Below the pieces are notes generated by a model. The model saw only the letters and a list, made by a program, of their open reading frames with translations. It ran no database searches and was not told where the DNA came from. The translations under genes and the position numbers were made by a program. Below, piece after piece: positions 1-64,000 of a stretch of 64,000 nucleotides of DNA. Numbering within the stretch: the first letter of the stretch is position 1; the number at the start of each line of letters is the position of its first letter. Origin of the DNA: Limnomonas spitsbergensis (lineage: Eukaryota; Chlorophyta; Chlorophyceae; Chlamydomonadales); NCBI GenBank assembly GCA_037349105.1, contig JAYJMM010000106.1, positions 1,984,001-2,048,000 of the forward strand, written 5' to 3'.

Positions 1-333
1 CTCCTAGCTAGTACATGTTGGTTGAATGGGCCAGTGTCAGTCATGAGTTATGTTTTACACCTCCATGTGAAAGCAAGGTTGCTAGTATATTTCGTTTGGG
101 GCTTTTCACTGTGAGTTGTTACTATTTGACTGAACCTGATGTACAGCGAAACCAAGCAGGAGCCATGGGTACTCAAATACAAATGCGGGTTGGCAAATAG
201 CCATGACTGTGGATGATACTGATATTTTGCAGGATGCAAAAGCTTTGTAGGCATTTTTGAATGGCCAGGTTTACCCCAGTGAACCATGAGCCGGCTGGCA
301 ACGACAAGACTTTTTTCTGAATCGAGAGGAGAC
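1..333. other. Left flank of the retroelement, no gene seen
   Basis: I see no convincing coding region, RNA gene or repeat here. Short open frames on both strands lack recognisable motifs. The last bases before the element form the left copy of the candidate CTTA target-site duplication. Confidence 0.5.
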
Positions 334-337
334 CTTA

Positions 338-979
338 TGTCACAGTATCTTACCGTATACGTGACAGAACCGTTTAGACCGCAGTTAGCGTCCGCGGTGA
401 CTCCGCAGCTTCTCTGCGGAGTCTCCGGATTTGAGCTGAGACCTAGAAACCCGCTTACGCCGGGAGATTTGACAGGTTCTACCGTACTCTGAATTGGGCC
501 TGCCGGGTCCCTGTATCCCGGCAGTTGCCCTAGCTAGTTACTTCGTCCCTTTCTAAAGGACAGACCTCTATTGTAAACAGTTACCGGCCGTCATATGTGT
601 ATGAGACCTCCTAAGTTCACATAAGTCAGTACCCTTACTCAAGTCAAGCCTAGATCAGCCTCAGCTGAGATAGCTGGAGACAAGTACCCCAGCCAGAGAA
701 CCGAGACTACCCTGCCGAAGAAGAAGTACGCAGTCTGAGCCTCGTCAACCTCACCGCGTATTGCGCGGTAAGTGCACCTTAACATAGCCCTGCTGGATCG
801 CGCCCAGACGGCCAGAAGGCCTATGCTACCTTAGTCTATTGCTATATATACAAATATCAGTCTAGCCGCTTAACTCGAAGAGCACTCGCAGCCAGTGAAT
901 AGTCACTGAGCCTGCCCGTAGGCGTCCGTCACTGCCGTGAGGAAAGAAGTCCGCCACGGACCGGAAGCGCACCCTCGCG
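338..979 (+). repeat. Left terminal repeat, block B (642 bp)
   Basis: It begins with TGTCACAG and matches 18331-18972 end to end with two visible substitutions (near positions 348 and 963). It contains a TATA-like TATATATA at 843-850 and ends at ...CCTCGCG. Unlike the right-hand copy it is not followed by block A; the internal region starts at once with a 23-nt sequence complementary to 540-562. Confidence 0.93.
843..850 (+). promoter_or_regulatory. TATA-like box inside the left terminal repeat
   Basis: TATATATA lies in an AT-rich patch of an otherwise mixed repeat and is conserved at 18836-18843 in the right copy. If used, transcription would start near 870-880. That conflicts with a start near 540, which the self-priming model would need, so its role is uncertain. 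Confidence 0.35.
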
Positions 980-1002
980 TGTCCTTTAGAAAGGGACGAA
1001 GT
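980..1002 (+). promoter_or_regulatory. Candidate self-primer binding site, complementary to 540-562
   Basis: These 23 bases directly abut the left repeat, which is where the primer-binding site of an LTR element lies. They are the perfect reverse complement of 540-562 inside that repeat (and of 18533-18555 in the right copy). I saw no obvious initiator-Met tRNA primer site. The arrangement resembles Tf1/sushi-type self-priming, in which the RNA 5' end folds back onto a site next to the LTR. The match is directly visible; the function is inference. Confidence 0.6.
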
Positions 1003-1697
1003 GGATCTAGCCTGATCAGCCTGATTTGCCAATTCCTGCTAAAGGTGCTTGTGCAGCGAGATTGGAATTTTGTTTGTATGCAAACGACCTTGGACAGCAT
1101 ATGAATTGCACTTTTGCTGTGGTAATCTCCAGAGAGAGATTGCCAAGTTAAACTCTGAGAATCACTGAGTGTGGCAGCTTAAGTGTTGAGTCCAGAAGTG
1201 ACTTGAAGATCTGACTGAGGATTTATACACCCAGCAGATAATTGCCTGTGTGACTGCAATTTGAGATCAGGTGGATCCAATTTCTCATCATTGACAGAAG
1301 TAAACTTGTGGATAGAACATCCAAGGTTGAAATCGTGTGGGTGTGCCAAAGGATCCCCGCAGGAACGCGGAGCTGAGCGGACACCACCGAAAGGCAACAT
1401 CCACGCAGGGCGTGTGACATCCACGCGGGACGTGAGACATCTAGAAGCAGCCCTACTAGCAAGGTGGGAAGAGCTGAAAGGGCGAAGGAGGATTCCGCCA
1501 GATTGAAACTAGGGAACAGAAAGCGGGAAGGCGAGGTCTTTCCTGCATAGTGCTTTACCTGCCAGCCGATCTTGACTTGCAAAATCCTCACCAGATTGCA
1601 GTAGGAACAAGGGGGCAGAAGCCTAGCGTTAGCAGATCTTGTAGAGGGTGTTGCCAGCACGCTTGCAGGACCGTGCGGTTCGTTAATTGCCTGTAGA
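1003..1697 (+). other. 5' leader of the retroelement, non-coding
   Basis: About 700 bp lie between the candidate primer site and the ATG at 1698. I saw no motif beyond short frames. This would be the untranslated leader and might contain packaging signals, which cannot be recognised by eye. Confidence 0.5.
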
Positions 1698-4600
1698 ATG
1701 ACAGAGGTAGATCTCAACCCCGATAGGCACCAGCACCCTGACGCCCAACGGAGAAGTGGGCGTCTGAGGGGGCTGGAGCCGGGTGTAAACCTGATGGAGG
1801 CTAGTGATGAGTTGGCTGCAGAAGCACTATTGGTGGCGGAGAAGCTGGCAGGGCCAGTGGAACCGCCCGCGGGGCACTGCAAGGTGCCAGAGCCGGGTCG
1901 CGTACCGCCCAGAGAGGCAGGGGCGCAGGCAGACGGCTCAGCACTAGTGACACGTAAAGGCATCGGCCGAGGGGGTCCAGTGCCCGCCGATTTCAGGGGC
2001 AGCCTGGAATTCGAGCAGTGGCAGACTCAGGCTGGAACACCAGAGCTGATCTTGGATCAAGCAACAGAAGTGTCCCAGAGCTGTGACACGCAGCAGAATC
2101 CGCCCAGGGCGGCCAGGGTCGCGCAATGGGTCACAGACGAACCCAGTCAGACGGATCAAAGGGCCAAGGAAGCCGCAGCACCAAGAGGGGTTGCAGGCGG
2201 TGATAAAACCTGCACAGACAAACCCAGTCAGCCGGATCAAAGGGCCGAGGAAGCCGCAGCACCAAAAGAGGTTGCAAGCTGCGATAAAACCTGCACAGAC
2301 AAGCCTCGAATGAAGGCAGAGGAAGATGGGGACTGGAGTGTACCTGCAGGGGTCAAACACGAGGAAGATGATCCCCAACCAGCAGAGGGCAGGTATAGCT
2401 CGCAGGCGGGCAAGGAAAGGGAGAAACCAGCAGAGCCGGTGGGGAAGCCTTGGGCTGACATAATATCCGAGGAAGAACAGCCAGACCTAGTTCAGGAAGA
2501 GCGGAAGCAGCAGCCTAAAGCAGGACTGCGTCCCGTGCTGCAGCCACAGCCGCGCAAGGCACCGGTTAGAGGAGGAGCTGGATCCACAGTCTTTGGCACA
2601 CCGCTGTCCAGTTTTCCACCCAGCGTGAACAGGCCTGTGCAAATATCCAAGGAGGGATCTAGCAGCCAGGCGCAGAGAGAGCCAGAGCGCCCCGGGAGTG
2701 AGGGAGTAATGGGCGGCAATGAGGAGTCAGAAGGGCCGATCGGTTGGGCAGGAATTTTGCAGTGGGCAGCAGACCTGTGGAAGCAAGTTTGCTCCAGGAC
2801 GTTCTTGCGTTTCCAGGACCAGGTCACAGCCATTGAGGTGTTCAAGGCCCATCATCTGCGGGGATGGGCAACAAAGGCCATGTTGGGTATCCCCCACACA
2901 GGGCAGGACAGGGCGACGCTGTTAGCCGCCCTTGGACAGGTATCCAAGGGAAGGGCGGGACACGAAGCAGCCAGGGCTGTTAAAGCCTTTGCAGATGAAT
3001 GGTGCAACGAGGTAACAGGAGACCAGGAGGAACCTGGATCCGAGCCAGACGATGAGGAGGACCAGGCATGGGAAGGATTCGTAACAGCAGTACAGCGGCC
3101 GGAGGAGCTCAGGGAGGTGCAAAGGTGGCAGCAACAGGCAAGAGCCGCGCCAAACCCAGCACTCAGACCAGAGGCCTACGAAGTCAGCAGCGAGCCAAGC
3201 CTCAGAGGACGACCAAGGGGAAGAGAAGTACCCAGAGCCAGCAGTCCAGCCGCCAGCGAAAGGGCAGAGTTGACTAGCCAATCGCTCGCCAGGATGGCTG
3301 AGCATGGCACAGCAACACGCAGAGCAAGCAGGCAAGAGTCTTATGCGTTGCTGCGCATAGTCGAGGACAAAGAAAACACATGCCAGGAAACCCAGGTGGA
3401 TTACATCAAGGAATTCCTGAGGAACAGGCAGGCGGGCACAGCAAGTGGAACCAGGAGAAATGAGTCTGCAGGCAGCGCACGGAGCCGTGGCCCAAGAATA
3501 CAGGAAGCCAGAGAGGAAACGCAGTCTGATTCCTATGCCAGGAATTACACAGGCGGAACGCAGCCAGGGTGGCACGGCCAGGAGCCGCCCAGGGGGCAGG
3601 CATACAACAGAGAGCAGCCCAACCGGCATAGCCAGGAGCAGCCCAGAGGGCAGGCAGATGGCAGGGAACAGCCAAGCCAGCAAAGCCAGGAGCAACCCAG
3701 GGGACCAGCGGAACACAGCAGAGGGGTGAGGCAGGAACGGCAAGACCAGGAGCTGCCCAGAGGACAGACAGGGCCGGGCACAGCGCAGTCTTGGAGGCCT
3801 GGCTCTGACAGCAGACCAGGCAGAAACGAATCAGAACAACTGCCACCCGAGGGAAGTAGAAGCTCTGCAGGAAGGGCAGGCAGGCAGCCATCACGAGAAG
3901 ATCGGGATCAGGAGGAGGATTTTTACAGACACGGCAGATACCATTCAGGCCGCAGCCTATCGAGGGGCGGTGGTGGAGGATCTAGGTCAAGGTCAGCATC
4001 CGTTGATTCGGGACCAGGAGGAGCAGACAGGCGCAGGCCAGGAGCCAGGCAGGAGTCCAGCGACCAGGAAATGAGGAGGCTCGAGAGGGAGCAGGCAAGG
4101 GTGAACCTGCAGCTGCAGCAGCAGATGGTCCTGCAGCTGGCAGGGGTAGCCAAATTCACCAAAATCCCAGCCATCCAAGGCAACGTGCCAGTGTTGGATA
4201 TGTCGCACCCAGGCGCAGTTGCAGCCAGGAAATATTGCCAGGCATGTGGATATTGGGGATCGCACAACAGGCTGGCGCTGTCAGATGACCCGCCAGCGCT
4301 GGCTGTGGTGGCCGGAGAAATAGCTGGGTCGTGCCAGTCGCCATCAGCCATGACGATGTTGGTGAAATCACTGGTCAAGCTATGGGACAGCAAGCCGGCT
4401 AGCGTGGGGCCACTGATGGTAGCCATCAGGGCGGCGCCCCATGCAGGAGGCAGGGCTGCCAGAGAGGCAGAAAAGATAAGGGGGATGTGGGTACCCCCAG
4501 CAGAGGAGCCGTGTTGTGAGGCCTCAATGCTAACCTTGTGGATCAAAGTGGTTCAAGCAGAGGTGGGAAAGCCAACCTCGGATGAGAGGACAGCCATTTC

Positions 4601-7600
4601 CAACCTCAGGCTGGGGGTGAAGACCACTCTTGACCCTGACGTCAAGCCAGAGGAGACAGTGGAGGCATTTGCTCACAGAGTGCTGTCGACAGCAGAGTTG
4701 CTGCAGATCTCAAGGGATGCAGTGGACCACTTTGGCAGGAGGCACTCGGTCTCGCATCTGTTCCATGACGGACTTCCAGCGCTTGCTAAGGCCAAACTGA
4801 GCAAGTTTGTCATGACCGTCCCAGGGTACCTCAGCATGACAGACGAAGATCAGATTGCAGTGCTCACACAGCAGGTGGTGCTGTGGGAGAAATTTGCCTT
4901 GGAAATGGGGGACCTAGGAGGCGCAAGCCTCAAACAGATGACTGGTGGGCCTGGCCAGGGGGAGGCGCAGTCCAACAGAACGAGGAGAGAGAGAACAGTA
5001 CAGTGGGAGATGCGGGCACGCCTTGAAGGGGCAGGGAACCCTGCAGGAGCAGCAGCTGCCCAGCAACAGAGGAACGACAAACCCAGAGGAGTTACCTGGG
5101 CAGAGCAGTCAGGAGCACCAAATTACAGCGCAGAAGGCGCTGCAGGGGCTGTCAAGGCATGCTACCAGTGTGGTAGCACGGCGCACCTGGCAAGGGATTG
5201 CAGGGCACCCAGATCCAGGGATGAGCGCAGGCCACCGCCACTTGCTACCGACATAACAGCTGGGCAGCCCAGGCCGCAGCAACAGCAGTACCCGCTCCCA
5301 CCAAGGCCGCAGCAGGGTCAGCCTGTAGGCAGACCGTACGAGCGGAATCAGAACAACAGGCAGTACCAAAGGCCGGGACCTGGCCAGGGGGGCCAGGCTC
5401 AGCAAGCGGCACACGTGTCTCACCTCAGCAGCCCAACGGGGCAAGCCGAGCCAGAGGGCTGGCAACAGACTATGGCAGAGATGCTCAGCGAGTCTGTAGC
5501 ACTCATGACGCAGGTTGGGCTAGTACCCAAGCCTGCAGGTTTCAAGCAGGCAGTTCATAACGCCCGTCCTAAGTCGTTTCTGCCAGAACCTTTGCAGGAG
5601 GAGGAACCAGTACCAGGATTCACGGTACAACCCTCCAGGAAGGGAGCAAAGAGGCTGGTATTGAGTAAACTAGCTGACGATATGACTGACATCCGCCTAC
5701 AGGTGTTCAAGTTGAACGAGCGGCTCTCAGCGCTGTCGTTCACCACGATGCCCATGGGAGGAGACAACACCGGCCACAGGGGTGAGACTAGTAACACCAG
5801 GCCAGAGGGTAGAACGGTGACGGCTGCACCCAAGCTGCAGTATTTCAAAAATGACAGAAGCAACCTGGAGCAGTGTGTGGGACTTATGGTCAATGGGAAG
5901 GTCCTGGTGGCTCAGAAAGCACTCATGGACTCCGCATGCACGTGCCATGTCATCACTGTCAATATTGCAGAGCAATTAGTTGCCATGGGGGCGGAGCTGG
6001 TGCGTACAGACGAGAAGATTCGTACCACAGACAATGCAGGGGCAGATCTGTATGGAGTCCTGTTCATTTATGTGGTGTATGGATACGGAGGGCCCAATGC
6101 CATTATGGAGCCCACGGTGGTCAGGGTCGTTAAGACACCACCGGATGCATATGAGCACTTGGTAGGGAACCCAGAGTTCCTCAAGTATAACGGGGTCTTA
6201 GAGGCAGCGGGAAGGCTGACCTTACGACCCAGAGAGGGCCCACAGAGAGCACAAAGGGTCAGGGACCTTACGCTGCCACTAATGCGGGCATCTCCAGCAG
6301 GAGGGTACCAGGCAGCAGCAGTGGCATGGGCAGGAATCCAGTGTGGATTTGCAGAACGTGAAGGGTGGCCCGCGGCCAGAGTAGAGGAAGAACATGAGCC
6401 GCTCTTACAGCATGCCATGGCCACACACGCAGGTGCCGCCATGAGGACAGACCAGAAGGTGGGACAGAGTCGCGGAACAGCCGCAGGTGCAGGCAGGAGC
6501 ACCGCAGATGCGAGCAGGAACAGCCGTGAGGACCCACATGAGACCGCTCCCAGGCCGCGCCAGGGCAGGCAAGCGCAGGCCGCAGCGCTCAGGGAGGTCA
6601 AGGAGGAGGCCCAGGCCGCTGCGTCACAGCCAGGCCAGGCAGCATCACAGGCAGAGGCCAGTGCTGGGGTAGCAATGGCGCTCAAGGCAGATGCAAAGTC
6701 GCCATACCAAAAGGAGGTCATCAGGAGGTGCATAGAAGTGAGCCCACGCTACCCGTGTGTCTTGTGTGGAGAACCTGGCCCGCACTCACCAGAGGCGTGT
6801 GACCAGAAAATCCGGAAGATACTGCAGAAGCCTGCGGCGGTTCCCACAGCCCAGGGGAAATCACCAGGAGCCAAAAGGCGGGTGGACTTCGGGGGAGCTG
6901 CAGCAGCAAGAGCTGCACCAGCGGGGTCAGTCAGGACCTCGGAGGCGCAGGCAGCTGGCAGCAAGGAGGAGAGTGAGGAACCAGAGGAGTCAGAGGAGGA
7001 CGAGGTCCAAGAAAAAAGGACCAGTTCACAGTACATGCATGTGCTGAGGCTGCAGCAAACAGTAGAGCTGCTGCAGCAGGACGTCAAGGCAAGGGAAGAG
7101 CTGCTGTACCGCCAGGCGGCTGCAACAATTGAATACCTGAGGTTGCAGCAGGTCAGGTGGACAGGCCTCCAGGACGCCAACATACGGCTTACGGAGGTAC
7201 AACAGCAGTACATCTTGCGTGCAGACCAGCTGCGAGCGCTGTACGCCAACCTTGGGAACCAGCAGGCAGGAGGGCCGCTGCAATCCACAATCCCAGGTGA
7301 CCCGGAGCTGGCAGAGCAAATGGGAGCCATTTTTCAATCCGCAATCGAGCTCGCGGATGAGGAAGAGGATCTGAGCCAGGAAAATCCGCAGGAACAGGAG
7401 CAGCTAGCCACTGGTCAGCAGGGACCAGGGGGCAGTGGCATGGCCAGGCAGGCCAGTGGGGAGCAGCAAGTGCAGCGCAGGGGATCATCCCCAGACGACG
7501 CAATACACACAGCAACCAGAGAGCGCAGCAGGAGTGCGCAGCGGGCTCGCAGTGTAGAGCGGTGTGGGGCGGCACCTACACCGGAGGCTCGAACCCAGCG

Positions 7601-10600
7601 GCCAAACCGTCTTGGTAGCTTCGACCGGCCTAGCAGCGGGAGGCAGCAGTCACCCGGCAGGGACCGCGGGAGCCAGCCCAGGGGCAGGTCACAAGAACGG
7701 GGCACAGGTCACCACGCCAGGCCATACCAGCAAGAAGGCAGAATGCAGGATAGAAGAGGAACCCCCGGCCAGAGCCCGCAGGGCGGGGCCCAGGCAGGGC
7801 GCAGCTGGATGGGAGGGCAGAGGAACGTCCTCGGACCCCACGATGGGGGAGTGTGCTTCAACTGTCAGAAGCCCGGGCACTTCGCTAATGCGTGCCCAGA
7901 GCAAGGGGAGGCCAGGCAGCCAGGCGGCAGCAGCCAATCGCGAGCAGCAATAGGCTCGGAGCGAAGCTGGGGAGTCAGGGGGCCCGGCAGGAGCCAGGAT
8001 GCCCCAGAAGATACCATGAGGCGAGCCTATGAGGCCGCCAAGGAAGTTTCCTTTGAGGAATGGAAGAGACAGCAAGAGGCAGACGGCCCGAGTGACCTGC
8101 CAGGTCCGCCGGGATGGACGGGGCCGGCCGGACAGTCTTACAACTCCAGGTGGGTCAGCCTGGAGAGGCACACGTGCATGATGTCTGTCCATGAGGGGTT
8201 TGGGCAGGATGCAGAGACTCCAGCTGAGGGCACCCCAGCTGCAGCAATGCCGTCCACCTTCCAGGTGGTGCCAGAGGGGCAGGTGGCCCGGCAAATGCAT
8301 CACTGGCAGTTGGTGGTAGAGGCGCTGGCCACGAACCACTATGGTACTCGACCCGCAGGGTCAGCCAGACCCATGCCCCATGCAATGTGGTTCCTCAGGA
8401 ACCTCCAGCAAAGGGGGTGCCCGGCCCCATGTGAAGGATGGCCCGGCATTCTCCAGCAGTTTCTCACCAAGGAATGGGACATCTATGATGCCCAGATGGA
8501 TGAGTTTGAGAGGATAGTGCAGGAGGCAGGACCCCAGCACAGGGTAGATGAGGGGGAAATCAGTGCAGAAGGGGACAGCTCCAGCGACTCAGAAGAGGGC
8601 CATGAGCCTCAAGTCCCTGTACCAGTGCGTGAGGAAGAAGCTGCCATGCTCTGCCCAGGTACCCCGGAGGGCAACGCGGACACAGGCGGCGAGGTAGCGG
8701 GAGCAGCCGCTGGAACCCGGAATGGGCTCAGCAGGCAGGATCACCGCCCAGGATCCAAGGGGGCAGCAGCTTTGAGTCCAGAGGACAATACGGCTGGGGC
8801 CGTTAGGGCCCATCACAGCACCTCTTCTCAATCCAACGCTGTCAGATGGGAAGAGGGGGACAGAGGGCTGCAGCGCAGCCGCAGCAGGGGCGAGAGGCCA
8901 GCTGCAGGGAATGAGGATTCCCAATTCACCCAGGCCGGAACAGGGCGCCGGGGCAGGTCGGGCAGCAGAGGGTGGGTTCCCCCTGAGCCAGACCCGCCAC
9001 GTCTGCCAGAGAGCAGGCGCTTCGTTCAATGGTACCGCCTGGGAGAAGAAATGCCAGAGGCGTCGTCTTCAGAGGCTATGATCACTCTGCCGGCACAGTC
9101 CAAAGATGGGCTTTGTAGGCTGCAGAACCACAGGCTCTTGGAGGGCAGGTCGCACACGTGTGTCAACATTGCAGCAGCCATGCAGGCAGTGGCCAGACTG
9201 ATCTTTCCGTGGGACGCAGTGACAGCAGTCCTGCTGAGTGCAGCACTCAAGGGGCTCATTCAGCCCAGCACAGGGATGGAGGCTTATATGCAGAGGGGAT
9301 GGTCACAGCACCCCATCTACGCATACTGCGTTACCGAGATGGTGGGCCTCGCCGTCAAAGAGGGCATCACAGCAGTGGCAGCGGCCGACAGGGCGCACCC
9401 AGACGTGCCGGATAGCACGCGCACCGAGGGGATGTGGCAGGGCGCGCAGCCCGGGTTCATGCGCACGCCGTGGGCAGAGGACTGCGTCCATCAGTTGATG
9501 GAGCATTCCGACCTCAGAGACCGCGCTTTCTACGTGCCAATACAGGCCTTAGGAGGGCGTGGAGGGGGTGACAGGTCCGAGGATGGACCCTACAGCGGGG
9601 CAGGGCTGTGCCATTCCGATAGGCCACGGCGGTGCGAGGCCACCGTTGAGGCATCAGTCACCATTCCCAGGACGGTCGCAGGGCAAGCTGTACCGTGGGG
9701 AGTGGAGCTTGGGGAAGCCAGGGCGGCCATCCCAGTTCGGCAGCTGGTAACTTACTACCACGAGGAGATGGAAGAGGGGGAAATGCCTGTGTCAGAAGCA
9801 TGGATACACATGCATGCGTGGCGGGATGATCTGCCAGTCTTCCTGTTCGCAAGGTGCGAAGGGAACGTCGCAATCACCAAGTGCGCATCAGTCAACGAGG
9901 CAGAGCTCCACGCGCACACGCATGCCAGGGGAGCAGACCCAGCGACATGGGCGGTCATGCTCATGGCGTTGCAACGGGTTCTGCTTCCGGGACAGCTGTC
10001 GGCAGCCATGCGGCATGTATGGGGCGTGGACGATCAGTGGGCGCCGCTGGACATGACAGACTGCCCCACATGGCCATATGGGGCCGAGAGGTCGCCAGCG
10101 GATGGACCCATGTGGGAAGACGAGGAGGAGTTCGCGCGCTCGCCGTTCGCAGTGGAACGGTTAGAAGCATGCGTGCACCAGTGGGTGCGTTGGGAGAGAA
10201 GAGCTTGGCGCGACAACAGGGCCAGCAGCACGGAACCTTTTTGGCAGGCAAACAGCATGACAGTACAGCTGTGGAGGCAGGCGCACCCGGCGGGGGTGCG
10301 CACGCTGCACCCCTTATTCCGAGGATCAGGATCAGATACCTACATGGAGGACCTGGAGGAGCTGAGGACTCAGCCAGTGCTGGGACGCTGGATCCTGGGC
10401 AGGTGGGGTGCCCGCTATTATGATCCTGCTGCTGACAGCGACGGACCCATCCAGGACACGTACGAGCCAACAGAGCAGGGCCATGTCGCCTTTGTCACCA
10501 CCCTCGGGGCAACAGCAGCCTCTTGGGAGTGGCTGGAGCCCATGGAGGACATGGAGGTGGCAGCCCTGGAGGCTGAGACCGGGGATCGGGCGGTTACCAG

Positions 10601-13600
10601 CAGACCACTTGCAGGGGACCTGGACAGCAGGAAGCCATGGTCCAGCAATGCGCTCCCCCCCAGCCATGAGGGCAGGGGGCTGCTAGGGGAAGATAATGAA
10701 GACCCTTCGGAAGGGCCACCATCACTGGTGCAGGATTCAGAGTCGGAGGATGAGTGGGGCGCGGACAGAGGCCCATGCCCAGCAAGGATCAGCCTCACAA
10801 GAGCTGATGCCGGGGATGCAGATGAGAGGGAAGAGCCGCCCAACGCAGGCCCGGGACCAGGGAGTCCAGTGTGGGGCCGCAAGGAGGACTTGTTACAGCT
10901 ACGACAGGAGTGGATGCGCGATGTTGCTCAGGAGCAAGCAGCCATGGAAGAACGCAGAACCAGGAGAGCCGAGATAGAACGCAGCGGCAAGGTCGCGCTG
11001 GAGGAGAAGGCACACATGGTCGCAGTTGGGGTGAGCCCGAGGCAGGCAGCAGACCAGTGCGCTGGCGAGCCCAAGGGGGCAGCAGCAGGCAAGGCCAGCA
11101 GCATGAGCCCAGGGGACACCCAGATCAGCCCGCCAGCAACGGCAGCGGCAAGGGGGCCTTGGGGCGATCCAGCAGCATACAGCACGGAGCGCTGGGTGGC
11201 AGTGCTCAGGCACTTCGTGGATGAGCTAGACGTGCTAAGAAGGCAGGAAATGGGGCAGCAAGAGGCAAGCCAGGAGGCTAGCCTAGTTTTCAGGCTCAGA
11301 ATGCTGCCACTGCCCGATCCGGACCCCAGGATGGGCAGTTACAGCAGGGCGGTCAGGGAGCTACAGGAGGAGCTGGCGGAGAGAATATCAGCCCTCACTA
11401 GGAGAGCAGAAGGAGCGGACACCCAACAGCCGTCGGGCAGCCGCAGCAGCCAAACCCAAACCAGCAGGGGCGAGGACCTCGCAAGGAGGGTTGTCGGCGC
11501 GCAGGAAACCGTACGACGGGGCTGTGGGCAAGAAGAGCCCGCAGGTGCAGGCAGCAGCAAGGCCGTGCAGCGCGCCACTCACAGGCGAGAGCGGCTGGCA
11601 CAGTGCAGCACAAGACAGATTCCAGGAGCAGGGCCAGAAAGGGCCAGTGCGGTTTGGGCTGACACTGCCCAGATGCAAGGAAAAAATTCGAAGAAGTCCA
11701 GGCGACGCGCAGGAAAGGCGCAGAGGGCGGCCGCGGACAGGAACCGTGGCAGCAGACCAGGATTGGACTGCCCAGCCCTGCCACTCAGGGTCAGCCAGAT
11801 AGACCTGGAGATCACGTGGGCCAGAGGACAGCAGCCGCCAGCGCAGGACGCAGAGCCACGCGTTCAGCCCGCAGAACAGTTACCGCAGCAACCCACGAGG
11901 AAGATGACAGCGTGCAGAGGACTCCTCACCTGTACAGCAATTAAAGGGATCCTTACGGGGGCGCTCCAGCTGATACTGGTGTTGCTCCTGCTGTCAGTGT
12001 GTGTGCCGGGGGCGCGAGCTACCGGGCAGGGAGTGAGAGGTGGAGGATTTACAGCAGGCCAAGGTGCTTTCGTGTCTGGAAAGGAGGCAGCAGCAAAGCT
12101 GTCGTCTGGATGGTTGCGCCCACCGGCAGTCAGCTCCATGGGGGACGCCAGCAGGAGGGGTGCCTGCAGCCAGCAAAAGAGATGGCACAGCGGCAACACC
12201 ACTGGCGAGGAAGAGCTGCCCGCGGTGGACGACCCGCAGGCGGCTGAAATGATCGACATGTTCCAGCCGGGAGGAGTAGTGGAGCCGCCCGCAGAGTACG
12301 TCAAGACCAAGGAGGGGTGGCTGCTGGGCAAGCACCCCGACTTCACTGCGGAGCAGCAGGAGAGCCTGGAGCAGAGCCTCCGGGATCGCCAAGGAGCATT
12401 CGCTTACTCCATGGAGGATCTACCAGGCTACTGCGGCACGCAGGGTGAGTTTACACTGGCTTTAGAAGACGAGGTCAGTTCGTGCTTTCAGAAGTCCAGG
12501 GATATGCCGTCGCCTAAGGCAGCCATTTTTAAGGAAAAATGTCAGCCGATGATTGAGGCAGGCATCATAGTCAAGGTGCCCCAGGGGGGGCCAATCAAGT
12601 TTGCAGCCAACTCAGTAGTAGCGGCCAAGAAGAGTGCTGAAACTGGGGAGTGGACAGACCATCGCATAGCGCACGACATGCGCAGGTTAAACCTGCGTAC
12701 AGCCAAGCAGGAATTTGCAATCCCCAGGATGGAGACCATTTTTCAGAACCTGGGTACTGCCAAGATATTCAGCAAGGTTGATCTCAGGTCGGGGTTCATG
12801 CAGATCCATATAAAGGTCGAGGACCAGCCTAAGACAGCTTTTTGGATGGGACCTGAGCTTTGGATGTACACAAAGCTCAACTTTGGTCTGCGCAATGGGC
12901 CCCCCTTCTTTCAGCGTATGATGGAAGAGGAGATTGCTAGGGCAGGCCTGAGTGCGTTCTGCGTAGCATTCATTGACGATCTGCTAGTGTACAGCGATAC
13001 ACCAGCAGAACACATCAGGCATGTGGAGCTGATGTTGGACATGCTCTACAGTGTAGGGTTAAGGGCGCACCCCGACAAGTCCCTGTTTGGGTGTGCAACA
13101 GTGGAGTACCTGGGTCACAATGTGTCGGCCCAGGGGCTCACGCCGCACGCAGCTAAGATAGCAGCAGTCATGGCGCTGCCAGAGCCCGCATCGGTGAAAA
13201 ACATCCAGGAGGTCATGGGATTCTTGAATTTCTACCGGTGCTACGTCCCGGATTTCTCGAAAAAGGCAGCATGCATCAACGCATTGCTGGTCCAGGGGGT
13301 CCCGTTTGTGTGGGGGCCAGAGCAGTCGCAGGCGTTCCAGTTGATTAAGACAGAGATGTGCGAGGGCGGTAGAGTCCTGCGCAGACCAGATTACAGTGGG
13401 ACAGGGCCAGACGGCAAGGGGCCACCAAGGCCGTTCTTACTGTACACAGATTTCTCTAAGCAAGGCATAGGCGCCGTGCTAGGTCAGTGTGACGACAGCG
13501 GGCGGGAGTATATGGTGGCATGCACATCCAGGTCCCTGAACAAGAGCGAGAGGAACTATTCCTCGTTCCAGGGGGAAATGCTGGCCGCAGTGTATGCAGC

Positions 13601-16600
13601 ACGCACATACCGCCACATGCTTTTTGGGTGCAAGGTGCATCTCATCACTGACCATGAGCCACTCACTTACCTCATGGACAACCAGACGTTGGTAGGCCAG
13701 CACGCTAGGTGGGCTCTCATGCTTCAAGAGCTGGACATTACCATTGTCCACCGCTCAGGAGCATGCCACCAGAATGCAGATATCCCGTCCAGATCTCCCC
13801 TCCCATCCTCAGCTGACCGCACAGGGGCCCGGCTTGATACAGTCGCGCCCGAGCCGGCAGCCAGGGAGGATGCAAGTGGGAAGCAAGTAGCTTTGCTCAC
13901 GGGGTTGGGCAGAGTGAACCAGTGGCATGCAGACCAGATAGTGCGCATGGCGCAGGAGGGCAGAAGGAGAGTACAGATGTTGCGAGCTGCAGAGGCAGCT
14001 TGCGTGACAGCACCGGTGGGGCAGGAGATATCCTCTGCCGCCACTGACGATGATGAACAGGCGCAGCCTGTTAGTACAGCAGAACAGGCGTTCAGCAACA
14101 GGGAGCGGTCCAGGACAATGATCAGTGATGTTCTTGCTGATTTGCCTCGGGTGTCGCCACCTCATTCCCTTGCAGGCCTGGACACAGCTTGCCTGCCGAG
14201 CGGGGCTGTGCGGGCCATGGAGACCGAAGGAGTCGTCCTCTTCGAGCCTTTTGGAGGTATGTGCTCAGGGCTGGAAATGGTACTCAGGGCAGGTATGCCA
14301 GTAGTGCAGTACTTGTATGCAGATATCAGTGAGGAAGTCAGAGAGATCGCAGGGGGTCGCCTGTTGCAGTTGCACAGGAGATTCCCCCAGTTGCTTCCGG
14401 TCAAAGCGTTTGATACAGCTTTCAGAGCGTTGCCGCAAGATGTGTATGCCATTACAGCAGAGCACCTCAAAGAGGCGGGTGCCCAGAAGGGGCACCAGTG
14501 GTTCATGGTAGCAGGCTGGGAGTGCCAGGACCTTTCGTCCGCCGGCAAGGGGCGTGGGCTCGCGGGAGAGAGAAGCAAGTCTTTTTTCCCGTTAGTCAAG
14601 CTGTTGGGTACGCTACAGTTCCTGCAGGGCCCTAGGCCGCCTGCGTACCTGATTGAGAATGTAGCAATGCAGTTGAATCAGAAGAGTGTGAAGGCCAGTG
14701 TTGAGGCTTTTCAGGAAGTGTGCAGGATTTTGGGGAAACCGGCGTTGTTCGACGCAGCGCAGGTGGGATCTTACGCCCACCGCACCCGCAACTATTGGGG
14801 GAATATTGCCCCTGCAGCAGATATTGAATTTGTGATTCGTGCGTCGACCAGACCCCACGAGGGGATTGTAGACGACATTCTGGACAAGGGCAGCAAGGCC
14901 CAAGTCGTATCATGTCCAGACAATGGGGGGTACCGCATCAATGTCACAGGGCAGCCCAGGAGGGTGCTGCCATGTTTGATGGCCACGCCCTCATCATATT
15001 CTTTTCGGAACGGGCAAAATGGGATGGTATACAGACCCATGGGGGACTTGCAGGAGCCCAATGCAAACGAGCGTGAACGAGCCATGGGGTACGCTGTGGG
15101 GTCCACATTGCCACGCCCAGATTTCCCGGAGGCAGCCAGACGGGCAGCCTTGGGCAGGTGCATGGATTCATGGGCACTGAGTGCATGGCTCAATGTGGCA
15201 CTTGAGTGTGCTAAAATCATGCCAGCAGAATTGACACGCAGGGCAAAGCTGCCAGGCCAGGACAGGGACCCAGTACTGGGGGCGACTTTAATGTCCAGCC
15301 ACTATGCCCTTGCTACCGCAGGAAACGCGTGCTCTGGCAGCGGAGAAGCGGCCGCGTCATACAGACAGTGCATGGGAGAATCGGCCGCGGCAGACTGGGC
15401 CGACGCAGCACAGGAACCAGGTGGGAACGCGCCTGAGGAACAAGTTAATGTGGGAATCACAGTCACCAGGGACAAAGAGGGTGAGAAGGACCAGCCAGGT
15501 TGCCCTGCAGGACCGTCGGCTAGGGTTGATGTGTGGGCAGATGAGCCCGTCTTGAGGTTTCTCCGTGAGAAGACTTATGTCCAGGGAACAGAGCTAGGAG
15601 AACAGACCAGAATACAGCGCAGAGCAGCGCCATTCCAGTGGGAATCAGAGAGGGGAGGAGTCCTGATGAGACTCATGCCGGATGGTAGACGTTGTGTGGT
15701 GCCCAGGCCAGAGGACAGGCTAGCAGTGATCCAGACAGCGCATGCAGGTACAGGCCATTTTGGCAGCCATCGCACGGCTTTCATGGTCATGCAGCAGCAT
15801 TGGTGGCGGGGGCTTCGAGCAGCAGTCAAGAAGGCGGTGCAGGAATGCGGTGTGTGTGACAGGGCCAGGGCGTCCACGTTCAATCACATACAGCCCAACC
15901 TGCACCCGCTACCCATTGAGGGGTTGTTTTTCAGGTGGGGAGTGGACCTGTGTGGTCCATTCACGACCACTTCCAGGGGAAATCGGTTTGTGATGGTGTG
16001 TGTGGAGCATTACTCCAAATGGGTGGAGTTGATCCCCATTCCAAGCAAGGCGTCTGATGTGACGGCCTTGGCATTCTTTCAAAATGTTGTTGCACGATTC
16101 GGGGGATGCGCAGAGGTGGTGACGGACCAGGGAACAGAGTTCCAGGGTGAATTTCAGGACATGTTGTTGGACTGCTTCATTGACCATCGCACCACTTCTG
16201 CCAACCACCCCCAGGCAGACGGGCTTTCAGAGAGGGCTGTCCAGACCCTCAAGGCAGGCCTGCGCAAGTGCTGCGAGGAGGGCAGCAGCGACGAGTCCTG
16301 GGACAAGATGGTGCCCTGGGTAGCCCTGGGCTTCCGGTGCTCGCCGCAGCAGGCCACGCGCATGGCGCCATACGAGGTGCTGTTCGGACAGAGACCCACC
16401 TTCCCCTCCAGAGTGGGGGCGGACCTCTGGAGCACAGCCAAGGTGGCAACAGCAGAGGAGGCAGCAGACCTGCTCTTGGCCAGAGTGGCCAGGATCAAAG
16501 AGGCACTGCCAGTCGCGGGTGAGCATCTAAAAATTGCGCAACACCGCGACAAGCTGCGATATGCACGCATCCGTGGGGGAGGTTATGTACCCCAGGTCAG

Positions 16601-17333
16601 GCGTTTTGCAGAAGGAGATTACGTGTATGTGAAATATTCTTCAGAGCGACGCAGCCTCGACCCCAAGGCCAGGCCTGAGATCCTCAGGGTAAAAACACTG
16701 GGGGAGACGGGGACCTTGGTGTTGGAAGGGGCTGATGGCCTCACAGTAACAGAGAATGCTGTCAATTGCTCTCCATGCCACTTGCCCAACCTCAGGGGAG
16801 TGGTTGATTTCAGTGCTACCAGACCCAATAACAGCCTGTCTTGCGAGGTGTGCCAGCTGCCCGATCGCGGAGAGGTGATGCTTTTGTGTGATGCCTGCAA
16901 TACAGGTTGGCACATGGACTGCTTGGTACCAGTGCTCGAGGAGGTCCCTGAGGGCGAATGGTTGTGCCCACACTGCACACCGGATGACAAGAGAGCGGGG
17001 CCCGCTGCAGTGGCAGGGCCCACCACAGAGGAGCGCAGTTTACAGGTCCAGGGGCGACCGAGCCCAGCAGCCAGAGCGGCTGCCAGGACAGCCCAGGAGG
17101 CCGACGTCATGGACAGGCCGGAGGTGGAAGTCATGGCCACCAACCCAGCAACAAGACAGATGGAGCGGGGCATCGCAAGACCAATGGCGAACGGGCTGTA
17201 TGACATCTCGTACACCACTGGCCGGGGAGAGGCCAATGTCACCCCGAGAGCAGTTACAAGAAGGGCCAAGGTGGCCAAAGAAGCAGCAAGGGAGGAAGAG
17301 GAGTCAGCCCTCGAGGAGCTTACCGAGACCTGA
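1698..17333 (+). CDS. Giant gag-pol polyprotein (5,211 aa) with methyltransferase and PHD modules
   Basis: One ATG-to-TGA frame encodes the whole element. N-terminal parts are rich in Gln, Arg, Pro and Glu, with a ~31-residue tandem duplication near residues 145-205 and QEQPRGQ-type repeats near 620-690. A capsid-like region lies near 820-1070. Zinc knuckles CX2CX4HX4C are at 1155-1168 and 2053-2066, with a variant CX2CX5HX4C at 1687-1701. A retropepsin-like DSA triad (D1411) lies between the first two. A Leu/Gln-rich coiled coil (about 1781-1855) and RS-rich stretches precede the last knuckle. A hydrophobic segment occupies 3415-3436. RT, RNase H, methyltransferase, integrase and PHD follow (separate entries). 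Gag and pol are fused in frame, so their ratio cannot be set by frameshifting. Residues ~2100-3400 have no family I recognise. Confidence 0.95.
5160..5201 (+). other. Gag zinc knuckle 1 (CX2CX4HX4C)
   Basis: Residues 1155-1168 read [14 protein letters not shown], a canonical retroviral-type nucleocapsid knuckle for binding the element RNA. It follows the capsid-like region and precedes the protease, the expected gag order. Confidence 0.9.
5870..6200 (+). other. Aspartic protease (retropepsin-like) domain
   Basis: The catalytic turn reads [12 protein letters not shown] with Asp at residue 1411 (codon 5928-5930), a DSA variant of the usual DTG/DSG triad. It is followed by the strand/loop pattern expected of a retropepsin, including a hydrophobic [12 protein letters not shown] segment. 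Its role would be to cut this very long polyprotein. Its place upstream of a second gag-like segment is unusual. Confidence 0.7.
6756..7895 (+). other. Second gag-like module: zinc-knuckle variant, coiled coil and canonical knuckle
   Basis: Residues 1687-1701 form a Cys/His cluster with CX2CX5HX4C spacing. Residues ~1781-1855 are a heptad-like Leu/Gln-rich coiled coil. RS-rich stretches follow, and residues 2053-2066 read [15 protein letters not shown] coiled coil plus knuckle after the protease suggests a duplicated or captured gag; that is inference. Confidence 0.55.
11940..12005 (+). other. Hydrophobic (membrane-like) segment inside the polyprotein
   Basis: Residues 3415-3436 are almost wholly hydrophobic (core [12 protein letters not shown]) and end in PGARA, a plausible signal-peptidase-like site. 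It lies ~200 residues before the RT domain. It could be a membrane anchor, a signal sequence or simply a buried helix. No envelope-like domain was recognised. Confidence 0.55.
12490..13310 (+). other. Reverse transcriptase domain
   Basis: Residues ~3600-3830. Visible motifs are [15 protein letters not shown] (motif A with the first catalytic Asp), [16 protein letters not shown], and the catalytic FIDD with Asp 3760-3761. These are followed by the [11 protein letters not shown] and [14 protein letters not shown] thumb/connection motifs typical of Ty3/gypsy RT. No key residue is missing. Confidence 0.97.
13420..13810 (+). other. RNase H domain
   Basis: Residues ~3910-4035. Catalytic residues are visible as D3918 (LYTDFS), E3960 (GEMLA) and D3985 (LITDHEPL), with a final Asp in the NADIPSR motif. 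This is the Ty3/gypsy RNase H, which would degrade the RNA template and generate the plus-strand primer. Confidence 0.95.
14230..15200 (+). other. C5-cytosine DNA methyltransferase domain within pol
   Basis: Residues ~4180-4500, between RNase H and integrase. Motif I (SAM binding) is [12 protein letters not shown] near 4182-4193. Motif IV is [16 protein letters not shown] with catalytic Cys 4276. Motif VI is IENV with Glu 4320. Motif VIII is HRTRNYWGN with Arg 4362 and 4364. A late AMGYAVG...ALGRCMDSW segment fits motifs IX-X. The usual PCQ is ECQ here. The HR-R-YWGN form of motif VIII resembles DNMT3-type enzymes. The domain would transfer methyl groups from SAM to cytosine C5, in element or host DNA. 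From memory, methyltransferase-bearing retrotransposons have been reported from charophytes and dinoflagellates; kinship to them is untested here. Confidence 0.93.
15700..16800 (+). other. Integrase: HHCC zinc domain and DDE core
   Basis: The HHCC site is H4682-x4-H4687-x29-C4717-x2-C4720. The catalytic triad is D4750 (GVDLCGP), D4810 (TDQGTEF) and E4845 (GLSERAVQ), with 34 residues between the last two. HPQADG just before the Glu is typical of Ty3/gypsy. The enzyme would join element ends to target DNA with a short target duplication, consistent with the CTTA repeats. All catalytic residues are present. Confidence 0.96.
16842..16976 (+). other. C-terminal PHD finger fused to integrase
   Basis: Residues 5049-5093 form a Cys4-His-Cys3 cluster: C-x2-C, LLCDAC, GWHMDC and WLCPHC. 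PHD fingers bind histone H3 tails. In this position it would replace the chromodomain that many Ty3/gypsy integrases use to choose chromatin targets. Family and residues are directly visible; the targeting role is inference. Confidence 0.92.
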
Positions 17334-18096
17334 AACCTGGCCCATAGGGGCAAGGTCGCTGAGCACGTGACGCCACCCACGCCGTAACCGGCAAGGAGCG
17401 GGCAGGCGCCTACAGAGCAGAAATGCACTAGAAGCAGCGCAGCTTGTCCTAGTACCCGGTAGGCAATGGGCCGACAGCCAGCGGACCGAAGACGAAAGAT
17501 GCAGGAGTAGAGTTACGGCAGCTTGATGAAAATTTGTTCTCAAATACCATAGCAGCAGGGCTTCGGTAGTACATATGTTATGAAGATGATGAGCGAGGAG
17601 AATTAGTCAACTTGGGCAATGATTACACAGCAGGGGGAGGATCACGCTGCTACGGCGCACATTTCCTGTGGCCTTTGAAGACCAGGTGGCTATGGCGCAG
17701 TGGGGCGAGAGCAGCGGTTGTTCTTAGCTTGAACGGATAACTTTGAAATTTCTCTGTTTGCTAGCCAGTAGGGGGCTGAACAGCTTGAATTTGTAGGATT
17801 CTGCGCATGACGCTTCAGCCGAAACTCGGTTGATTTTTTATTTCCCTGATTGCAGAATGCCTGAACCAGGCGGATTTGTAGAAGGCCTGAACCAGGCAGA
17901 TTTGTAGAAGGCCTGAACCAGGCAGATTTGTAGAATGCCTGAACCAGGCAGATTTGTAGAAGGCCAGAACCTGGCATGGTTGCAGATGATGATTTGAGCT
18001 TCTACGTACATATTTTTCCAGAAGTTTATTTCAGTACCACCCCTTTTTCCGGCTCCCCGCGCATGCCTGGAGGGCTTCACGCTGGGGAGCGGGGGG
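17334..18096 (+). other. 3' non-coding part of the retroelement
   Basis: It lies between the polyprotein stop and block A. It contains a ~26-bp tandem array (17855-17976) and ends in a purine-rich stretch (GGGGAGCGGGGGGC, up to about 18097) that is a candidate polypurine tract. No ORF of interest. Confidence 0.6.
17855..17976 (+). repeat. ~26-bp tandem repeat, about 5 copies, each with a small palindrome
   Basis: Each unit contains GCCTGAACCAGGC (a 5-bp stem with a 3-nt loop) followed by a GATTTGTAG-like stretch. The last copy is diverged. It could form a row of short hairpins in the element RNA; function unknown. Confidence 0.85.
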
Positions 18097-18328
18097 CGAG
18101 TAAAGTAGTAGGGGCGGTACCCACGAGACGGAGACTTTTATGCAGAGACATCCAGTTAGGACCTTCCAGTTACAGTTATCTTGTTGACAAGCCCTTGTCT
18201 GAAGTACAAGGAGCATAAGTGTACGGTGATGTACCGTGTTTGTGAGTAGAGGACACCTCTCTAAGGTGTCCTGACCGGAGTTTACGGTATTTACCATAGT
18301 ATTGCAGTTACTGCTTTATGGTGCGACA
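18097..18328 (+). repeat. Block A, first copy (232 bp), upstream of the right block B
   Basis: It is nearly identical to 18971-19202 with one visible difference. It starts right after a purine-rich stretch and ends in GTGCGACA, two bases (GC) before the next block B. The junction makes the 10-bp palindrome GACAGCTGTC at 18325-18334. Confidence 0.93.
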
Positions 18329-18330
18329 GC

Positions 18331-18972
18331 TGTCACAGTATATTACCGTATACGTGACAGAACCGTTTAGACCGCAGTTAGCGTCCGCGGTGACTCCGCA
18401 GCTTCTCTGCGGAGTCTCCGGATTTGAGCTGAGACCTAGAAACCCGCTTACGCCGGGAGATTTGACAGGTTCTACCGTACTCTGAATTGGGCCTGCCGGG
18501 TCCCTGTATCCCGGCAGTTGCCCTAGCTAGTTACTTCGTCCCTTTCTAAAGGACAGACCTCTATTGTAAACAGTTACCGGCCGTCATATGTGTATGAGAC
18601 CTCCTAAGTTCACATAAGTCAGTACCCTTACTCAAGTCAAGCCTAGATCAGCCTCAGCTGAGATAGCTGGAGACAAGTACCCCAGCCAGAGAACCGAGAC
18701 TACCCTGCCGAAGAAGAAGTACGCAGTCTGAGCCTCGTCAACCTCACCGCGTATTGCGCGGTAAGTGCACCTTAACATAGCCCTGCTGGATCGCGCCCAG
18801 ACGGCCAGAAGGCCTATGCTACCTTAGTCTATTGCTATATATACAAATATCAGTCTAGCCGCTTAACTCGAAGAGCACTCGCAGCCAGTGAATAGTCACT
18901 GAGCCTGCCCGTAGGCGTCCGTCACTGCCGTGAGGAAAGAAGTCCGCCACGGACCTGAAGCGCACCCTCGCG
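18331..18972 (+). repeat. Right block B (642 bp), copy of the left terminal repeat
   Basis: It matches 338-979 with two substitutions and retains the TATA-like motif at 18836-18843. It runs directly into a second block A with no internal sequence between. Confidence 0.95.
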
Positions 18973-19202
18973 AGTAAAGTAGTAGGGGCGGTACCCACGA
19001 GACGGAGACTTCTATGCAGAGACATCCAGTTAGGACCTTCCAGTTACAGTTATCTTGTTGACAAGCCCTTGTCTGAAGTACAAGGAGCATAAGTGTACGG
19101 TGATGTACCGTGTTTGTGAGTAGAGGACACCTCTCTAAGGTGTCCTGACCGGAGTTTACGGTATTTACCATAGTATTGCAGTTACTGCTTTATGGTGCGA
19201 CA
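18971..19202 (+). repeat. Block A, second copy (232 bp), right end of the element
   Basis: It ends ...GTGCGACA, so B+A (18331-19202, 872 bp) has canonical TG...CA ends and a short inverted terminus (TGTCAC/GCGACA). CTTA follows, matching the bases before the left repeat. Confidence 0.93.
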
Positions 19203-19318
19203 CTTAGCATAAAGGGTGCCAGTAGCAACATCAGTGCCCGTCCTTGCCCTCGGTTCATTCCAATAAAAGCTGTTGTTCCCGTCACATGGCCTGGGCCCAA
19301 GCGAGACACCGATGAGAC

Positions 19319-20163
19319 TTGTTGTACGGTACGAGATGTTTTATGTACCGGTCAATGACGTTACACCTCTGGACCGTCATTTGCATTCCGGTGTACCAAG
19401 AAGTGCAGCGAGAAAGAGATAAGTTCATGACCCGATTGAAGCAGATTAATAGGCTAACACAGGCAACTGCGAGACAGGAGGCCTGGGCTAAAGAAGGTCC
19501 CAATATTACGTCAGCCCTAGATAAGTTGAACGTGGAGTACAACTCGCTGTTGACGCACTATGGTTGCGTGCGAATGACCTTCCTTAAGCGTGCTGGCCGC
19601 TTCCCGTATGATAGCACGGACTTCGATGAACGGAGGCAACAGTGGCGCGACGGCACTGGTCCTTTCTGTCGAGACAAGCGGAAGCTGCATCTTGAGCAGA
19701 TAGGAGGTAGGAGGCACAGTGGGTCTTCTCGTTCTGCGTTGGTTATCTCACGTATTTGCTGGCCTTACCGTGCGTGCTCGACTTCGGCATGTAGGATTGA
19801 AGCGTTAGGTACTTGCGTAAAACGCCGTCACAGCAAAGCGATTTTGATGTGCGACGAGCCGAATTGTGAGAACAGCGCTTCAGCTTCACCCATGCTGAAC
19901 GTTGGCGCACGTGCCATGCATGCAGAAGCCAGGTCATCATCCCATGGCCTTACAGGACTCATGACAGCAGTTCAACAAAATGTGGCAACCTGGATCACTG
20001 GGCATGCTGGTGAGTGCACACAGCTAGCAGCACTTTTCGGTGAACAAATTGTAACAATTATTGACTGCACCTGCGACACTGACTTGTGCATGGACCTTTT
20101 GGAGCGCGCCAAAGAACCTCGGGCAGGCCGCTGGGCAGCCTCCACTGGGCCGAAGGGGTCCTA
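19319..20163 (+). other. Uncharacterised ORF (281 codons) beside the retroelement
   Basis: The frame is open for 281 codons, but the listed start is a TTG and the first ATGs lie further in. The N-terminal part looks helical and charged (QEVQRERDKFMTRLKQINR). The rest is Cys- and Arg-rich with no family I recognise. Its 3' end runs into sequence resembling the dispersed ~150 bp repeat, which argues against an intact gene. It may be a decayed or chance frame. Confidence 0.2.
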
Positions 20164-20225
20164 GGTTGACCGCCTTATGCTGTGTTTCTTGAAGTGTGCG
20201 CCATGCCGCCATCCCACCTTTGCAG

Positions 20226-20350
20226 GGCCACTGGGCCGATTGGGACCAGACTTTGACCGGCCTACAGCCGGTAGTCCGAGCAGCAGGACTTGCTGTATCA
20301 ACCCCCCCTGGCTGTAGGCCGTCATGTAGCTGAATTGTAGCTTAAGACCA
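20226..20350 (+). repeat. Dispersed ~150 bp repeat family, copy
   Basis: It shares with the other copies a start like CACTGGGCCGAT, a central GCAGCAGGACTTGCTG, and an end like GTAGCTGAATTGTAGCTTAAG. No coding. A SINE- or MITE-like non-autonomous element is likely. Confidence 0.6.
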
Positions 20351-20540
20351 CTGAAATACACACAGGTCCTGTGGCTGGGGTCTGTGCAGTGTGCCCCAGG
20401 GATTGCTGCACCTTACTCCCTCAGCCATACACAGTGATGTACTTGATGTTGCTGATGCGCTGGAAAAAGTGAACACTGATGGCCGAATCAGGAACCTCCC
20501 TGGAACTGTCTTGACATACCATACCTGACCGGCGTGCTTA

Positions 20541-22043
20541 CATACCGTAGATTCGGTTAGCCTTCCCTCATAATTAATGTTGTTTGGGGGTGAGGGTTAT
20601 GCCCGAGGGATACATCAAATATTCATTATTTGGGGTGAGGGGCGCGAATATTTAAATATTAATCAGATCGAAAATCGCTGTCCTCGAGGCCCCTGTCGCG
20701 ACCGCCTGTCGCCGTTCGTTTATAACGTACCATTCGACGTCTGGTACAACGGGTACCGCATTTTTCACGTACCGGTACAAGTAGAGCTGAGCTTTCAAGC
20801 GCTGTTCGTTCGTAAAGAGGCTGCACGTTCAAGGTCTAGCGTGATGGCTTAAGTGTCACAGGGTCTGCTTTCTTATTTCGATCTCTCTTCAGACCTGGGT
20901 TCTTATTTCGATCTCATGTGATGGCCTTCTGATTTCGATCTCTCACGGTGAGAGTCTCACCTGGTCAGCCCTCTCATTTCGATCTCTGGCTCTTCTGACA
21001 TGTGTTCTTATTTCGATCTCATGTGATGGCCTTCTTGTTTCGATCTCTCACCTGGTCAGCCCTCTTCTTTCGATCTCTCTTCTGACATGTGTTCTTATTT
21101 CGATCTCATGTGATGGCCTTCTTGTTTCGATCTCTCACCTGGTCAGCCCTCTTCTTTCGATCTCTCTTCTGACATGTGTTCTTATTTCGAGCTCATGTGA
21201 TGGCCTTCTGGTTTCGATCTCTCATCTGGTCAGCCCTCTTCTTTCGATCTCTCATCTGGGCAGCCCTCTTCTTTCGATCGATCTCTCTTCTGACATGCGT
21301 TCTTATTTCGATGTCATGTGATGGCCTTCTGGTTTCGATCTCTCATCTGGTCAGCCCTCTTCTTTCGATCTCTCTTCTGACATGCGTTCTTATTTCGATG
21401 TCATATGATATGGTCTCGATCTCTCATCTGATATGCTCCCTTGGGGATCGTGTCCCCAGCTTGACATGGACCCAGCCTTCATGATGGCTGAGGAGCCTGG
21501 GCTGGGGCCAACACCCACTGCTTACGAAAGGGCACGCGCAATGGAGGGTTGGCTGTTGAAAGAGCTAGATACACAGGGGCTCAGAGCAGTGTCTGAGGGG
21601 GGCGTGAGAAAGCACTGTCCGAGGGGCGTGAGAAAGCACAGTGCTTAAGGGCAAGGGGTGCTCTTAGTGTGTCCTCAAGGGCAGCCACTCAGTTAAGTGC
21701 AAGCCTTGAACTCATTTGTTTCGAGTAGTGCCGGTACGATATCTACAAAGACATCGATTGGAGGCTTGCATGTTGTACCGGCACCATGTTGAGGGTCATC
21801 AGTGTTGTTGAGTGTGCCTCGATGATTTTTTCTCTGCTGATTTTAGTGCTGAACTGGATGAAATACATGGCAGCTGTGAGGCTTTTAACACTGCTCTTAA
21901 GCGATTTTCGGTGCCGAGGGAACAGATCAAACAAAAAAATCTGCCCCGAGGGCAGCATTAAACAACTGATTTTGCCCCGAGGGCAGCATTAAAAGAAATA
22001 ATTAATTGATACCACAGGGAAGGCAAATCAAATCTACGGTATG
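20541..22043. mobile_element. ~1.5 kb non-autonomous DNA transposon with terminal inverted repeats
   Basis: CATACCGTAG at 20541-20550 is the inverse of CTACGGTATG at 22034-22043. The similarity extends inward about 30 bp (GATT..GGTT.GCCTTCCCT against its complement). There is no transposase ORF. Two copies of a GCCCCGAGGGCAGCATTAAA direct repeat lie near the right end. A smaller relative is at 39725-39941. I could not define a target duplication. Confidence 0.6.
20868..21425 (+). repeat. TTTCGATCTC minisatellite inside the TIR element
   Basis: Units of variable length each contain TTTCGATCTC followed by CTGGTCAGCC, TCTGACATG or ATGTGATGGCCTTC phrases. Together they form a higher-order repeat with about five to six periods. 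No coding. Confidence 0.85.
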
Positions 22044-25000
22044 TCCCTTCAAAACGGAGGATAGTGACCCTCTCTCCCCGCAACGAGGCCCGGCTGGCAC
22101 TGCCCCCGCGGCACCGCCGGCCCGGCTGCCAGTAGTGGGGCGCTAAAACTGGCTTGCAGCTGACTAAAAATGGCCCGAAATAATGATGCCTTTCTTTTTA
22201 TTAGAATCAGGGTGGACACAGACATGTTTGTGGCCTGTCTCTGACCACCACAAATCCCAGAAGCCCTTATTTCTCATGAATGACTCAAATCCTGTTCCCC
22301 AACGCAGCTTTGCCTGGAATCTCACACTTTTCTGAACCTGCATTATATATATCTTTTCCCAATAATGAAGTGCAGAACATAGGATGCTGCTATATGCAGC
22401 AGGGCAGTTACAGCCAATCGGCAGCCGACCAAAATGCAATATGGCAAAAAAAACATGGCCGATCGCCCAGCAGGCACACTGTGGTGGAGAAGGGACTTGT
22501 GGTTGCATCCACGTCAGGATTACCATGTACGACCGTTTGGGTCAAAATCCCGTGCCGTTTACTGTATCATATCGCACCGTTTAACAATACCGTACCTTGT
22601 TAAAATACCATGTCGGCCATTTCCTTACCTGTCCGGCCATTTTTGCCGTCCTGTATCTGTATCCGTACGGTACCGTTTGACCGTGCCATATTTCCATACT
22701 GGGTAACCCTGATCCACATTGCCTTGCTGCACAACCCTGCCTGCCTGCAGGCTGGCTGAAGCCCCCATCTGCGTCTCCGTGCCAAGGCAGCGACAGCCAT
22801 GACGTCAGAAGCAGCGGCTGCTCCAAGGACTGCATAGAGACGGAGATAGATGCATCCTGTACAGTGCCTTTGCTCCCATACGACTGTGCCGGAAAAGGCC
22901 GCTTATTTGAGGTCACCGATGGGAATGAGGTGAATTGCCAACTGCACTCTCCATGGACGGCACCGAGACAACGTTTGAATGCAGGTCCATCTGTCAAAGG
23001 GGACGATGGTTACTGAGCTTCTCCTGTATGAAATAAAGTAAAGCGCTGTTACGCACACTCTCAAACATATAGATAACATGAGCTATGTGGTCATTGCGGT
23101 GTGAGCAGATTTGGTTACAATATCTCTCTAACGCAGTGCAAAGGCTTAACCATTGCCCGAGAGGGAGGGGTTGCAATGTTTCCTCCAAGTTTGAGAGGTT
23201 TTCACCCTGTGTTGTGTAGCATCATATCATGAACTGTACTAACTGTACCATTCCTTAGATTCCTGTCGCACTTATTCGGCTGGCACCACTCCAAAACTTG
23301 TACACTCAAACGTTCAACGATGTCCTTTTATGCATCTCACCATTCCTAGACGTTGACCTTTCCGACTTACATTTGTTTTCTGACGTTAATCACACAGTTT
23401 TCTACAGGTCCTTGCCCCGGCATCTGTGCCTTTCTTTAATTGCCCAAACAGTAGTGGATGTCTCAACTTCTGTTGCATCAACTAGTGCTGCGCGTATGGT
23501 GTCTGACGCTTGCCCAATAAATTATTAGTTTGTTACCAATGTCAGGATAGCTCACGAAGGTCACCATTTCTGATTGTCAGTTTTTCGGGTTCAAGTGTGG
23601 ACAAATTTTGATTATGGACTAATGTAAGTACACAGAAGTTGTTCACCCTATCTATCTAGTGTGATACCACCGAGCTTCATTTCAGCATGGCCCAGAGGTG
23701 TAACGTCATGAGGTGACGTCAACCAAGCAAGCCGATGTAGTCCTTATCGGGATGGCTTTTCAGTCGGATAGGGCCAAATGCTGCTGGGTCGTGCCTGCAT
23801 GATTCATTCCGGCACGCGTGAAATTCAGGTATGTGCGCTACGATTTACGAGACGAACTCGACGTTTGACAGGATTCAACGTATCCCCGTGCGTCATATTT
23901 GTAGGCTATCCCCCAACGCACTCACGGTCATTACTCTTGCTTTTAAGATACACGCCTGCTATTCTTAAGCCGGGTAAGCGCAATTTTCTATCCTTTCTGA
24001 CAGCCGCTGAAAGATCCCCGGGCTCTACGACGTATATTCAGGCCGACGTCCAACTTGCGCAATTAGCGAAGAAGTCGCCTGTGTCGGATCATTCAGCCGT
24101 TGGGATTAACCCTCGTGAGATGCCAGGGTGAGATGCATAATTGAATTCGAATCATTTACATATGGACGTGCGCCTGCTGGCGACCAGAGCACCAGCTCGG
24201 CCCTTCGGACAAAATATCACCCCACCAGCTGGGATGGGGCTAATTGCTGACTCAGCAGTGCAGAGCTCGGCAATCGTGAAAGAGCTGGGATAGATTCCAC
24301 GCCCTTGAGGCACGGATAAATCACGGATTTAGCTGCTTAAATAATAGTTGCACCCGGATCTTGCCTAAAGATTTAAATGGCTGCAGGGTAAAGAAAAACA
24401 TTGCTGCTGCTGCTGCCGAGCCAGTTGGTAGCCTACCTGCAGCTGCTGAGGGGGGACCTTCTGTGCGGCCTTACAAAAGCGCAGTCAGGACGTGGGTCTG
24501 GGTATGCTTCGGGGCAAGCGCAGGTAAGTGCCGCCTCGATTGGGCTGGATTGCATGTTAGCTTCTGGGCGAGAGCACTCAGCAGTGAGGTAGCAGGGTAT
24601 GGGCAGTTTGGCATCTGAGTTAGCGCATGCTTCCAGGTAGGCAGGCTTCTGCGTCTGGGCAAGTGCATGAAATAAGCAAGATCTTATGGCAAACAATTGG
24701 AATCATATTTTGATCATTTCACCCCTGACTCATCCTTCAGACGGACCATTAGAGCAATCGCTAGTTACTACGTTTCTGACAGTGCTGCTTCTTCCCCTAA
24801 CACTCTCTCGCGCTTATCAACGCTCAGCAATGAATAGTCGCCACCGCCCGGTTGCCACTCCCCAAAACGGCTGTGTCTTATTACTCCGTAACCGATCCTC
24901 TCCTCACCCACCGTCTTCTTTGCCCTCTAGGCTGTGGCGCGTCCAATTCAAACTGCTGCTACCCACCCACCCACCCACCCACCCGCCAAGCTTGTACAGC

Positions 25001-25982
25001 TTGTGACAGACCCGTTATGGATGCTCACGCCCATGTACATTTCGTCCCTGCGCTGAATGGCTGTGCCCTCGTTTGCTCAAATTATGCAGTGTCCGCTGTA
25101 ATCTTCGCTGCGCTGTGCGCCGCGGTTTATCAGGTAATTTATGTCCCCACCGTTTTCCACCGCCATTTTCCGCCTCCATTTTCCGTCTCCATTTTCCGCC
25201 TCCATTTTCCGCCTACATTTTTCACCATTGGCACTTTTTCCTTCACCCTCACGCACCTGTGGGGCGCGTGGTTTACTTTCTTCCTTCCGCCTCCATTTCG
25301 ACCAGCATAACCAGAGCATGTTCAATCTTGTCGGACTTCCCTCGTGATCCTCCCGCCCCTGATATCCCCTGAGAAAGAAGCCACAATGAACGAACGGAGC
25401 AAGTCCGGGTATTAGCAGCCTAATGAACTAGGGAAAAGCGGTAACGGCGCCAAGCTGCGTTGTCTCCTCTACCTCAGAACCCATGTTGGCATCAGAGCTC
25501 ATTAAGATTTGAAGTGGCCAAGCTAGCAAAGTATTTTCCGGTCGTATCTCCTATTTTCTGCCGTGTTTGATACAATTGCTTGATAAAGCAGGCACCAAAG
25601 TAGCATTGGTCCCAAGCGGCGCCATTCCCTGAACATTTGCGCCTACACATGTTCACCCGTTTTCTCTGTGTTTTTGTGCCTGTCTAATTCTCTGGTTTCT
25701 CTCCGGTTCGCTCTGCCTGACCTATTTGCAAACGGCTGTGGGTGGTTGCGTCAACTTTGTAATTACAACTTAGAAGGGCAGGGGCACAATGTTTCCTCTT
25801 TCACTCTGCGCCCTTTGAATAACGAACCTACGCAAAATTAGGCATGCTTGAAGTTATTAGAAGTGCCTGTCAATATTAAAATAAAAGGGGGCCAAACATC
25901 CACCCTTTAAAAAGCTATGAAATGAGCACAGGCACAGCCACACCACCCACAGTGTTGCTTCTGACCATTGTATTTTTAGTGG
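22044..25982. other. Gene-poor stretch, nothing recognised
   Basis: A GC-rich, partly self-complementary patch lies at about 22086-22143. A short (ACCC)n run is at 24961-24984, and a cluster of TCCATTTTCCGCC-like repeats lies at about 25150-25220. No open frame shows a recognisable domain or a consistent exon structure. Confidence 0.4.
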
Positions 25983-25989
25983 CTACCTG

Positions 25990-26150
25990 ACCACCTTTGA
26001 TGGGCCGCACTGCAGCCACCCCTGGGCTGATTGACAGTTTGACACCAAACCTGGACAGGCCTCCGGCCAGAGGCCTTGGCAGCAGGGCTGGCCGAGCCAT
26101 GGGCTGGTTGCCGTAGGCCACAGTGTAGTTGAAATGTAGCTGAAAGTGAT
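25990..26150 (+). repeat. Dispersed ~150 bp repeat family, copy
   Basis: It shows the family layout: GGGCCGC start, TTGGCAGCAGGGCTG centre, and a GTAGTTGAAATGTAGCTGAA end. It lies shortly before the 12-bp satellite. Confidence 0.55.
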
Positions 26151-26344
26151 GTGGTAATCACTGCAAAAATCACTGTTTCTGACAATACTTTCTTGCAGAT
26201 GCTGAAGACGATTGCACACACTGTACATGGATCATTGAAATTGCTAAGCATAGACATTGCCTTACCACCCGATGTTTGGTGCTCTGGCAAAAGCTGAGCT
26301 GCCAAGCAGGTTCCCGCCATTCTGTGCATCTTGCTCGGCAATAA

Positions 26345-29298
26345 CAAGCTGCCTGCCAAGCTGCCTGCCAAGCTGCCTACCAAGCTGCCTACCAAGCTGC
26401 CTACCAAGCTGCCTACCAAGCTGCCTACCAAGCTGCCTACCAAGCTGCCTACCAAGCTGCCTACCAAGCTGCCTGCCAAGCTGCCTACCAAGCTGCCTAC
26501 CAAGCTGCCTACCAAGCTGCCTACCAAGCTGCCTACCAAGCTGCCTACCAAGCTGCCTACCAAGCTGCCTACCAAGCTAGCTACCAAGCTGCCTACCAAG
26601 CTGCCTACCAAGCTGCCTACCAAGCTGCCTACCAAGCTGCCTACCAAGCTGCCTACCAAGCTGCCTACCAAGCTGCCTGCCAAGCTGCCTGCCAAGCTGC
26701 CTACCAAGCTGCCTACCAAGCTGCCTACCAAGCTGCCTACCAAGCTGCCTACCAAGCTGCCTACCAAGCTGCCTACCAAGCTGCCTGCCAAGCTGCCTGC
26801 CAAGCTGCCTACCAAGCTGCCTACCAAGCTGCCTACCAAGCTGCCTACCAAGCTGCCTACCAAGCTGCCTACCAAGCTGCCTACCAAGCTGCCTACCAAG
26901 CTGCCTACCAAGCTGCCTACCAAGCTGCCTACCAAGCTGCCTACCAAGCTGCCTACCAAGCTGCCTACCAAGCAGCCTACCAAGCTGCCTACCAAGCTGC
27001 CTACCAAGCTGCCTAGTACCAAGCTGCCTAGTACCAAGCTGCCTACCAAGCTGCCTACCAAGCTGCCTACCAAGCTGCCTACCAAGCTGCCTACCAAGCT
27101 GCCTACCAAGCTGCCTACCAAGCTGCCTACCAAGCTGCCTACCAAGCTGCCTACCAAGCTAGCTACCAAGCTGCCTACCAAGCTGCCTACCAAGCTGCCT
27201 ACCAAGCTGCCTAGTACCAAGCTGCCTACCAAGCTGCCTACCAAGCTGCCTACCAAGCTGCCTACCAAGCTGCCTACCAAGCTGCCTACCAAGCTAGCTA
27301 CCAAGCTGCCTACCAAGCTGCCTATCAAGCTGCCTACCAAGCTGCCTACCAAGCTGCCTACCAAGCTGCCTACCAAGCTAGCTACCAAGCTGCCTACCAA
27401 GCTGCCTACCAAGCTGCCTACCAAGCTGCCTACCAAGCTAGCTACCAAGCTGCCTACCAAGCTGCCTACCAAGCTAGCTACCAAGCTGCCTGCCAAGCTG
27501 CCTACCAAGCTGCCTACCAAGCTGCCTACCAAGCTGCCTACCAAGCTGCCTACCAAGGCACCAAGCTGCCTACCAAGCTGCCTGCCAAGCTGCCTACCAA
27601 GCTGCCTACCAAGCTGCCTACCAAGCTGCCTACCAAGCTGCCTACCAAGCTGCCTACCAAGCTGCCTACCAAGCTAGCTACCAAGCTGCCTACCAAGCTG
27701 CCTACCAAGCTGCCAACCAAGCTGCCTACCAAGCTGCCTACCAAGCTGCCTACCAAGCTGCCTGCCAAGCTGCCTGCCAAGCTGCCTACCAAGCTGCCTA
27801 CCAAGCTGCCTACCAAGCTGCCTACCAAGCTGCCTACCAAGCTGCCTACCAAGCTGCCTACCAAGCTGCCTGCCAAGCTGCCTGCCAAGCTGCCTACCAA
27901 GCTGCCTACCAAGCTGCCTACCAAGCTGCCTACCAAGCTGCCTACCAAGCTGCCTACCAAGCTGCCTACCAAGCTGCCTACCAAGCTGCCTACCAAGCTG
28001 CCTAGTACCAAGCTGCCTACCAAGCTGCCTACCAAGCTGCCTACCAAGCTGCCTACCAAGCTGCCTACCAAGCTGCCTGCCAAGCTGCCTACCAAGCTGC
28101 CTACCAAGCTGCCTACCAAGCTGCCTACCAAGCTGCCTACCAAGCTGCCTACCAAGCTGCCTACCAAGCTGCCTAGTACCAAGCTGCCTACCAAGCTGCC
28201 TGCCAAGCTGCCTAGTACCAAGCTGCCTACCAAGCTGCCTACCAAGCTGCCTGCCAAGCTGCCTGCCAAGCTGCCTACCAAGCTGCCTACCAAGCTGCCT
28301 AGTACCAAGCTGCCTACCAAGCTGCCTAGTACCAAGCTGCCTACCAAGCTGCCTACCAAGCTGCCTGCCAAGCTGCCTACCAAGCTGCCTACCAAGCTGC
28401 CTAGTACCAAGCTGCCTACCAAGCTGCCTACCAAGCTGCCTACCAAGCTGCCTACCAAGCTGCCTGCCAAGCTGCCTGCCAAGCTGCCTACCAAGCTGCC
28501 TACCAAGCTGCCTACCAAGCTGCCTACCAAGCTGCCTACCAAGCTGCCTACCAAGCTGCCTGCCAAGCTGCCTGCCAAGCTGCCTACCAAGCTGCCTACC
28601 AAGCTGCCTGCCAAGCTGCCTACCAAGCTGCCTACCAAGCTGCCTACCAAGCTGCCTACCAAGCTGCCTACCAAGCTGCCTACCAAGCTGCCTACCAAGC
28701 TGCCTACCAAGCTGCCTACCAAGCTGCCTACCAAGCTGCCTGCCAAGCTGCCTACCAAGCTGCCTACCAAGCTGCCTACCAAGCTGCCTACCAAGCTGCC
28801 TACCAAGCTGCCTACCAAGCTGCCTACCAAGCTGCCTACCAAGCTGCCTACCAAGCTGCCTACCAAGCTGCCTACCAAGCTGCCTACCAAGCTGCCTACC
28901 AAGCTGCCTACCAAGCTGCCTACCAAGCTGCCTACCAAGCTGCCTACCAAGCTGCCTACCAAGCTGCCTACCAAGCTGCCTACCAAGCTGCCTACCAAGC
29001 TGCCTACCAAGCTGCCTACCAAGCTGCCTACCAAGCTGCCTACCAAGCTGCCTACCAAGCTGCCTACCAAGCTGCCTACCAAGCTGCCTACCAAGCTGCC
29101 TACCAAGCTGCCTGCCAAGCTGCCTACCAAGCTGCCTACCAAGCTGCCTACCAAGCTGCCTACCAAGCTAGCTACCAAGCTGCCTACCAAGCTGCCTACC
29201 AAGCTGCCTACCAAGCTGCCTAGTACCAAGCTGCCTACCAAGCTGCCTACCAAGCTGCCTACCAAGCTGCCTACCAAGCTGCCTACCAAGCTAGCTAC
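26345..29298. repeat. 12-bp satellite array, about 245 copies
   Basis: The consensus is AAGCTGCCTACC. Variants are GCCTGCC, GCTAGCTACC and a 15-bp form with an extra AGT (CTAGTACC). Because 12 is a multiple of 3, long frames (KLPT repeats on plus, GSLV repeats on minus) stay open; they have no other coding feature. The variants are interspersed, which suggests repeated unequal exchange. Confidence 0.97.
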
Positions 29299-30374
29299 TT
29301 TCCAGCCATCTAGACATTGCTATAAGGTAGCTCGGCTTTCCGCAGAATGTCGGGAGCGGGCTATCCTACCAACCTGGATAGAGTTGCTGTGGGTCGAGCG
29401 CTTCTCACGCCTCCTGCTTCGGCGGAGGAGTAGTCTTTCTTTCTAGGCAGCTCGGGAGGACATGAACCACCAGCCCCATGTGGCCGAGCGTTCAGCAGGG
29501 CCCAAAGAGTATGCACTGTTCTAAACATACCAATAAATGTACCGTTACCGTACACGAAATTGCTCGATACTTCATGCGTCTTTTCCACTCTAGGGCTGTG
29601 AAGCTTGAGATTGTTGTTGCATGGATATATGCATTGGCCCCCTACGATACCGGCCGTTTGTACCAACAGCAAGATGTCGACACAGCCAGTAATGTTGTAA
29701 ACAAAACTGTGGTATTGAAGTTAATTTACCCTTGAAAGCGCCCAGAAAAACGAACCGCCAGTTTGGCAGCCCTTCAAAACGCTGGAAACACGAAACATGA
29801 AGAACATTACAGTATGTTACTTGAGAGATTTCGCCTACAGTCAATGACATAACACCACTGGGCCCTGCTGAAAAAGCTCCGCCGCATACATGGGCGCCCG
29901 ACTGTCTGGTCGGGAGGAAAATAAACTAAGGTGTGGCGTAGGTACAAACCTCAGGGACAGGGAAACAGATAAACCAGGCAGTGCCCCTCAGCCCTGGGCT
30001 TTTTATCAGCGACAACCACACTGTAGTACAGGTATGAACCCGTAAGGAGTAAGGACAGAGAGTAAGATACCTGAAAGCAGAAAACTATTCTGAGGCGCAA
30101 GTATAGACCCTTGGTAGTTGGTATGAACCCCATAAAGGACAGGCAGAAAGACATACCCCCTTGGACCGAAATTCTGCCTACAGTAACATGACTTCTACCC
30201 ACTTTTTCCAGACTGATAAGTACCTCTACCCAAAATGAAATCAGTCAGGAAACAAGCCTAATAAACTGGTCCTAAGGAGGGCCCAGCCATAGGGGAGGTT
30301 GTGAGGCATAACTCAATTAGCGAATCACAGTGCAAGCTCCGAGCAAGCCTGCAGGTACAGCCAGGGTATGGACA
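29299..30374. other. Intergenic stretch, nothing recognised
   Basis: No open frame with a domain, and no RNA gene or long repeat was seen. Confidence 0.4.
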
Positions 30375-30839
30375 CTACGAGGACAATGAAGACATGATAT
30401 TGAGATATCGCAGCGCACCACAACTTGACAGGGCTGACATGTCTCGCATGTAGATGCAGAAGCTGACGTCTAAGTGTTGCAACGCACTACATCTTGACAG
30501 GCATGACAAGTCTCTCACAGTGTCACTGCACCTGAGATTGAGAAATGACAGCGCAACACAACTTGACAGGGCTGACAAGTCTCTCACAGTGTCGCAACAC
30601 CTGAGATTGAGATGTTGCAGCGCAACACAACTTGACAGGGCTGACAAGTCTTTCACACTGTCACAGGCAGAGAGATCGAGACGTTGAAGCGCAGTGAAGG
30701 CTGAAAGGCCTTGCAAGTTATCCAGGGCAGTGCACTCTGACATGTTCAGATGCCTCAGCTGATGGCAGGCTCCAAAAGCTGCCAGGCACACCTGTGACAC
30801 TTTTGGGGAACCCCTCTCTGACTTGGGGGGGGCGAGCAC
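30375..30839 (-). pseudogene. Leucine-rich-repeat protein fragment
   Basis: The minus-strand frame shows about five consecutive ~23-residue leucine-rich repeats of the form L..L.HLNLRCCDTVRDLSALSSCVA. This is the cysteine-containing type seen in F-box- and Leptospira-like LRR proteins. A possible splice acceptor (GTGTCACAG) lies just inside the 5' part. Upstream the sequence becomes a dispersed repeat and I found no further LRR exons, so it is a terminal exon fragment or a broken gene. Function cannot be assigned. Confidence 0.5.
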
Positions 30840-30970
30840 TGGGCAGCCTCCCCTAGGCCGATGGGGAACAAACCTTGACCAGCCTAAGGTCGGACGTCAA
30901 AGCAGCATGGCTTGCAGCTAGCTACAAGCCGTCATGCTACAAGCCGTCATGGCCATAGGCTATAAGTATG
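30838..30970 (+). repeat. Dispersed ~150 bp repeat family, diverged copy
   Basis: It starts CACTGGGCAGCCTCCCC and contains ACCTTGACCAGCCTAAG and a GCAGCATGGCTTGCAG core. The 3' end, with CTACAAGCCGTCATG, is internally duplicated. It abuts the 5' edge of the LRR fragment. Confidence 0.5.
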
Positions 30971-32312
30971 TGATTAAAATGAACTAGATCTGAAGCATGC
31001 TCCGTTAAATCACTCTTCACAAAACCAGTGATTCCGATGCATTCTGAAAGGCATCACCTTGGCCATGCATCTCGGAATTTCAAACCCCCAGAAAAGTAGT
31101 GCGATGGGTAAGGGGGAACAAGGGGCCTGTCACCTAGGTTGGCGAACCAGACCCCCAGCTTGAAGAACAAGGTATGTATCCAGTTGATGTTATTAAGAGA
31201 TTTGAGAAACCATGGTTGCTGGATAGGTGACAGGCCCCTTCGGGGAACTGGGTCGCCCATCAATTTCTATGAATCTATGATGATGCAGTTCTGGGCCCTA
31301 GCCCCCAACCTTGAAGGAAATACATCCTGATCCTTCTCCGGCGACCCTTTCTCCGGCGACCGTATGGTAATTTACGGCAGACAAATATGAATTCTTGTTT
31401 TTTCATGAATTCTTGTTTAGTCACTCCCCGATTCTGAGAGTGCCAGAGAGAAAGTTCATGACACGTTCTGACTTCTGACCATGCACAAGCTACCGGTGTG
31501 ATGCATCCGCCATGCACAGTTCATATGGGAGCAGTAGCCAACCAGCCATGTCTCACGCTCAGGCCAAAACGGAATGCTTCTATAATCCTCATGCTTGTTC
31601 ACATAAGATTTGTTTCACAGCATTCTTTGTGCACTTAAGCTGCATCGCATACTGCCTGGCGGCTGTTACCGGCAAGTTATGTTGCTTGAGCCGCATGTAC
31701 TTCAAGCTTGACGTGGTGGCCGCCCAGCAGGCTGCATAAGGTATCAAGGGCGTCTGGTGCACATTCTCTAAAATATACACTGCGGTCATCCAATGCTTTA
31801 TTACACACTGGCCAAAGCATCCAAAATGTGCTGGTATTTATAGAAGCACTTTGCGCACAAACCAATTAAAGAATGTGCAGTTCAAGTTTGTCAGAAAATT
31901 GCTCGATTCCCACCCCTCCACATTTCCTCTAGGGAAACTGACTTGGTAGGCATTGGAAGTAGGCTTTTGTAATAATACCGGTAATGGTGGGAATGAATAG
32001 ACCACTGTCGTGGTTGTGTGCTAGTTGCTTGCCCAGGGGGGTCACTGGTTTTAGCTTTCTGTCCTAGTGTATCAAGTGCCTGTACCGGTTTACGGGCACA
32101 TGTCCCATGCATCAAGTGTGATGCTCTGTTGGACTGTGAAAACTTCACAACTTCACAGACCGTGTGTCTAGAGGGAGCACCTGTATTTCACTGTCCCGCA
32201 TACATATTTAATTATTCCGCGCTCAAAGGCTTCAATATTCGATACCTCGCTGCACATGAAAATTCAAAAGAGAATGCCTGACCCTTTCTTCGCACCCCAA
32301 TTCCCCCACCCC
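30971..32312. other. Intergenic stretch downstream of PF16, nothing recognised
   Basis: Apart from the inverted repeat at 31102-31260 I see no gene, RNA or ordered repeat. Confidence 0.4.
31102..31260. repeat. Inverted repeat with ~90-nt loop
   Basis: A perfect 16-bp arm at 31120-31135 pairs with 31225-31240. Imperfect pairing continues outward to GATGGG at 31104 and CCCATC near 31260. It could be a small hairpin RNA or the remains of a TIR element; no further support. Confidence 0.5.
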
Positions 32313-32318
32313 TTTATT
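32313..32318 (-). terminator. Candidate polyadenylation signal of PF16 (AATAAA)
   Basis: TTTATT on the plus strand reads AATAAA in the direction of PF16, about 42 nt beyond its stop codon. Green algae often use TGTAA instead, so this is only a candidate. Confidence 0.35.
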
Positions 32319-32359
32319 CACTCCCTTCTCCCCTTCATACCAGCCTCCCCCTATAGTAT

Positions 32360-32521
32360 TCACTTCCCCCCTCCCCTATAGTATGCCACCACATCAGGCG
32401 GGAACAGGCCCTGAATCGTTTCTGCAAACTGCCGCCCCTTGGAGTCCAGGCCGGGCAACGCTGACTGCAGGCGGGCGAGCGCGCCGCTCGTCACCAGCTG
32501 CTGGCGAGACTTGGGCGAATC
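32360..32521 (-). CDS. PF16: PF16 exon 13 (last)
   Basis: 53 codons plus TGA (DSPKSRQQLVTSGALAR...VVAYYRGGGK), acceptor GTGCAG. Aligns with DSKARRLFVTSGGLKKV and EEIVRYYSPG of SPAG6. The usual ~15 residues after YY are replaced by RGGGK and a stop; a further exon was not found. Confidence 0.85.
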   Translation of the reverse strand, partial: DSPKSRQQLVTSGALARLQSALPGLDSKGRQFAETIQGLFPPDVVAYYRGGGK

Positions 32522-35500
32522 CTGCACGTCCACCGGGCAGGCACCCTCAGCACAATATTCGTGCAGTACCCACAGTACAATATCCTTGCACTACTCACAC
32601 ACACTTATGTGTCGCACATTGATTCAAGGGAGGTCACGCATCAGGGTTTGCAAGGCCGGCTTGATAGCTCGCTTCATGCCAGCTCTCTCATGTGCCGCAC
32701 AAAGACTCAGGCTAAGTGACACGCGCTTGTGGCGGTTCTGATTTGAACGTGCATCAGAGTAAATATACATCTTTGCGTAGCTGCCGGACTGCTACCTCTG
32801 GCCGCACGAGGACAAAAATTCGGTTCCTGAACACGCACAATTGACACAACACAGCAGCAGGGTGTCTGCCTAAACCCTCCTCACATTCAGCAGCGTGATG
32901 AGGCGGGCCAGCACGTGTTTGGACAGCTCGGGCGGCGTGATGGGCGACACAAAGACCTCGAGCGGCCCGGTGGCATTACAGCTGCGGATGGTGGCCTTAA
33001 TGGAGCTCTTGAGCTTCGACCGCGCATCCTCCTGGCAAAGGGTTCAGAGGAAAGGCGTGAGGGTACATGCTTAAGGGTACATGCTTAAGGGTACATGCTT
33101 AAGGGTACATGCTTAAGGGTACATGCTTTGAAGGGTACAGGCGTGAGGCTTCATGCTTAAGGGTACAGTCTTTGAAGGGTACAGGCGTGAGGCTTCATGC
33201 TTAAGGGTACAGTCTTTGAAGGGTACAGGCGTGAGGCTTCATGCTGAAGGGTACAGTCTTTGAAGGGTACAGGCGTGAGGCTTCATGCTTAAGGGTACAG
33301 GCTTAAGGCTTGGATCGCACATCTGCCTGGGGAAGGGTTCAGGGTTTATATTTGGATTACACATCATCCAGGGGAGGGTTAAGGGTTGAGGGGTTTTAGT
33401 TTGGATCGCTCATCCTCCTGGGAAGGGTTTATATTTTAAGGTTCTGGTTTGGATCGTGCATCCTCCTAGAAAAGGTTCATGGTTAAGGGCAGGGATTTAA
33501 GGTTTGGATCGCACATCCTCTCGGTGAAGGGTGTAGGTTTCAGGTTTTATATCTAGATCCCGCATTTTCCTAGAGGAGGGTGTAGGGTTCAGGGTTAAAA
33601 GGATATTCCATACATTTAGGCAAACATTTGCTTTTAATATGTGCAGGCATTGGCGTTCAGGTTCAGGATTCAGGGTCAATGGGATATTCCACACATGTAT
33701 ACACACATTTGCTCTTGATGAGTGCTGGCATTGGTGTTTTGGTTTTACCTGGCTCATTTTAATTCATAAACAATCACCTTTGTTTGTGATGTGCTGGCGT
33801 AGGTGTTCATCAGCTGTTGGAGTGCACCTTGTTGGATCAGGGGCATGGCCACCTCGTCGCTATGTGTCACTGCCTGAGTGGAGGTGCGCCGCAATATCAG
33901 AGGGGACAAATGGGAGGAGTGAGCGGGGAGGGGCATGGCCACCTCGTCGCTGTGAGTCACGGCCTGAGAGGAGAGATCGGGATATGGGCAAAGGGTGCAT
34001 TGCCTGAGAAGAGGCCATAACATAAAAGCGGACTCGTTAAATGAGTTAAAGGGACTGACATGGCCCCTCGGCGCTATGTGTCACGGCATGAGCATAGAGG
34101 CTGTGTTAAGAACAAGGGGAATGGTCAGGTTAGTTACTGGGGTCAGCCAGATGGCCGATTTTTGCCGGGCTGGGGATTCCTTTTTGGGCCGGCTGCGCCG
34201 GCCGGGGTGTCTGAGAATGGCTGGCAGGTGTGGTTTCTTAGGCCATTCCGAATGGCCTAAGAAAAACCTGCAACGTCAAGAGGGATGTGTTCCTTGAGTC
34301 AGCAAGGGCTTCCACGGCCTGAGGATGGAAGCCGGCTTAGAGGGTGACTGGGCTTAGTCTGAGATTTACCTGCAAATTTGAAATTTGAAATTTGCAAATT
34401 TGAAGGCATCAAGAGGAACATGAGTAAGAGGCACTTGACGCAATGGACGACGAGTTAATGAAAACAGTGTACAGTTCTTGCGAATGTTTGGAAAGTGGTA
34501 AGATGAAAGGCAGTAGTGGACTAGTGGTCCACTACTGCCATGCATCTAACACCTTTCCAGAGTCTGGGCGGGGGGTGCGGGAGGGCGCCCTACTAGAGGC
34601 CTATCATTCTCCAGGTCTATCTCCCAGGCTCGCCTGTCTTGACCCTTTTTATGAAGTTTGTACACATTTCTTGCACATTTCTTGGTGCTTTCAAGATAAC
34701 TTGACTACCCATAGTATCAGATACGAGAAGTTGTTCAAACAACATATAGGCACTACGCGGCGCAGAGGCACGAGGGTGAAGGAAACAATGCGGCATGGGC
34801 CGTTTTTCAAACATCGAAACATGCATACTGATATCCCACCTGCTCTATTGCCCAGGCCGCTGTCCCGCTCATTGGATGCGTTAAGTGAGTTAAAAGGGAG
34901 TGACATGGCCCCTCGTCGCTTTGTGTCACGGCATGCGCATGGTGACGGTGTCCCACCTGCTCTATTGCCCAGGCTGCCGCCCCACTGATTGGATGCGTTA
35001 CATGAGTTAAAAGGGAGTGACATGGCCTCTCGTCGCTCTGTGTCACGGCATGCGCATGGTGACGGTGTCCCACCTGCTCTATTGCCCAGGCTGCCGCCCC
35101 ACTGATTGGATGCGTTACATGAGTTAAAAGGGAGTGACATGGCCCCTCGTCGCTTTGTGTCACGGCATGCGCATGGTGACGGTGTCCCACCTGCTCTATT
35201 GCCCAGGCCGCTGTCCCGCTCATTGGATGCGTTACATGAGTTAAAAGGGAGTGACATGGCCCCTCGTCGCTCTGTGTCACGGCATGCGCATGGTGACGGT
35301 GTCCCACCTGCTCTATTGCCCAGGCTGCCGCCCCACTGATTGGATGCGTTAAGTGAGTTAAAAGGGAGTGACATGGCCCCTCGTCGCTTTGTGTCACGGC
35401 ATGCGCATGGTGACGGTGTCCCACCTGCTCTATTGCCCAGGCTGCCGCCCCGCTCATTGGATGCGTTAAGTGAGTTAAAAGGGAGTGACATGGCCCCTCG

Positions 35501-38500
35501 TCGCTTTGTGTCACGGCATGCGCATGGTGACGGTGTCCCACCTGCTCTATTGCCCAGGCTGCCGCCCCACTGATTGGATGCGTTACATGAGTTAAAAGGG
35601 AGTGACATGGCCCCTCGTCGCTCCGTGTCACGGCATGCGCATGGTGACGGTGTCCCACCTGCTCTATTGCCCAGGCTGCCGCCCCACTGATTGGATGCGT
35701 TACATGAGTTAAAAGGGAGTGACATGGCCCCTCGTCGCTCCGTGTCACGGCATGCGCATGGTGACGGTGTCCCACCTGCTCTATTGCCCAGGCTGCCGCC
35801 CCACTGATTGGATGCGTTACATGAGTTAAAAGGGAGTGACATGGCCCCTCGTCGCTCTGTGTCACGGCATGCGCATGGTGACGGTGTCCCACCTGCTCTA
35901 TTGCCCAGGCCGCTGTCCCGCTCATTGGATGCGTTACATGAGTTAAAAGGGAGTGACATGGCCTCTCGTCGCTCTGTGTCACGGCATGCGCATGGTGACG
36001 GTGTCCCACCTGCTCTATTGCCCAGGCTGCCGCCCCACTGATTGGATGCGTTACATGAGTTAAAAGGGAGTGACATGGCCCCTCGTCGCTCCGTGTCACG
36101 GCATGCGCATGGTGACGGTGTCCCACCTGCTCTATTGCCCAGGCCGCCGCCCCACTGATTGGATGCGTTACATGAGTTAAAAGGGAGTGACATGGCCCCT
36201 CGTCGCTCTGTGTCACGGCATGCGCATGGTGACGGTGTCCCACCTGCTCTATTGCCCAGGCCGCCGCCCCACTGATTGGATGCGTTAAGTGAGTTAAAAG
36301 GGAGTGACATGGCCCCTCGTCGCTCCGTGTCACGGCATGCGCATGGTGACGGTGTCCCACCTGCTCTATTGCCCAGGCCGCCGCCCCACTGATTGGATGC
36401 GTTACATGAGTTAAAAGGGAGTGACATGGCCCCTCGTCGCTCCGTGTCACGGCATGCGCATGGTGACGGTGTCCCACCTGCTCTATTGCCCAGGCCGCCG
36501 CCCCACTGATTGGATGCGTTACATGAGTTAAAAGGGAGTGACATGGCCCCTCGTCGCTCCGTGTCACGGCATGCGCATGGTGACGGTGTCCCACCTGCTC
36601 TATTGCCCAGGCCGCCGCCCCACTGATTGGATGCGTTACATGAGTTAAAAGGGAGTGACATGGCCTCTCGTCGCTCTGTGTCACGGCATGCGCATGGTGA
36701 CGGTGTCCCACCTGCTCTATTGCCCAGGCTGCCGCCCCACTGATTGGATGCGTTAAGTGAGTTAAAAGGGAGTGACATGGCCTCTCGTCGCTCTGTGTCA
36801 CGGCATGCGCATGGTGACGGTGTCCCACCTGCTCTATTGCCCAGGCTGCCGCCCCACTGATTGGATGCGTTAAGTGAGTTAAAAGGGAGTGACATGGCCT
36901 CTCGTCGCTCTGTGTCACGGCATGCGCATGGTGACGGTGTCCCACCTGCTCTATTGCCCAGGCCGCTGTCCCGCTCATTGGATGCGTTAAGTGAGTTAAA
37001 AGGGAGTGACATGGCCCCTCGTCGCTCTGTGTCACGGCATGCGCATGGTGACGGTGTCCCACCTGCTCTATTGCCCAGGCTGCCGCCCCACTGATTGGAT
37101 GCGTTAAGTGAGTTAAAAGGGAGTGACATGGCCTCTCGTCGCTCTGTGTCACGGCATGCGCATGGTGACGGTGTCCCACCTGCTCTATTGCCCAGGCCGC
37201 TGTCCCGCTCATTGGATGCGTTAAGTGAGTTAAAAGGGAGTGACATGGCCCCTCGTCGCTCTGTGTCACGGCATGCGCATGGTGACGGTGTCCCACCTGC
37301 TCTATTGCCCAGGCCGCTGTCCCGCTCATTGGATGCGTTAAGTGAGTTAAAAGGGAGTGACATGGCCCCTCGTCGCTCCGTGTCACGGCATGCGCATGGT
37401 GACGGTGTCCCACCTGCTCTATTGCCCAGGCTGCCGCCCCACTGATTGGATGCGTTAAGTGAGTTAAAAGGGAGTGACATGGCCCCTCGTCGCTTTGTGT
37501 CACGGCATGCGCATGGTGACGGTGTCCCACCTGCTCTATTGCCCAGGCCGCCGCCCCACTGATTGGATGCGTTACATGAGTTAAAAGGGAGTGACATGGC
37601 CCCTCGTCGCTCCGTGTCACGGCATGCGCATGGTGACGGTGTCCCACCTGCTCTATTGCCCAGGCTGCCGCCCCACTGATTGGATGCGTTACATGAGTTA
37701 AAAGGGAGTGACATGGCCTCTCGTCGCTCTGTGTCACGGCATGCGCATGGTGACGGTGTCCCACCTGCTCTATTGCCCAGGCCGCTGTCCCGCTCATTGG
37801 ATGCGTTACATGAGTTAAAAGGGAGTGACATGGCCCCTCGTCGCTCTGTGTCACGGCATGCGCATGGTGACGGTGTCCCACCTGCTCTATTGCCCAGGCT
37901 GCCGCCCCACTGATTGGATGCGTTACATGAGTTAAAAGGGAGTGACATGGCCCCTCGTCGCTTTGTGTCACGGCATGCGCATGGTGCCGGTGTCCCACCT
38001 GCTCTATTGCCCAGGCCGCTGTCCCGCTCATTGGATGCGTTACATGAGTTAAAAGGGAGTGACATGGCCCCTCGTCGCTCCGTGTCACGGCATGCGCATG
38101 GTGACGGTGTCCCACCTGCTCTATTGCCCAGGCCGCTGTCCCGCTCATTGGATGCGTTACATGAGTTAAAAGGGAGTGACATGGCCTCTCGTCGCTCCGT
38201 GTCACGGCATGCGCATGGTGACGGTGTCCCACCTGCTCTATTGCCCAGGCTGCCGCCCCGCTCATTGGATGCGTTAAGTGAGTTAAAAGGGAGTGACATG
38301 GCCCCTCGTCGCTCCGTGTCACGGCATGCGCATGGTGACGGTGTCCCACCTGCTCTATTGCCCAGGCTGCCGCCCCACTGATTGGATGCGTTACATGAGT
38401 TAAAAGGGAGTGACATGGCCCCTCGTCGCTTTGTGTCACGGCATGCGCATGGTGCCGGTGTCCCACCTGCTCTATTGCCCAGGCCGCTGTCCCGCTCATT

Positions 38501-41500
38501 GGATGCGTTACATGAGTTAAAAGGGAGTGACATGGCCCCTCGTCGCTCTGTGTCACGGCATGCGCATGGTGACGGTGTCCCACCTGCTCTATTGCCCAGG
38601 CTGCCGCCCCACTGATTGGATGCGTTACATGAGTTAAAAGGGAGTGACATGGCCCCTCGTCGCTCCGTGTCACGGCATGCGCATGGTGACGGTGTCCCAC
38701 CTGCTCTATTGCCCAGGCCGCCGCCCCACTGATTGGATGCGTTACATGAGTTAAAAGGGAGTGACATGGCCCCTCGTCGCTTTGTGTCACGGCATGCGCA
38801 TGGTGCCGGTGTCCCACCTGCTCTATTGCCCAGGCCGCTGTCCCGCTGATTGCCGCATCCGGGTTGCTGATAGCGGCCACCACCTCGGCGCTAGCTCCGG
38901 CATCCACCAGGGCCATCGCTATCGTTGAGCTGTAGGAGGCCATTGAACCTGCGATACATTTCAGCTAAACGTCAGCTACGACAGTTACTTGTCAGGTACA
39001 CCTTCGCACTGGGGCCAGCATCCACCCGGGTTGTGGTAGTGACACACACTGTTTATTTCAGGGAGTGTCAGCTACAATTCACCTACACCTTGGCACTGGC
39101 ACCAGCATTCACCTGGGTGAAGGCACCGAGACACTATTATATCAAAGTGCTTCAGCTACGCCTCAGCTACACCTCAGCTACGTGTCACATACATCTTGGA
39201 ATTGGCGTCAGCATTCAGCTGGGCCAAAGCACTGTGATACGACTATTACAGGGTGCTTCAGCTACCTCTCAGCTACACCTCGGCTACATGTCATCTTCAT
39301 CTTGGAATTGGCGTCAGTATTCAGCTGGGCCAAAGCACCGAGATAAACGACTATCTCAGGGTGCTTAAGCTACAATTCCGCTGCATTACAGCCCAAGGAT
39401 TGGGGGCATGGTGCAGCCTTCCCTGCTGCTTGTGTCAAGTTTTGGACCTTTGGGCCTGGAGGTGGCATGGCCGGCGGCCCCCATAGTTCGAGCAGCGCGA
39501 AATGAATGACACCAGGAGGATGTACCTGCCGTCAACATCCCCAGCAGCGCCCCAGATACCTTCTTTCCTGTCTAACAGCCTCGCCAAGCGGGACACACAT
39601 GCACTGATTTAATGAGTACCGGTAAATACGAAAAAACGGAAAATAAGCGGAGTGGCGGTGCTGTTTTGTCGCCCCTCAGGTTTTTACCTCAGGCCAGGGA
39701 GAGGCGGACAAAATGTGGATACGCGGTATACCGTACTGTAGATTTGCTTTGCCTCCCCTCATAATTAACGCTGTTTTGGGTTTTGAGGGATACATGAAGA
39801 TATGAAGTATCAATTGGCGATGCCAGTTTTCAGTCAGAGATCGATAGTTTTGGTCGAAAGTTTGCCCTGACGGCAGCATTAAAAAGAAATCGTTTTTGTA
39901 TGCCCGAGGGCAGGCAAATCAAATCTATCGTATACCGTAATAGCATTTATATATACATGCATGTGTGTGTGCTTATCAACACGGTGTGGCATCCCCAATC
40001 AGATACATTTTGGAACGGAGGCTCGCAATCAAAAACAAAAAATTACCGGCGCCTGCAAGCGTCATCCCCGTCAGCGTCCTTGAGGCGCTAAAAAGCCCTT
40101 CCCCCAGGACGTTCATGGAAAGTTCTTTAAAGAAAAAGCTGAAAACACAATAACCAATACTGGTACCTGCAATCTTATCCCCGTCTGTGTCCTAGAGGCG
40201 CAAGAAAAACCTTCTCCAGGGCGATCAGGGAGGTTATTTTAAAGGAAGATGCAAGAAAACTTCTCCAGGCCGAAGTTATTTTCAATAAAGCTGCACAAAC
40301 AATCATGTATACTAGTACCTGCAATCATCATCCCCGTCAGTGTCCCCGAGGCGTTCCCCTTCTCCAACACAATAAACTGCCGCAAGCAGCCGGGAGCGCC
40401 ACTGGAGGAGACCATGGCTGCTAGCTCAGGGGTCTTCTGGACCATCTGCAGCGGGAACAGAGCGGGGCAGAGTGGAGAGTGGGAGGGACAGGGAGGGGCG
40501 GGGCGAGGCGGGGCGAGGCGGGGCGAGGCGAGGCGGGGCAGAGTGGGGCTGGAGGAGACCATGGCAGCTGGCTCAGGGGTTTTCTGCACCATCTGCGGTG
40601 GGGACGGAGCGGGGCAAATTGGAGAGTTGGAGGGACAGGGAGGGGCGGGGCGAGGCGGGGTGGAGCAGGGCTGGATGAGACCATGGCTGCTAGCTCAGGG
40701 GTCTTTTGGACCATCTGCAGCGGGAACGGAGGTGGGCAGAGTGGGAGGTGAGAGGGACATGGAGGGGCGGGGCATAGGCGGGGCGAGGCGGGAGGCGTGG
40801 GGCTGGAGGAGATAATGGCTGCTAGCTCAGGGGTCTTATGAACCATCTGCGGTGGGGACGGAGCGGGGCGGGACATTGTGGAGTGAGGGAGGGGCGGGAC
40901 AGGGAGAGGCTGGGTGAGTCTGAGCTGGACGGTTGCGGAATGGGGCTGGAGAGAATGATGGCTGCTAGCTCAGGGTTCTTCTGAATCATCTGCAGCGGGG
41001 ACAGAAGCAGAGCGGGGTCGAGTGGAGAGTGGGAGGGACAGGGCGGGGTGGGGCAGGGCGAGGCGGGGCGGAGTGGGGCTGGAGGGGATCATTGCTGCTA
41101 GCTCAGGGGTCATCTGAATCATCTGCAGCGGGGACAGAAGCGGGGCGGGGAAGAGTGGAGAGTGGAAGGGACGATTATGAGCGGGGCAGGGGCGAGGTAA
41201 ACTAGGCGGTTGCTGAGTGGGGCTGGAGGAGACGATGGCCGCTAGCTCAGGGATCCTATGAACCATCTGCGGCGGGCAAAGGGCTTTGGTCAGATTTCTC
41301 AACCTGGGGCCCTTCTGCCTTAGCAAATGCAACCCACCTTGCAATTCCATGTTAACCCTAAACCCACTGACCCTCCCTGCTGTAAACCTTCAACCTTCAA
41401 CCCACCTGACCATTCTACCCCCATGGCCCTTCTTGCGTACTCCCTGAGCTCACGTGGTTGCACATCATGCCCAAGCCCTCTGCCCACTAAATCCCTCAGC

Positions 41501-44500
41501 CCACCTGCAGCAGTAGTGCCGCAGCGTTGCGCCTAATGGCGGGCGTCATCTTGTCGGTCAGAGCCTGTACCGTGGCCTGCACAACGCCTGTGTTGGCCAC
41601 CTGCAAAAACAGGCGTCAGGATTCAGATCTGTCAGATCTAGCTGGCGTCCTTTTGTCGGCCAGAGCCTGCACTATGGCCTGCACTGCGCCTGTGTTGGCC
41701 ACCTGCAAATCAGGCGTCAGGCTTCACATCTAAACAGGCGTCAGGCTCCAGATCTATCGGATCTAGCAGGCCTCAGGTCTGTCAGATCCACCAGGCTCCA
41801 GATCTATCAGACCTACCAGACATCACATATATCGGATCTATCAGGCATCTTCAGATCTATCCCATTATTACGCTTCAGATCTATCACATGGATTAGGCTT
41901 CATATCTACCGGATCCACCTGGCATCATGTGGGGTGTCCCAGGCATGCCCACCTGGTTGGCCAGCTCCTCGTGGTGGACGCAGACTTGGCTGAGCGTGTT
42001 GAGGGCGGCGGCCTTGAGGTCAGGCGGCGTCAACGAGCCGCGCACCTTTTAGGAGAGGTTAGGTTAACGGGTTCAGGGTTAAGGCTGGTACTGAGAGGCG
42101 TGGAGAAGAAATAAACGTGGCTGAGCGTGTTGAGGGCGGCGGCCTTCAGATCTGGAAGCGTCAACCAGCCGCGCACCAGTTGAACAGGAAGGGGGAAGGC
42201 ACCGGGGAGCGTGGAAAAGAAAGCTGAAAGGTCAGGAGGCGTCAATCAGCCATGCAACTTGGGAGAAAACTCCAGTCCCTTCAGTCCCCAAGCTTGGTTT
42301 TCAAAACTTGGAATGAACAAATTTTGAGCCCACAGCTTTCAGGCGCCACTGCGACCTTCAAGCTGCCCCCCCTCCTCCCTTCACGTCCATTATGCATGCG
42401 AGAGGTTCCAACGCAACGTGTCCTCCTCCTCCTCTGCGTGCTCACCGTCCATGTGAGCGGCTCCAGGGCCTTGTGTTCCACAATCGCCTCGGCCATGTCC
42501 CTCACCCCCTGAGTGGCATAACACCCCCTACCTGTCTCCCCCGCACTCTCACCGTGTGTTTGAGAGGTTCTGTTCCACATACGCCACAGCCAGCTGCCAG
42601 CTGCATGCAGCCATGCCTCTCAGTAGTACCACGACTCTAGCACCCCCTCTTAATTCCTCCGCATGCTAACCATTCATGTGAGCGGCTCCAGGCCTTTTGT
42701 TCCACATACGCCACAGTCAGCTGCCAGCTGCATGCAGCCATGCCTCTCAGTAGTGCCACGACACTAGCACCCCCTCTTAATTCCTCCGCATGCTAACCAT
42801 TCATGTGAGCAGCTCCAGGCCTTTTGTTCCACAATCGCCTCAGTCAGCTGCCAGCTGCATACAGCCATGCCTCTCAGTAATGCCACGACACCCACCGCTA
42901 CAGCACCCCACGCCATAGCACCACCCCCTCTCAATCCTCCCGCATGCTCACCATCCGCGTGAGCGGCTCCAGGGCTTTTTGCTCCACAATTGCCTCGGCC
43001 AGCTGCGGGCTGCATGCTGCCACGTTCCCCAGCGCACCAACGATGGCCTTGACGAGGCCGTTGGGCGACCCTGGGCTCAATAACAGGGCCACTAGTGTGG
43101 ACAGCAGCTGCGAGCAAGTGTGAAATAAGACCCAGGTTTTAGTACTGGACGAGGCCGTTGGGTGACCCTGGGCTCAATAGCAGGGCCACTAGTGTGGACA
43201 GCAGCTGCAAGCAAGTGTGAAATAAGACCCAGGTTTTAGTTCTGGACGAGGCCGTTGGGTGACCCCGGGCTCAATAGCAGGGCCACTAGTGTGGACAGCA
43301 GCTGCAAGGAAGTGTGAAATAAGACCCAGGTTTTAGTACTGGACGAGGCCGTTGGGTGACCCCGGGCTCAATAGCAGGGCCACTAGTGTGGATAGCAGCT
43401 GCAAGCAAGTGTAAAATAAGACCCAGGTTTTAGTACTGGACGAGGCCGTTGGGTGACCCCGGGCTCAATAGCAGGGCCACTAGTGTGGACAGCAGCTGCA
43501 AGCAAGTGTGAAATAAGACCCAGGTTTTAGTTCTGGACGAGGCCGTTAGGTGACCCCGGGTTCAATAGCAGGGCCACTAGTGTGGACAGCAGCTGCAAGC
43601 AAGTGTAAAATAAGACCCAGGTTTTAGTACTGGACGAGGCCGTTGGGTGACCCCGGGCTCAATAGCAGGGCCACTAGTGTGGACAGCAGCTGCGAGCAGG
43701 GATGAAATAAGACCCAGGTTTTAGTACTGGACGAGGCCGTTGGGTGACCCTGGGCTCAATAGCAGGGCCACTAGTGTGGACAGCAGCTGCAAGCAAGTGT
43801 GAAATAAGACCCAGGTTTTAGTACTGGACGAGGCCGTTGGGTGACCCCGGGCTCAATAGCAGGGCCACTAGTGTGGACAGCAGTTGCTAGCAGGGATGAA
43901 ATAAGACCCAGGTTTTAGTACTTCTTGAGGTTGGTCTATATTCAGCATGTTCACCAATGTGGATAGCAGCTGCAAGCAAGTGTGAAATAGGGCCAAGGGT
44001 TAAGGGTCTAGATTTTAGTAGTGGTTGGGGGGGCGGTCTATATCAAATCAGCAGGGCCACCAGTGTGGATATCAGCTGCAAGCAAGCGTGTAGGGATAAG
44101 GGTAAAGGTTCCATGATTTGAACATGGTTGGGATGCGTGTTTTAACCTGGATAAGGTACCTGGTCTCCCGCGTGGTCAGCAGCTGCAAGCAAGTATAAAA
44201 AAATGATTGAGGGTCAATGATGTGGGAGAAGTTGAGATTGGTTAAGATCAATGCAGCTGGGCCACCAGGGTGGACAGCGGTGGCAAGCTAGTATGGAGGA
44301 AGGCTCTGGATGAATGATTGAGAATTTAGAAATGGTTTTGTTTTGTTTTGTTTAGATCTTTTAGGCATGGCCCCCATGGGGCCAGAGGCACTACAGGCAC
44401 GAACTGTGAATGATTATGTATAATGCCTTCCTTAAAGCTGATAACGTCAAGGGTTTGTCCACATCAGACAGGGTTCAAGGTTTGTCAATATCGGATATGT

Positions 44501-47500
44501 TTAGGGTTTGTCTATATCTGATAGGGTTTAAGATCAGTCTATAGCAGATAGGGTTCAGGGTTCGTCTTTACCTGATAGGGTTAAAATTGTACTGGTGTGT
44601 TCCCAGGATTTTTTAATTGTGCGTAGGGTTTCTCATAACCTCCTGCCCCACTCCTACCTCATGCTCTCCTCCTAGTTCTACATCCCCATCTACCTCCTGC
44701 CTCCTCCTAATTTTACTCTCCCCCACCTCCTGTCCCTCTTCTACCTCCAGGTCCCCCCCTCGCACATTGCTCTCCCAAACCTTCCGCCCTCCTCCTGCCT
44801 CTTCATTGCAGATGATGGTGGCATGCTGGACGCTGCTGCGGATCAATGAGTCCAGCGCATGCACTGCACCCTCCTAGCACACATTTCCCCCACCCCTCCG
44901 TCCCCCTCACACCTCCCCTTCCCCTCTCATCTCCCTCCCCCCTCCTACCTCCTGATTGCAGATGATGGTGGCATGTTGGACACTGCTGCAGAGCATTGAG
45001 TCCAGCGCACGCACCGCACCCTCCTAGCATAAGTTCCCCCCAAACCTCCTGTCCCCCTCCCCCCTCCCCTCCCCCCTCTCCCCTCCTACCTCCTGCCCCC
45101 CACCCACCTCCCGACCCCCTCCTACCTCCTGCCCCCCACCCACCTCTCGACCCCCTCCTACCTCCTGCCCCCCTCCCACCTCCCGACCCCCTCCTACCTC
45201 CTGCCCCCCTCCCACCTCCCGCCCCCCTCCCCCCTCCCCCCTCTCCCCCCCCCTCTCACCTCCCGACCCCCTCCTACCTCCTGCCCCCCACCCACCTCTC
45301 GACCCCCTCCCCCCTCTCCCCCCCCCTCTCACCCCCCGCCCCCCTCCCCCCTCCCCCCTCTCCCCCCCCCTCTCACCTCCCGACCCCCTCCTACCTCCTG
45401 CCCCCCACCCACCTCCCGACCCCCTCCCACCTCCCGCCCCCCTCCCCCCTCTCCCCTCCTACCTCCTGCCCCCCACCCACCTCCCGACCCCCTCCTACCT
45501 CCTGCCCCCCACCCACCTCTCGACCCCCTCCTACCTCCTGCCCCCCTCCCACCTCCCGACCCCCTCCTACCTCCTGCCCCCCTCCCACCTCCCGCCCCCC
45601 TCCCCCCTCCCCCCTCTCCCCCCCCCTCTCACCTCCCGACCCCCTCCTACCTCCTGCCCCCCTCCCACCTCCTGCCCCCCTCCCCCCTCTCCCCCCCCCT
45701 CTCACCCCCCGCCCCCCTCCTACCTCCTGCCCCCCACCCACCTCCCGACCCCCTCCTACCTCCTGCCCCCCACCCACCTCTCGACCCCCTCCTACCTCCT
45801 GCCCCCCTCCCACCTCCCGACCCCCTCCTACCTCCTGCCCCCCTCCCACCTCCCGACCCCCTCCTACCTCCTGCCCCCCTCCCACCTCCCGCCCCCCTCC
45901 CCCCTCCCCCCTCTCCCCCCCCCTCTCACCTCCCGACCCCCTCCTACCTCCTGCCCCCCTCCCACCTCCTGCCCCCCTCCCCCCTCTCCCCCCCCCTCTC
46001 ACCCCCCGCCCCCCTCCTACCTCCTGCCCCCCTCTCACCCCCCGACCCCCTCCTACCTCCTGCCCCCCACCCACCTTCCGACCCCCTCCTACCTCGTGCC
46101 CCCCACCCACCTCCCGACCCCCTCCTACCTCCTGCCCCCCTCCCACCTCCCGACCCCCTCCTACCTCTTACCCCCCTCCCACCTCCTGCCCCCCTCCCCC
46201 CTCCCCCCTCTCCCCCCCCCTCTCACCTCCCGACCCCCTCCTACCTCCTGCCCCCCTCCCACCTCCTGCCCCCCTACCCCCTCTCCCCCCCCCCTCTCAC
46301 CCCCCGCCCCCCTCCTACCTCCTGCCCCCCTCAAACCTCCCGTCCCCCTCCCCCCTCTCCCCCCCCCTCTCACCTCCCGACCCCCTCCTACCTCCTGCCC
46401 CCCTCCCACCTCCCGACCCCCTCCTACCTCCTGCCCCCCTCCCACCTCCCTCCCCCCTCCTACCTCTTCATTGCAGATTATGGTGGCATGTTGGACGCTG
46501 CTGCGGATCAAGGAGTCCAGCGCACGCACCGCACCCTCCTTGACAGGAGGAGATGCAGAAGCGCTGAGCAGCTGGTTCAGGAGGGGAGGCAGTGCACCTG
46601 CAGCAACAGGGTGGGACGGCTCAGGGTTCAGGGTTTATAACAGCAGGGGTTAAGGAATTGGGGTTCAGGGTTTATAACAGCAGGGTATAACTTGACCGTA
46701 ACTTGACCGTAACTTGGCCGGTTTAAAGTTAAGGGTTAACAAAACAGCAGGGTGGGAGGGCTCAGGATATAGGGTTTATAGCAGCGGGGGACAAGGGTTT
46801 AAGGGAGACGTTTTGTAATATCATGAGGGGAGGGTATAAGGGGTAGGGTTTTCAAAAGCTGAGCCTATCTTTAAAATAACTTCAAAATAAAAACACAGTG
46901 AAAAGTATAAAAACAACGCGTTCGGTGGGTGGGAGGAAGTGGTAGGGCCCAGGCTAAGAGGCGAGGAGGTAGGAGGTAGGAGGGGAACGGCAGATGGTAA
47001 GATCACACGCCTCCCCACACCTGTCACCCCCTACATCTGCCCCACGCTCCTTCATCCTGTCCTCCAACCCTCACCCGCCGCCCCCCACCAGCCGACCTCC
47101 CTTCGCACCTTCCTTCCCCCCCCCCCCCCCATCGTGGCGCTCTGCTACAACGTTGAATATGGATTAGAGTATCATAGTGTTTAGAGCCCCGCCTCCCTCA
47201 GCACTTTCAGCGTCTCCTCCATATAACCTCAAGATACCATACACTGTCCATTAAATAGGAGTACAGCATATACATCTGTATAACCTTAGCCTCAGTAGCA
47301 TCCAGGGACGCGACACCCATCCATCCTACTCCCAAGCTCACCCCACAAGCCAACTCCCTCCGCCGCACCCTTCAAACCCTCCTTGCCCCACCCCCATGTC
47401 TCTCCCCTCTGTATCCATCTTGCCTCTTGGCTCATCCCTATCTACCACCGCGCAGACCCCCTCCCCCCCTCACCTGCTGCCATGACCTTCTGAGCAGTGT

Positions 47501-49025
47501 CACTGGTGTGCTCCCGAACACTACAGACAGCACCACATCCGCCCTTCTAACCCTGCCCCCTGCCCCATCTACCACCGCTCAGACCCCCCCCTCACCTGCT
47601 GCCATGACCTTCAGAGCAATGTCACTGGTGCTCCCGGCCACTGCAGACAGCACCCCATCTGCCCCCCTGCCCTTGACCCATACCTCACCCGGCCGCCTGC
47701 CATGAATTTACCCTCAGCGTCCATCCCCCTCCTGGTTCACCCTATCTACCACCGCCCAGACCCCCTCCCCCCCTCACCTGCTGCCATGACCTTCTGAGCA
47801 AAGTCGCTGGTGCTCCTGGCCACTGCAGACAGCACTCCATCCGCCGCAGTCTGCACCGGTGCACTGTCATGGGAGAGGCTCGCCACCACGGAGTCCAAGA
47901 CCCCGCAGGACACCACAACCTGGAGCGGGAAAATAACATGAAAACGTTTACATTGCATTGTATCATGCGTGCAGCTCCCCACGACGGAGGCCAGGACCCC
48001 CTTTTGAGATCTGTATCATTTAAATAATGGCGGAGATGCCAAAGATAATGTCGTACGGTGTGTCATTGTCACTCATTAAGAATCAAAATACGACCGTGCT
48101 GCAGCTGGTGGCTTATACAACAGGGCTCGCTGAATCATACGCCACCGGCAGCAGGACGGATAGGAGCTGATGTTCAACTGAAGTAACTCAACTCAAGTCA
48201 AGTTGTCAAGTTAACACTGCTTCCACGCCAGCATGCATGGGGCCCATGCAGCAGGCTCATGCAGCAGACCCATGCAGCGAGCACATGCAGTGGGTGAATG
48301 CAGTGGGCGCAGTTTGTCGAGTGCAAAACGAGGGCACCGACTTAGGACGGTAGGGGGTCTACCACAGACAGCTTGTTTAAGAAGAAAACGCCAGGGGTTG
48401 TATTCCGGGTTCCGCGTCCTGAGCTAGCAGGTTCATGCTGCGGGCCTATGCCATGTGGCCCATGCTGTTGGTCCATGCAGTTGGTGCATGCAAATTGGCC
48501 CATGCAGTTGGTCCATGCAGTGGGCGCACCATGTCAAGTCCATGCAACATGACTACATGAGAGCACTGACCTGGGACAGCAAGGGGTCTGCAGCGGACAG
48601 CTTGCCTAAGCAAGACAGCGCCAGGGATTGTATCCCAGGCACTGCATCCTGCGCTAGCGGGCAGCACAGCACCGCCATGACGTCATTCTTCATGAGGGCC
48701 TCCATGACCACATTGCCCGGGTCGCCTCGGTTCAGGAAGCCCTGGAGGCGAGGGAGTGGTGCTTATTCTCATCGGGGATGATTCCGGCCATGCTGCTGTC
48801 ATGCAGGGCCTAGGTCGATATCAGGTTAGAATGCTCGCGCGTGACATGTTGCAACGTCAGTAAGTTCGGAATGACGCTGCGAGGCTGGAATAAATCGAGG
48901 CAGGTATGACTCACGGAGAGGGAGTTCACGAACTGGTTCCGCGCGACCTGGTATGATTGGAATGCTTGCTGCACTTGCTTGATGCTCCCTCCGACCTCTG
49001 CCACTGTCGTAAGATTTTTTGGCAT
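32360..49025 (-). CDS. PF16: PF16/SPAG6 armadillo-repeat protein of the flagellar central pair (12 exons joined)
   Basis: Spliced gene, ATG at 49025, stop at 32362-32360. Exons (minus, 5' to 3'): 49025-48915, 48741-48571, 47919-47778, 46597-46464, 43107-42952, 42045-41953, 41600-41505, 40445-40319, 38948-38818, [one short exon unresolved], 33873-33778, 33031-32885, 32521-32360. All joins use GT-AG and keep phase. The product is ~520-530 aa, near SPAG6/PF16 length (about 510-570). It has the SPAG6 N-terminal motif (QAFQSYQVARNQFVN), successive ~42-residue ARM repeats, and a C-terminus matching SPAG6 (DSPKSRQQLVTSGAL...VVAYY). The protein sits in the axonemal central apparatus (C1 microtubule) and is needed for flagellar motility. 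The C-terminus is a few residues shorter than usual. Introns are dominated by copies of exon edges. Confidence 0.92.
32885..33031 (-). CDS. PF16: PF16 exon 12
   Basis: 49 codons (EDARSKLKSSIKATIRS...LARLITLLN), acceptor TGCCAG, donor GTGAGG. Aligns with EDLQVKSKKAIKNILQKC and ILKHVVGQFSKVL of SPAG6. Confidence 0.9.
33032..33600 (-). repeat. Short tandem repeats and acceptor-side copies of PF16 exon 12
   Basis: 33055-33310 holds ~15- and ~55-bp repeats of CTTAAGGGTACA. 33310-33580 holds about six copies of the exon 12 acceptor edge (GGATCGCACATCCTCCTGG on plus). Confidence 0.8.
33778..33873 (-). CDS. PF16: PF16 exon 11 (exon 10 unresolved)
   Basis: 32 codons (AVTHSDEVAMPLIQQGA...STSQTK), acceptor ACTCAG, donor GTGATT. 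Aligns with the ARAVAVTNTLPVLLSLYMST region of SPAG6. About 8-10 residues (the VGRHSPEHAR position) are missing between exon 9 and this one; the small exon encoding them should lie between 34023 and 38817. An acceptor-side copy lies at about 33930-33970. Confidence 0.82.
34835..38848 (-). repeat. 117-bp tandem array (~34 copies) derived from the end of PF16 exon 9
   Basis: Each unit repeats the last codons of exon 9 (ISGTAAWAIEQ), its GTGGGA donor, a stretch reading HRHHAHAVTQSDEG that resembles the next coding segment (AVTHSDEV), and an acceptor-like AATCAG. At 117 bp (39 codons) the array stays open in two minus-strand frames over ~4 kb. I favour an intronic expansion. Translation as ARM-like 39-residue repeats cannot be excluded. 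Confidence 0.93.
38818..38948 (-). CDS. PF16: PF16 exon 9
   Basis: 131 nt: two bases completing Gly, then SMASYSSTIAMALVDAG...GTAAWAIEQ. Acceptor TCGCAG, donor GTGGGA. Aligns with AHSENLAMAVIVSKG and AAAAWALGQ of SPAG6. The frame runs on without a stop into the 117-bp array, so intron retention would add ~34 repeats. Confidence 0.88.
39355..39490 (-). repeat. Dispersed ~150 bp repeat family, minus-strand copy
   Basis: Read on the minus strand it contains ACAAGCAGCAGGGAAGGCTG and GGAATTGTAGCTTAAGCACC, the family core and end. The region from there to about 38960 repeats CAGCTAC phrases like the family's 3' end. Confidence 0.55.
39725..39941. mobile_element. ~220-bp MITE-like element in PF16 intron 8
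   Basis: Its ends are inverted repeats: GTATACCGTAC...GATTTGCTTTGCCT at the left and its imperfect complement at the right. The interior shares CCTCATAATTAA, GGCAGCATTAAA and GCCCGAGGGCAG phrases with the larger TIR element at 20541-22043. Confidence 0.6.
40319..40445 (-). CDS. PF16: PF16 exon 8
   Basis: 127 nt (MVQKTPELAAMVSSSG...TGMMIAG), acceptor CTGCAG, donor GTACTA. Matches VKHTPELSQLIVNAGG and GIMMLG of SPAG6. It ends one base into a Gly codon. Confidence 0.9.
40535..41280 (-). repeat. Acceptor-side copies of PF16 exon 8 (about 6, ~135-bp period)
   Basis: Each copy carries CTGCAG or CCGCAG followed by a version of ATGGTCCAGAAGACCCCTGA and GCTAGCAGCCAT, then GC-rich filler (GGGGCGGGGCGAGGC). 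Several retain the AG, so they are potential decoy acceptors. Confidence 0.9.
41505..41600 (-). CDS. PF16: PF16 exon 7
   Basis: 32 codons (VANTGVVQATVQALTDK...AAALLLQ), acceptor TTGCAG, donor GTGGGC. Aligns with the VKKNAATLI part of SPAG6. An acceptor-side copy lies at about 41641-41708. Confidence 0.88.
41953..42045 (-). CDS. PF16: PF16 exon 6
   Basis: 31 codons (VRGSLTPPDLKAAALN...ELANQ), acceptor AAAAG, donor GTGGGC. Aligns with the NPDAKLKRQVFSALSQIAKH repeat of SPAG6. An acceptor-side copy lies at 42115-42182. Confidence 0.88.
42445..42870 (-). repeat. Donor-side copies of PF16 exon 5
   Basis: Three diverged copies of the end of exon 5 (GAGCCGCTCAC on minus, with the following GT) at about 42445-42500, 42670-42735 and 42796-42865. 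Two of them share a ~120-bp period that includes CAGCTGCCAGCTGCATGCAG. Confidence 0.75.
42952..43107 (-). CDS. PF16: PF16 exon 5
   Basis: 52 codons (LLSTLVALLLSPGSP...LEPLTRM), acceptor CGCAG, donor GTGAGC. ARM repeat with ALGNVAACSPQLAEAI. Copies flank it on both sides: the ~97-bp array at the acceptor side and about three donor-side copies between 42445 and 42860. Confidence 0.88.
43108..43920 (-). repeat. ~97-bp tandem array echoing the acceptor side of PF16 exon 5
   Basis: About eight copies, each containing the first ~60 nt of exon 5 (GTCCACACTAGTGGCCCTG on the minus strand), its acceptor region and a short filler. Further decayed copies of the CAGCTGCAAGCAAG phrase reach about 44280. 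Confidence 0.92.
45031..46463 (-). repeat. Purine-rich (coding strand) low-complexity array in PF16 intron 4
   Basis: ~1.4 kb of CCTCCTACCTCCTGCCCCCC-type units of about 33 bp. On the PF16 strand they read GGAGGTAGGAGGGGG, an iteration of the donor sequence of exon 4. Open frames (Pro-rich plus, Gly-rich minus) are a by-product of composition. The G-runs could form quadruplexes in the pre-mRNA. Confidence 0.9.
46464..46597 (-). CDS. PF16: PF16 exon 4
   Basis: 134 nt (ALPPLLNQLLSASASPP...IICNEE), acceptor CTGCAG, donor GTAGGA. ARM repeat. Two diverged donor-side copies lie at about 44812-44880 and 44955-45030, on the far side of the pyrimidine-rich intron. Confidence 0.87.
47778..47919 (-). 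CDS. PF16: PF16 exon 3
   Basis: 142 nt (VVVSCGVLDSVVASL...KVMAAG), acceptor CTCCAG, donor GTGAGG. ARM repeat aligning with IVDCGALDTLVICLED of SPAG6. It ends one base into a Gly codon completed by exon 4. Two donor-side copies lie at about 47477-47550 and 47593-47660. Confidence 0.9.
48571..48741 (-). CDS. PF16: PF16 exon 2
   Basis: 57 codons (GFLNRGDPGN...ADPLLSQ) between acceptor CTCCAG and donor GTCAGT. First ARM repeat, with the VPGIQSLALSCLGKL helix. A diverged copy of its donor side lies at about 48340-48430. Confidence 0.88.
48915..49025 (-). CDS. PF16: PF16 exon 1
   Basis: 37 codons from ATG (MPKNL...NSLS), then donor GTGAGT. It carries the conserved coiled N-terminus, with FQSYQVARNQFV aligning to FEQYQKARTQFV of SPAG6, which fixes the start. 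Phase 0 at the end. Confidence 0.88.
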
Positions 49026-50543
49026 GCTTCAAATATTTGATTCAATGTGCTGCAAGGCGTGATGCTGCGTTGGGGCGACACGTCGCCTTTGAGTTGTGTC
49101 CCCCACCCTGCCGTACTGTGTTATACACGGCTCACGTGCACCTTCATTTACGTCGCCTTAGGCCACACATCCAGTTCGCTTAGCGAAACAGGACAGCAAC
49201 AAGTCGCCATGCGAGGTGCAGGGAGAGTGAATGGTTTCAGCCCTGAAATCCGACTGCAGCCTGCCTCAAGAGTGGCCGGATGCCACCCTAGCAGGCCGCT
49301 ACAGCGACATGCCAAACATCACGCTCTACCCACATACCGTGTCCAAGGCAGACATCAAGGTGAGACGTATTCATTAAGCCACGCTTCGAAATTGCACCTC
49401 ATTACTTTTTAAATCCTACAAGCGTTCCGCTTGCTGCAACCTATGGAAGCCTGTGGTGTCAATATAATATGGCAAGGAGTGTCATGACGACATAACATTG
49501 AATGTTGCCCACGGTCTTGCTGTGGCCGTAGCATTATTTAAACCTTCAATAGCCGGGGGGATGCCTGCACAAGGGTTGTGATGCCGGTGCTGTTGGTTCT
49601 GGCCACGGCCTAAATCCTGCATGGGCTGTACAGCAAGAAGTCTCCGTTTGATATTTGGGTTCAGGCTTTCCTCCTGCGCACGTTCAAGTGATTTGCATGA
49701 AGCCAATGTTCTGTTCTGTATCCAAGCTGATGATCAATCTGGGACTTCTTTGGGGTTATGGCTTGTACCCTTGGACATGCGGTTTGAATTTCAAATCGAT
49801 TCCTTGCACTCCTCAACAGGGTGGGGCTATTTTGCTGCCCCATCTCCTTTGAAAATCGAGTTAGGATGGTTTAGAGTGATGGAAAATACCTTTTGACAAA
49901 CCAAAATTTAGCCTCCCAAAAATCTAGTCTTCAAGTATTTTGTTCTCCCCAGCTCTCGTGCAATGCAATGTGCATGTTACAGATGCAAAATATCATCCAA
50001 AGTAGTCAGCTCTGCATTCCTGAGTGTACCCCTGCTTGTACGGTACACCTGCGTACAACGCCATTATTCAAATTCCAATGGGGTATTCTGTAACATCTAG
50101 TCTTGAAGTCCTCTGTCCTCCCCTGATGTCATGCGAGGCAATGCATGTGCTGTGAATGCAATTATGTGCCCAGAGCACCGCTCCAGATCCCGATCCTTGA
50201 GCACCGCATTTCCACTACCTCCTTTTTCCCTTGGCTCCGCCAATTGAACCGCTGCTGGCCCACCACCAGAAATTCTTTGGCAGGTACAACAACGCCTGGA
50301 TCTTCCGACCCCTCTGATCCAGATCCCGCTCCTCAAGCACCGCATGTCCACTAGCTCCATTTCCCTCCTTGCTCCGCCAATTAAACCGCTGCTGGCCCAT
50401 CGCCTGACTGTCTTCGCCAGAGACAACAACGCCTGGATCTCCCGACCCCTCTGATCCAGATCCAGATCTCCTCCGGTACCACCTATCCACTAGATCCCTC
50501 TTCCCCTCGTTCAGTTCTCAATTGCTGCTGACCCAGTGTCTGC
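49026..50543. other. Divergent intergenic region between PF16 and the M16 gene
   Basis: ~1.5 kb between two divergent start codons, so it should hold both promoters. A possible exon is listed separately at 49232-49359. From about 50165 to 50510 lie two to three ~150-bp copies resembling the start of the M16 first exon (GCTGCTGACCCA..., CGGATCTTCCGA). No clear TATA box or RNA gene. Confidence 0.5.
49232..49359 (+). other. Possible exon of unknown gene
   Basis: A ~120-nt frame reads LPQEWPDATLAGRYSDMPN then ITLYPHTVSKADIK and ends at a good donor (AAG|GTGAGA). The peptide looks protein-like rather than random, but I do not recognise its family. It could be a 5' exon of the M16 gene or of a lost gene. 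Confidence 0.25.
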
Positions 50544-51095
50544 ATGCCCTACGCAGCGAAAGCCGCGTCCGGATCTTCCGAGGCCCCCGGGATCCTCAAG
50601 CGCCTGACCCAGTCCCTGTCTGCAGTGGCCGCGGCAGCCTCCCTGATCCTCACACCGACCAGCCTGGCAGCACAGCTGGAGACCATCTCAGCACCCACAG
50701 CGCCTGCAACCCGAGAATTCCCCGCCGCCGCTGCCTCAGCAGCAGCTGCAGCAGGGTCTGGCAACCTGCGAGACAGCCCCGCCGCACAGCTGCAAGCTCC
50801 TGCCCTCAGTACCAGCGCCAGCACTATTTCCATCGCCAGTGGCACAATTGTCAGCAACACCACCACCACCAGGAAGTACAGCAACAGCAGCAGCAGCGGC
50901 GGTACAGACATCAGCATGAGATCTGATGTGGCTTTTGTGGCTTCTGTGGCAGCTCCCCCATTGGACGACCGACAGCCCGGGAAGGTGCAACTGGCTGCTT
51001 CTGCTCAGCTTCCGGCAGGAGGGCCCCAGGGGTTGCCACCAATTCCCAGCTCTTTCCCACCCTTGCCGGTGGTCCAAACATCCAGCTATATGGAG
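50544..51095 (+). CDS. M16 gene exon 1
   Basis: 184 codons from ATG. Leader MPYAAKAASGSSEAPG, hydrophobic LSAVAAAASLILTPTSLA, then a long Ser/Thr/Ala/Pro-rich linker. Donor GTAGGC at 51096. The start is the first ATG in frame; an upstream exon is possible. A ~65-bp copy of the exon's end, with its donor, lies at about 51230-51297. Confidence 0.72.
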
Positions 51096-54000
51096 GTAGG
51101 CAGTTGGAGATCGCCCTCTCACCCCATTTTTGTGTTAATTGGTTAAAAAAGGATCTGGAGGTGATATACCTTCATATGTTGGAAAGTTTGGGGGAGATAT
51201 AGAGGTGATGGATTTAAGTATTTTTTATGAGGTTGCCACCAATGCCTAGCTCTGCCCCACCTCTGCTGGGGGTCAAAGTATCCAGCTTCATGGAGGTGAG
51301 GGACAGTGATTCTTTTAGTGACTTTGGCCACTCATTGTTGGGTACAGAAATCCTCAAAACGAGTGCTGCAGGCGCGAAATAAATGCCGATTTTCAGAGTT
51401 TCACGCTGGTTTTCGGGGGGAAACCGATACTGAGCGATTTCGTTGGACCCCAAAAACAATAATTGTTCGATACCATGTTTCAGTACGAGTCGTACCCAAT
51501 GCCGACTTGAGTAATCACTGGTGAGGGGGATGTGGTCATGTGGGGATTTGGAGGTAAGGGGGATGTGGGGAGGAGGGGAGGAGGGAAATAATGTGGACCT
51601 CAACGGGTTTGTCGAAAGCGTGGCTTGGATGGATCTGTAGGTAATGTACTTCTATCTCTTGGCTGTTGTGACCACGATGTGACCAAATGTACTGCCTGTC
51701 TGTCGAATGTGCGTCCCAGTGACTGGCCTGTCTGTGTCCAAAGATGTACAGCCTAACAGCCTGCCTTTCTTACTTGTACTGCCTGTACGTTTTAGCAAAC
51801 ATGCTGTCTGTCAGCTGCCGTTCTGACATATACTGCCTACCTGTCCTGCAGGATGTACTGCCTAATGGTCTGCATGTGTTCCTGATTGAGGACCCTGAGG
51901 TACCACTGATCCGCGGTACTCTGCTGACGGGGGGAGGGCGCTACTCCAGCCCTGACGACAAGGTGATCAGAGGGGAGGAAAGGGGAGGTTAGGGGAGGGG
52001 GAAGGGGGACAAGGGAGGAAAGGGGCAGATAAGATCCAGTGACCCAGGGGGGCAGGGGAGGGAGGAGGGAGGAGGGCGCTACTCCAGCCCTGACAACAAG
52101 GTGATCAGAGGGGAGGTTAGGGGGGAGGAAAGGGAGGAATGGGGGGAAAAGGAGGAAAGGGGGGCAAGGGAGTTAAGGGGGTAGGGGAGGAAAGGGGGGC
52201 AAGGGAGGAAAGGGGGAAAAGGGAGGGAAGGGGGTAGGGGAGGAAAGCGGGGCAAGGGAGGAAAATGGGGCAAGGGAGGAAAGGGGGGCAGGGGAGAAAA
52301 GGGGGGCAAGGGAGGATAGGGGGGCAAGGGAGGGAAGGGGGGAGGGGAGGAAAGCGGGGCAAGGGAGGGGAGGGTCAGGGGAGGATAGGGGGGCAAGGGA
52401 GGAAAGCGGGTAGGGGAGGAAAAGGGGTAGGGGAGGAAAAGGAGGAAAGGGGGGCAAGGGAAGACCCAGTGACCCAGGGGGGCAGGGGAGGGAGGGAGGA
52501 GAAGGGCGCGATGACACCTAGGTGATCAGGGGGGAGAGGGGGGGGGGGGGGGGCAAGGGAGGAAAGGGTGCAGGGGAAGACCATTGACCCTGGGGGTGGG
52601 TATGGATTGGGTAAGGGGGAGTACAAAGATATGAATGGGGAGGTGGGAGGACGAGGTTTGAAGTAGGCGGACGTGGAGAGGAGGATCACGCTAATCAAGT
52701 CCATACCAAAATGTGACCAGGAGGGAGGGGGAGGGGGAGTACAAAGCTATGAATGGGGAGGGACGAGAACAATATCTGCACCCTTCCTGCTTGCCATGCC
52801 CATGGTATGCGTACTGATGCTCAGAGGCTGGTGAATGTTTCTATTGGTTTCAATAATGCCCTCCCCACCAACCCGCATATGCCCCCTCCCCCCCAAACAT
52901 ATCGGTTTCAATAACGCCTCCCCCCTCCCCAACCTGCTCTGTGCCCCCTGCCCCCCAAACATATCGGTTTCAATAACGCCTCCCCCCTCCCCAACCTGCT
53001 CTGTGCCCCCTGCCCCCCAAACATATTGGTTTCAATAACGCCTCCCCCCTCCCCAACCTGCTCTGTGCCCCCTGCCCCCCAAACATATCGGTTTCAATAA
53101 CGCCTCCCCCCTCCCCAACCTGCTCTGTGCCCCCTGCCCCCCAAACATATCGGTTTCAATAGCGCCTCCCCCCTCCCCAACCTGCTCTGTGCCCCCTGCC
53201 CCCCAAACAGATTGGTTTCAATAGCGCCTCCCCCCTCCCCAACCTGCTCTGTGCCCCCTGCCCCCCAAACAGATTGGTTTCAATAACGCCTCCCCCCTCC
53301 CCAACCTGCTCTGTGCCCCCTGCCCCCCAAACATATCGGTTCCAATAGCGCCTCCCCCCTCCCCAACCTGCTCTGTGCCCCCTGCCCCCCAAACATATCG
53401 GTTTCAATAACGCCTCCCCCCTCCCCAACCTGCTCTGTGCCCCCTGCCCCCCAAACATATCGGTTTCAATAACGCCTCCCCCCTCCCCAACCTGCTCTGT
53501 GCCCCCTGCCCCCCAAACAGATTGGTTTCAATAACGCCTCCCCCTCCCCAACCTGCTCTGTGCCCCCTGCCCCCCAAACATATCGGTTCCAATAGCGCCT
53601 CCCCCCTCCCCAACCTGCTCTGTGCCCCCTGCCCCCCAAACATATCGGTTTCAATAACGCCTCCCCCCTCCCCAACCTGCTCTGTGCCCCCTGCCCCCCA
53701 AACATATTGGTTTCAATAACGCCTCCCCCCTCCCCAACCTGCTCTGTGCCCCCTGCCCCCCAAACATATCGGTTTCAATAACGCCTCCCCCCTCCCCAAC
53801 CTGCTCTGTGCCCCCTGCCCCCCAAACATATCGGTTCCAATAGCGCCTCCCCCCTCCCCAACCTGCTCTGTGCCCCCTGCCCCCCAAACATATCGGTTTC
53901 AATAACGCCTCCCCCCTCCCCAACCTGCTCTGTGCCCCCTGCCCCCCAAACATATCGGTTTCAATAGCGCCTCCCCCCTCCCCAACCTGCTCTGTGCCCC

Positions 54001-57000
54001 CTGCCCCCCAAACATATCGGTTTCAATAACGCCTCCCCCCTCCCCAACCTGCTCTGTGCCCCCTGCCCCCCAAACATATCGGTTTCAATAACGCCTCCCC
54101 CCTCCCCAACCTGCTCTGTGCCCCCTGCCCCCCAAACATATCGGTTTCAATAGCGCCTCCCCCCTCCCCAACCTGCTCTGTGCCCCCTGCCCCCCAAACA
54201 TATCGGTTTCAATAACGCCTCCCCCCTCCCCAACCTGCTCTGTGCCCCCTGCCCCCCAAACATATCGGTTTCAATAACGCCTCCCCCCTCCCCAACCTGC
54301 TCTGTGCCCCCTGCCCCCCAAACATATCGGTTTCAATAACGCCTCCCCCCTCCCCAACCTGCTCTGTGCCCCCTGCCCCCCAAACAGATTGGTTTCAATA
54401 ACGCCTCCCCCCTCCCCAACCTGCTCTGTGCCCCCTGCCCCCCAAACATATCGGTTTCAATAACGCCTCCCCCCTCCCCAACCTGCTCTGTGCCCCCTGC
54501 CCCCCAAACATATCGGTTTCAATAACGCCTCCCCCCTCCCCAACCTGCTCTGTGCCCCCTGCCCCCCAAACATATCGGTTTCAAGAACGCCTCCCCCCTC
54601 CCCAACCTGCTCTGTGCCCCCTGCCCCCCAAACATATCGGTTTCAATAGCGCCTCCCCCCTCCCCAACCTGCTCTGTGCCCCCTGCCCCCCAAACATATC
54701 GGTTTCAATAACGCCTCCCCCCTCCCCAACCTGCTCTGTGCCCCCTGCCCCCCAAACATATCGGTTTCAATAGCGCCTCCCCCCTCCCCAACCTGCTCTG
54801 TGCCCCCTGCCCCCCAAACATATTGGTTTCAATAACGCCTCCCCCCTCCCCAACCTGCTCTGTGCCCCCTGCCCCCCAAACATATCGGTTTCAATAACGC
54901 CTCCCCCCTCCCCAACCTGCTCTGTGCCCCCTGCCCTCACACAGATCGGCTTGTCCACTGTTGCTGCCGAGGTGTTGCGTTCTGGAGGCAGCCTGCAACA
55001 CCCAACACCGGGTCTGGACGCGCGCCTGGAGGACTTGGCTGCAAGTGAGCTGAAATCAGTGCTGATCAATTGCGCCGCAATTCAGAAATGGTGCAAGTCA
55101 TTACTGTCTCCTACTGATAAAAGTAGCCGATTTTGCCTTACAATTGCTTAATATTGCTGTGAACTCATCTATGTAATCCAGCCACCGTAATGACCGCAAT
55201 CGGCACAGCACTGGCTGAAATGCATGGGGATGTGATGCGAGTAGAGTGCAGGCGCAAAAAAAAAATGCGGGCAGGAAAGGACCCTTGGTAATGAACTAGT
55301 GAAGTACTCTCACTCATGAACACCTGGTCTCGACGCGCGCCTGGAGGACTTGGCTGCAAGTGAGCTGAAATGCATGCATGGGGATGTGATGCGAGTAGAG
55401 TGCAGGCACGAAAGAAATAATGCGGGCAGGAGAGGACCCTTGGCAATGAAGTATTTTAACTCATGAACACCCGGTCTCAACGCGCGCCTGGAGGACTTGC
55501 CTGCATGTGTGCTGAAACGCATGGGGATGTGATGCGGATAGAGCGAGAGAAGACAGCAGCAGTAAAAATATCCCATATTTCACCTCCTGTCCTCAAGTTT
55601 GAACCCTAAACCCAAGTCCCTAGACCCTCAAGTTTGAATTCCCTTCAAGAACAGACGGTCGCTGGGTTTTGAACCTAGCCTGCGTTTTTCATGTTGGGGT
55701 GTGTGGCTTCCTCCTCCTCTCACCCATCCCCCCTTCCTCCTGCCTCCTCTTCCCTCTCCCTCCTCCTCCCCATTCCCTGTTTGGGGTGTGTATCATTCCA
55801 TGTTGGGGTGTGTGGCTACGTTGATGCTGTGGCTTCTAACCTGAACCCTGACGTGGCAGGCTTGAAAACCCCTTGGCAATCCCCTCTGGAGTCTCACCCA
55901 ACCTCTGGATATTTAGCAGTGCCAAAAAAATAAGGATCTCTCCTGGAATCTCTCATGCAACCTCTGAAAATAAGCAGTGCCAACAATTTAAGGATCTCTC
56001 CTGGAACCTCTCATGCAACCTCTGAAAATCAGCGCTGCGGCTGTCAAAGTGCCGAGCTCCTCTGGGGTGCATCAATCCTGTCAAACGAATTGTGTACCCT
56101 TCCAAACCTAACCTCATCGGCCCGCCCATCTGTACTTTTTCTTGTTTATTTCGCTCTTCGATGCCTCGTAAGCATAATGTAATGATGTAGATTTAAGGGT
56201 TGAGAGGTGAAAGCTGCCTCTAGATGCCTCGTAGGCATCCAAGGTGTCTGCAGGCAATGTGACGCTCATAGGCATCTCAGGTGTCTGCAGGCAATGTGAC
56301 GCTCATAGGCATCTCAGGTGTCTGCAGGCAATGTGACGCTCATAGGCATCTCAGGTGTCTGCAGGCAATGTGACGCTCATAGGCATCTCAGGTGTCTGCA
56401 GGCAATGTGACGCTCGTAGGCATCTCAGGTGTCTGCAGGCAATGTGACGCTCTCCTCGGGATTTTCATAAATCCTGCTTAAAGATCCCTTAACCCTGAAC
56501 CCGTTGTATCAAACCTCTCCTGTAACCCTATAAAGGACCTTATAAACCCTTTTTAGCATAAATCCTGCTTACAAAACCCTGAACCCTTTATACCAAACCT
56601 CTCCTGTCCATCTCTCTGTAGCCCTTGTTTGGTTGTTTTTATTCATTTGTTTGCTCTGTGATGCTCGTAGGCATTGAGGTGTCAGCCGGCAATGTAACGC
56701 TTTCCTCGGGATTCTCATAAATCCTGCCTAAAGAACCTTTAACACTAAACCCTTTATTCTAAACCTCTCCTGTCCTAAACCCTTTCTAGCCCTTTGTTCA
56801 TTTTGTTTATTTGTTTGCTCTGTGATGCTCGTAGGCATTGAGGTGTCAGCCGGCAATGTGACGCTCTCCTCGGGATTCTCCTGCGCCAAGGAGGATGTTC
56901 AGGAGGTGGTGGGGCTGCTGGGGGAGCTGGTCAGATCCCCCTTACTGCCGGCGGGCCGGATCCAGCTCGTCAAGAACCAGATCTACAGCGTGCTGGACCA

Positions 57001-60000
57001 CCAAGTAAAGAATGATCAAGATCAACTAAAACACTGGTTTCGCGGTGTAGCAGTTCTGGTGTCTCAGTTGCGCAAAATAAATGTTAAAAACTGGTTTAGC
57101 GGCGAGACTGGTGGCCTGAATGAATACTCACACAACAGGAACTTCAAGTAGGCACCATCAGGCCAGCACAGCATTTGAAGCTGGCACGGCGGGTTAGGGT
57201 TCAGGGTTAAGGGTTTAGAGCTGGCACGGTGGTTCGGTATGTCACCTGCCTCCGTGTTTCTCGTATTGCGCGTCAGACCACGCTCTTTGGCGGGCCGCTG
57301 GGCAGCCACGACTGAGCTGGTGTGTACTAAAGTTGACTAGCCCCCTTGGCCAATGACCCAAGCAGCAGGGCTGCTGCACCCCAGCACCAGGCCCTTCGAC
57401 TACAGGCTGTGATGCAGCTGAATTGTGGCTGAAGCACCCTACACAAATTGGTGTCATGTCTTAGGGGTAAGGCTTAGGTTAAGCCCTAAACCCTACACAA
57501 ATTGGTGTCATGCCTCATTCCCAACGCTGCATTTCACGTGATTGAAAGCTGTGACAGGGTGGACTTGTCACAATATGGTCATATCGACTATGCAAAGTGC
57601 GGATCATAAGATGTCAAGAGAGTCCATCTCCCAACATATGTTCCCCTTTGGTACAGTCCTGTTACAAAAGCGATTTGCCTGTCCCCTAAGTCGCCAATAC
57701 TGCAGTCCCCCTCCTGGCCAAGGCCATATTTGAACGTGTTTTACCTTTTCCCTACACCATCAACGCCGTATCCCCCTTTTTTGATCGTAGCCTGCTTATC
57801 CCTCAGCTCTCCAAGACTGCTGCATGTCCCCATGTTAATGGTTTGTTCCTTCCCCCTCTTTCGCTGACTTCAGTTTGACGACCCAGGCAAGGTTGCAGCC
57901 AGGGTTGCAGCGACAGATGTACCTCTGCCCCCCTCTCCTCCTGATTGCAGTACGATAACCCCGGCCATATTGCAGCCCAGATGTTGCAACCACTGATGTA
58001 CCTCTGTCCTCCCTCTCTTCCTGACTGCAGTTCAAAGACCTAGGCCATATTGCAGCCCAGATGTTGCAGCCCCTGATGTACCTCTGTCCCCCCTCTCTTC
58101 CTGACTGCAGTACGAAGACCTAGGCCATATTGCAGCCCAGATGTTGCAGCCACTGATGTACCTCTGCCCCCCCTCTCTTCCTGACTGCAGTATGACGACC
58201 CTGGCAATGTTGCAGCCCGCATGTTGCAGCGACAGATGTACGGTGCGGACAGCATCTACGCCAGGCAAGCCACCAAAGTCAACGTGGCTGGCATCAACAG
58301 GGAAGACATTGAAGGGTGAGCGGTCAGCCAGGGGACAGTAGACAGGCAGACGTGCAGGGGATGAGGGAGGGAGGAAAGAGTGAGGGAGGGGAACGTATAG
58401 TAGGAGGGAGTAAGTGTGACCCCAGGGGATGAAAGTTTGATCCACCCTCGGACCTGACGAGAGGCCCAAGCTTCAGGGCTGTGCTTCATGAGAGCCCCTG
58501 GTTGCAGTCCGTATGTCATGGCTGGCTGTCATGTATGGCTGAGCTTAAGCAAAATTATAGCTGAATGGTAGCTGAATGGTAGCTGAATGGTAGCTGAAGC
58601 ACCCTCAACAAAAGAGTGAACCATGGTTACACTCCACTGGGTTGACAGGCCACTGCCACCTGGCATGACCCAGGCAGCATCCGCCCTTTCAAATGCAAAG
58701 GTGGATTCAAATCCCAACCGCCCAGGCACCTGACCAAGTGGCTACGGCCGGATGGCGCTGTGCTCGGCCTGGTCGGGGACTTCGAATCCGCCGACATGAT
58801 GCGCCTGATCCGGGAGACGTTTGACGACTGGGCGCCAGCGCCCGGCCAGCCCGCCAAGCCTGAGGCGCCGGCGGGCCAGGCGCCGCCAGAGTGGTGGGCT
58901 CGCCTCGAGGCAGACCAGCGGGCGGGTGCGGGCCTGCCGGACGTCGCGGCAGTAGGGGTTGCGGCTGCTTGGTGGACGCCAGCCAATGTGGAGCCTCATC
59001 TGCCGCAGGCGCTGGTTAGCAGCGTCGAAAGCAGCAGTGGCGGATTGTCCGAACCTGCATCTCCAATGGCCGCTCCTCCCTCTGTCACGGACGCGGCCGT
59101 CTTGTCTCTTCCAGGAAGTGGTCGAGGAGGGGGAGCGGTGGATTTAACCACTTATCCGATCGGAAAGATCTTTTTGGTGGACCGGCCTGGCCTGATGCAG
59201 GTGATAAAACCTAAACCCTGAACCCTTAACCCTAAACTAGGCCTGGTCTGATGCAGGTGATGAGGGTAGCCCCGTTCATTATTTCAAGGCTCTTCAGCTA
59301 CAGCTCAGCTACGTCACGGCCCACAGCTGAGAGGGCCTAATGCATTAAGCCCTGCTGATTGTACAAGCAATAGGGCACAGGTAAAGCTGAATTGTGTTAC
59401 CATGGCTTTCTACTCACTCAGTGAGACACCCCCTTGGCTCCCTCCCACCAAGGGGGGGTCGGCCTTTTAGGGATTCAACCAGTGCTGTGCAATTGCACCG
59501 TAATTCAGAAATCGTGCAAGTAATTACTGTCCTTTACTGGTAAAAGTAGCTGAATTTGCCCTGAAATGACGATGCCTGAAACTCAGTGAGACACCCCCCT
59601 GGCTCCCTCCCACCCACGAGGGGTACGAGGGGTCAGTCCCACAGGGATTCAACCAAGGTCGTATTGCAGCCTCTGGATTTTCCTTGTCTGTACCCCCTGT
59701 CTGTACAAAACTGCCAGAGTGATCCTTTCAGGCTCGCCCCCGCTAATGCCCCTCACCTCTCATTCCCATCCTCTGCCCCCCACAGGATGCTTGCCAACCC
59801 CAATGCCCCGCACCCCTTGACCCCCGTTTGTCGATCACTCCACCCCTACCCTCCCCTGTTGCCCAGGCTAGTGTGGAGGTGGTTGAGCCGGGCGTGACCT
59901 CGGCAGCCCCTGATGTATCCCCCATTTCGCCCCCCTTTGTTGATCACTCCACCCCAATCCTCTGTTGCTGCCCAGGCTAGTGTGGAGGTGGGTGAGCCGG

Positions 60001-60899
60001 GGGTGTCCCTGTCGGACCCTGATGTCTTTCCACTGGAGATCCTCTCTGGCATGTACAACGGATTTGGGGGACGCTTGTTCAATGAGGTAAGGACATGGGC
60101 TGACGGATTTGGGGGGCGCTTGTTCAATGACGGAATGACATGGGCTAAGGGCTTAAAGGGGTACTTTTTCAATGATGGCAGGGCACCAGGTGGGAGCTTT
60201 GGGGATGCTTGTTCAATGATGTTGGGACACGACATGTCGGATGCCGGGGATGCTTGTTTAATGACGGCTCTGCGGGCCTGCTCACAATGGAGAACAAATG
60301 GTTGTCTTTGAGTGCAGGTCCGCTCCCGCGACGGCCTGGCGTACTCGGTCTCCGCCGCCTGGGATTCCCCAATGGACCACCGCGGCACTTTCAATGCATC
60401 GGCGCAGACATCGTCACCCGGCCCGCTGCTTGCGGCACTCGACGCGGTGCTCAAACCGCCATCCGTGCAGGCCGTACCCATGTCTACTCAGAGAATAGTT
60501 CCGGGGTTGGATCTTGGATCTAGAGGTGTGGATCCGATGTTGGATATATCCTTGTCTGCGGATCTAGCCGCGTGGCCGCGGGGCGAGGAAGTGAGCGCGT
60601 CCAAGGACCGCTACCTGAACAGCTTTGTGTTCAATTTCGCCTCAAAGTCGCAGCAGCTGCGGCGGCTGCTGGCCGGCGAGTTGCTGGGCCTGCCCAGGGA
60701 CTTGCTGGCACGGCTGCAGCAGGGTGTGGCGGGGGTTCGGCCCGAAGACGTGCGCGAGGTGGCGGCGCGACGGCTGCACCCGGACGTGGGGCAGGTGGTT
60801 GTGGTGGTTGGGGACGCCGGAATGGTCAGGGCCAGCCTGTTGGGCTCTGGGTTCTCAGCGGACCGGCTGGTGATGCTCAAAGTACCCGTTATAGAGTAG
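50544..60899 (+). CDS. M16-family (insulinase/processing-peptidase fold) protein without zinc site, 8 exons
   Basis: Exons: 50544-51095, 51852-51962, 54945-55044, 56835-57004, 58191-58315, 58726-59200, 59976-60086, 60318-60899; ~741 aa, all joins GT-AG and in phase. M16 signatures: LPNGLHVFLIEDPEVPLIRG, GGGRYSSPDDK, VLRSGG, ILGLVGDF-like VLGLVGDF, PIGKIFLVDRPGLMQ, NGFGGRLFNEVRSRDGLAYS. The HXXEH zinc motif expected soon after the GGGRYS segment is absent (the position reads TVAAEVLRSGG), while the RSRDGLAY segment seen in M16B partners is kept. So it is probably a non-catalytic subunit or pseudopeptidase like those paired in bacteria and plastids. The N-terminus has a Ser/Ala-rich leader and a hydrophobic stretch ending SLA-AQ, suggesting plastid or thylakoid targeting (inference). 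Confidence 0.9.
51852..51962 (+). CDS. M16 gene exon 2
   Basis: 37 codons, DVLPNGLHVFLIEDPEV to GGGRYSSPDDK, acceptor CTGCAG, donor GTGATC. Start of the M16 N-terminal domain. A ~40-bp copy of the donor side lies at 52072-52115. Confidence 0.9.
52116..52750 (+). repeat. G-rich low-complexity sequence in M16 intron 2
   Basis: Iterations of GGAGGAAAGGGGGGCAAGG, resembling the bases just after the exon 2 donor. A long G run lies at about 52540-52552. No coding. Confidence 0.85.
52842..54934 (+). repeat. ~62-bp minisatellite (~34 copies) echoing the acceptor of M16 exon 3
   Basis: The unit has a pyrimidine tract (CTGCTCTGTGCCCCCTGCC), then CCCCAAACATATCGGTTTCA. The real acceptor reads CTGCCCTCACACAG followed by ATCGGCTTGTCC. 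In most units the AG is lost (ACATATCGG), but several (near 53210, 53270, 53517, 54384) keep CAGATTGG. Confidence 0.95.
54945..55044 (+). CDS. M16 gene exon 3
   Basis: 100 nt (IGLSTVAAEVLRSGG...LEDLAA plus one base), acceptor CACACAG, donor GTGAGC. This is the segment where active M16 enzymes have HXXEH; it is missing. Donor-side copies lie at about 55318-55375 and 55465-55510. Confidence 0.9.
55045..56834 (+). other. M16 intron 3 with exon-edge copies
   Basis: It contains two copies of the end of exon 3 (55318-55375, 55465-55510) in ~150-bp units. About six ~45-bp units at 56222-56460 and one longer copy at 56650-56730 echo the acceptor of exon 4 (CTCGTAG|GCAT). The rest is unremarkable. 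Confidence 0.75.
56835..57004 (+). CDS. M16 gene exon 4
   Basis: 170 nt, two bases completing Ser, then IEVSAGNVTLSSGFSCAKED to YSVLDHQ. Acceptor CTCGTAG, donor GTAAAG. Matches the IE..G...V.FSSL and L..EVLR.P...F. helix region of M16 proteins. Confidence 0.9.
57292..57445 (+). repeat. Dispersed ~150 bp repeat family, copy in M16 intron 4
   Basis: Starts GCCGCTGGGCAGCCACG, core CAAGCAGCAGGGCTGCTG, end GCAGCTGAATTGTGGCTGAA followed by GCACCCTACAC. One of the best preserved copies. Confidence 0.65.
57866..58180 (+). repeat. ~80-bp tandem copies of the acceptor side of M16 exon 5 (4 copies)
   Basis: Each has a pyrimidine tract, CTGCAG or CTTCAG, then a version of TACGACGACC...GCAGCC and CAGATGTACC. 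They lie at about 57868, 57951, 58031 and 58111, followed by the true exon at 58191. Each retains AG, so alternative acceptors are available. Confidence 0.9.
58191..58315 (+). CDS. M16 gene exon 5
   Basis: 125 nt (YDDPGNVAARMLQRQMYG...INREDIEG), acceptor CTGCAG, donor GTGAGC. Matches the R.DDP..IA.R.F...LYG pattern of bacterial M16 proteins. It is chosen over its four upstream copies because only this one runs on through ADSIYARQATKVNVAG. Confidence 0.9.
58440..58612 (+). repeat. Dispersed ~150 bp repeat family, diverged copy in M16 intron 5
   Basis: The end is extended by tandem TAGCTGAATGG units (three) before GCTGAAGCACCCTC. The core is diverged. Confidence 0.45.
58726..59200 (+). CDS. 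M16 gene exon 6
   Basis: 475 nt (HLTKWLRPDGAVLGLVGDF ... PIGKIFLVDRPGLMQ), acceptor CCCAG, donor GTGATA. It links the two M16 halves and has an Ala/Pro-rich, probably disordered insertion (APAPGQPAKPEAPAGQAP). A donor-side copy lies at about 59239-59262. Confidence 0.88.
59201..59975 (+). other. M16 intron 6 with exon-edge copies
   Basis: Contains the exon 6 donor copy (59239-59262), two similar ~60-bp stretches with TGAGACACCCCC (59425 and 59588), and an acceptor-side copy of exon 7 at about 59822-59920 (GCTAGTGTGGAGGTGG). Confidence 0.7.
59976..60086 (+). CDS. M16 gene exon 7
   Basis: 37 codons (ASVEVGEPGVSLSDPD...GFGGRLFNE), acceptor GCCCAG, donor GTAAGG. Matches the LGGLF..LRE core of the second M16 domain. 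A donor-side copy with ATTTGGGGGGCGCTTG lies at about 60095-60135. Confidence 0.9.
60318..60899 (+). CDS. M16 gene exon 8 (last)
   Basis: 193 codons plus TAG (VRSRDGLAYSVSAAWDSP ... VVVVGDAGMV ... LKVPVIE), acceptor GTGCAG. The end of the second M16 domain, with the RSRDGLAYS substrate-side motif and the usual VVVVGD strand near the C-terminus. Partial copies of the exon's end lie at about 61003-61120 and 61225-61290. Confidence 0.92.
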   Translation, partial: VRSRDGLAYSVSAAWDSPMDHRGTFNASAQTSSPGPLLAALDAVLKPPSVQAVPMSTQRIVPGLDLGSRGVDPMLDISLSADLAAWPRGEEVSASKDRYLNSFVFNFASKSQQLRRLLAGELLGLPRDLLARLQQGVAGVRPEDVREVAARRLHPDVGQVVVVVGDAGMVRASLLGSGFSADRLVMLKVPVIE

Positions 60900-63800
60900 G
60901 TTTTGAGCTGTACCCTTGAACCCTTAAGCCTCCAGGTTTGCGCCAGACTACCTGGTGATCCTCATTGTTGAAGCAGGAGGCATAGGCCACTAGGACATCT
61001 CGCGCAAGTACCCGTCATTGAGCATGTCGTCAGTCCAGAGTTTTGAGCTGTACCCCTACACCCTCAAGGCCTCAACCCTCCAGGTTTGCGCCAGACTAAC
61101 TGGCGATGCATCAAGTCCCTATCAGAGAGTAGGCTGCCTGTTAAGGGTTGCGGGCATAAATCGGTTTCGGGCATTGGTAGCTCACCTAGTGCTACGGCCG
61201 AACGGGTGGCTTCCTTTATCCACGCCTCAGGGCCTTTATTTATGTATTCGTAAACCCTCTGGGTTTGCGCCAGACCGCTTGGTCATGCCATAAGTCCTCA
61301 TCACCGAATCATGGTCCTACTGATTGGTGCACTTGCTGAAGGCACATGTTTGAACACTCCGCGGATGGGATGGGACGCCAACAGGCGCGTGGGGGTAGCA
61401 GGTAGGAGACACTTGTCCAATAACTACGACCATCGTGACTATCATGGAGCTATGAAGTCGCACAGCGTGACGGCCAGCCAGGGGGGGTGATGTGGACGCT
61501 TTATTATAGTCATGTTTCCACACGCCATGGGTGGGGCGACAAAGGGCGGAACGAGGGTGCGAAGGTTCAGGGCATCGAGGCACAATCCGGCTAGTCTTGT
61601 GTCGTGTTTAGCCGTATCGCGAGACTTCCTTGGTAGTGCAATCCAGCTAAATCTGTGCCGTATCGAGCCGTTTCATGCTGTATCGGGCTACCATGGTTTA
61701 CTAGGGGCATCTGTTATTCTGTTTACTAATGGCATGTTTGATTACACGCCCAAGATAGGAAGCCGACGGCCCGCCGTGTTAGGGTTTAAGACTGAGGGCC
61801 ATTTGTTCACTGTTGGTACATGTCAACACGACGCAGCACCCACAGTGTTAGGGGTCAGGCCTTCAGGGTTTGGGCCATTTGTTCTCTGATGGTATTTGTG
61901 TCTTGACGCCATAGATGGGGCGCAGGGGGGCACATGTTCAAAATGGTATCGTGATTATTCCACAAGTAGATGTATAATTAAATGCAATACAAGTACCGGC
62001 AGTATGCTATGACAACACCAGCCAGCCAGGGAGGGGGGTGAGGACAAGGTGATGATGCTTCCTGAGTGCTCGGGGAAATTTGATTGGCAGTTTGAAGAAC
62101 CTTTGGTTGTGAGGCCATGAGCTGTGTATTGCTCCAGCTGTGCGGTGACGGCGCGGATGTGGCTTTATCCCAAGCTACGTTGTTTCCTTAACTCTCACGT
62201 CCCCCACAGTCGTAGCTTTCTTTCCTTCTTTGCTCCAGCTGTGGACGTGTGCCAGTTTGTGCACCATGCTTGCGTGACAGTTTCAGGGTCCACTGTCACG
62301 AGGCAGCAGTGAACATGAAGTTTCACTGCGCACAGAAGACACTATTGGAGTGCTAAGTGCCCTTTATAGGGGTTAACTAGCGTGTGCAGGAGCGATAAAC
62401 TGCTGGCAGACAGTTTATCCTCGACTAATCCTCGGGTTACTGCACTAACCTTTGATGATTCCTCTCTTACTGTTGACAAAAGTAGCGAAGTGAACTCGTT
62501 CCTGCTGGGGCTAGTTGTACTGAAGCCGACTGTTGACAGTAGGAAATGGTGTGGAACGGACTTGAGAGTCGATCCAGCCGAAGTGATGAGAAAGGAGGAG
62601 CCGAAGAGGCGACTCTCTGATGAGGAGGATCGGCTGCTGGTGCAGTAAATCGACTTGGTAGCCAGAAAAGGCCTGGGTAGCAGCTCACAGTGTCGAATTA
62701 TAACCTAGAGATAGAACTGTTGAAGCTCACAGTGTAGGGTATAATCGAGAGATAGAACTGAGATGGATGAAGTAGAGAAGCTGATGCTAGAGATCACGAA
62801 TAAGTGTAGTGGTTAACTAGAGATATTCGATCAGCGTAACGATCAGGGCCTATTACTGAATGATGTGGTCTTGGAGAAATAGGATCAGTGTAGTGTAAAC
62901 TAGAGATCTCCTATTAGTGCAGTGTCCTGGCCTTGATAAGAGGCCGAAATATCACAGTTGGACGTTAATCCCAGAACAGTTTACAGATAGCAGGGTGATT
63001 CAACTTCGGTATGTTACTTGAGTAAGAAGAGAAGAATGCCTGGAGTTAGCCAGGCATCTTCTAAGTACCACAAACAGATGAAATCCGAAACCAAAAAGCG
63101 GTACAAGCCACCCATACGTGCGGTGCACCCATACGTCGTGACACCACTGGTTTGGGGAGTGAGCAGTTCTTGCAATAGTCCCTTCCAAGAGAATAAACAT
63201 TTTGTTTTGTCGGCGTGCATTGCTGAGACAGGGCTCAACTAGTGCTTATGTACTTCAGTCGATGCAGTAACCAGTACATACTATGCATGGCAAAATGAAG
63301 AGGTATGTGACTCTCGATCCACTGACGGCAGGCCGACATCAACTTGTTTCGATGTATAATGTACAAAATCGCCACCCAACCACCCAAGGTTAAGAGCAAG
63401 ATTGGGAGGGCATGATAGGGGTCACAACTCAACAGGTCAATGGCGTTACATCTCTGGGCCCTGCCCAAAAAGGCTTGGCCGCGTGGGCAACTCAATAGGT
63501 CAATGGCGTTACACCTATGGGCCCTGCTCAAAAAGGCTCGACCGCGTGGGCAACTCAACGGGTTAAAACATTTTAGAGTCCGCATGCACTTAGCGCCATT
63601 GATTCATTACGTTCTCATGTATCGCGTCATTGTTTCATTCCTATGCCATGTCACTGTTGCTCTCTGGTCGAATGCACAGGGGGCACCGCCGCACCGGTCA
63701 TTCCTTGTTTACTGTGCTAGCTACTTAGTGATCAAACCAGTTTGCATGCGCCTATCTCTTGCACCAACTATGATGCCACGCTGCACTCAGGACTGCAAGC

Positions 63801-64000
63801 TTGGGGTCTCAAACTTGAGCACGGCCTCCCACACCTTCAGGGTTCAGGTTTTGGGATTTATGTCCAACCATATAAGAAGCAGACATGGTTGGTTGGGCAT
63901 ATATAGCCACCCAAGAAACGACCAAGGGTAGCGTTGGGATGAGAACATCAAAGGCAATGATTGGTGGAACGAGGACCCGCAGATGCTTTGTAAGGACGGT
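60900..64000. other. Right flank, no convincing gene
   Basis: Partial copies of the M16 last exon end (61003-61290) are followed by unannotated sequence. 62690-62930 has several ATCGAGAGATAGAACT-like short repeats. Short open frames have no domains. Confidence 0.45.
63423..63560 (+). repeat. ~64-bp tandem repeat, 2 copies plus partial
   Basis: Each unit contains CAACTCAA.AGGTCAATGG, GGGCCCTGC and CAAAAAGGCT. A related GGGCCCTGCTGAAAAAGCTC occurs near 29860. Confidence 0.8.

What the first reader, a model, noticed from the sequence alone, without database searches (positions are those of the whole stretch)
32885..61290. Introns of two adjacent genes are built from copies of neighbouring exon edges
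Nearly every exon of PF16 and of the M16 gene has diverged copies of its first or last ~30-60 nt, including the splice site, in the adjoining intron. Acceptor-side examples: 33310-33580, 40535-41280, 42115-42182, 43108-43920, 52842-54934, 56222-56730, 57866-58180, 59822-59920. Donor-side examples: 42445-42870, 44812-45030, 47477-47660, 48340-48430, 51230-51297, 52072-52115, 55318-55510, 60095-60135. One process, tandem duplication across exon-intron borders, would explain arrays that look unrelated by unit length (45 to 135 bp). It yields rows of decoy splice sites and could be how introns grow in this genome.
Basis: seen in the sequence. Interest (0 to 1): 0.86.

Follow-up and report, generated by a model that had tools for sequence, protein, structure and literature searches.

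The report
Introns grown from copied exon edges
In a green alga (probably the Arctic snow alga Limnomonas spitsbergensis) long introns are rich in local repeat copies, and many of these copies include the edge of the neighbouring exon with its splice signal; introns there likely grow by short tandem duplications that ignore exon borders, and the splicing machinery would have to find the right site by position rather than by sequence.

Summary
In two adjacent genes (FAP194, not PF16; and an M16 peptidase) I modelled 15 introns: 17 of 30 exon edges have a copy in their own intron against 1 of 600 control draws, and 14 of 15 introns have at least one copied edge. It is not local: of 61 introns from kinesin and CCT genes in 28 loci, 20 carry an exon-edge copy; 7,930 of 48,640 windows have a local copy, against 3 in the control. 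Longer introns hold a larger copied share (76 introns, Spearman 0.61). The border is not special: exon edges are copied about as often as mid-intron sequence (ratio 0.91, 95% 0.71-1.15), exon interiors hardly ever. So exon edges look like passengers of border-blind tandem duplication. Copied splice sites are mostly intact, and at 19 of 31 edges the best copy scores at least as well as the real site, so position would have to decide; that is inferred, and no RNA was tested. The anatomy is known as amphioxus 'mirages' (PMC3087553). New are the scale, the green-algal setting and the measurement that the splice border is about as open to duplication as the intron.

The parts
32885..47919 (-). FAP194-like armadillo gene, modelled part: exons X1 47778-47919, X2 46464-46597, X3 42952-43107, X4 41953-42045, X5 41505-41600, X6 40319-40445, X6b 38818-38948, X7 33778-33873, X8 32885-33031 (first and last exons of the gene not modelled)
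   Evidence: one open frame of 374 aa; FAP194 E 1.7e-89; alignment with relatives
50931..60850 (+). M16 peptidase gene, modelled part: exons M0 50931-51095 (start arbitrary), M1 51852-51962, M2 54945-55044, M3 56835-57004, M4 58191-58315, M5 58726-59200, M6 59976-60086, M7 60318-60850 (end arbitrary)
   Evidence: one open frame of 596 aa; PF05193 68.8 bits; alignment with relatives
34834..38852 (-). 117-bp x34 array beginning in exon X6b; unit holds the X6b donor edge and a copy resembling the X7 acceptor edge
   Evidence: unit found nowhere else in the genome apart from a nearby 86% match at 34035-34106
43051..43922 (-). 97-bp x9 array: X3 acceptor edge, mostly intact AG in the copies
   Evidence: found only here
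40517..41276 (-). 122-bp array: X6 acceptor edge
42571..42891 (-). 127-bp array: X3 donor edge; a further copy at 42453-42490
42132..42176 (-). copy of X4 acceptor edge (39/45)
33333..33429 (-). 49-bp array with diverged X8 acceptor edge, AG kept
44787..45094 (-). 150-bp repeat: X2 donor edge copies
47463..47689 (-). 120-bp repeat: X1 donor edge copies
51256..51295 (+). copy of M0 donor edge (31/40)
52067..52100 (+). copy of M1 donor edge (32/34)
52880..54936 (+). 62-bp x33 array: copies of the M2 intron end reaching the acceptor, at most about 8 exon nt; all 26 ATCGG-bearing units read AT where the true site reads AG
   Evidence: found only here
55220..55543 (+). 147-bp repeat: M2 donor edge copies
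56228..56880 (+). 37-bp array (56228-56452) and 164-bp repeat (56575-56880): M3 acceptor edge; includes the genuine acceptor of M3 at 56835
57852..58241 (+). 80-bp array: M4 acceptor edge, reaching into exon M4
59821..60025 (+). 109-bp repeat: M6 acceptor edge, reaching into exon M6
60058..60146 (+). 45-bp repeat: M6 donor edge, beginning in exon M6

Best explanation
Introns in this genome likely grow by repeated short tandem duplication (80% of repeat spacings in the sample are about 35-210 bp) that is blind to exon-intron borders, so copies of exon edges with their splice signals are carried into introns, and the spliceosome is predicted to ignore them because it would choose the site nearest the exon. 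Shown here: the copies, their occurrence in a sample of other genes, the link with intron length, copy density that does not peak at the splice border, near absence in exon interiors, mostly intact decoy signals, and, for three arrays, confinement to their own locus. Inferred: the mutational step (slippage or unequal exchange that seeds and expands arrays), the near-neutrality of border-spanning duplications, and cross-exon splice-site choice as the reason they are tolerated.
For: Window: 17 of 30 edges copied against 1 of 600 controls. Sample: 20 of 61 introns with a copied edge, 7,930 against 3 of 48,640 windows. Length: median 291 nt without and 682 nt with local copies (61 introns); Spearman 0.61 over 76 introns. 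Border-blindness: mean coverage in copy-bearing sample introns 0.42 mid-intron, 0.25 and 0.41 in the 24 exon nt at donor and acceptor, 0.01 deeper than 60 nt in exons; exon-edge/mid-intron ratio 0.91 (0.71-1.15) over 48 copy-bearing introns, 0.89 (0.57-1.28) for high-identity copies in 33. Decoys: 42 of 49 acceptor copies keep AG, 35 of 43 donor copies keep GT; best decoy at least equal to the true site at 19 of 31 edges. Three arrays occur only at their own locus. A database and minigene study finds that exons between long introns use the sites closest across the exon (PMC9225289, passages).
Against: Random-placement simulation underpredicts border copies in the window in every setting tried, and in the sample if arrays expand threefold or more. 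Window alone: length correlation weak (Spearman 0.46, p 0.08). 45 of 69 intact donor decoys (the counts include the in-frame 117-bp array) would keep the frame open, so donor decoys are not clearly unusable. [quoted passage not shown] I saw no clear difference in copied edges between short and long copy-bearing introns (5 of 18 below 450 nt, 18 of 48 above). Exon models outside the window rest on Pfam matches and splice-site scores, not on transcripts.
Confidence: 0.72

Rival explanations
1. Border-targeted duplication: splice junctions (AG|GT-like motifs, or damage linked to transcription there) seed the duplications, so exon edges are a preferred source of intron sequence.
For: 18 of 22 arrays tested inside modelled introns match best, out of 34 borders, a border of their own intron, three of them weakly (26-30 against control maxima 17-22). 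Window and part of the simulation settings show more border copies than random placement.
Against: Coverage does not peak at the border: ratio 0.91 (0.71-1.15) overall, 0.79 (0.54-1.10) in the sample. Exon matches decay more slowly than intron-intron matches because the exon is conserved, which inflates border counts (inference).
Confidence: 0.15
2. The copies are kept by selection as alternative splice sites that regulate or diversify these genes.
For: Decoys keep their dinucleotides and strength; the 117-bp array stays open in frame from exon X6b.
Against: Splice columns are kept no better than neighbouring columns. Repeat spacings are not enriched in multiples of 3 (22 of 83 in the sample, 32 of 87 in the window). 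40 of 42 intact acceptor decoys would shift the frame or add a stop. The pattern occurs in unrelated genes.
Confidence: 0.06
3. Introners or other mobile elements inserted in these introns.
For: Introners are known to fill introns in several algae and protists (recalled).
Against: Units of three large arrays match nowhere else in the genome, and the copies match the exon next to them. Only three arrays were searched.
Confidence: 0.02
4. New introns born from exonic tandem duplication (AGGT model) rather than lengthening of old introns.
For: Tandem genomic duplication is an accepted route of intron gain (PMC3443670, passages).
Against: Copies lie beside introns and contain both exon and intron sequence; whether the intron positions are old was not tested.
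Confidence: 0.03
5. Assembly artefact of long-read sequence.
For: Copy numbers of long arrays can be wrong in such assemblies (general knowledge).
Against: Copies diverge from the exon (for example 39/45, 31/40) and edge copies occur in 13 of 28 sampled loci.
Confidence: 0.02

Closest known systems
[quoted passage not shown] the 2002 Adh paper was not held)
   Same: Tandem units spanning donor or acceptor borders, copies with AG/GT kept in many units, unit lengths of tens to about 160 bp; both edges can be affected.
   Different: Described there gene by gene, with transcripts checked and length polymorphism seen; here a green alga, 28 sampled loci plus two genes, tied to intron length and shown not to peak at the border; no transcripts tested.
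Intron gain by tandem genomic duplication (PMC3443670, passages)
   Same: Tandem duplication inside genes makes intron sequence and duplicates splice-like sites.
   Different: That model makes a new intron from exon sequence; here existing introns appear to lengthen.
Variable tandem repeats at exon-intron boundaries of human segmental duplicates (PMC2812944, passages)
   Same: Minisatellite units at exon-intron boundaries alter intron structure.
   Different: 27 intron modifications in recent human paralogues, with new introns and alternative transcripts; here unrelated conserved genes.
Introner elements (recalled)
   Same: Make up intron sequence across algal and protist genomes.
   Different: Dispersed families; three arrays tested here are private to their locus.

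Membership tests
Mirages (border-spanning minisatellites) | Tandem repeats that span an exon-intron boundary | tested here: met
   17 of 30 edges in the window; 20 of 61 sampled introns
Mirages (border-spanning minisatellites) | Both donor and acceptor boundaries can be duplicated | tested here: met
   18 donor and 24 acceptor edges among 76 introns
Mirages (border-spanning minisatellites) | Many but not all copies keep AG/GT | tested here: met
   42 of 49 and 35 of 43
Mirages (border-spanning minisatellites) | Normal splicing of the mRNA despite the copies | not testable with these tools
   only indirect: relatives' proteins lack insertions at the junctions, with one exception at M6/M7
Mirages (border-spanning minisatellites) | Length instability between haplotypes | not testable with these tools
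   one assembly only
Intron gain by tandem genomic duplication | Intron at a position absent in relatives | not tested
   relatives' gene structures were not available
Introners | Similar sequence in introns of unrelated genes | tested here: not met
   three arrays matched only their own locus
   FAP194 E 1.7e-89, SPAG6 3.5e-38, PF16 2.4e-27
M16 peptidase | M16 domain match above the curated cut-off | tested here: met
   PF05193 68.8 bits, cut-off 23; the N-terminal domain PF00675 was not listed

The most novel reading that the evidence does not exclude
Most of the length of long introns in this alga is made by a standing, border-blind tandem-duplication process, so splice sites are copied freely and splice-site identity is set by position across the exon rather than by sequence: a genome-wide natural experiment in which full-strength decoy sites compete with the real one at a large share of long introns.
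Probability: 0.42. Interest if true: 0.75.

Novelty: new variant of a known kind. Interest (0 to 1): 0.62.

Why it matters
How introns become long without transposons, and how the spliceosome tells a real site from near-identical copies beside it, are long-standing questions. Here both could be read from one genome: the decoys differ from true sites mainly by position, in many genes, and the published genome that this one matches comes with RNA-seq and Iso-Seq (PMC11228838). It also warns gene predictors, which may call decoys as exon ends.

Tried and rejected
PF16 as the gene name: rejected for FAP194. A first model without exon X6b treated X6-X7 as one intron (searches use 14 window introns); window counts were redone with 15 introns. 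The control was spoiled by paralogous kinesin exons in other loci (controls passed more often than the real tests) and was replaced by reverse-complement controls. Arrays 33053-33304, 41742-41886, 44447-44582 and 55892-56033 do not match best an edge of their own intron; 48468-48519 and 50182-50468 lie outside the modelled introns. For one search I gave 24 of the TRF rows of the region, about one per array; several short-period rows were left out by me. The M2 acceptor array turned out to be intron sequence with at most about 8 exon nt. Rfam gathering search: 0 matches in the window. One M16 exon against PDB: no M16 hit. Paper searches for border duplications (listings seen) showed amphioxus and human cases but no algal one; the library lacks most subscription journals, so absence from print is not shown.

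Dropped rows: kinesin, 139 matches reported, 64 in the 20 fetched loci, 33 adjacent exon pairs tried, 30 resolved, 28 kept at score >=3. CCT, 72 matches, 63 in the 11 fetched loci, 36 pairs tried, 35 resolved, 33 kept. Low-complexity windows were left out of windowed counts.
Full report
What was given.

Which genome. The window is contig C106, 1984001-2048000, of a 260,226,709-base assembly in 124 contigs. The published Limnomonas spitsbergensis assembly has 260,248,090 bases, 124 contigs, 54.15% GC and a mean intron of 788 bp (PMC11228838; abstract, passages and the first part of section 16 read). The closest protein of the minus-strand gene is from Chlamydomonas eustigma (79% over the whole model), placed in the same clade in that paper. 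The identification is inferred from these matches. The parts of the paper that I read do not mention border duplications.

Gene models. I read exons from homology and GT-AG sites. The minus-strand gene has nine modelled exons that join into one open frame of 374 aa; the plus-strand gene has eight, 596 aa. The first is closest to FAP194, a Chlamydomonas protein of the same cryo-EM entries as PF16 (E 1.7e-89; SPAG6 3.5e-38; PF16 2.4e-27). The second is an M16 peptidase. Alignments with three relatives each show no insertion at the junctions, apart from a one-residue gap beside X7/X8 in one row and an insertion at M6/M7 in the C. eustigma M16 prediction that two other relatives lack. Regular use of a decoy instead of the site next to the exon would add such an insertion.

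Noticed in passing
1605-17333 (+): A 5,242-aa stop-to-stop frame with a zinc knuckle, reverse transcriptase, RNase H and integrase domains, plus a C-5 cytosine methylase match (24.3 bits, cut-off 22) and a PHD finger: it looks like a Gypsy-type retrotransposon carrying a DNA methyltransferase domain.
   Followed up: partly
34807-38964 (-): The 117-bp array (39 codons per unit) is open in frame from exon X6b for 1,385 codons. If a later donor copy were used, the armadillo protein would gain multiples of 39 aa; not tested.
   Followed up: no
32885-60850: The two neighbouring genes correspond to C. eustigma proteins g52.t1 and g53.t1, whose consecutive numbers suggest that the gene order is conserved.
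   Followed up: no
P0136 (C. eustigma g53.t1), at the position of M6/M7 (60086/60318): The C. eustigma M16 prediction has an insertion of about 60 residues exactly at the M6/M7 junction; two other relatives lack it. It may be a retained intron or a decoy called by the gene predictor.
   Followed up: no
52880-54936: In the 62-bp x33 array all 26 units with ATCGG read AT where the genuine M2 acceptor reads AG: one change before expansion could have disarmed the whole row.
   Followed up: partly
26345-29292: A 12-bp x243 array (CAAGCTGCCTAC) nearly 3 kb long outside the two genes.
   Followed up: no
45055-46466: A 1.4-kb CT-rich array of about 18-bp units lies directly after the X2 donor, between the exon and its diverged donor-edge copies.
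   Followed up: no
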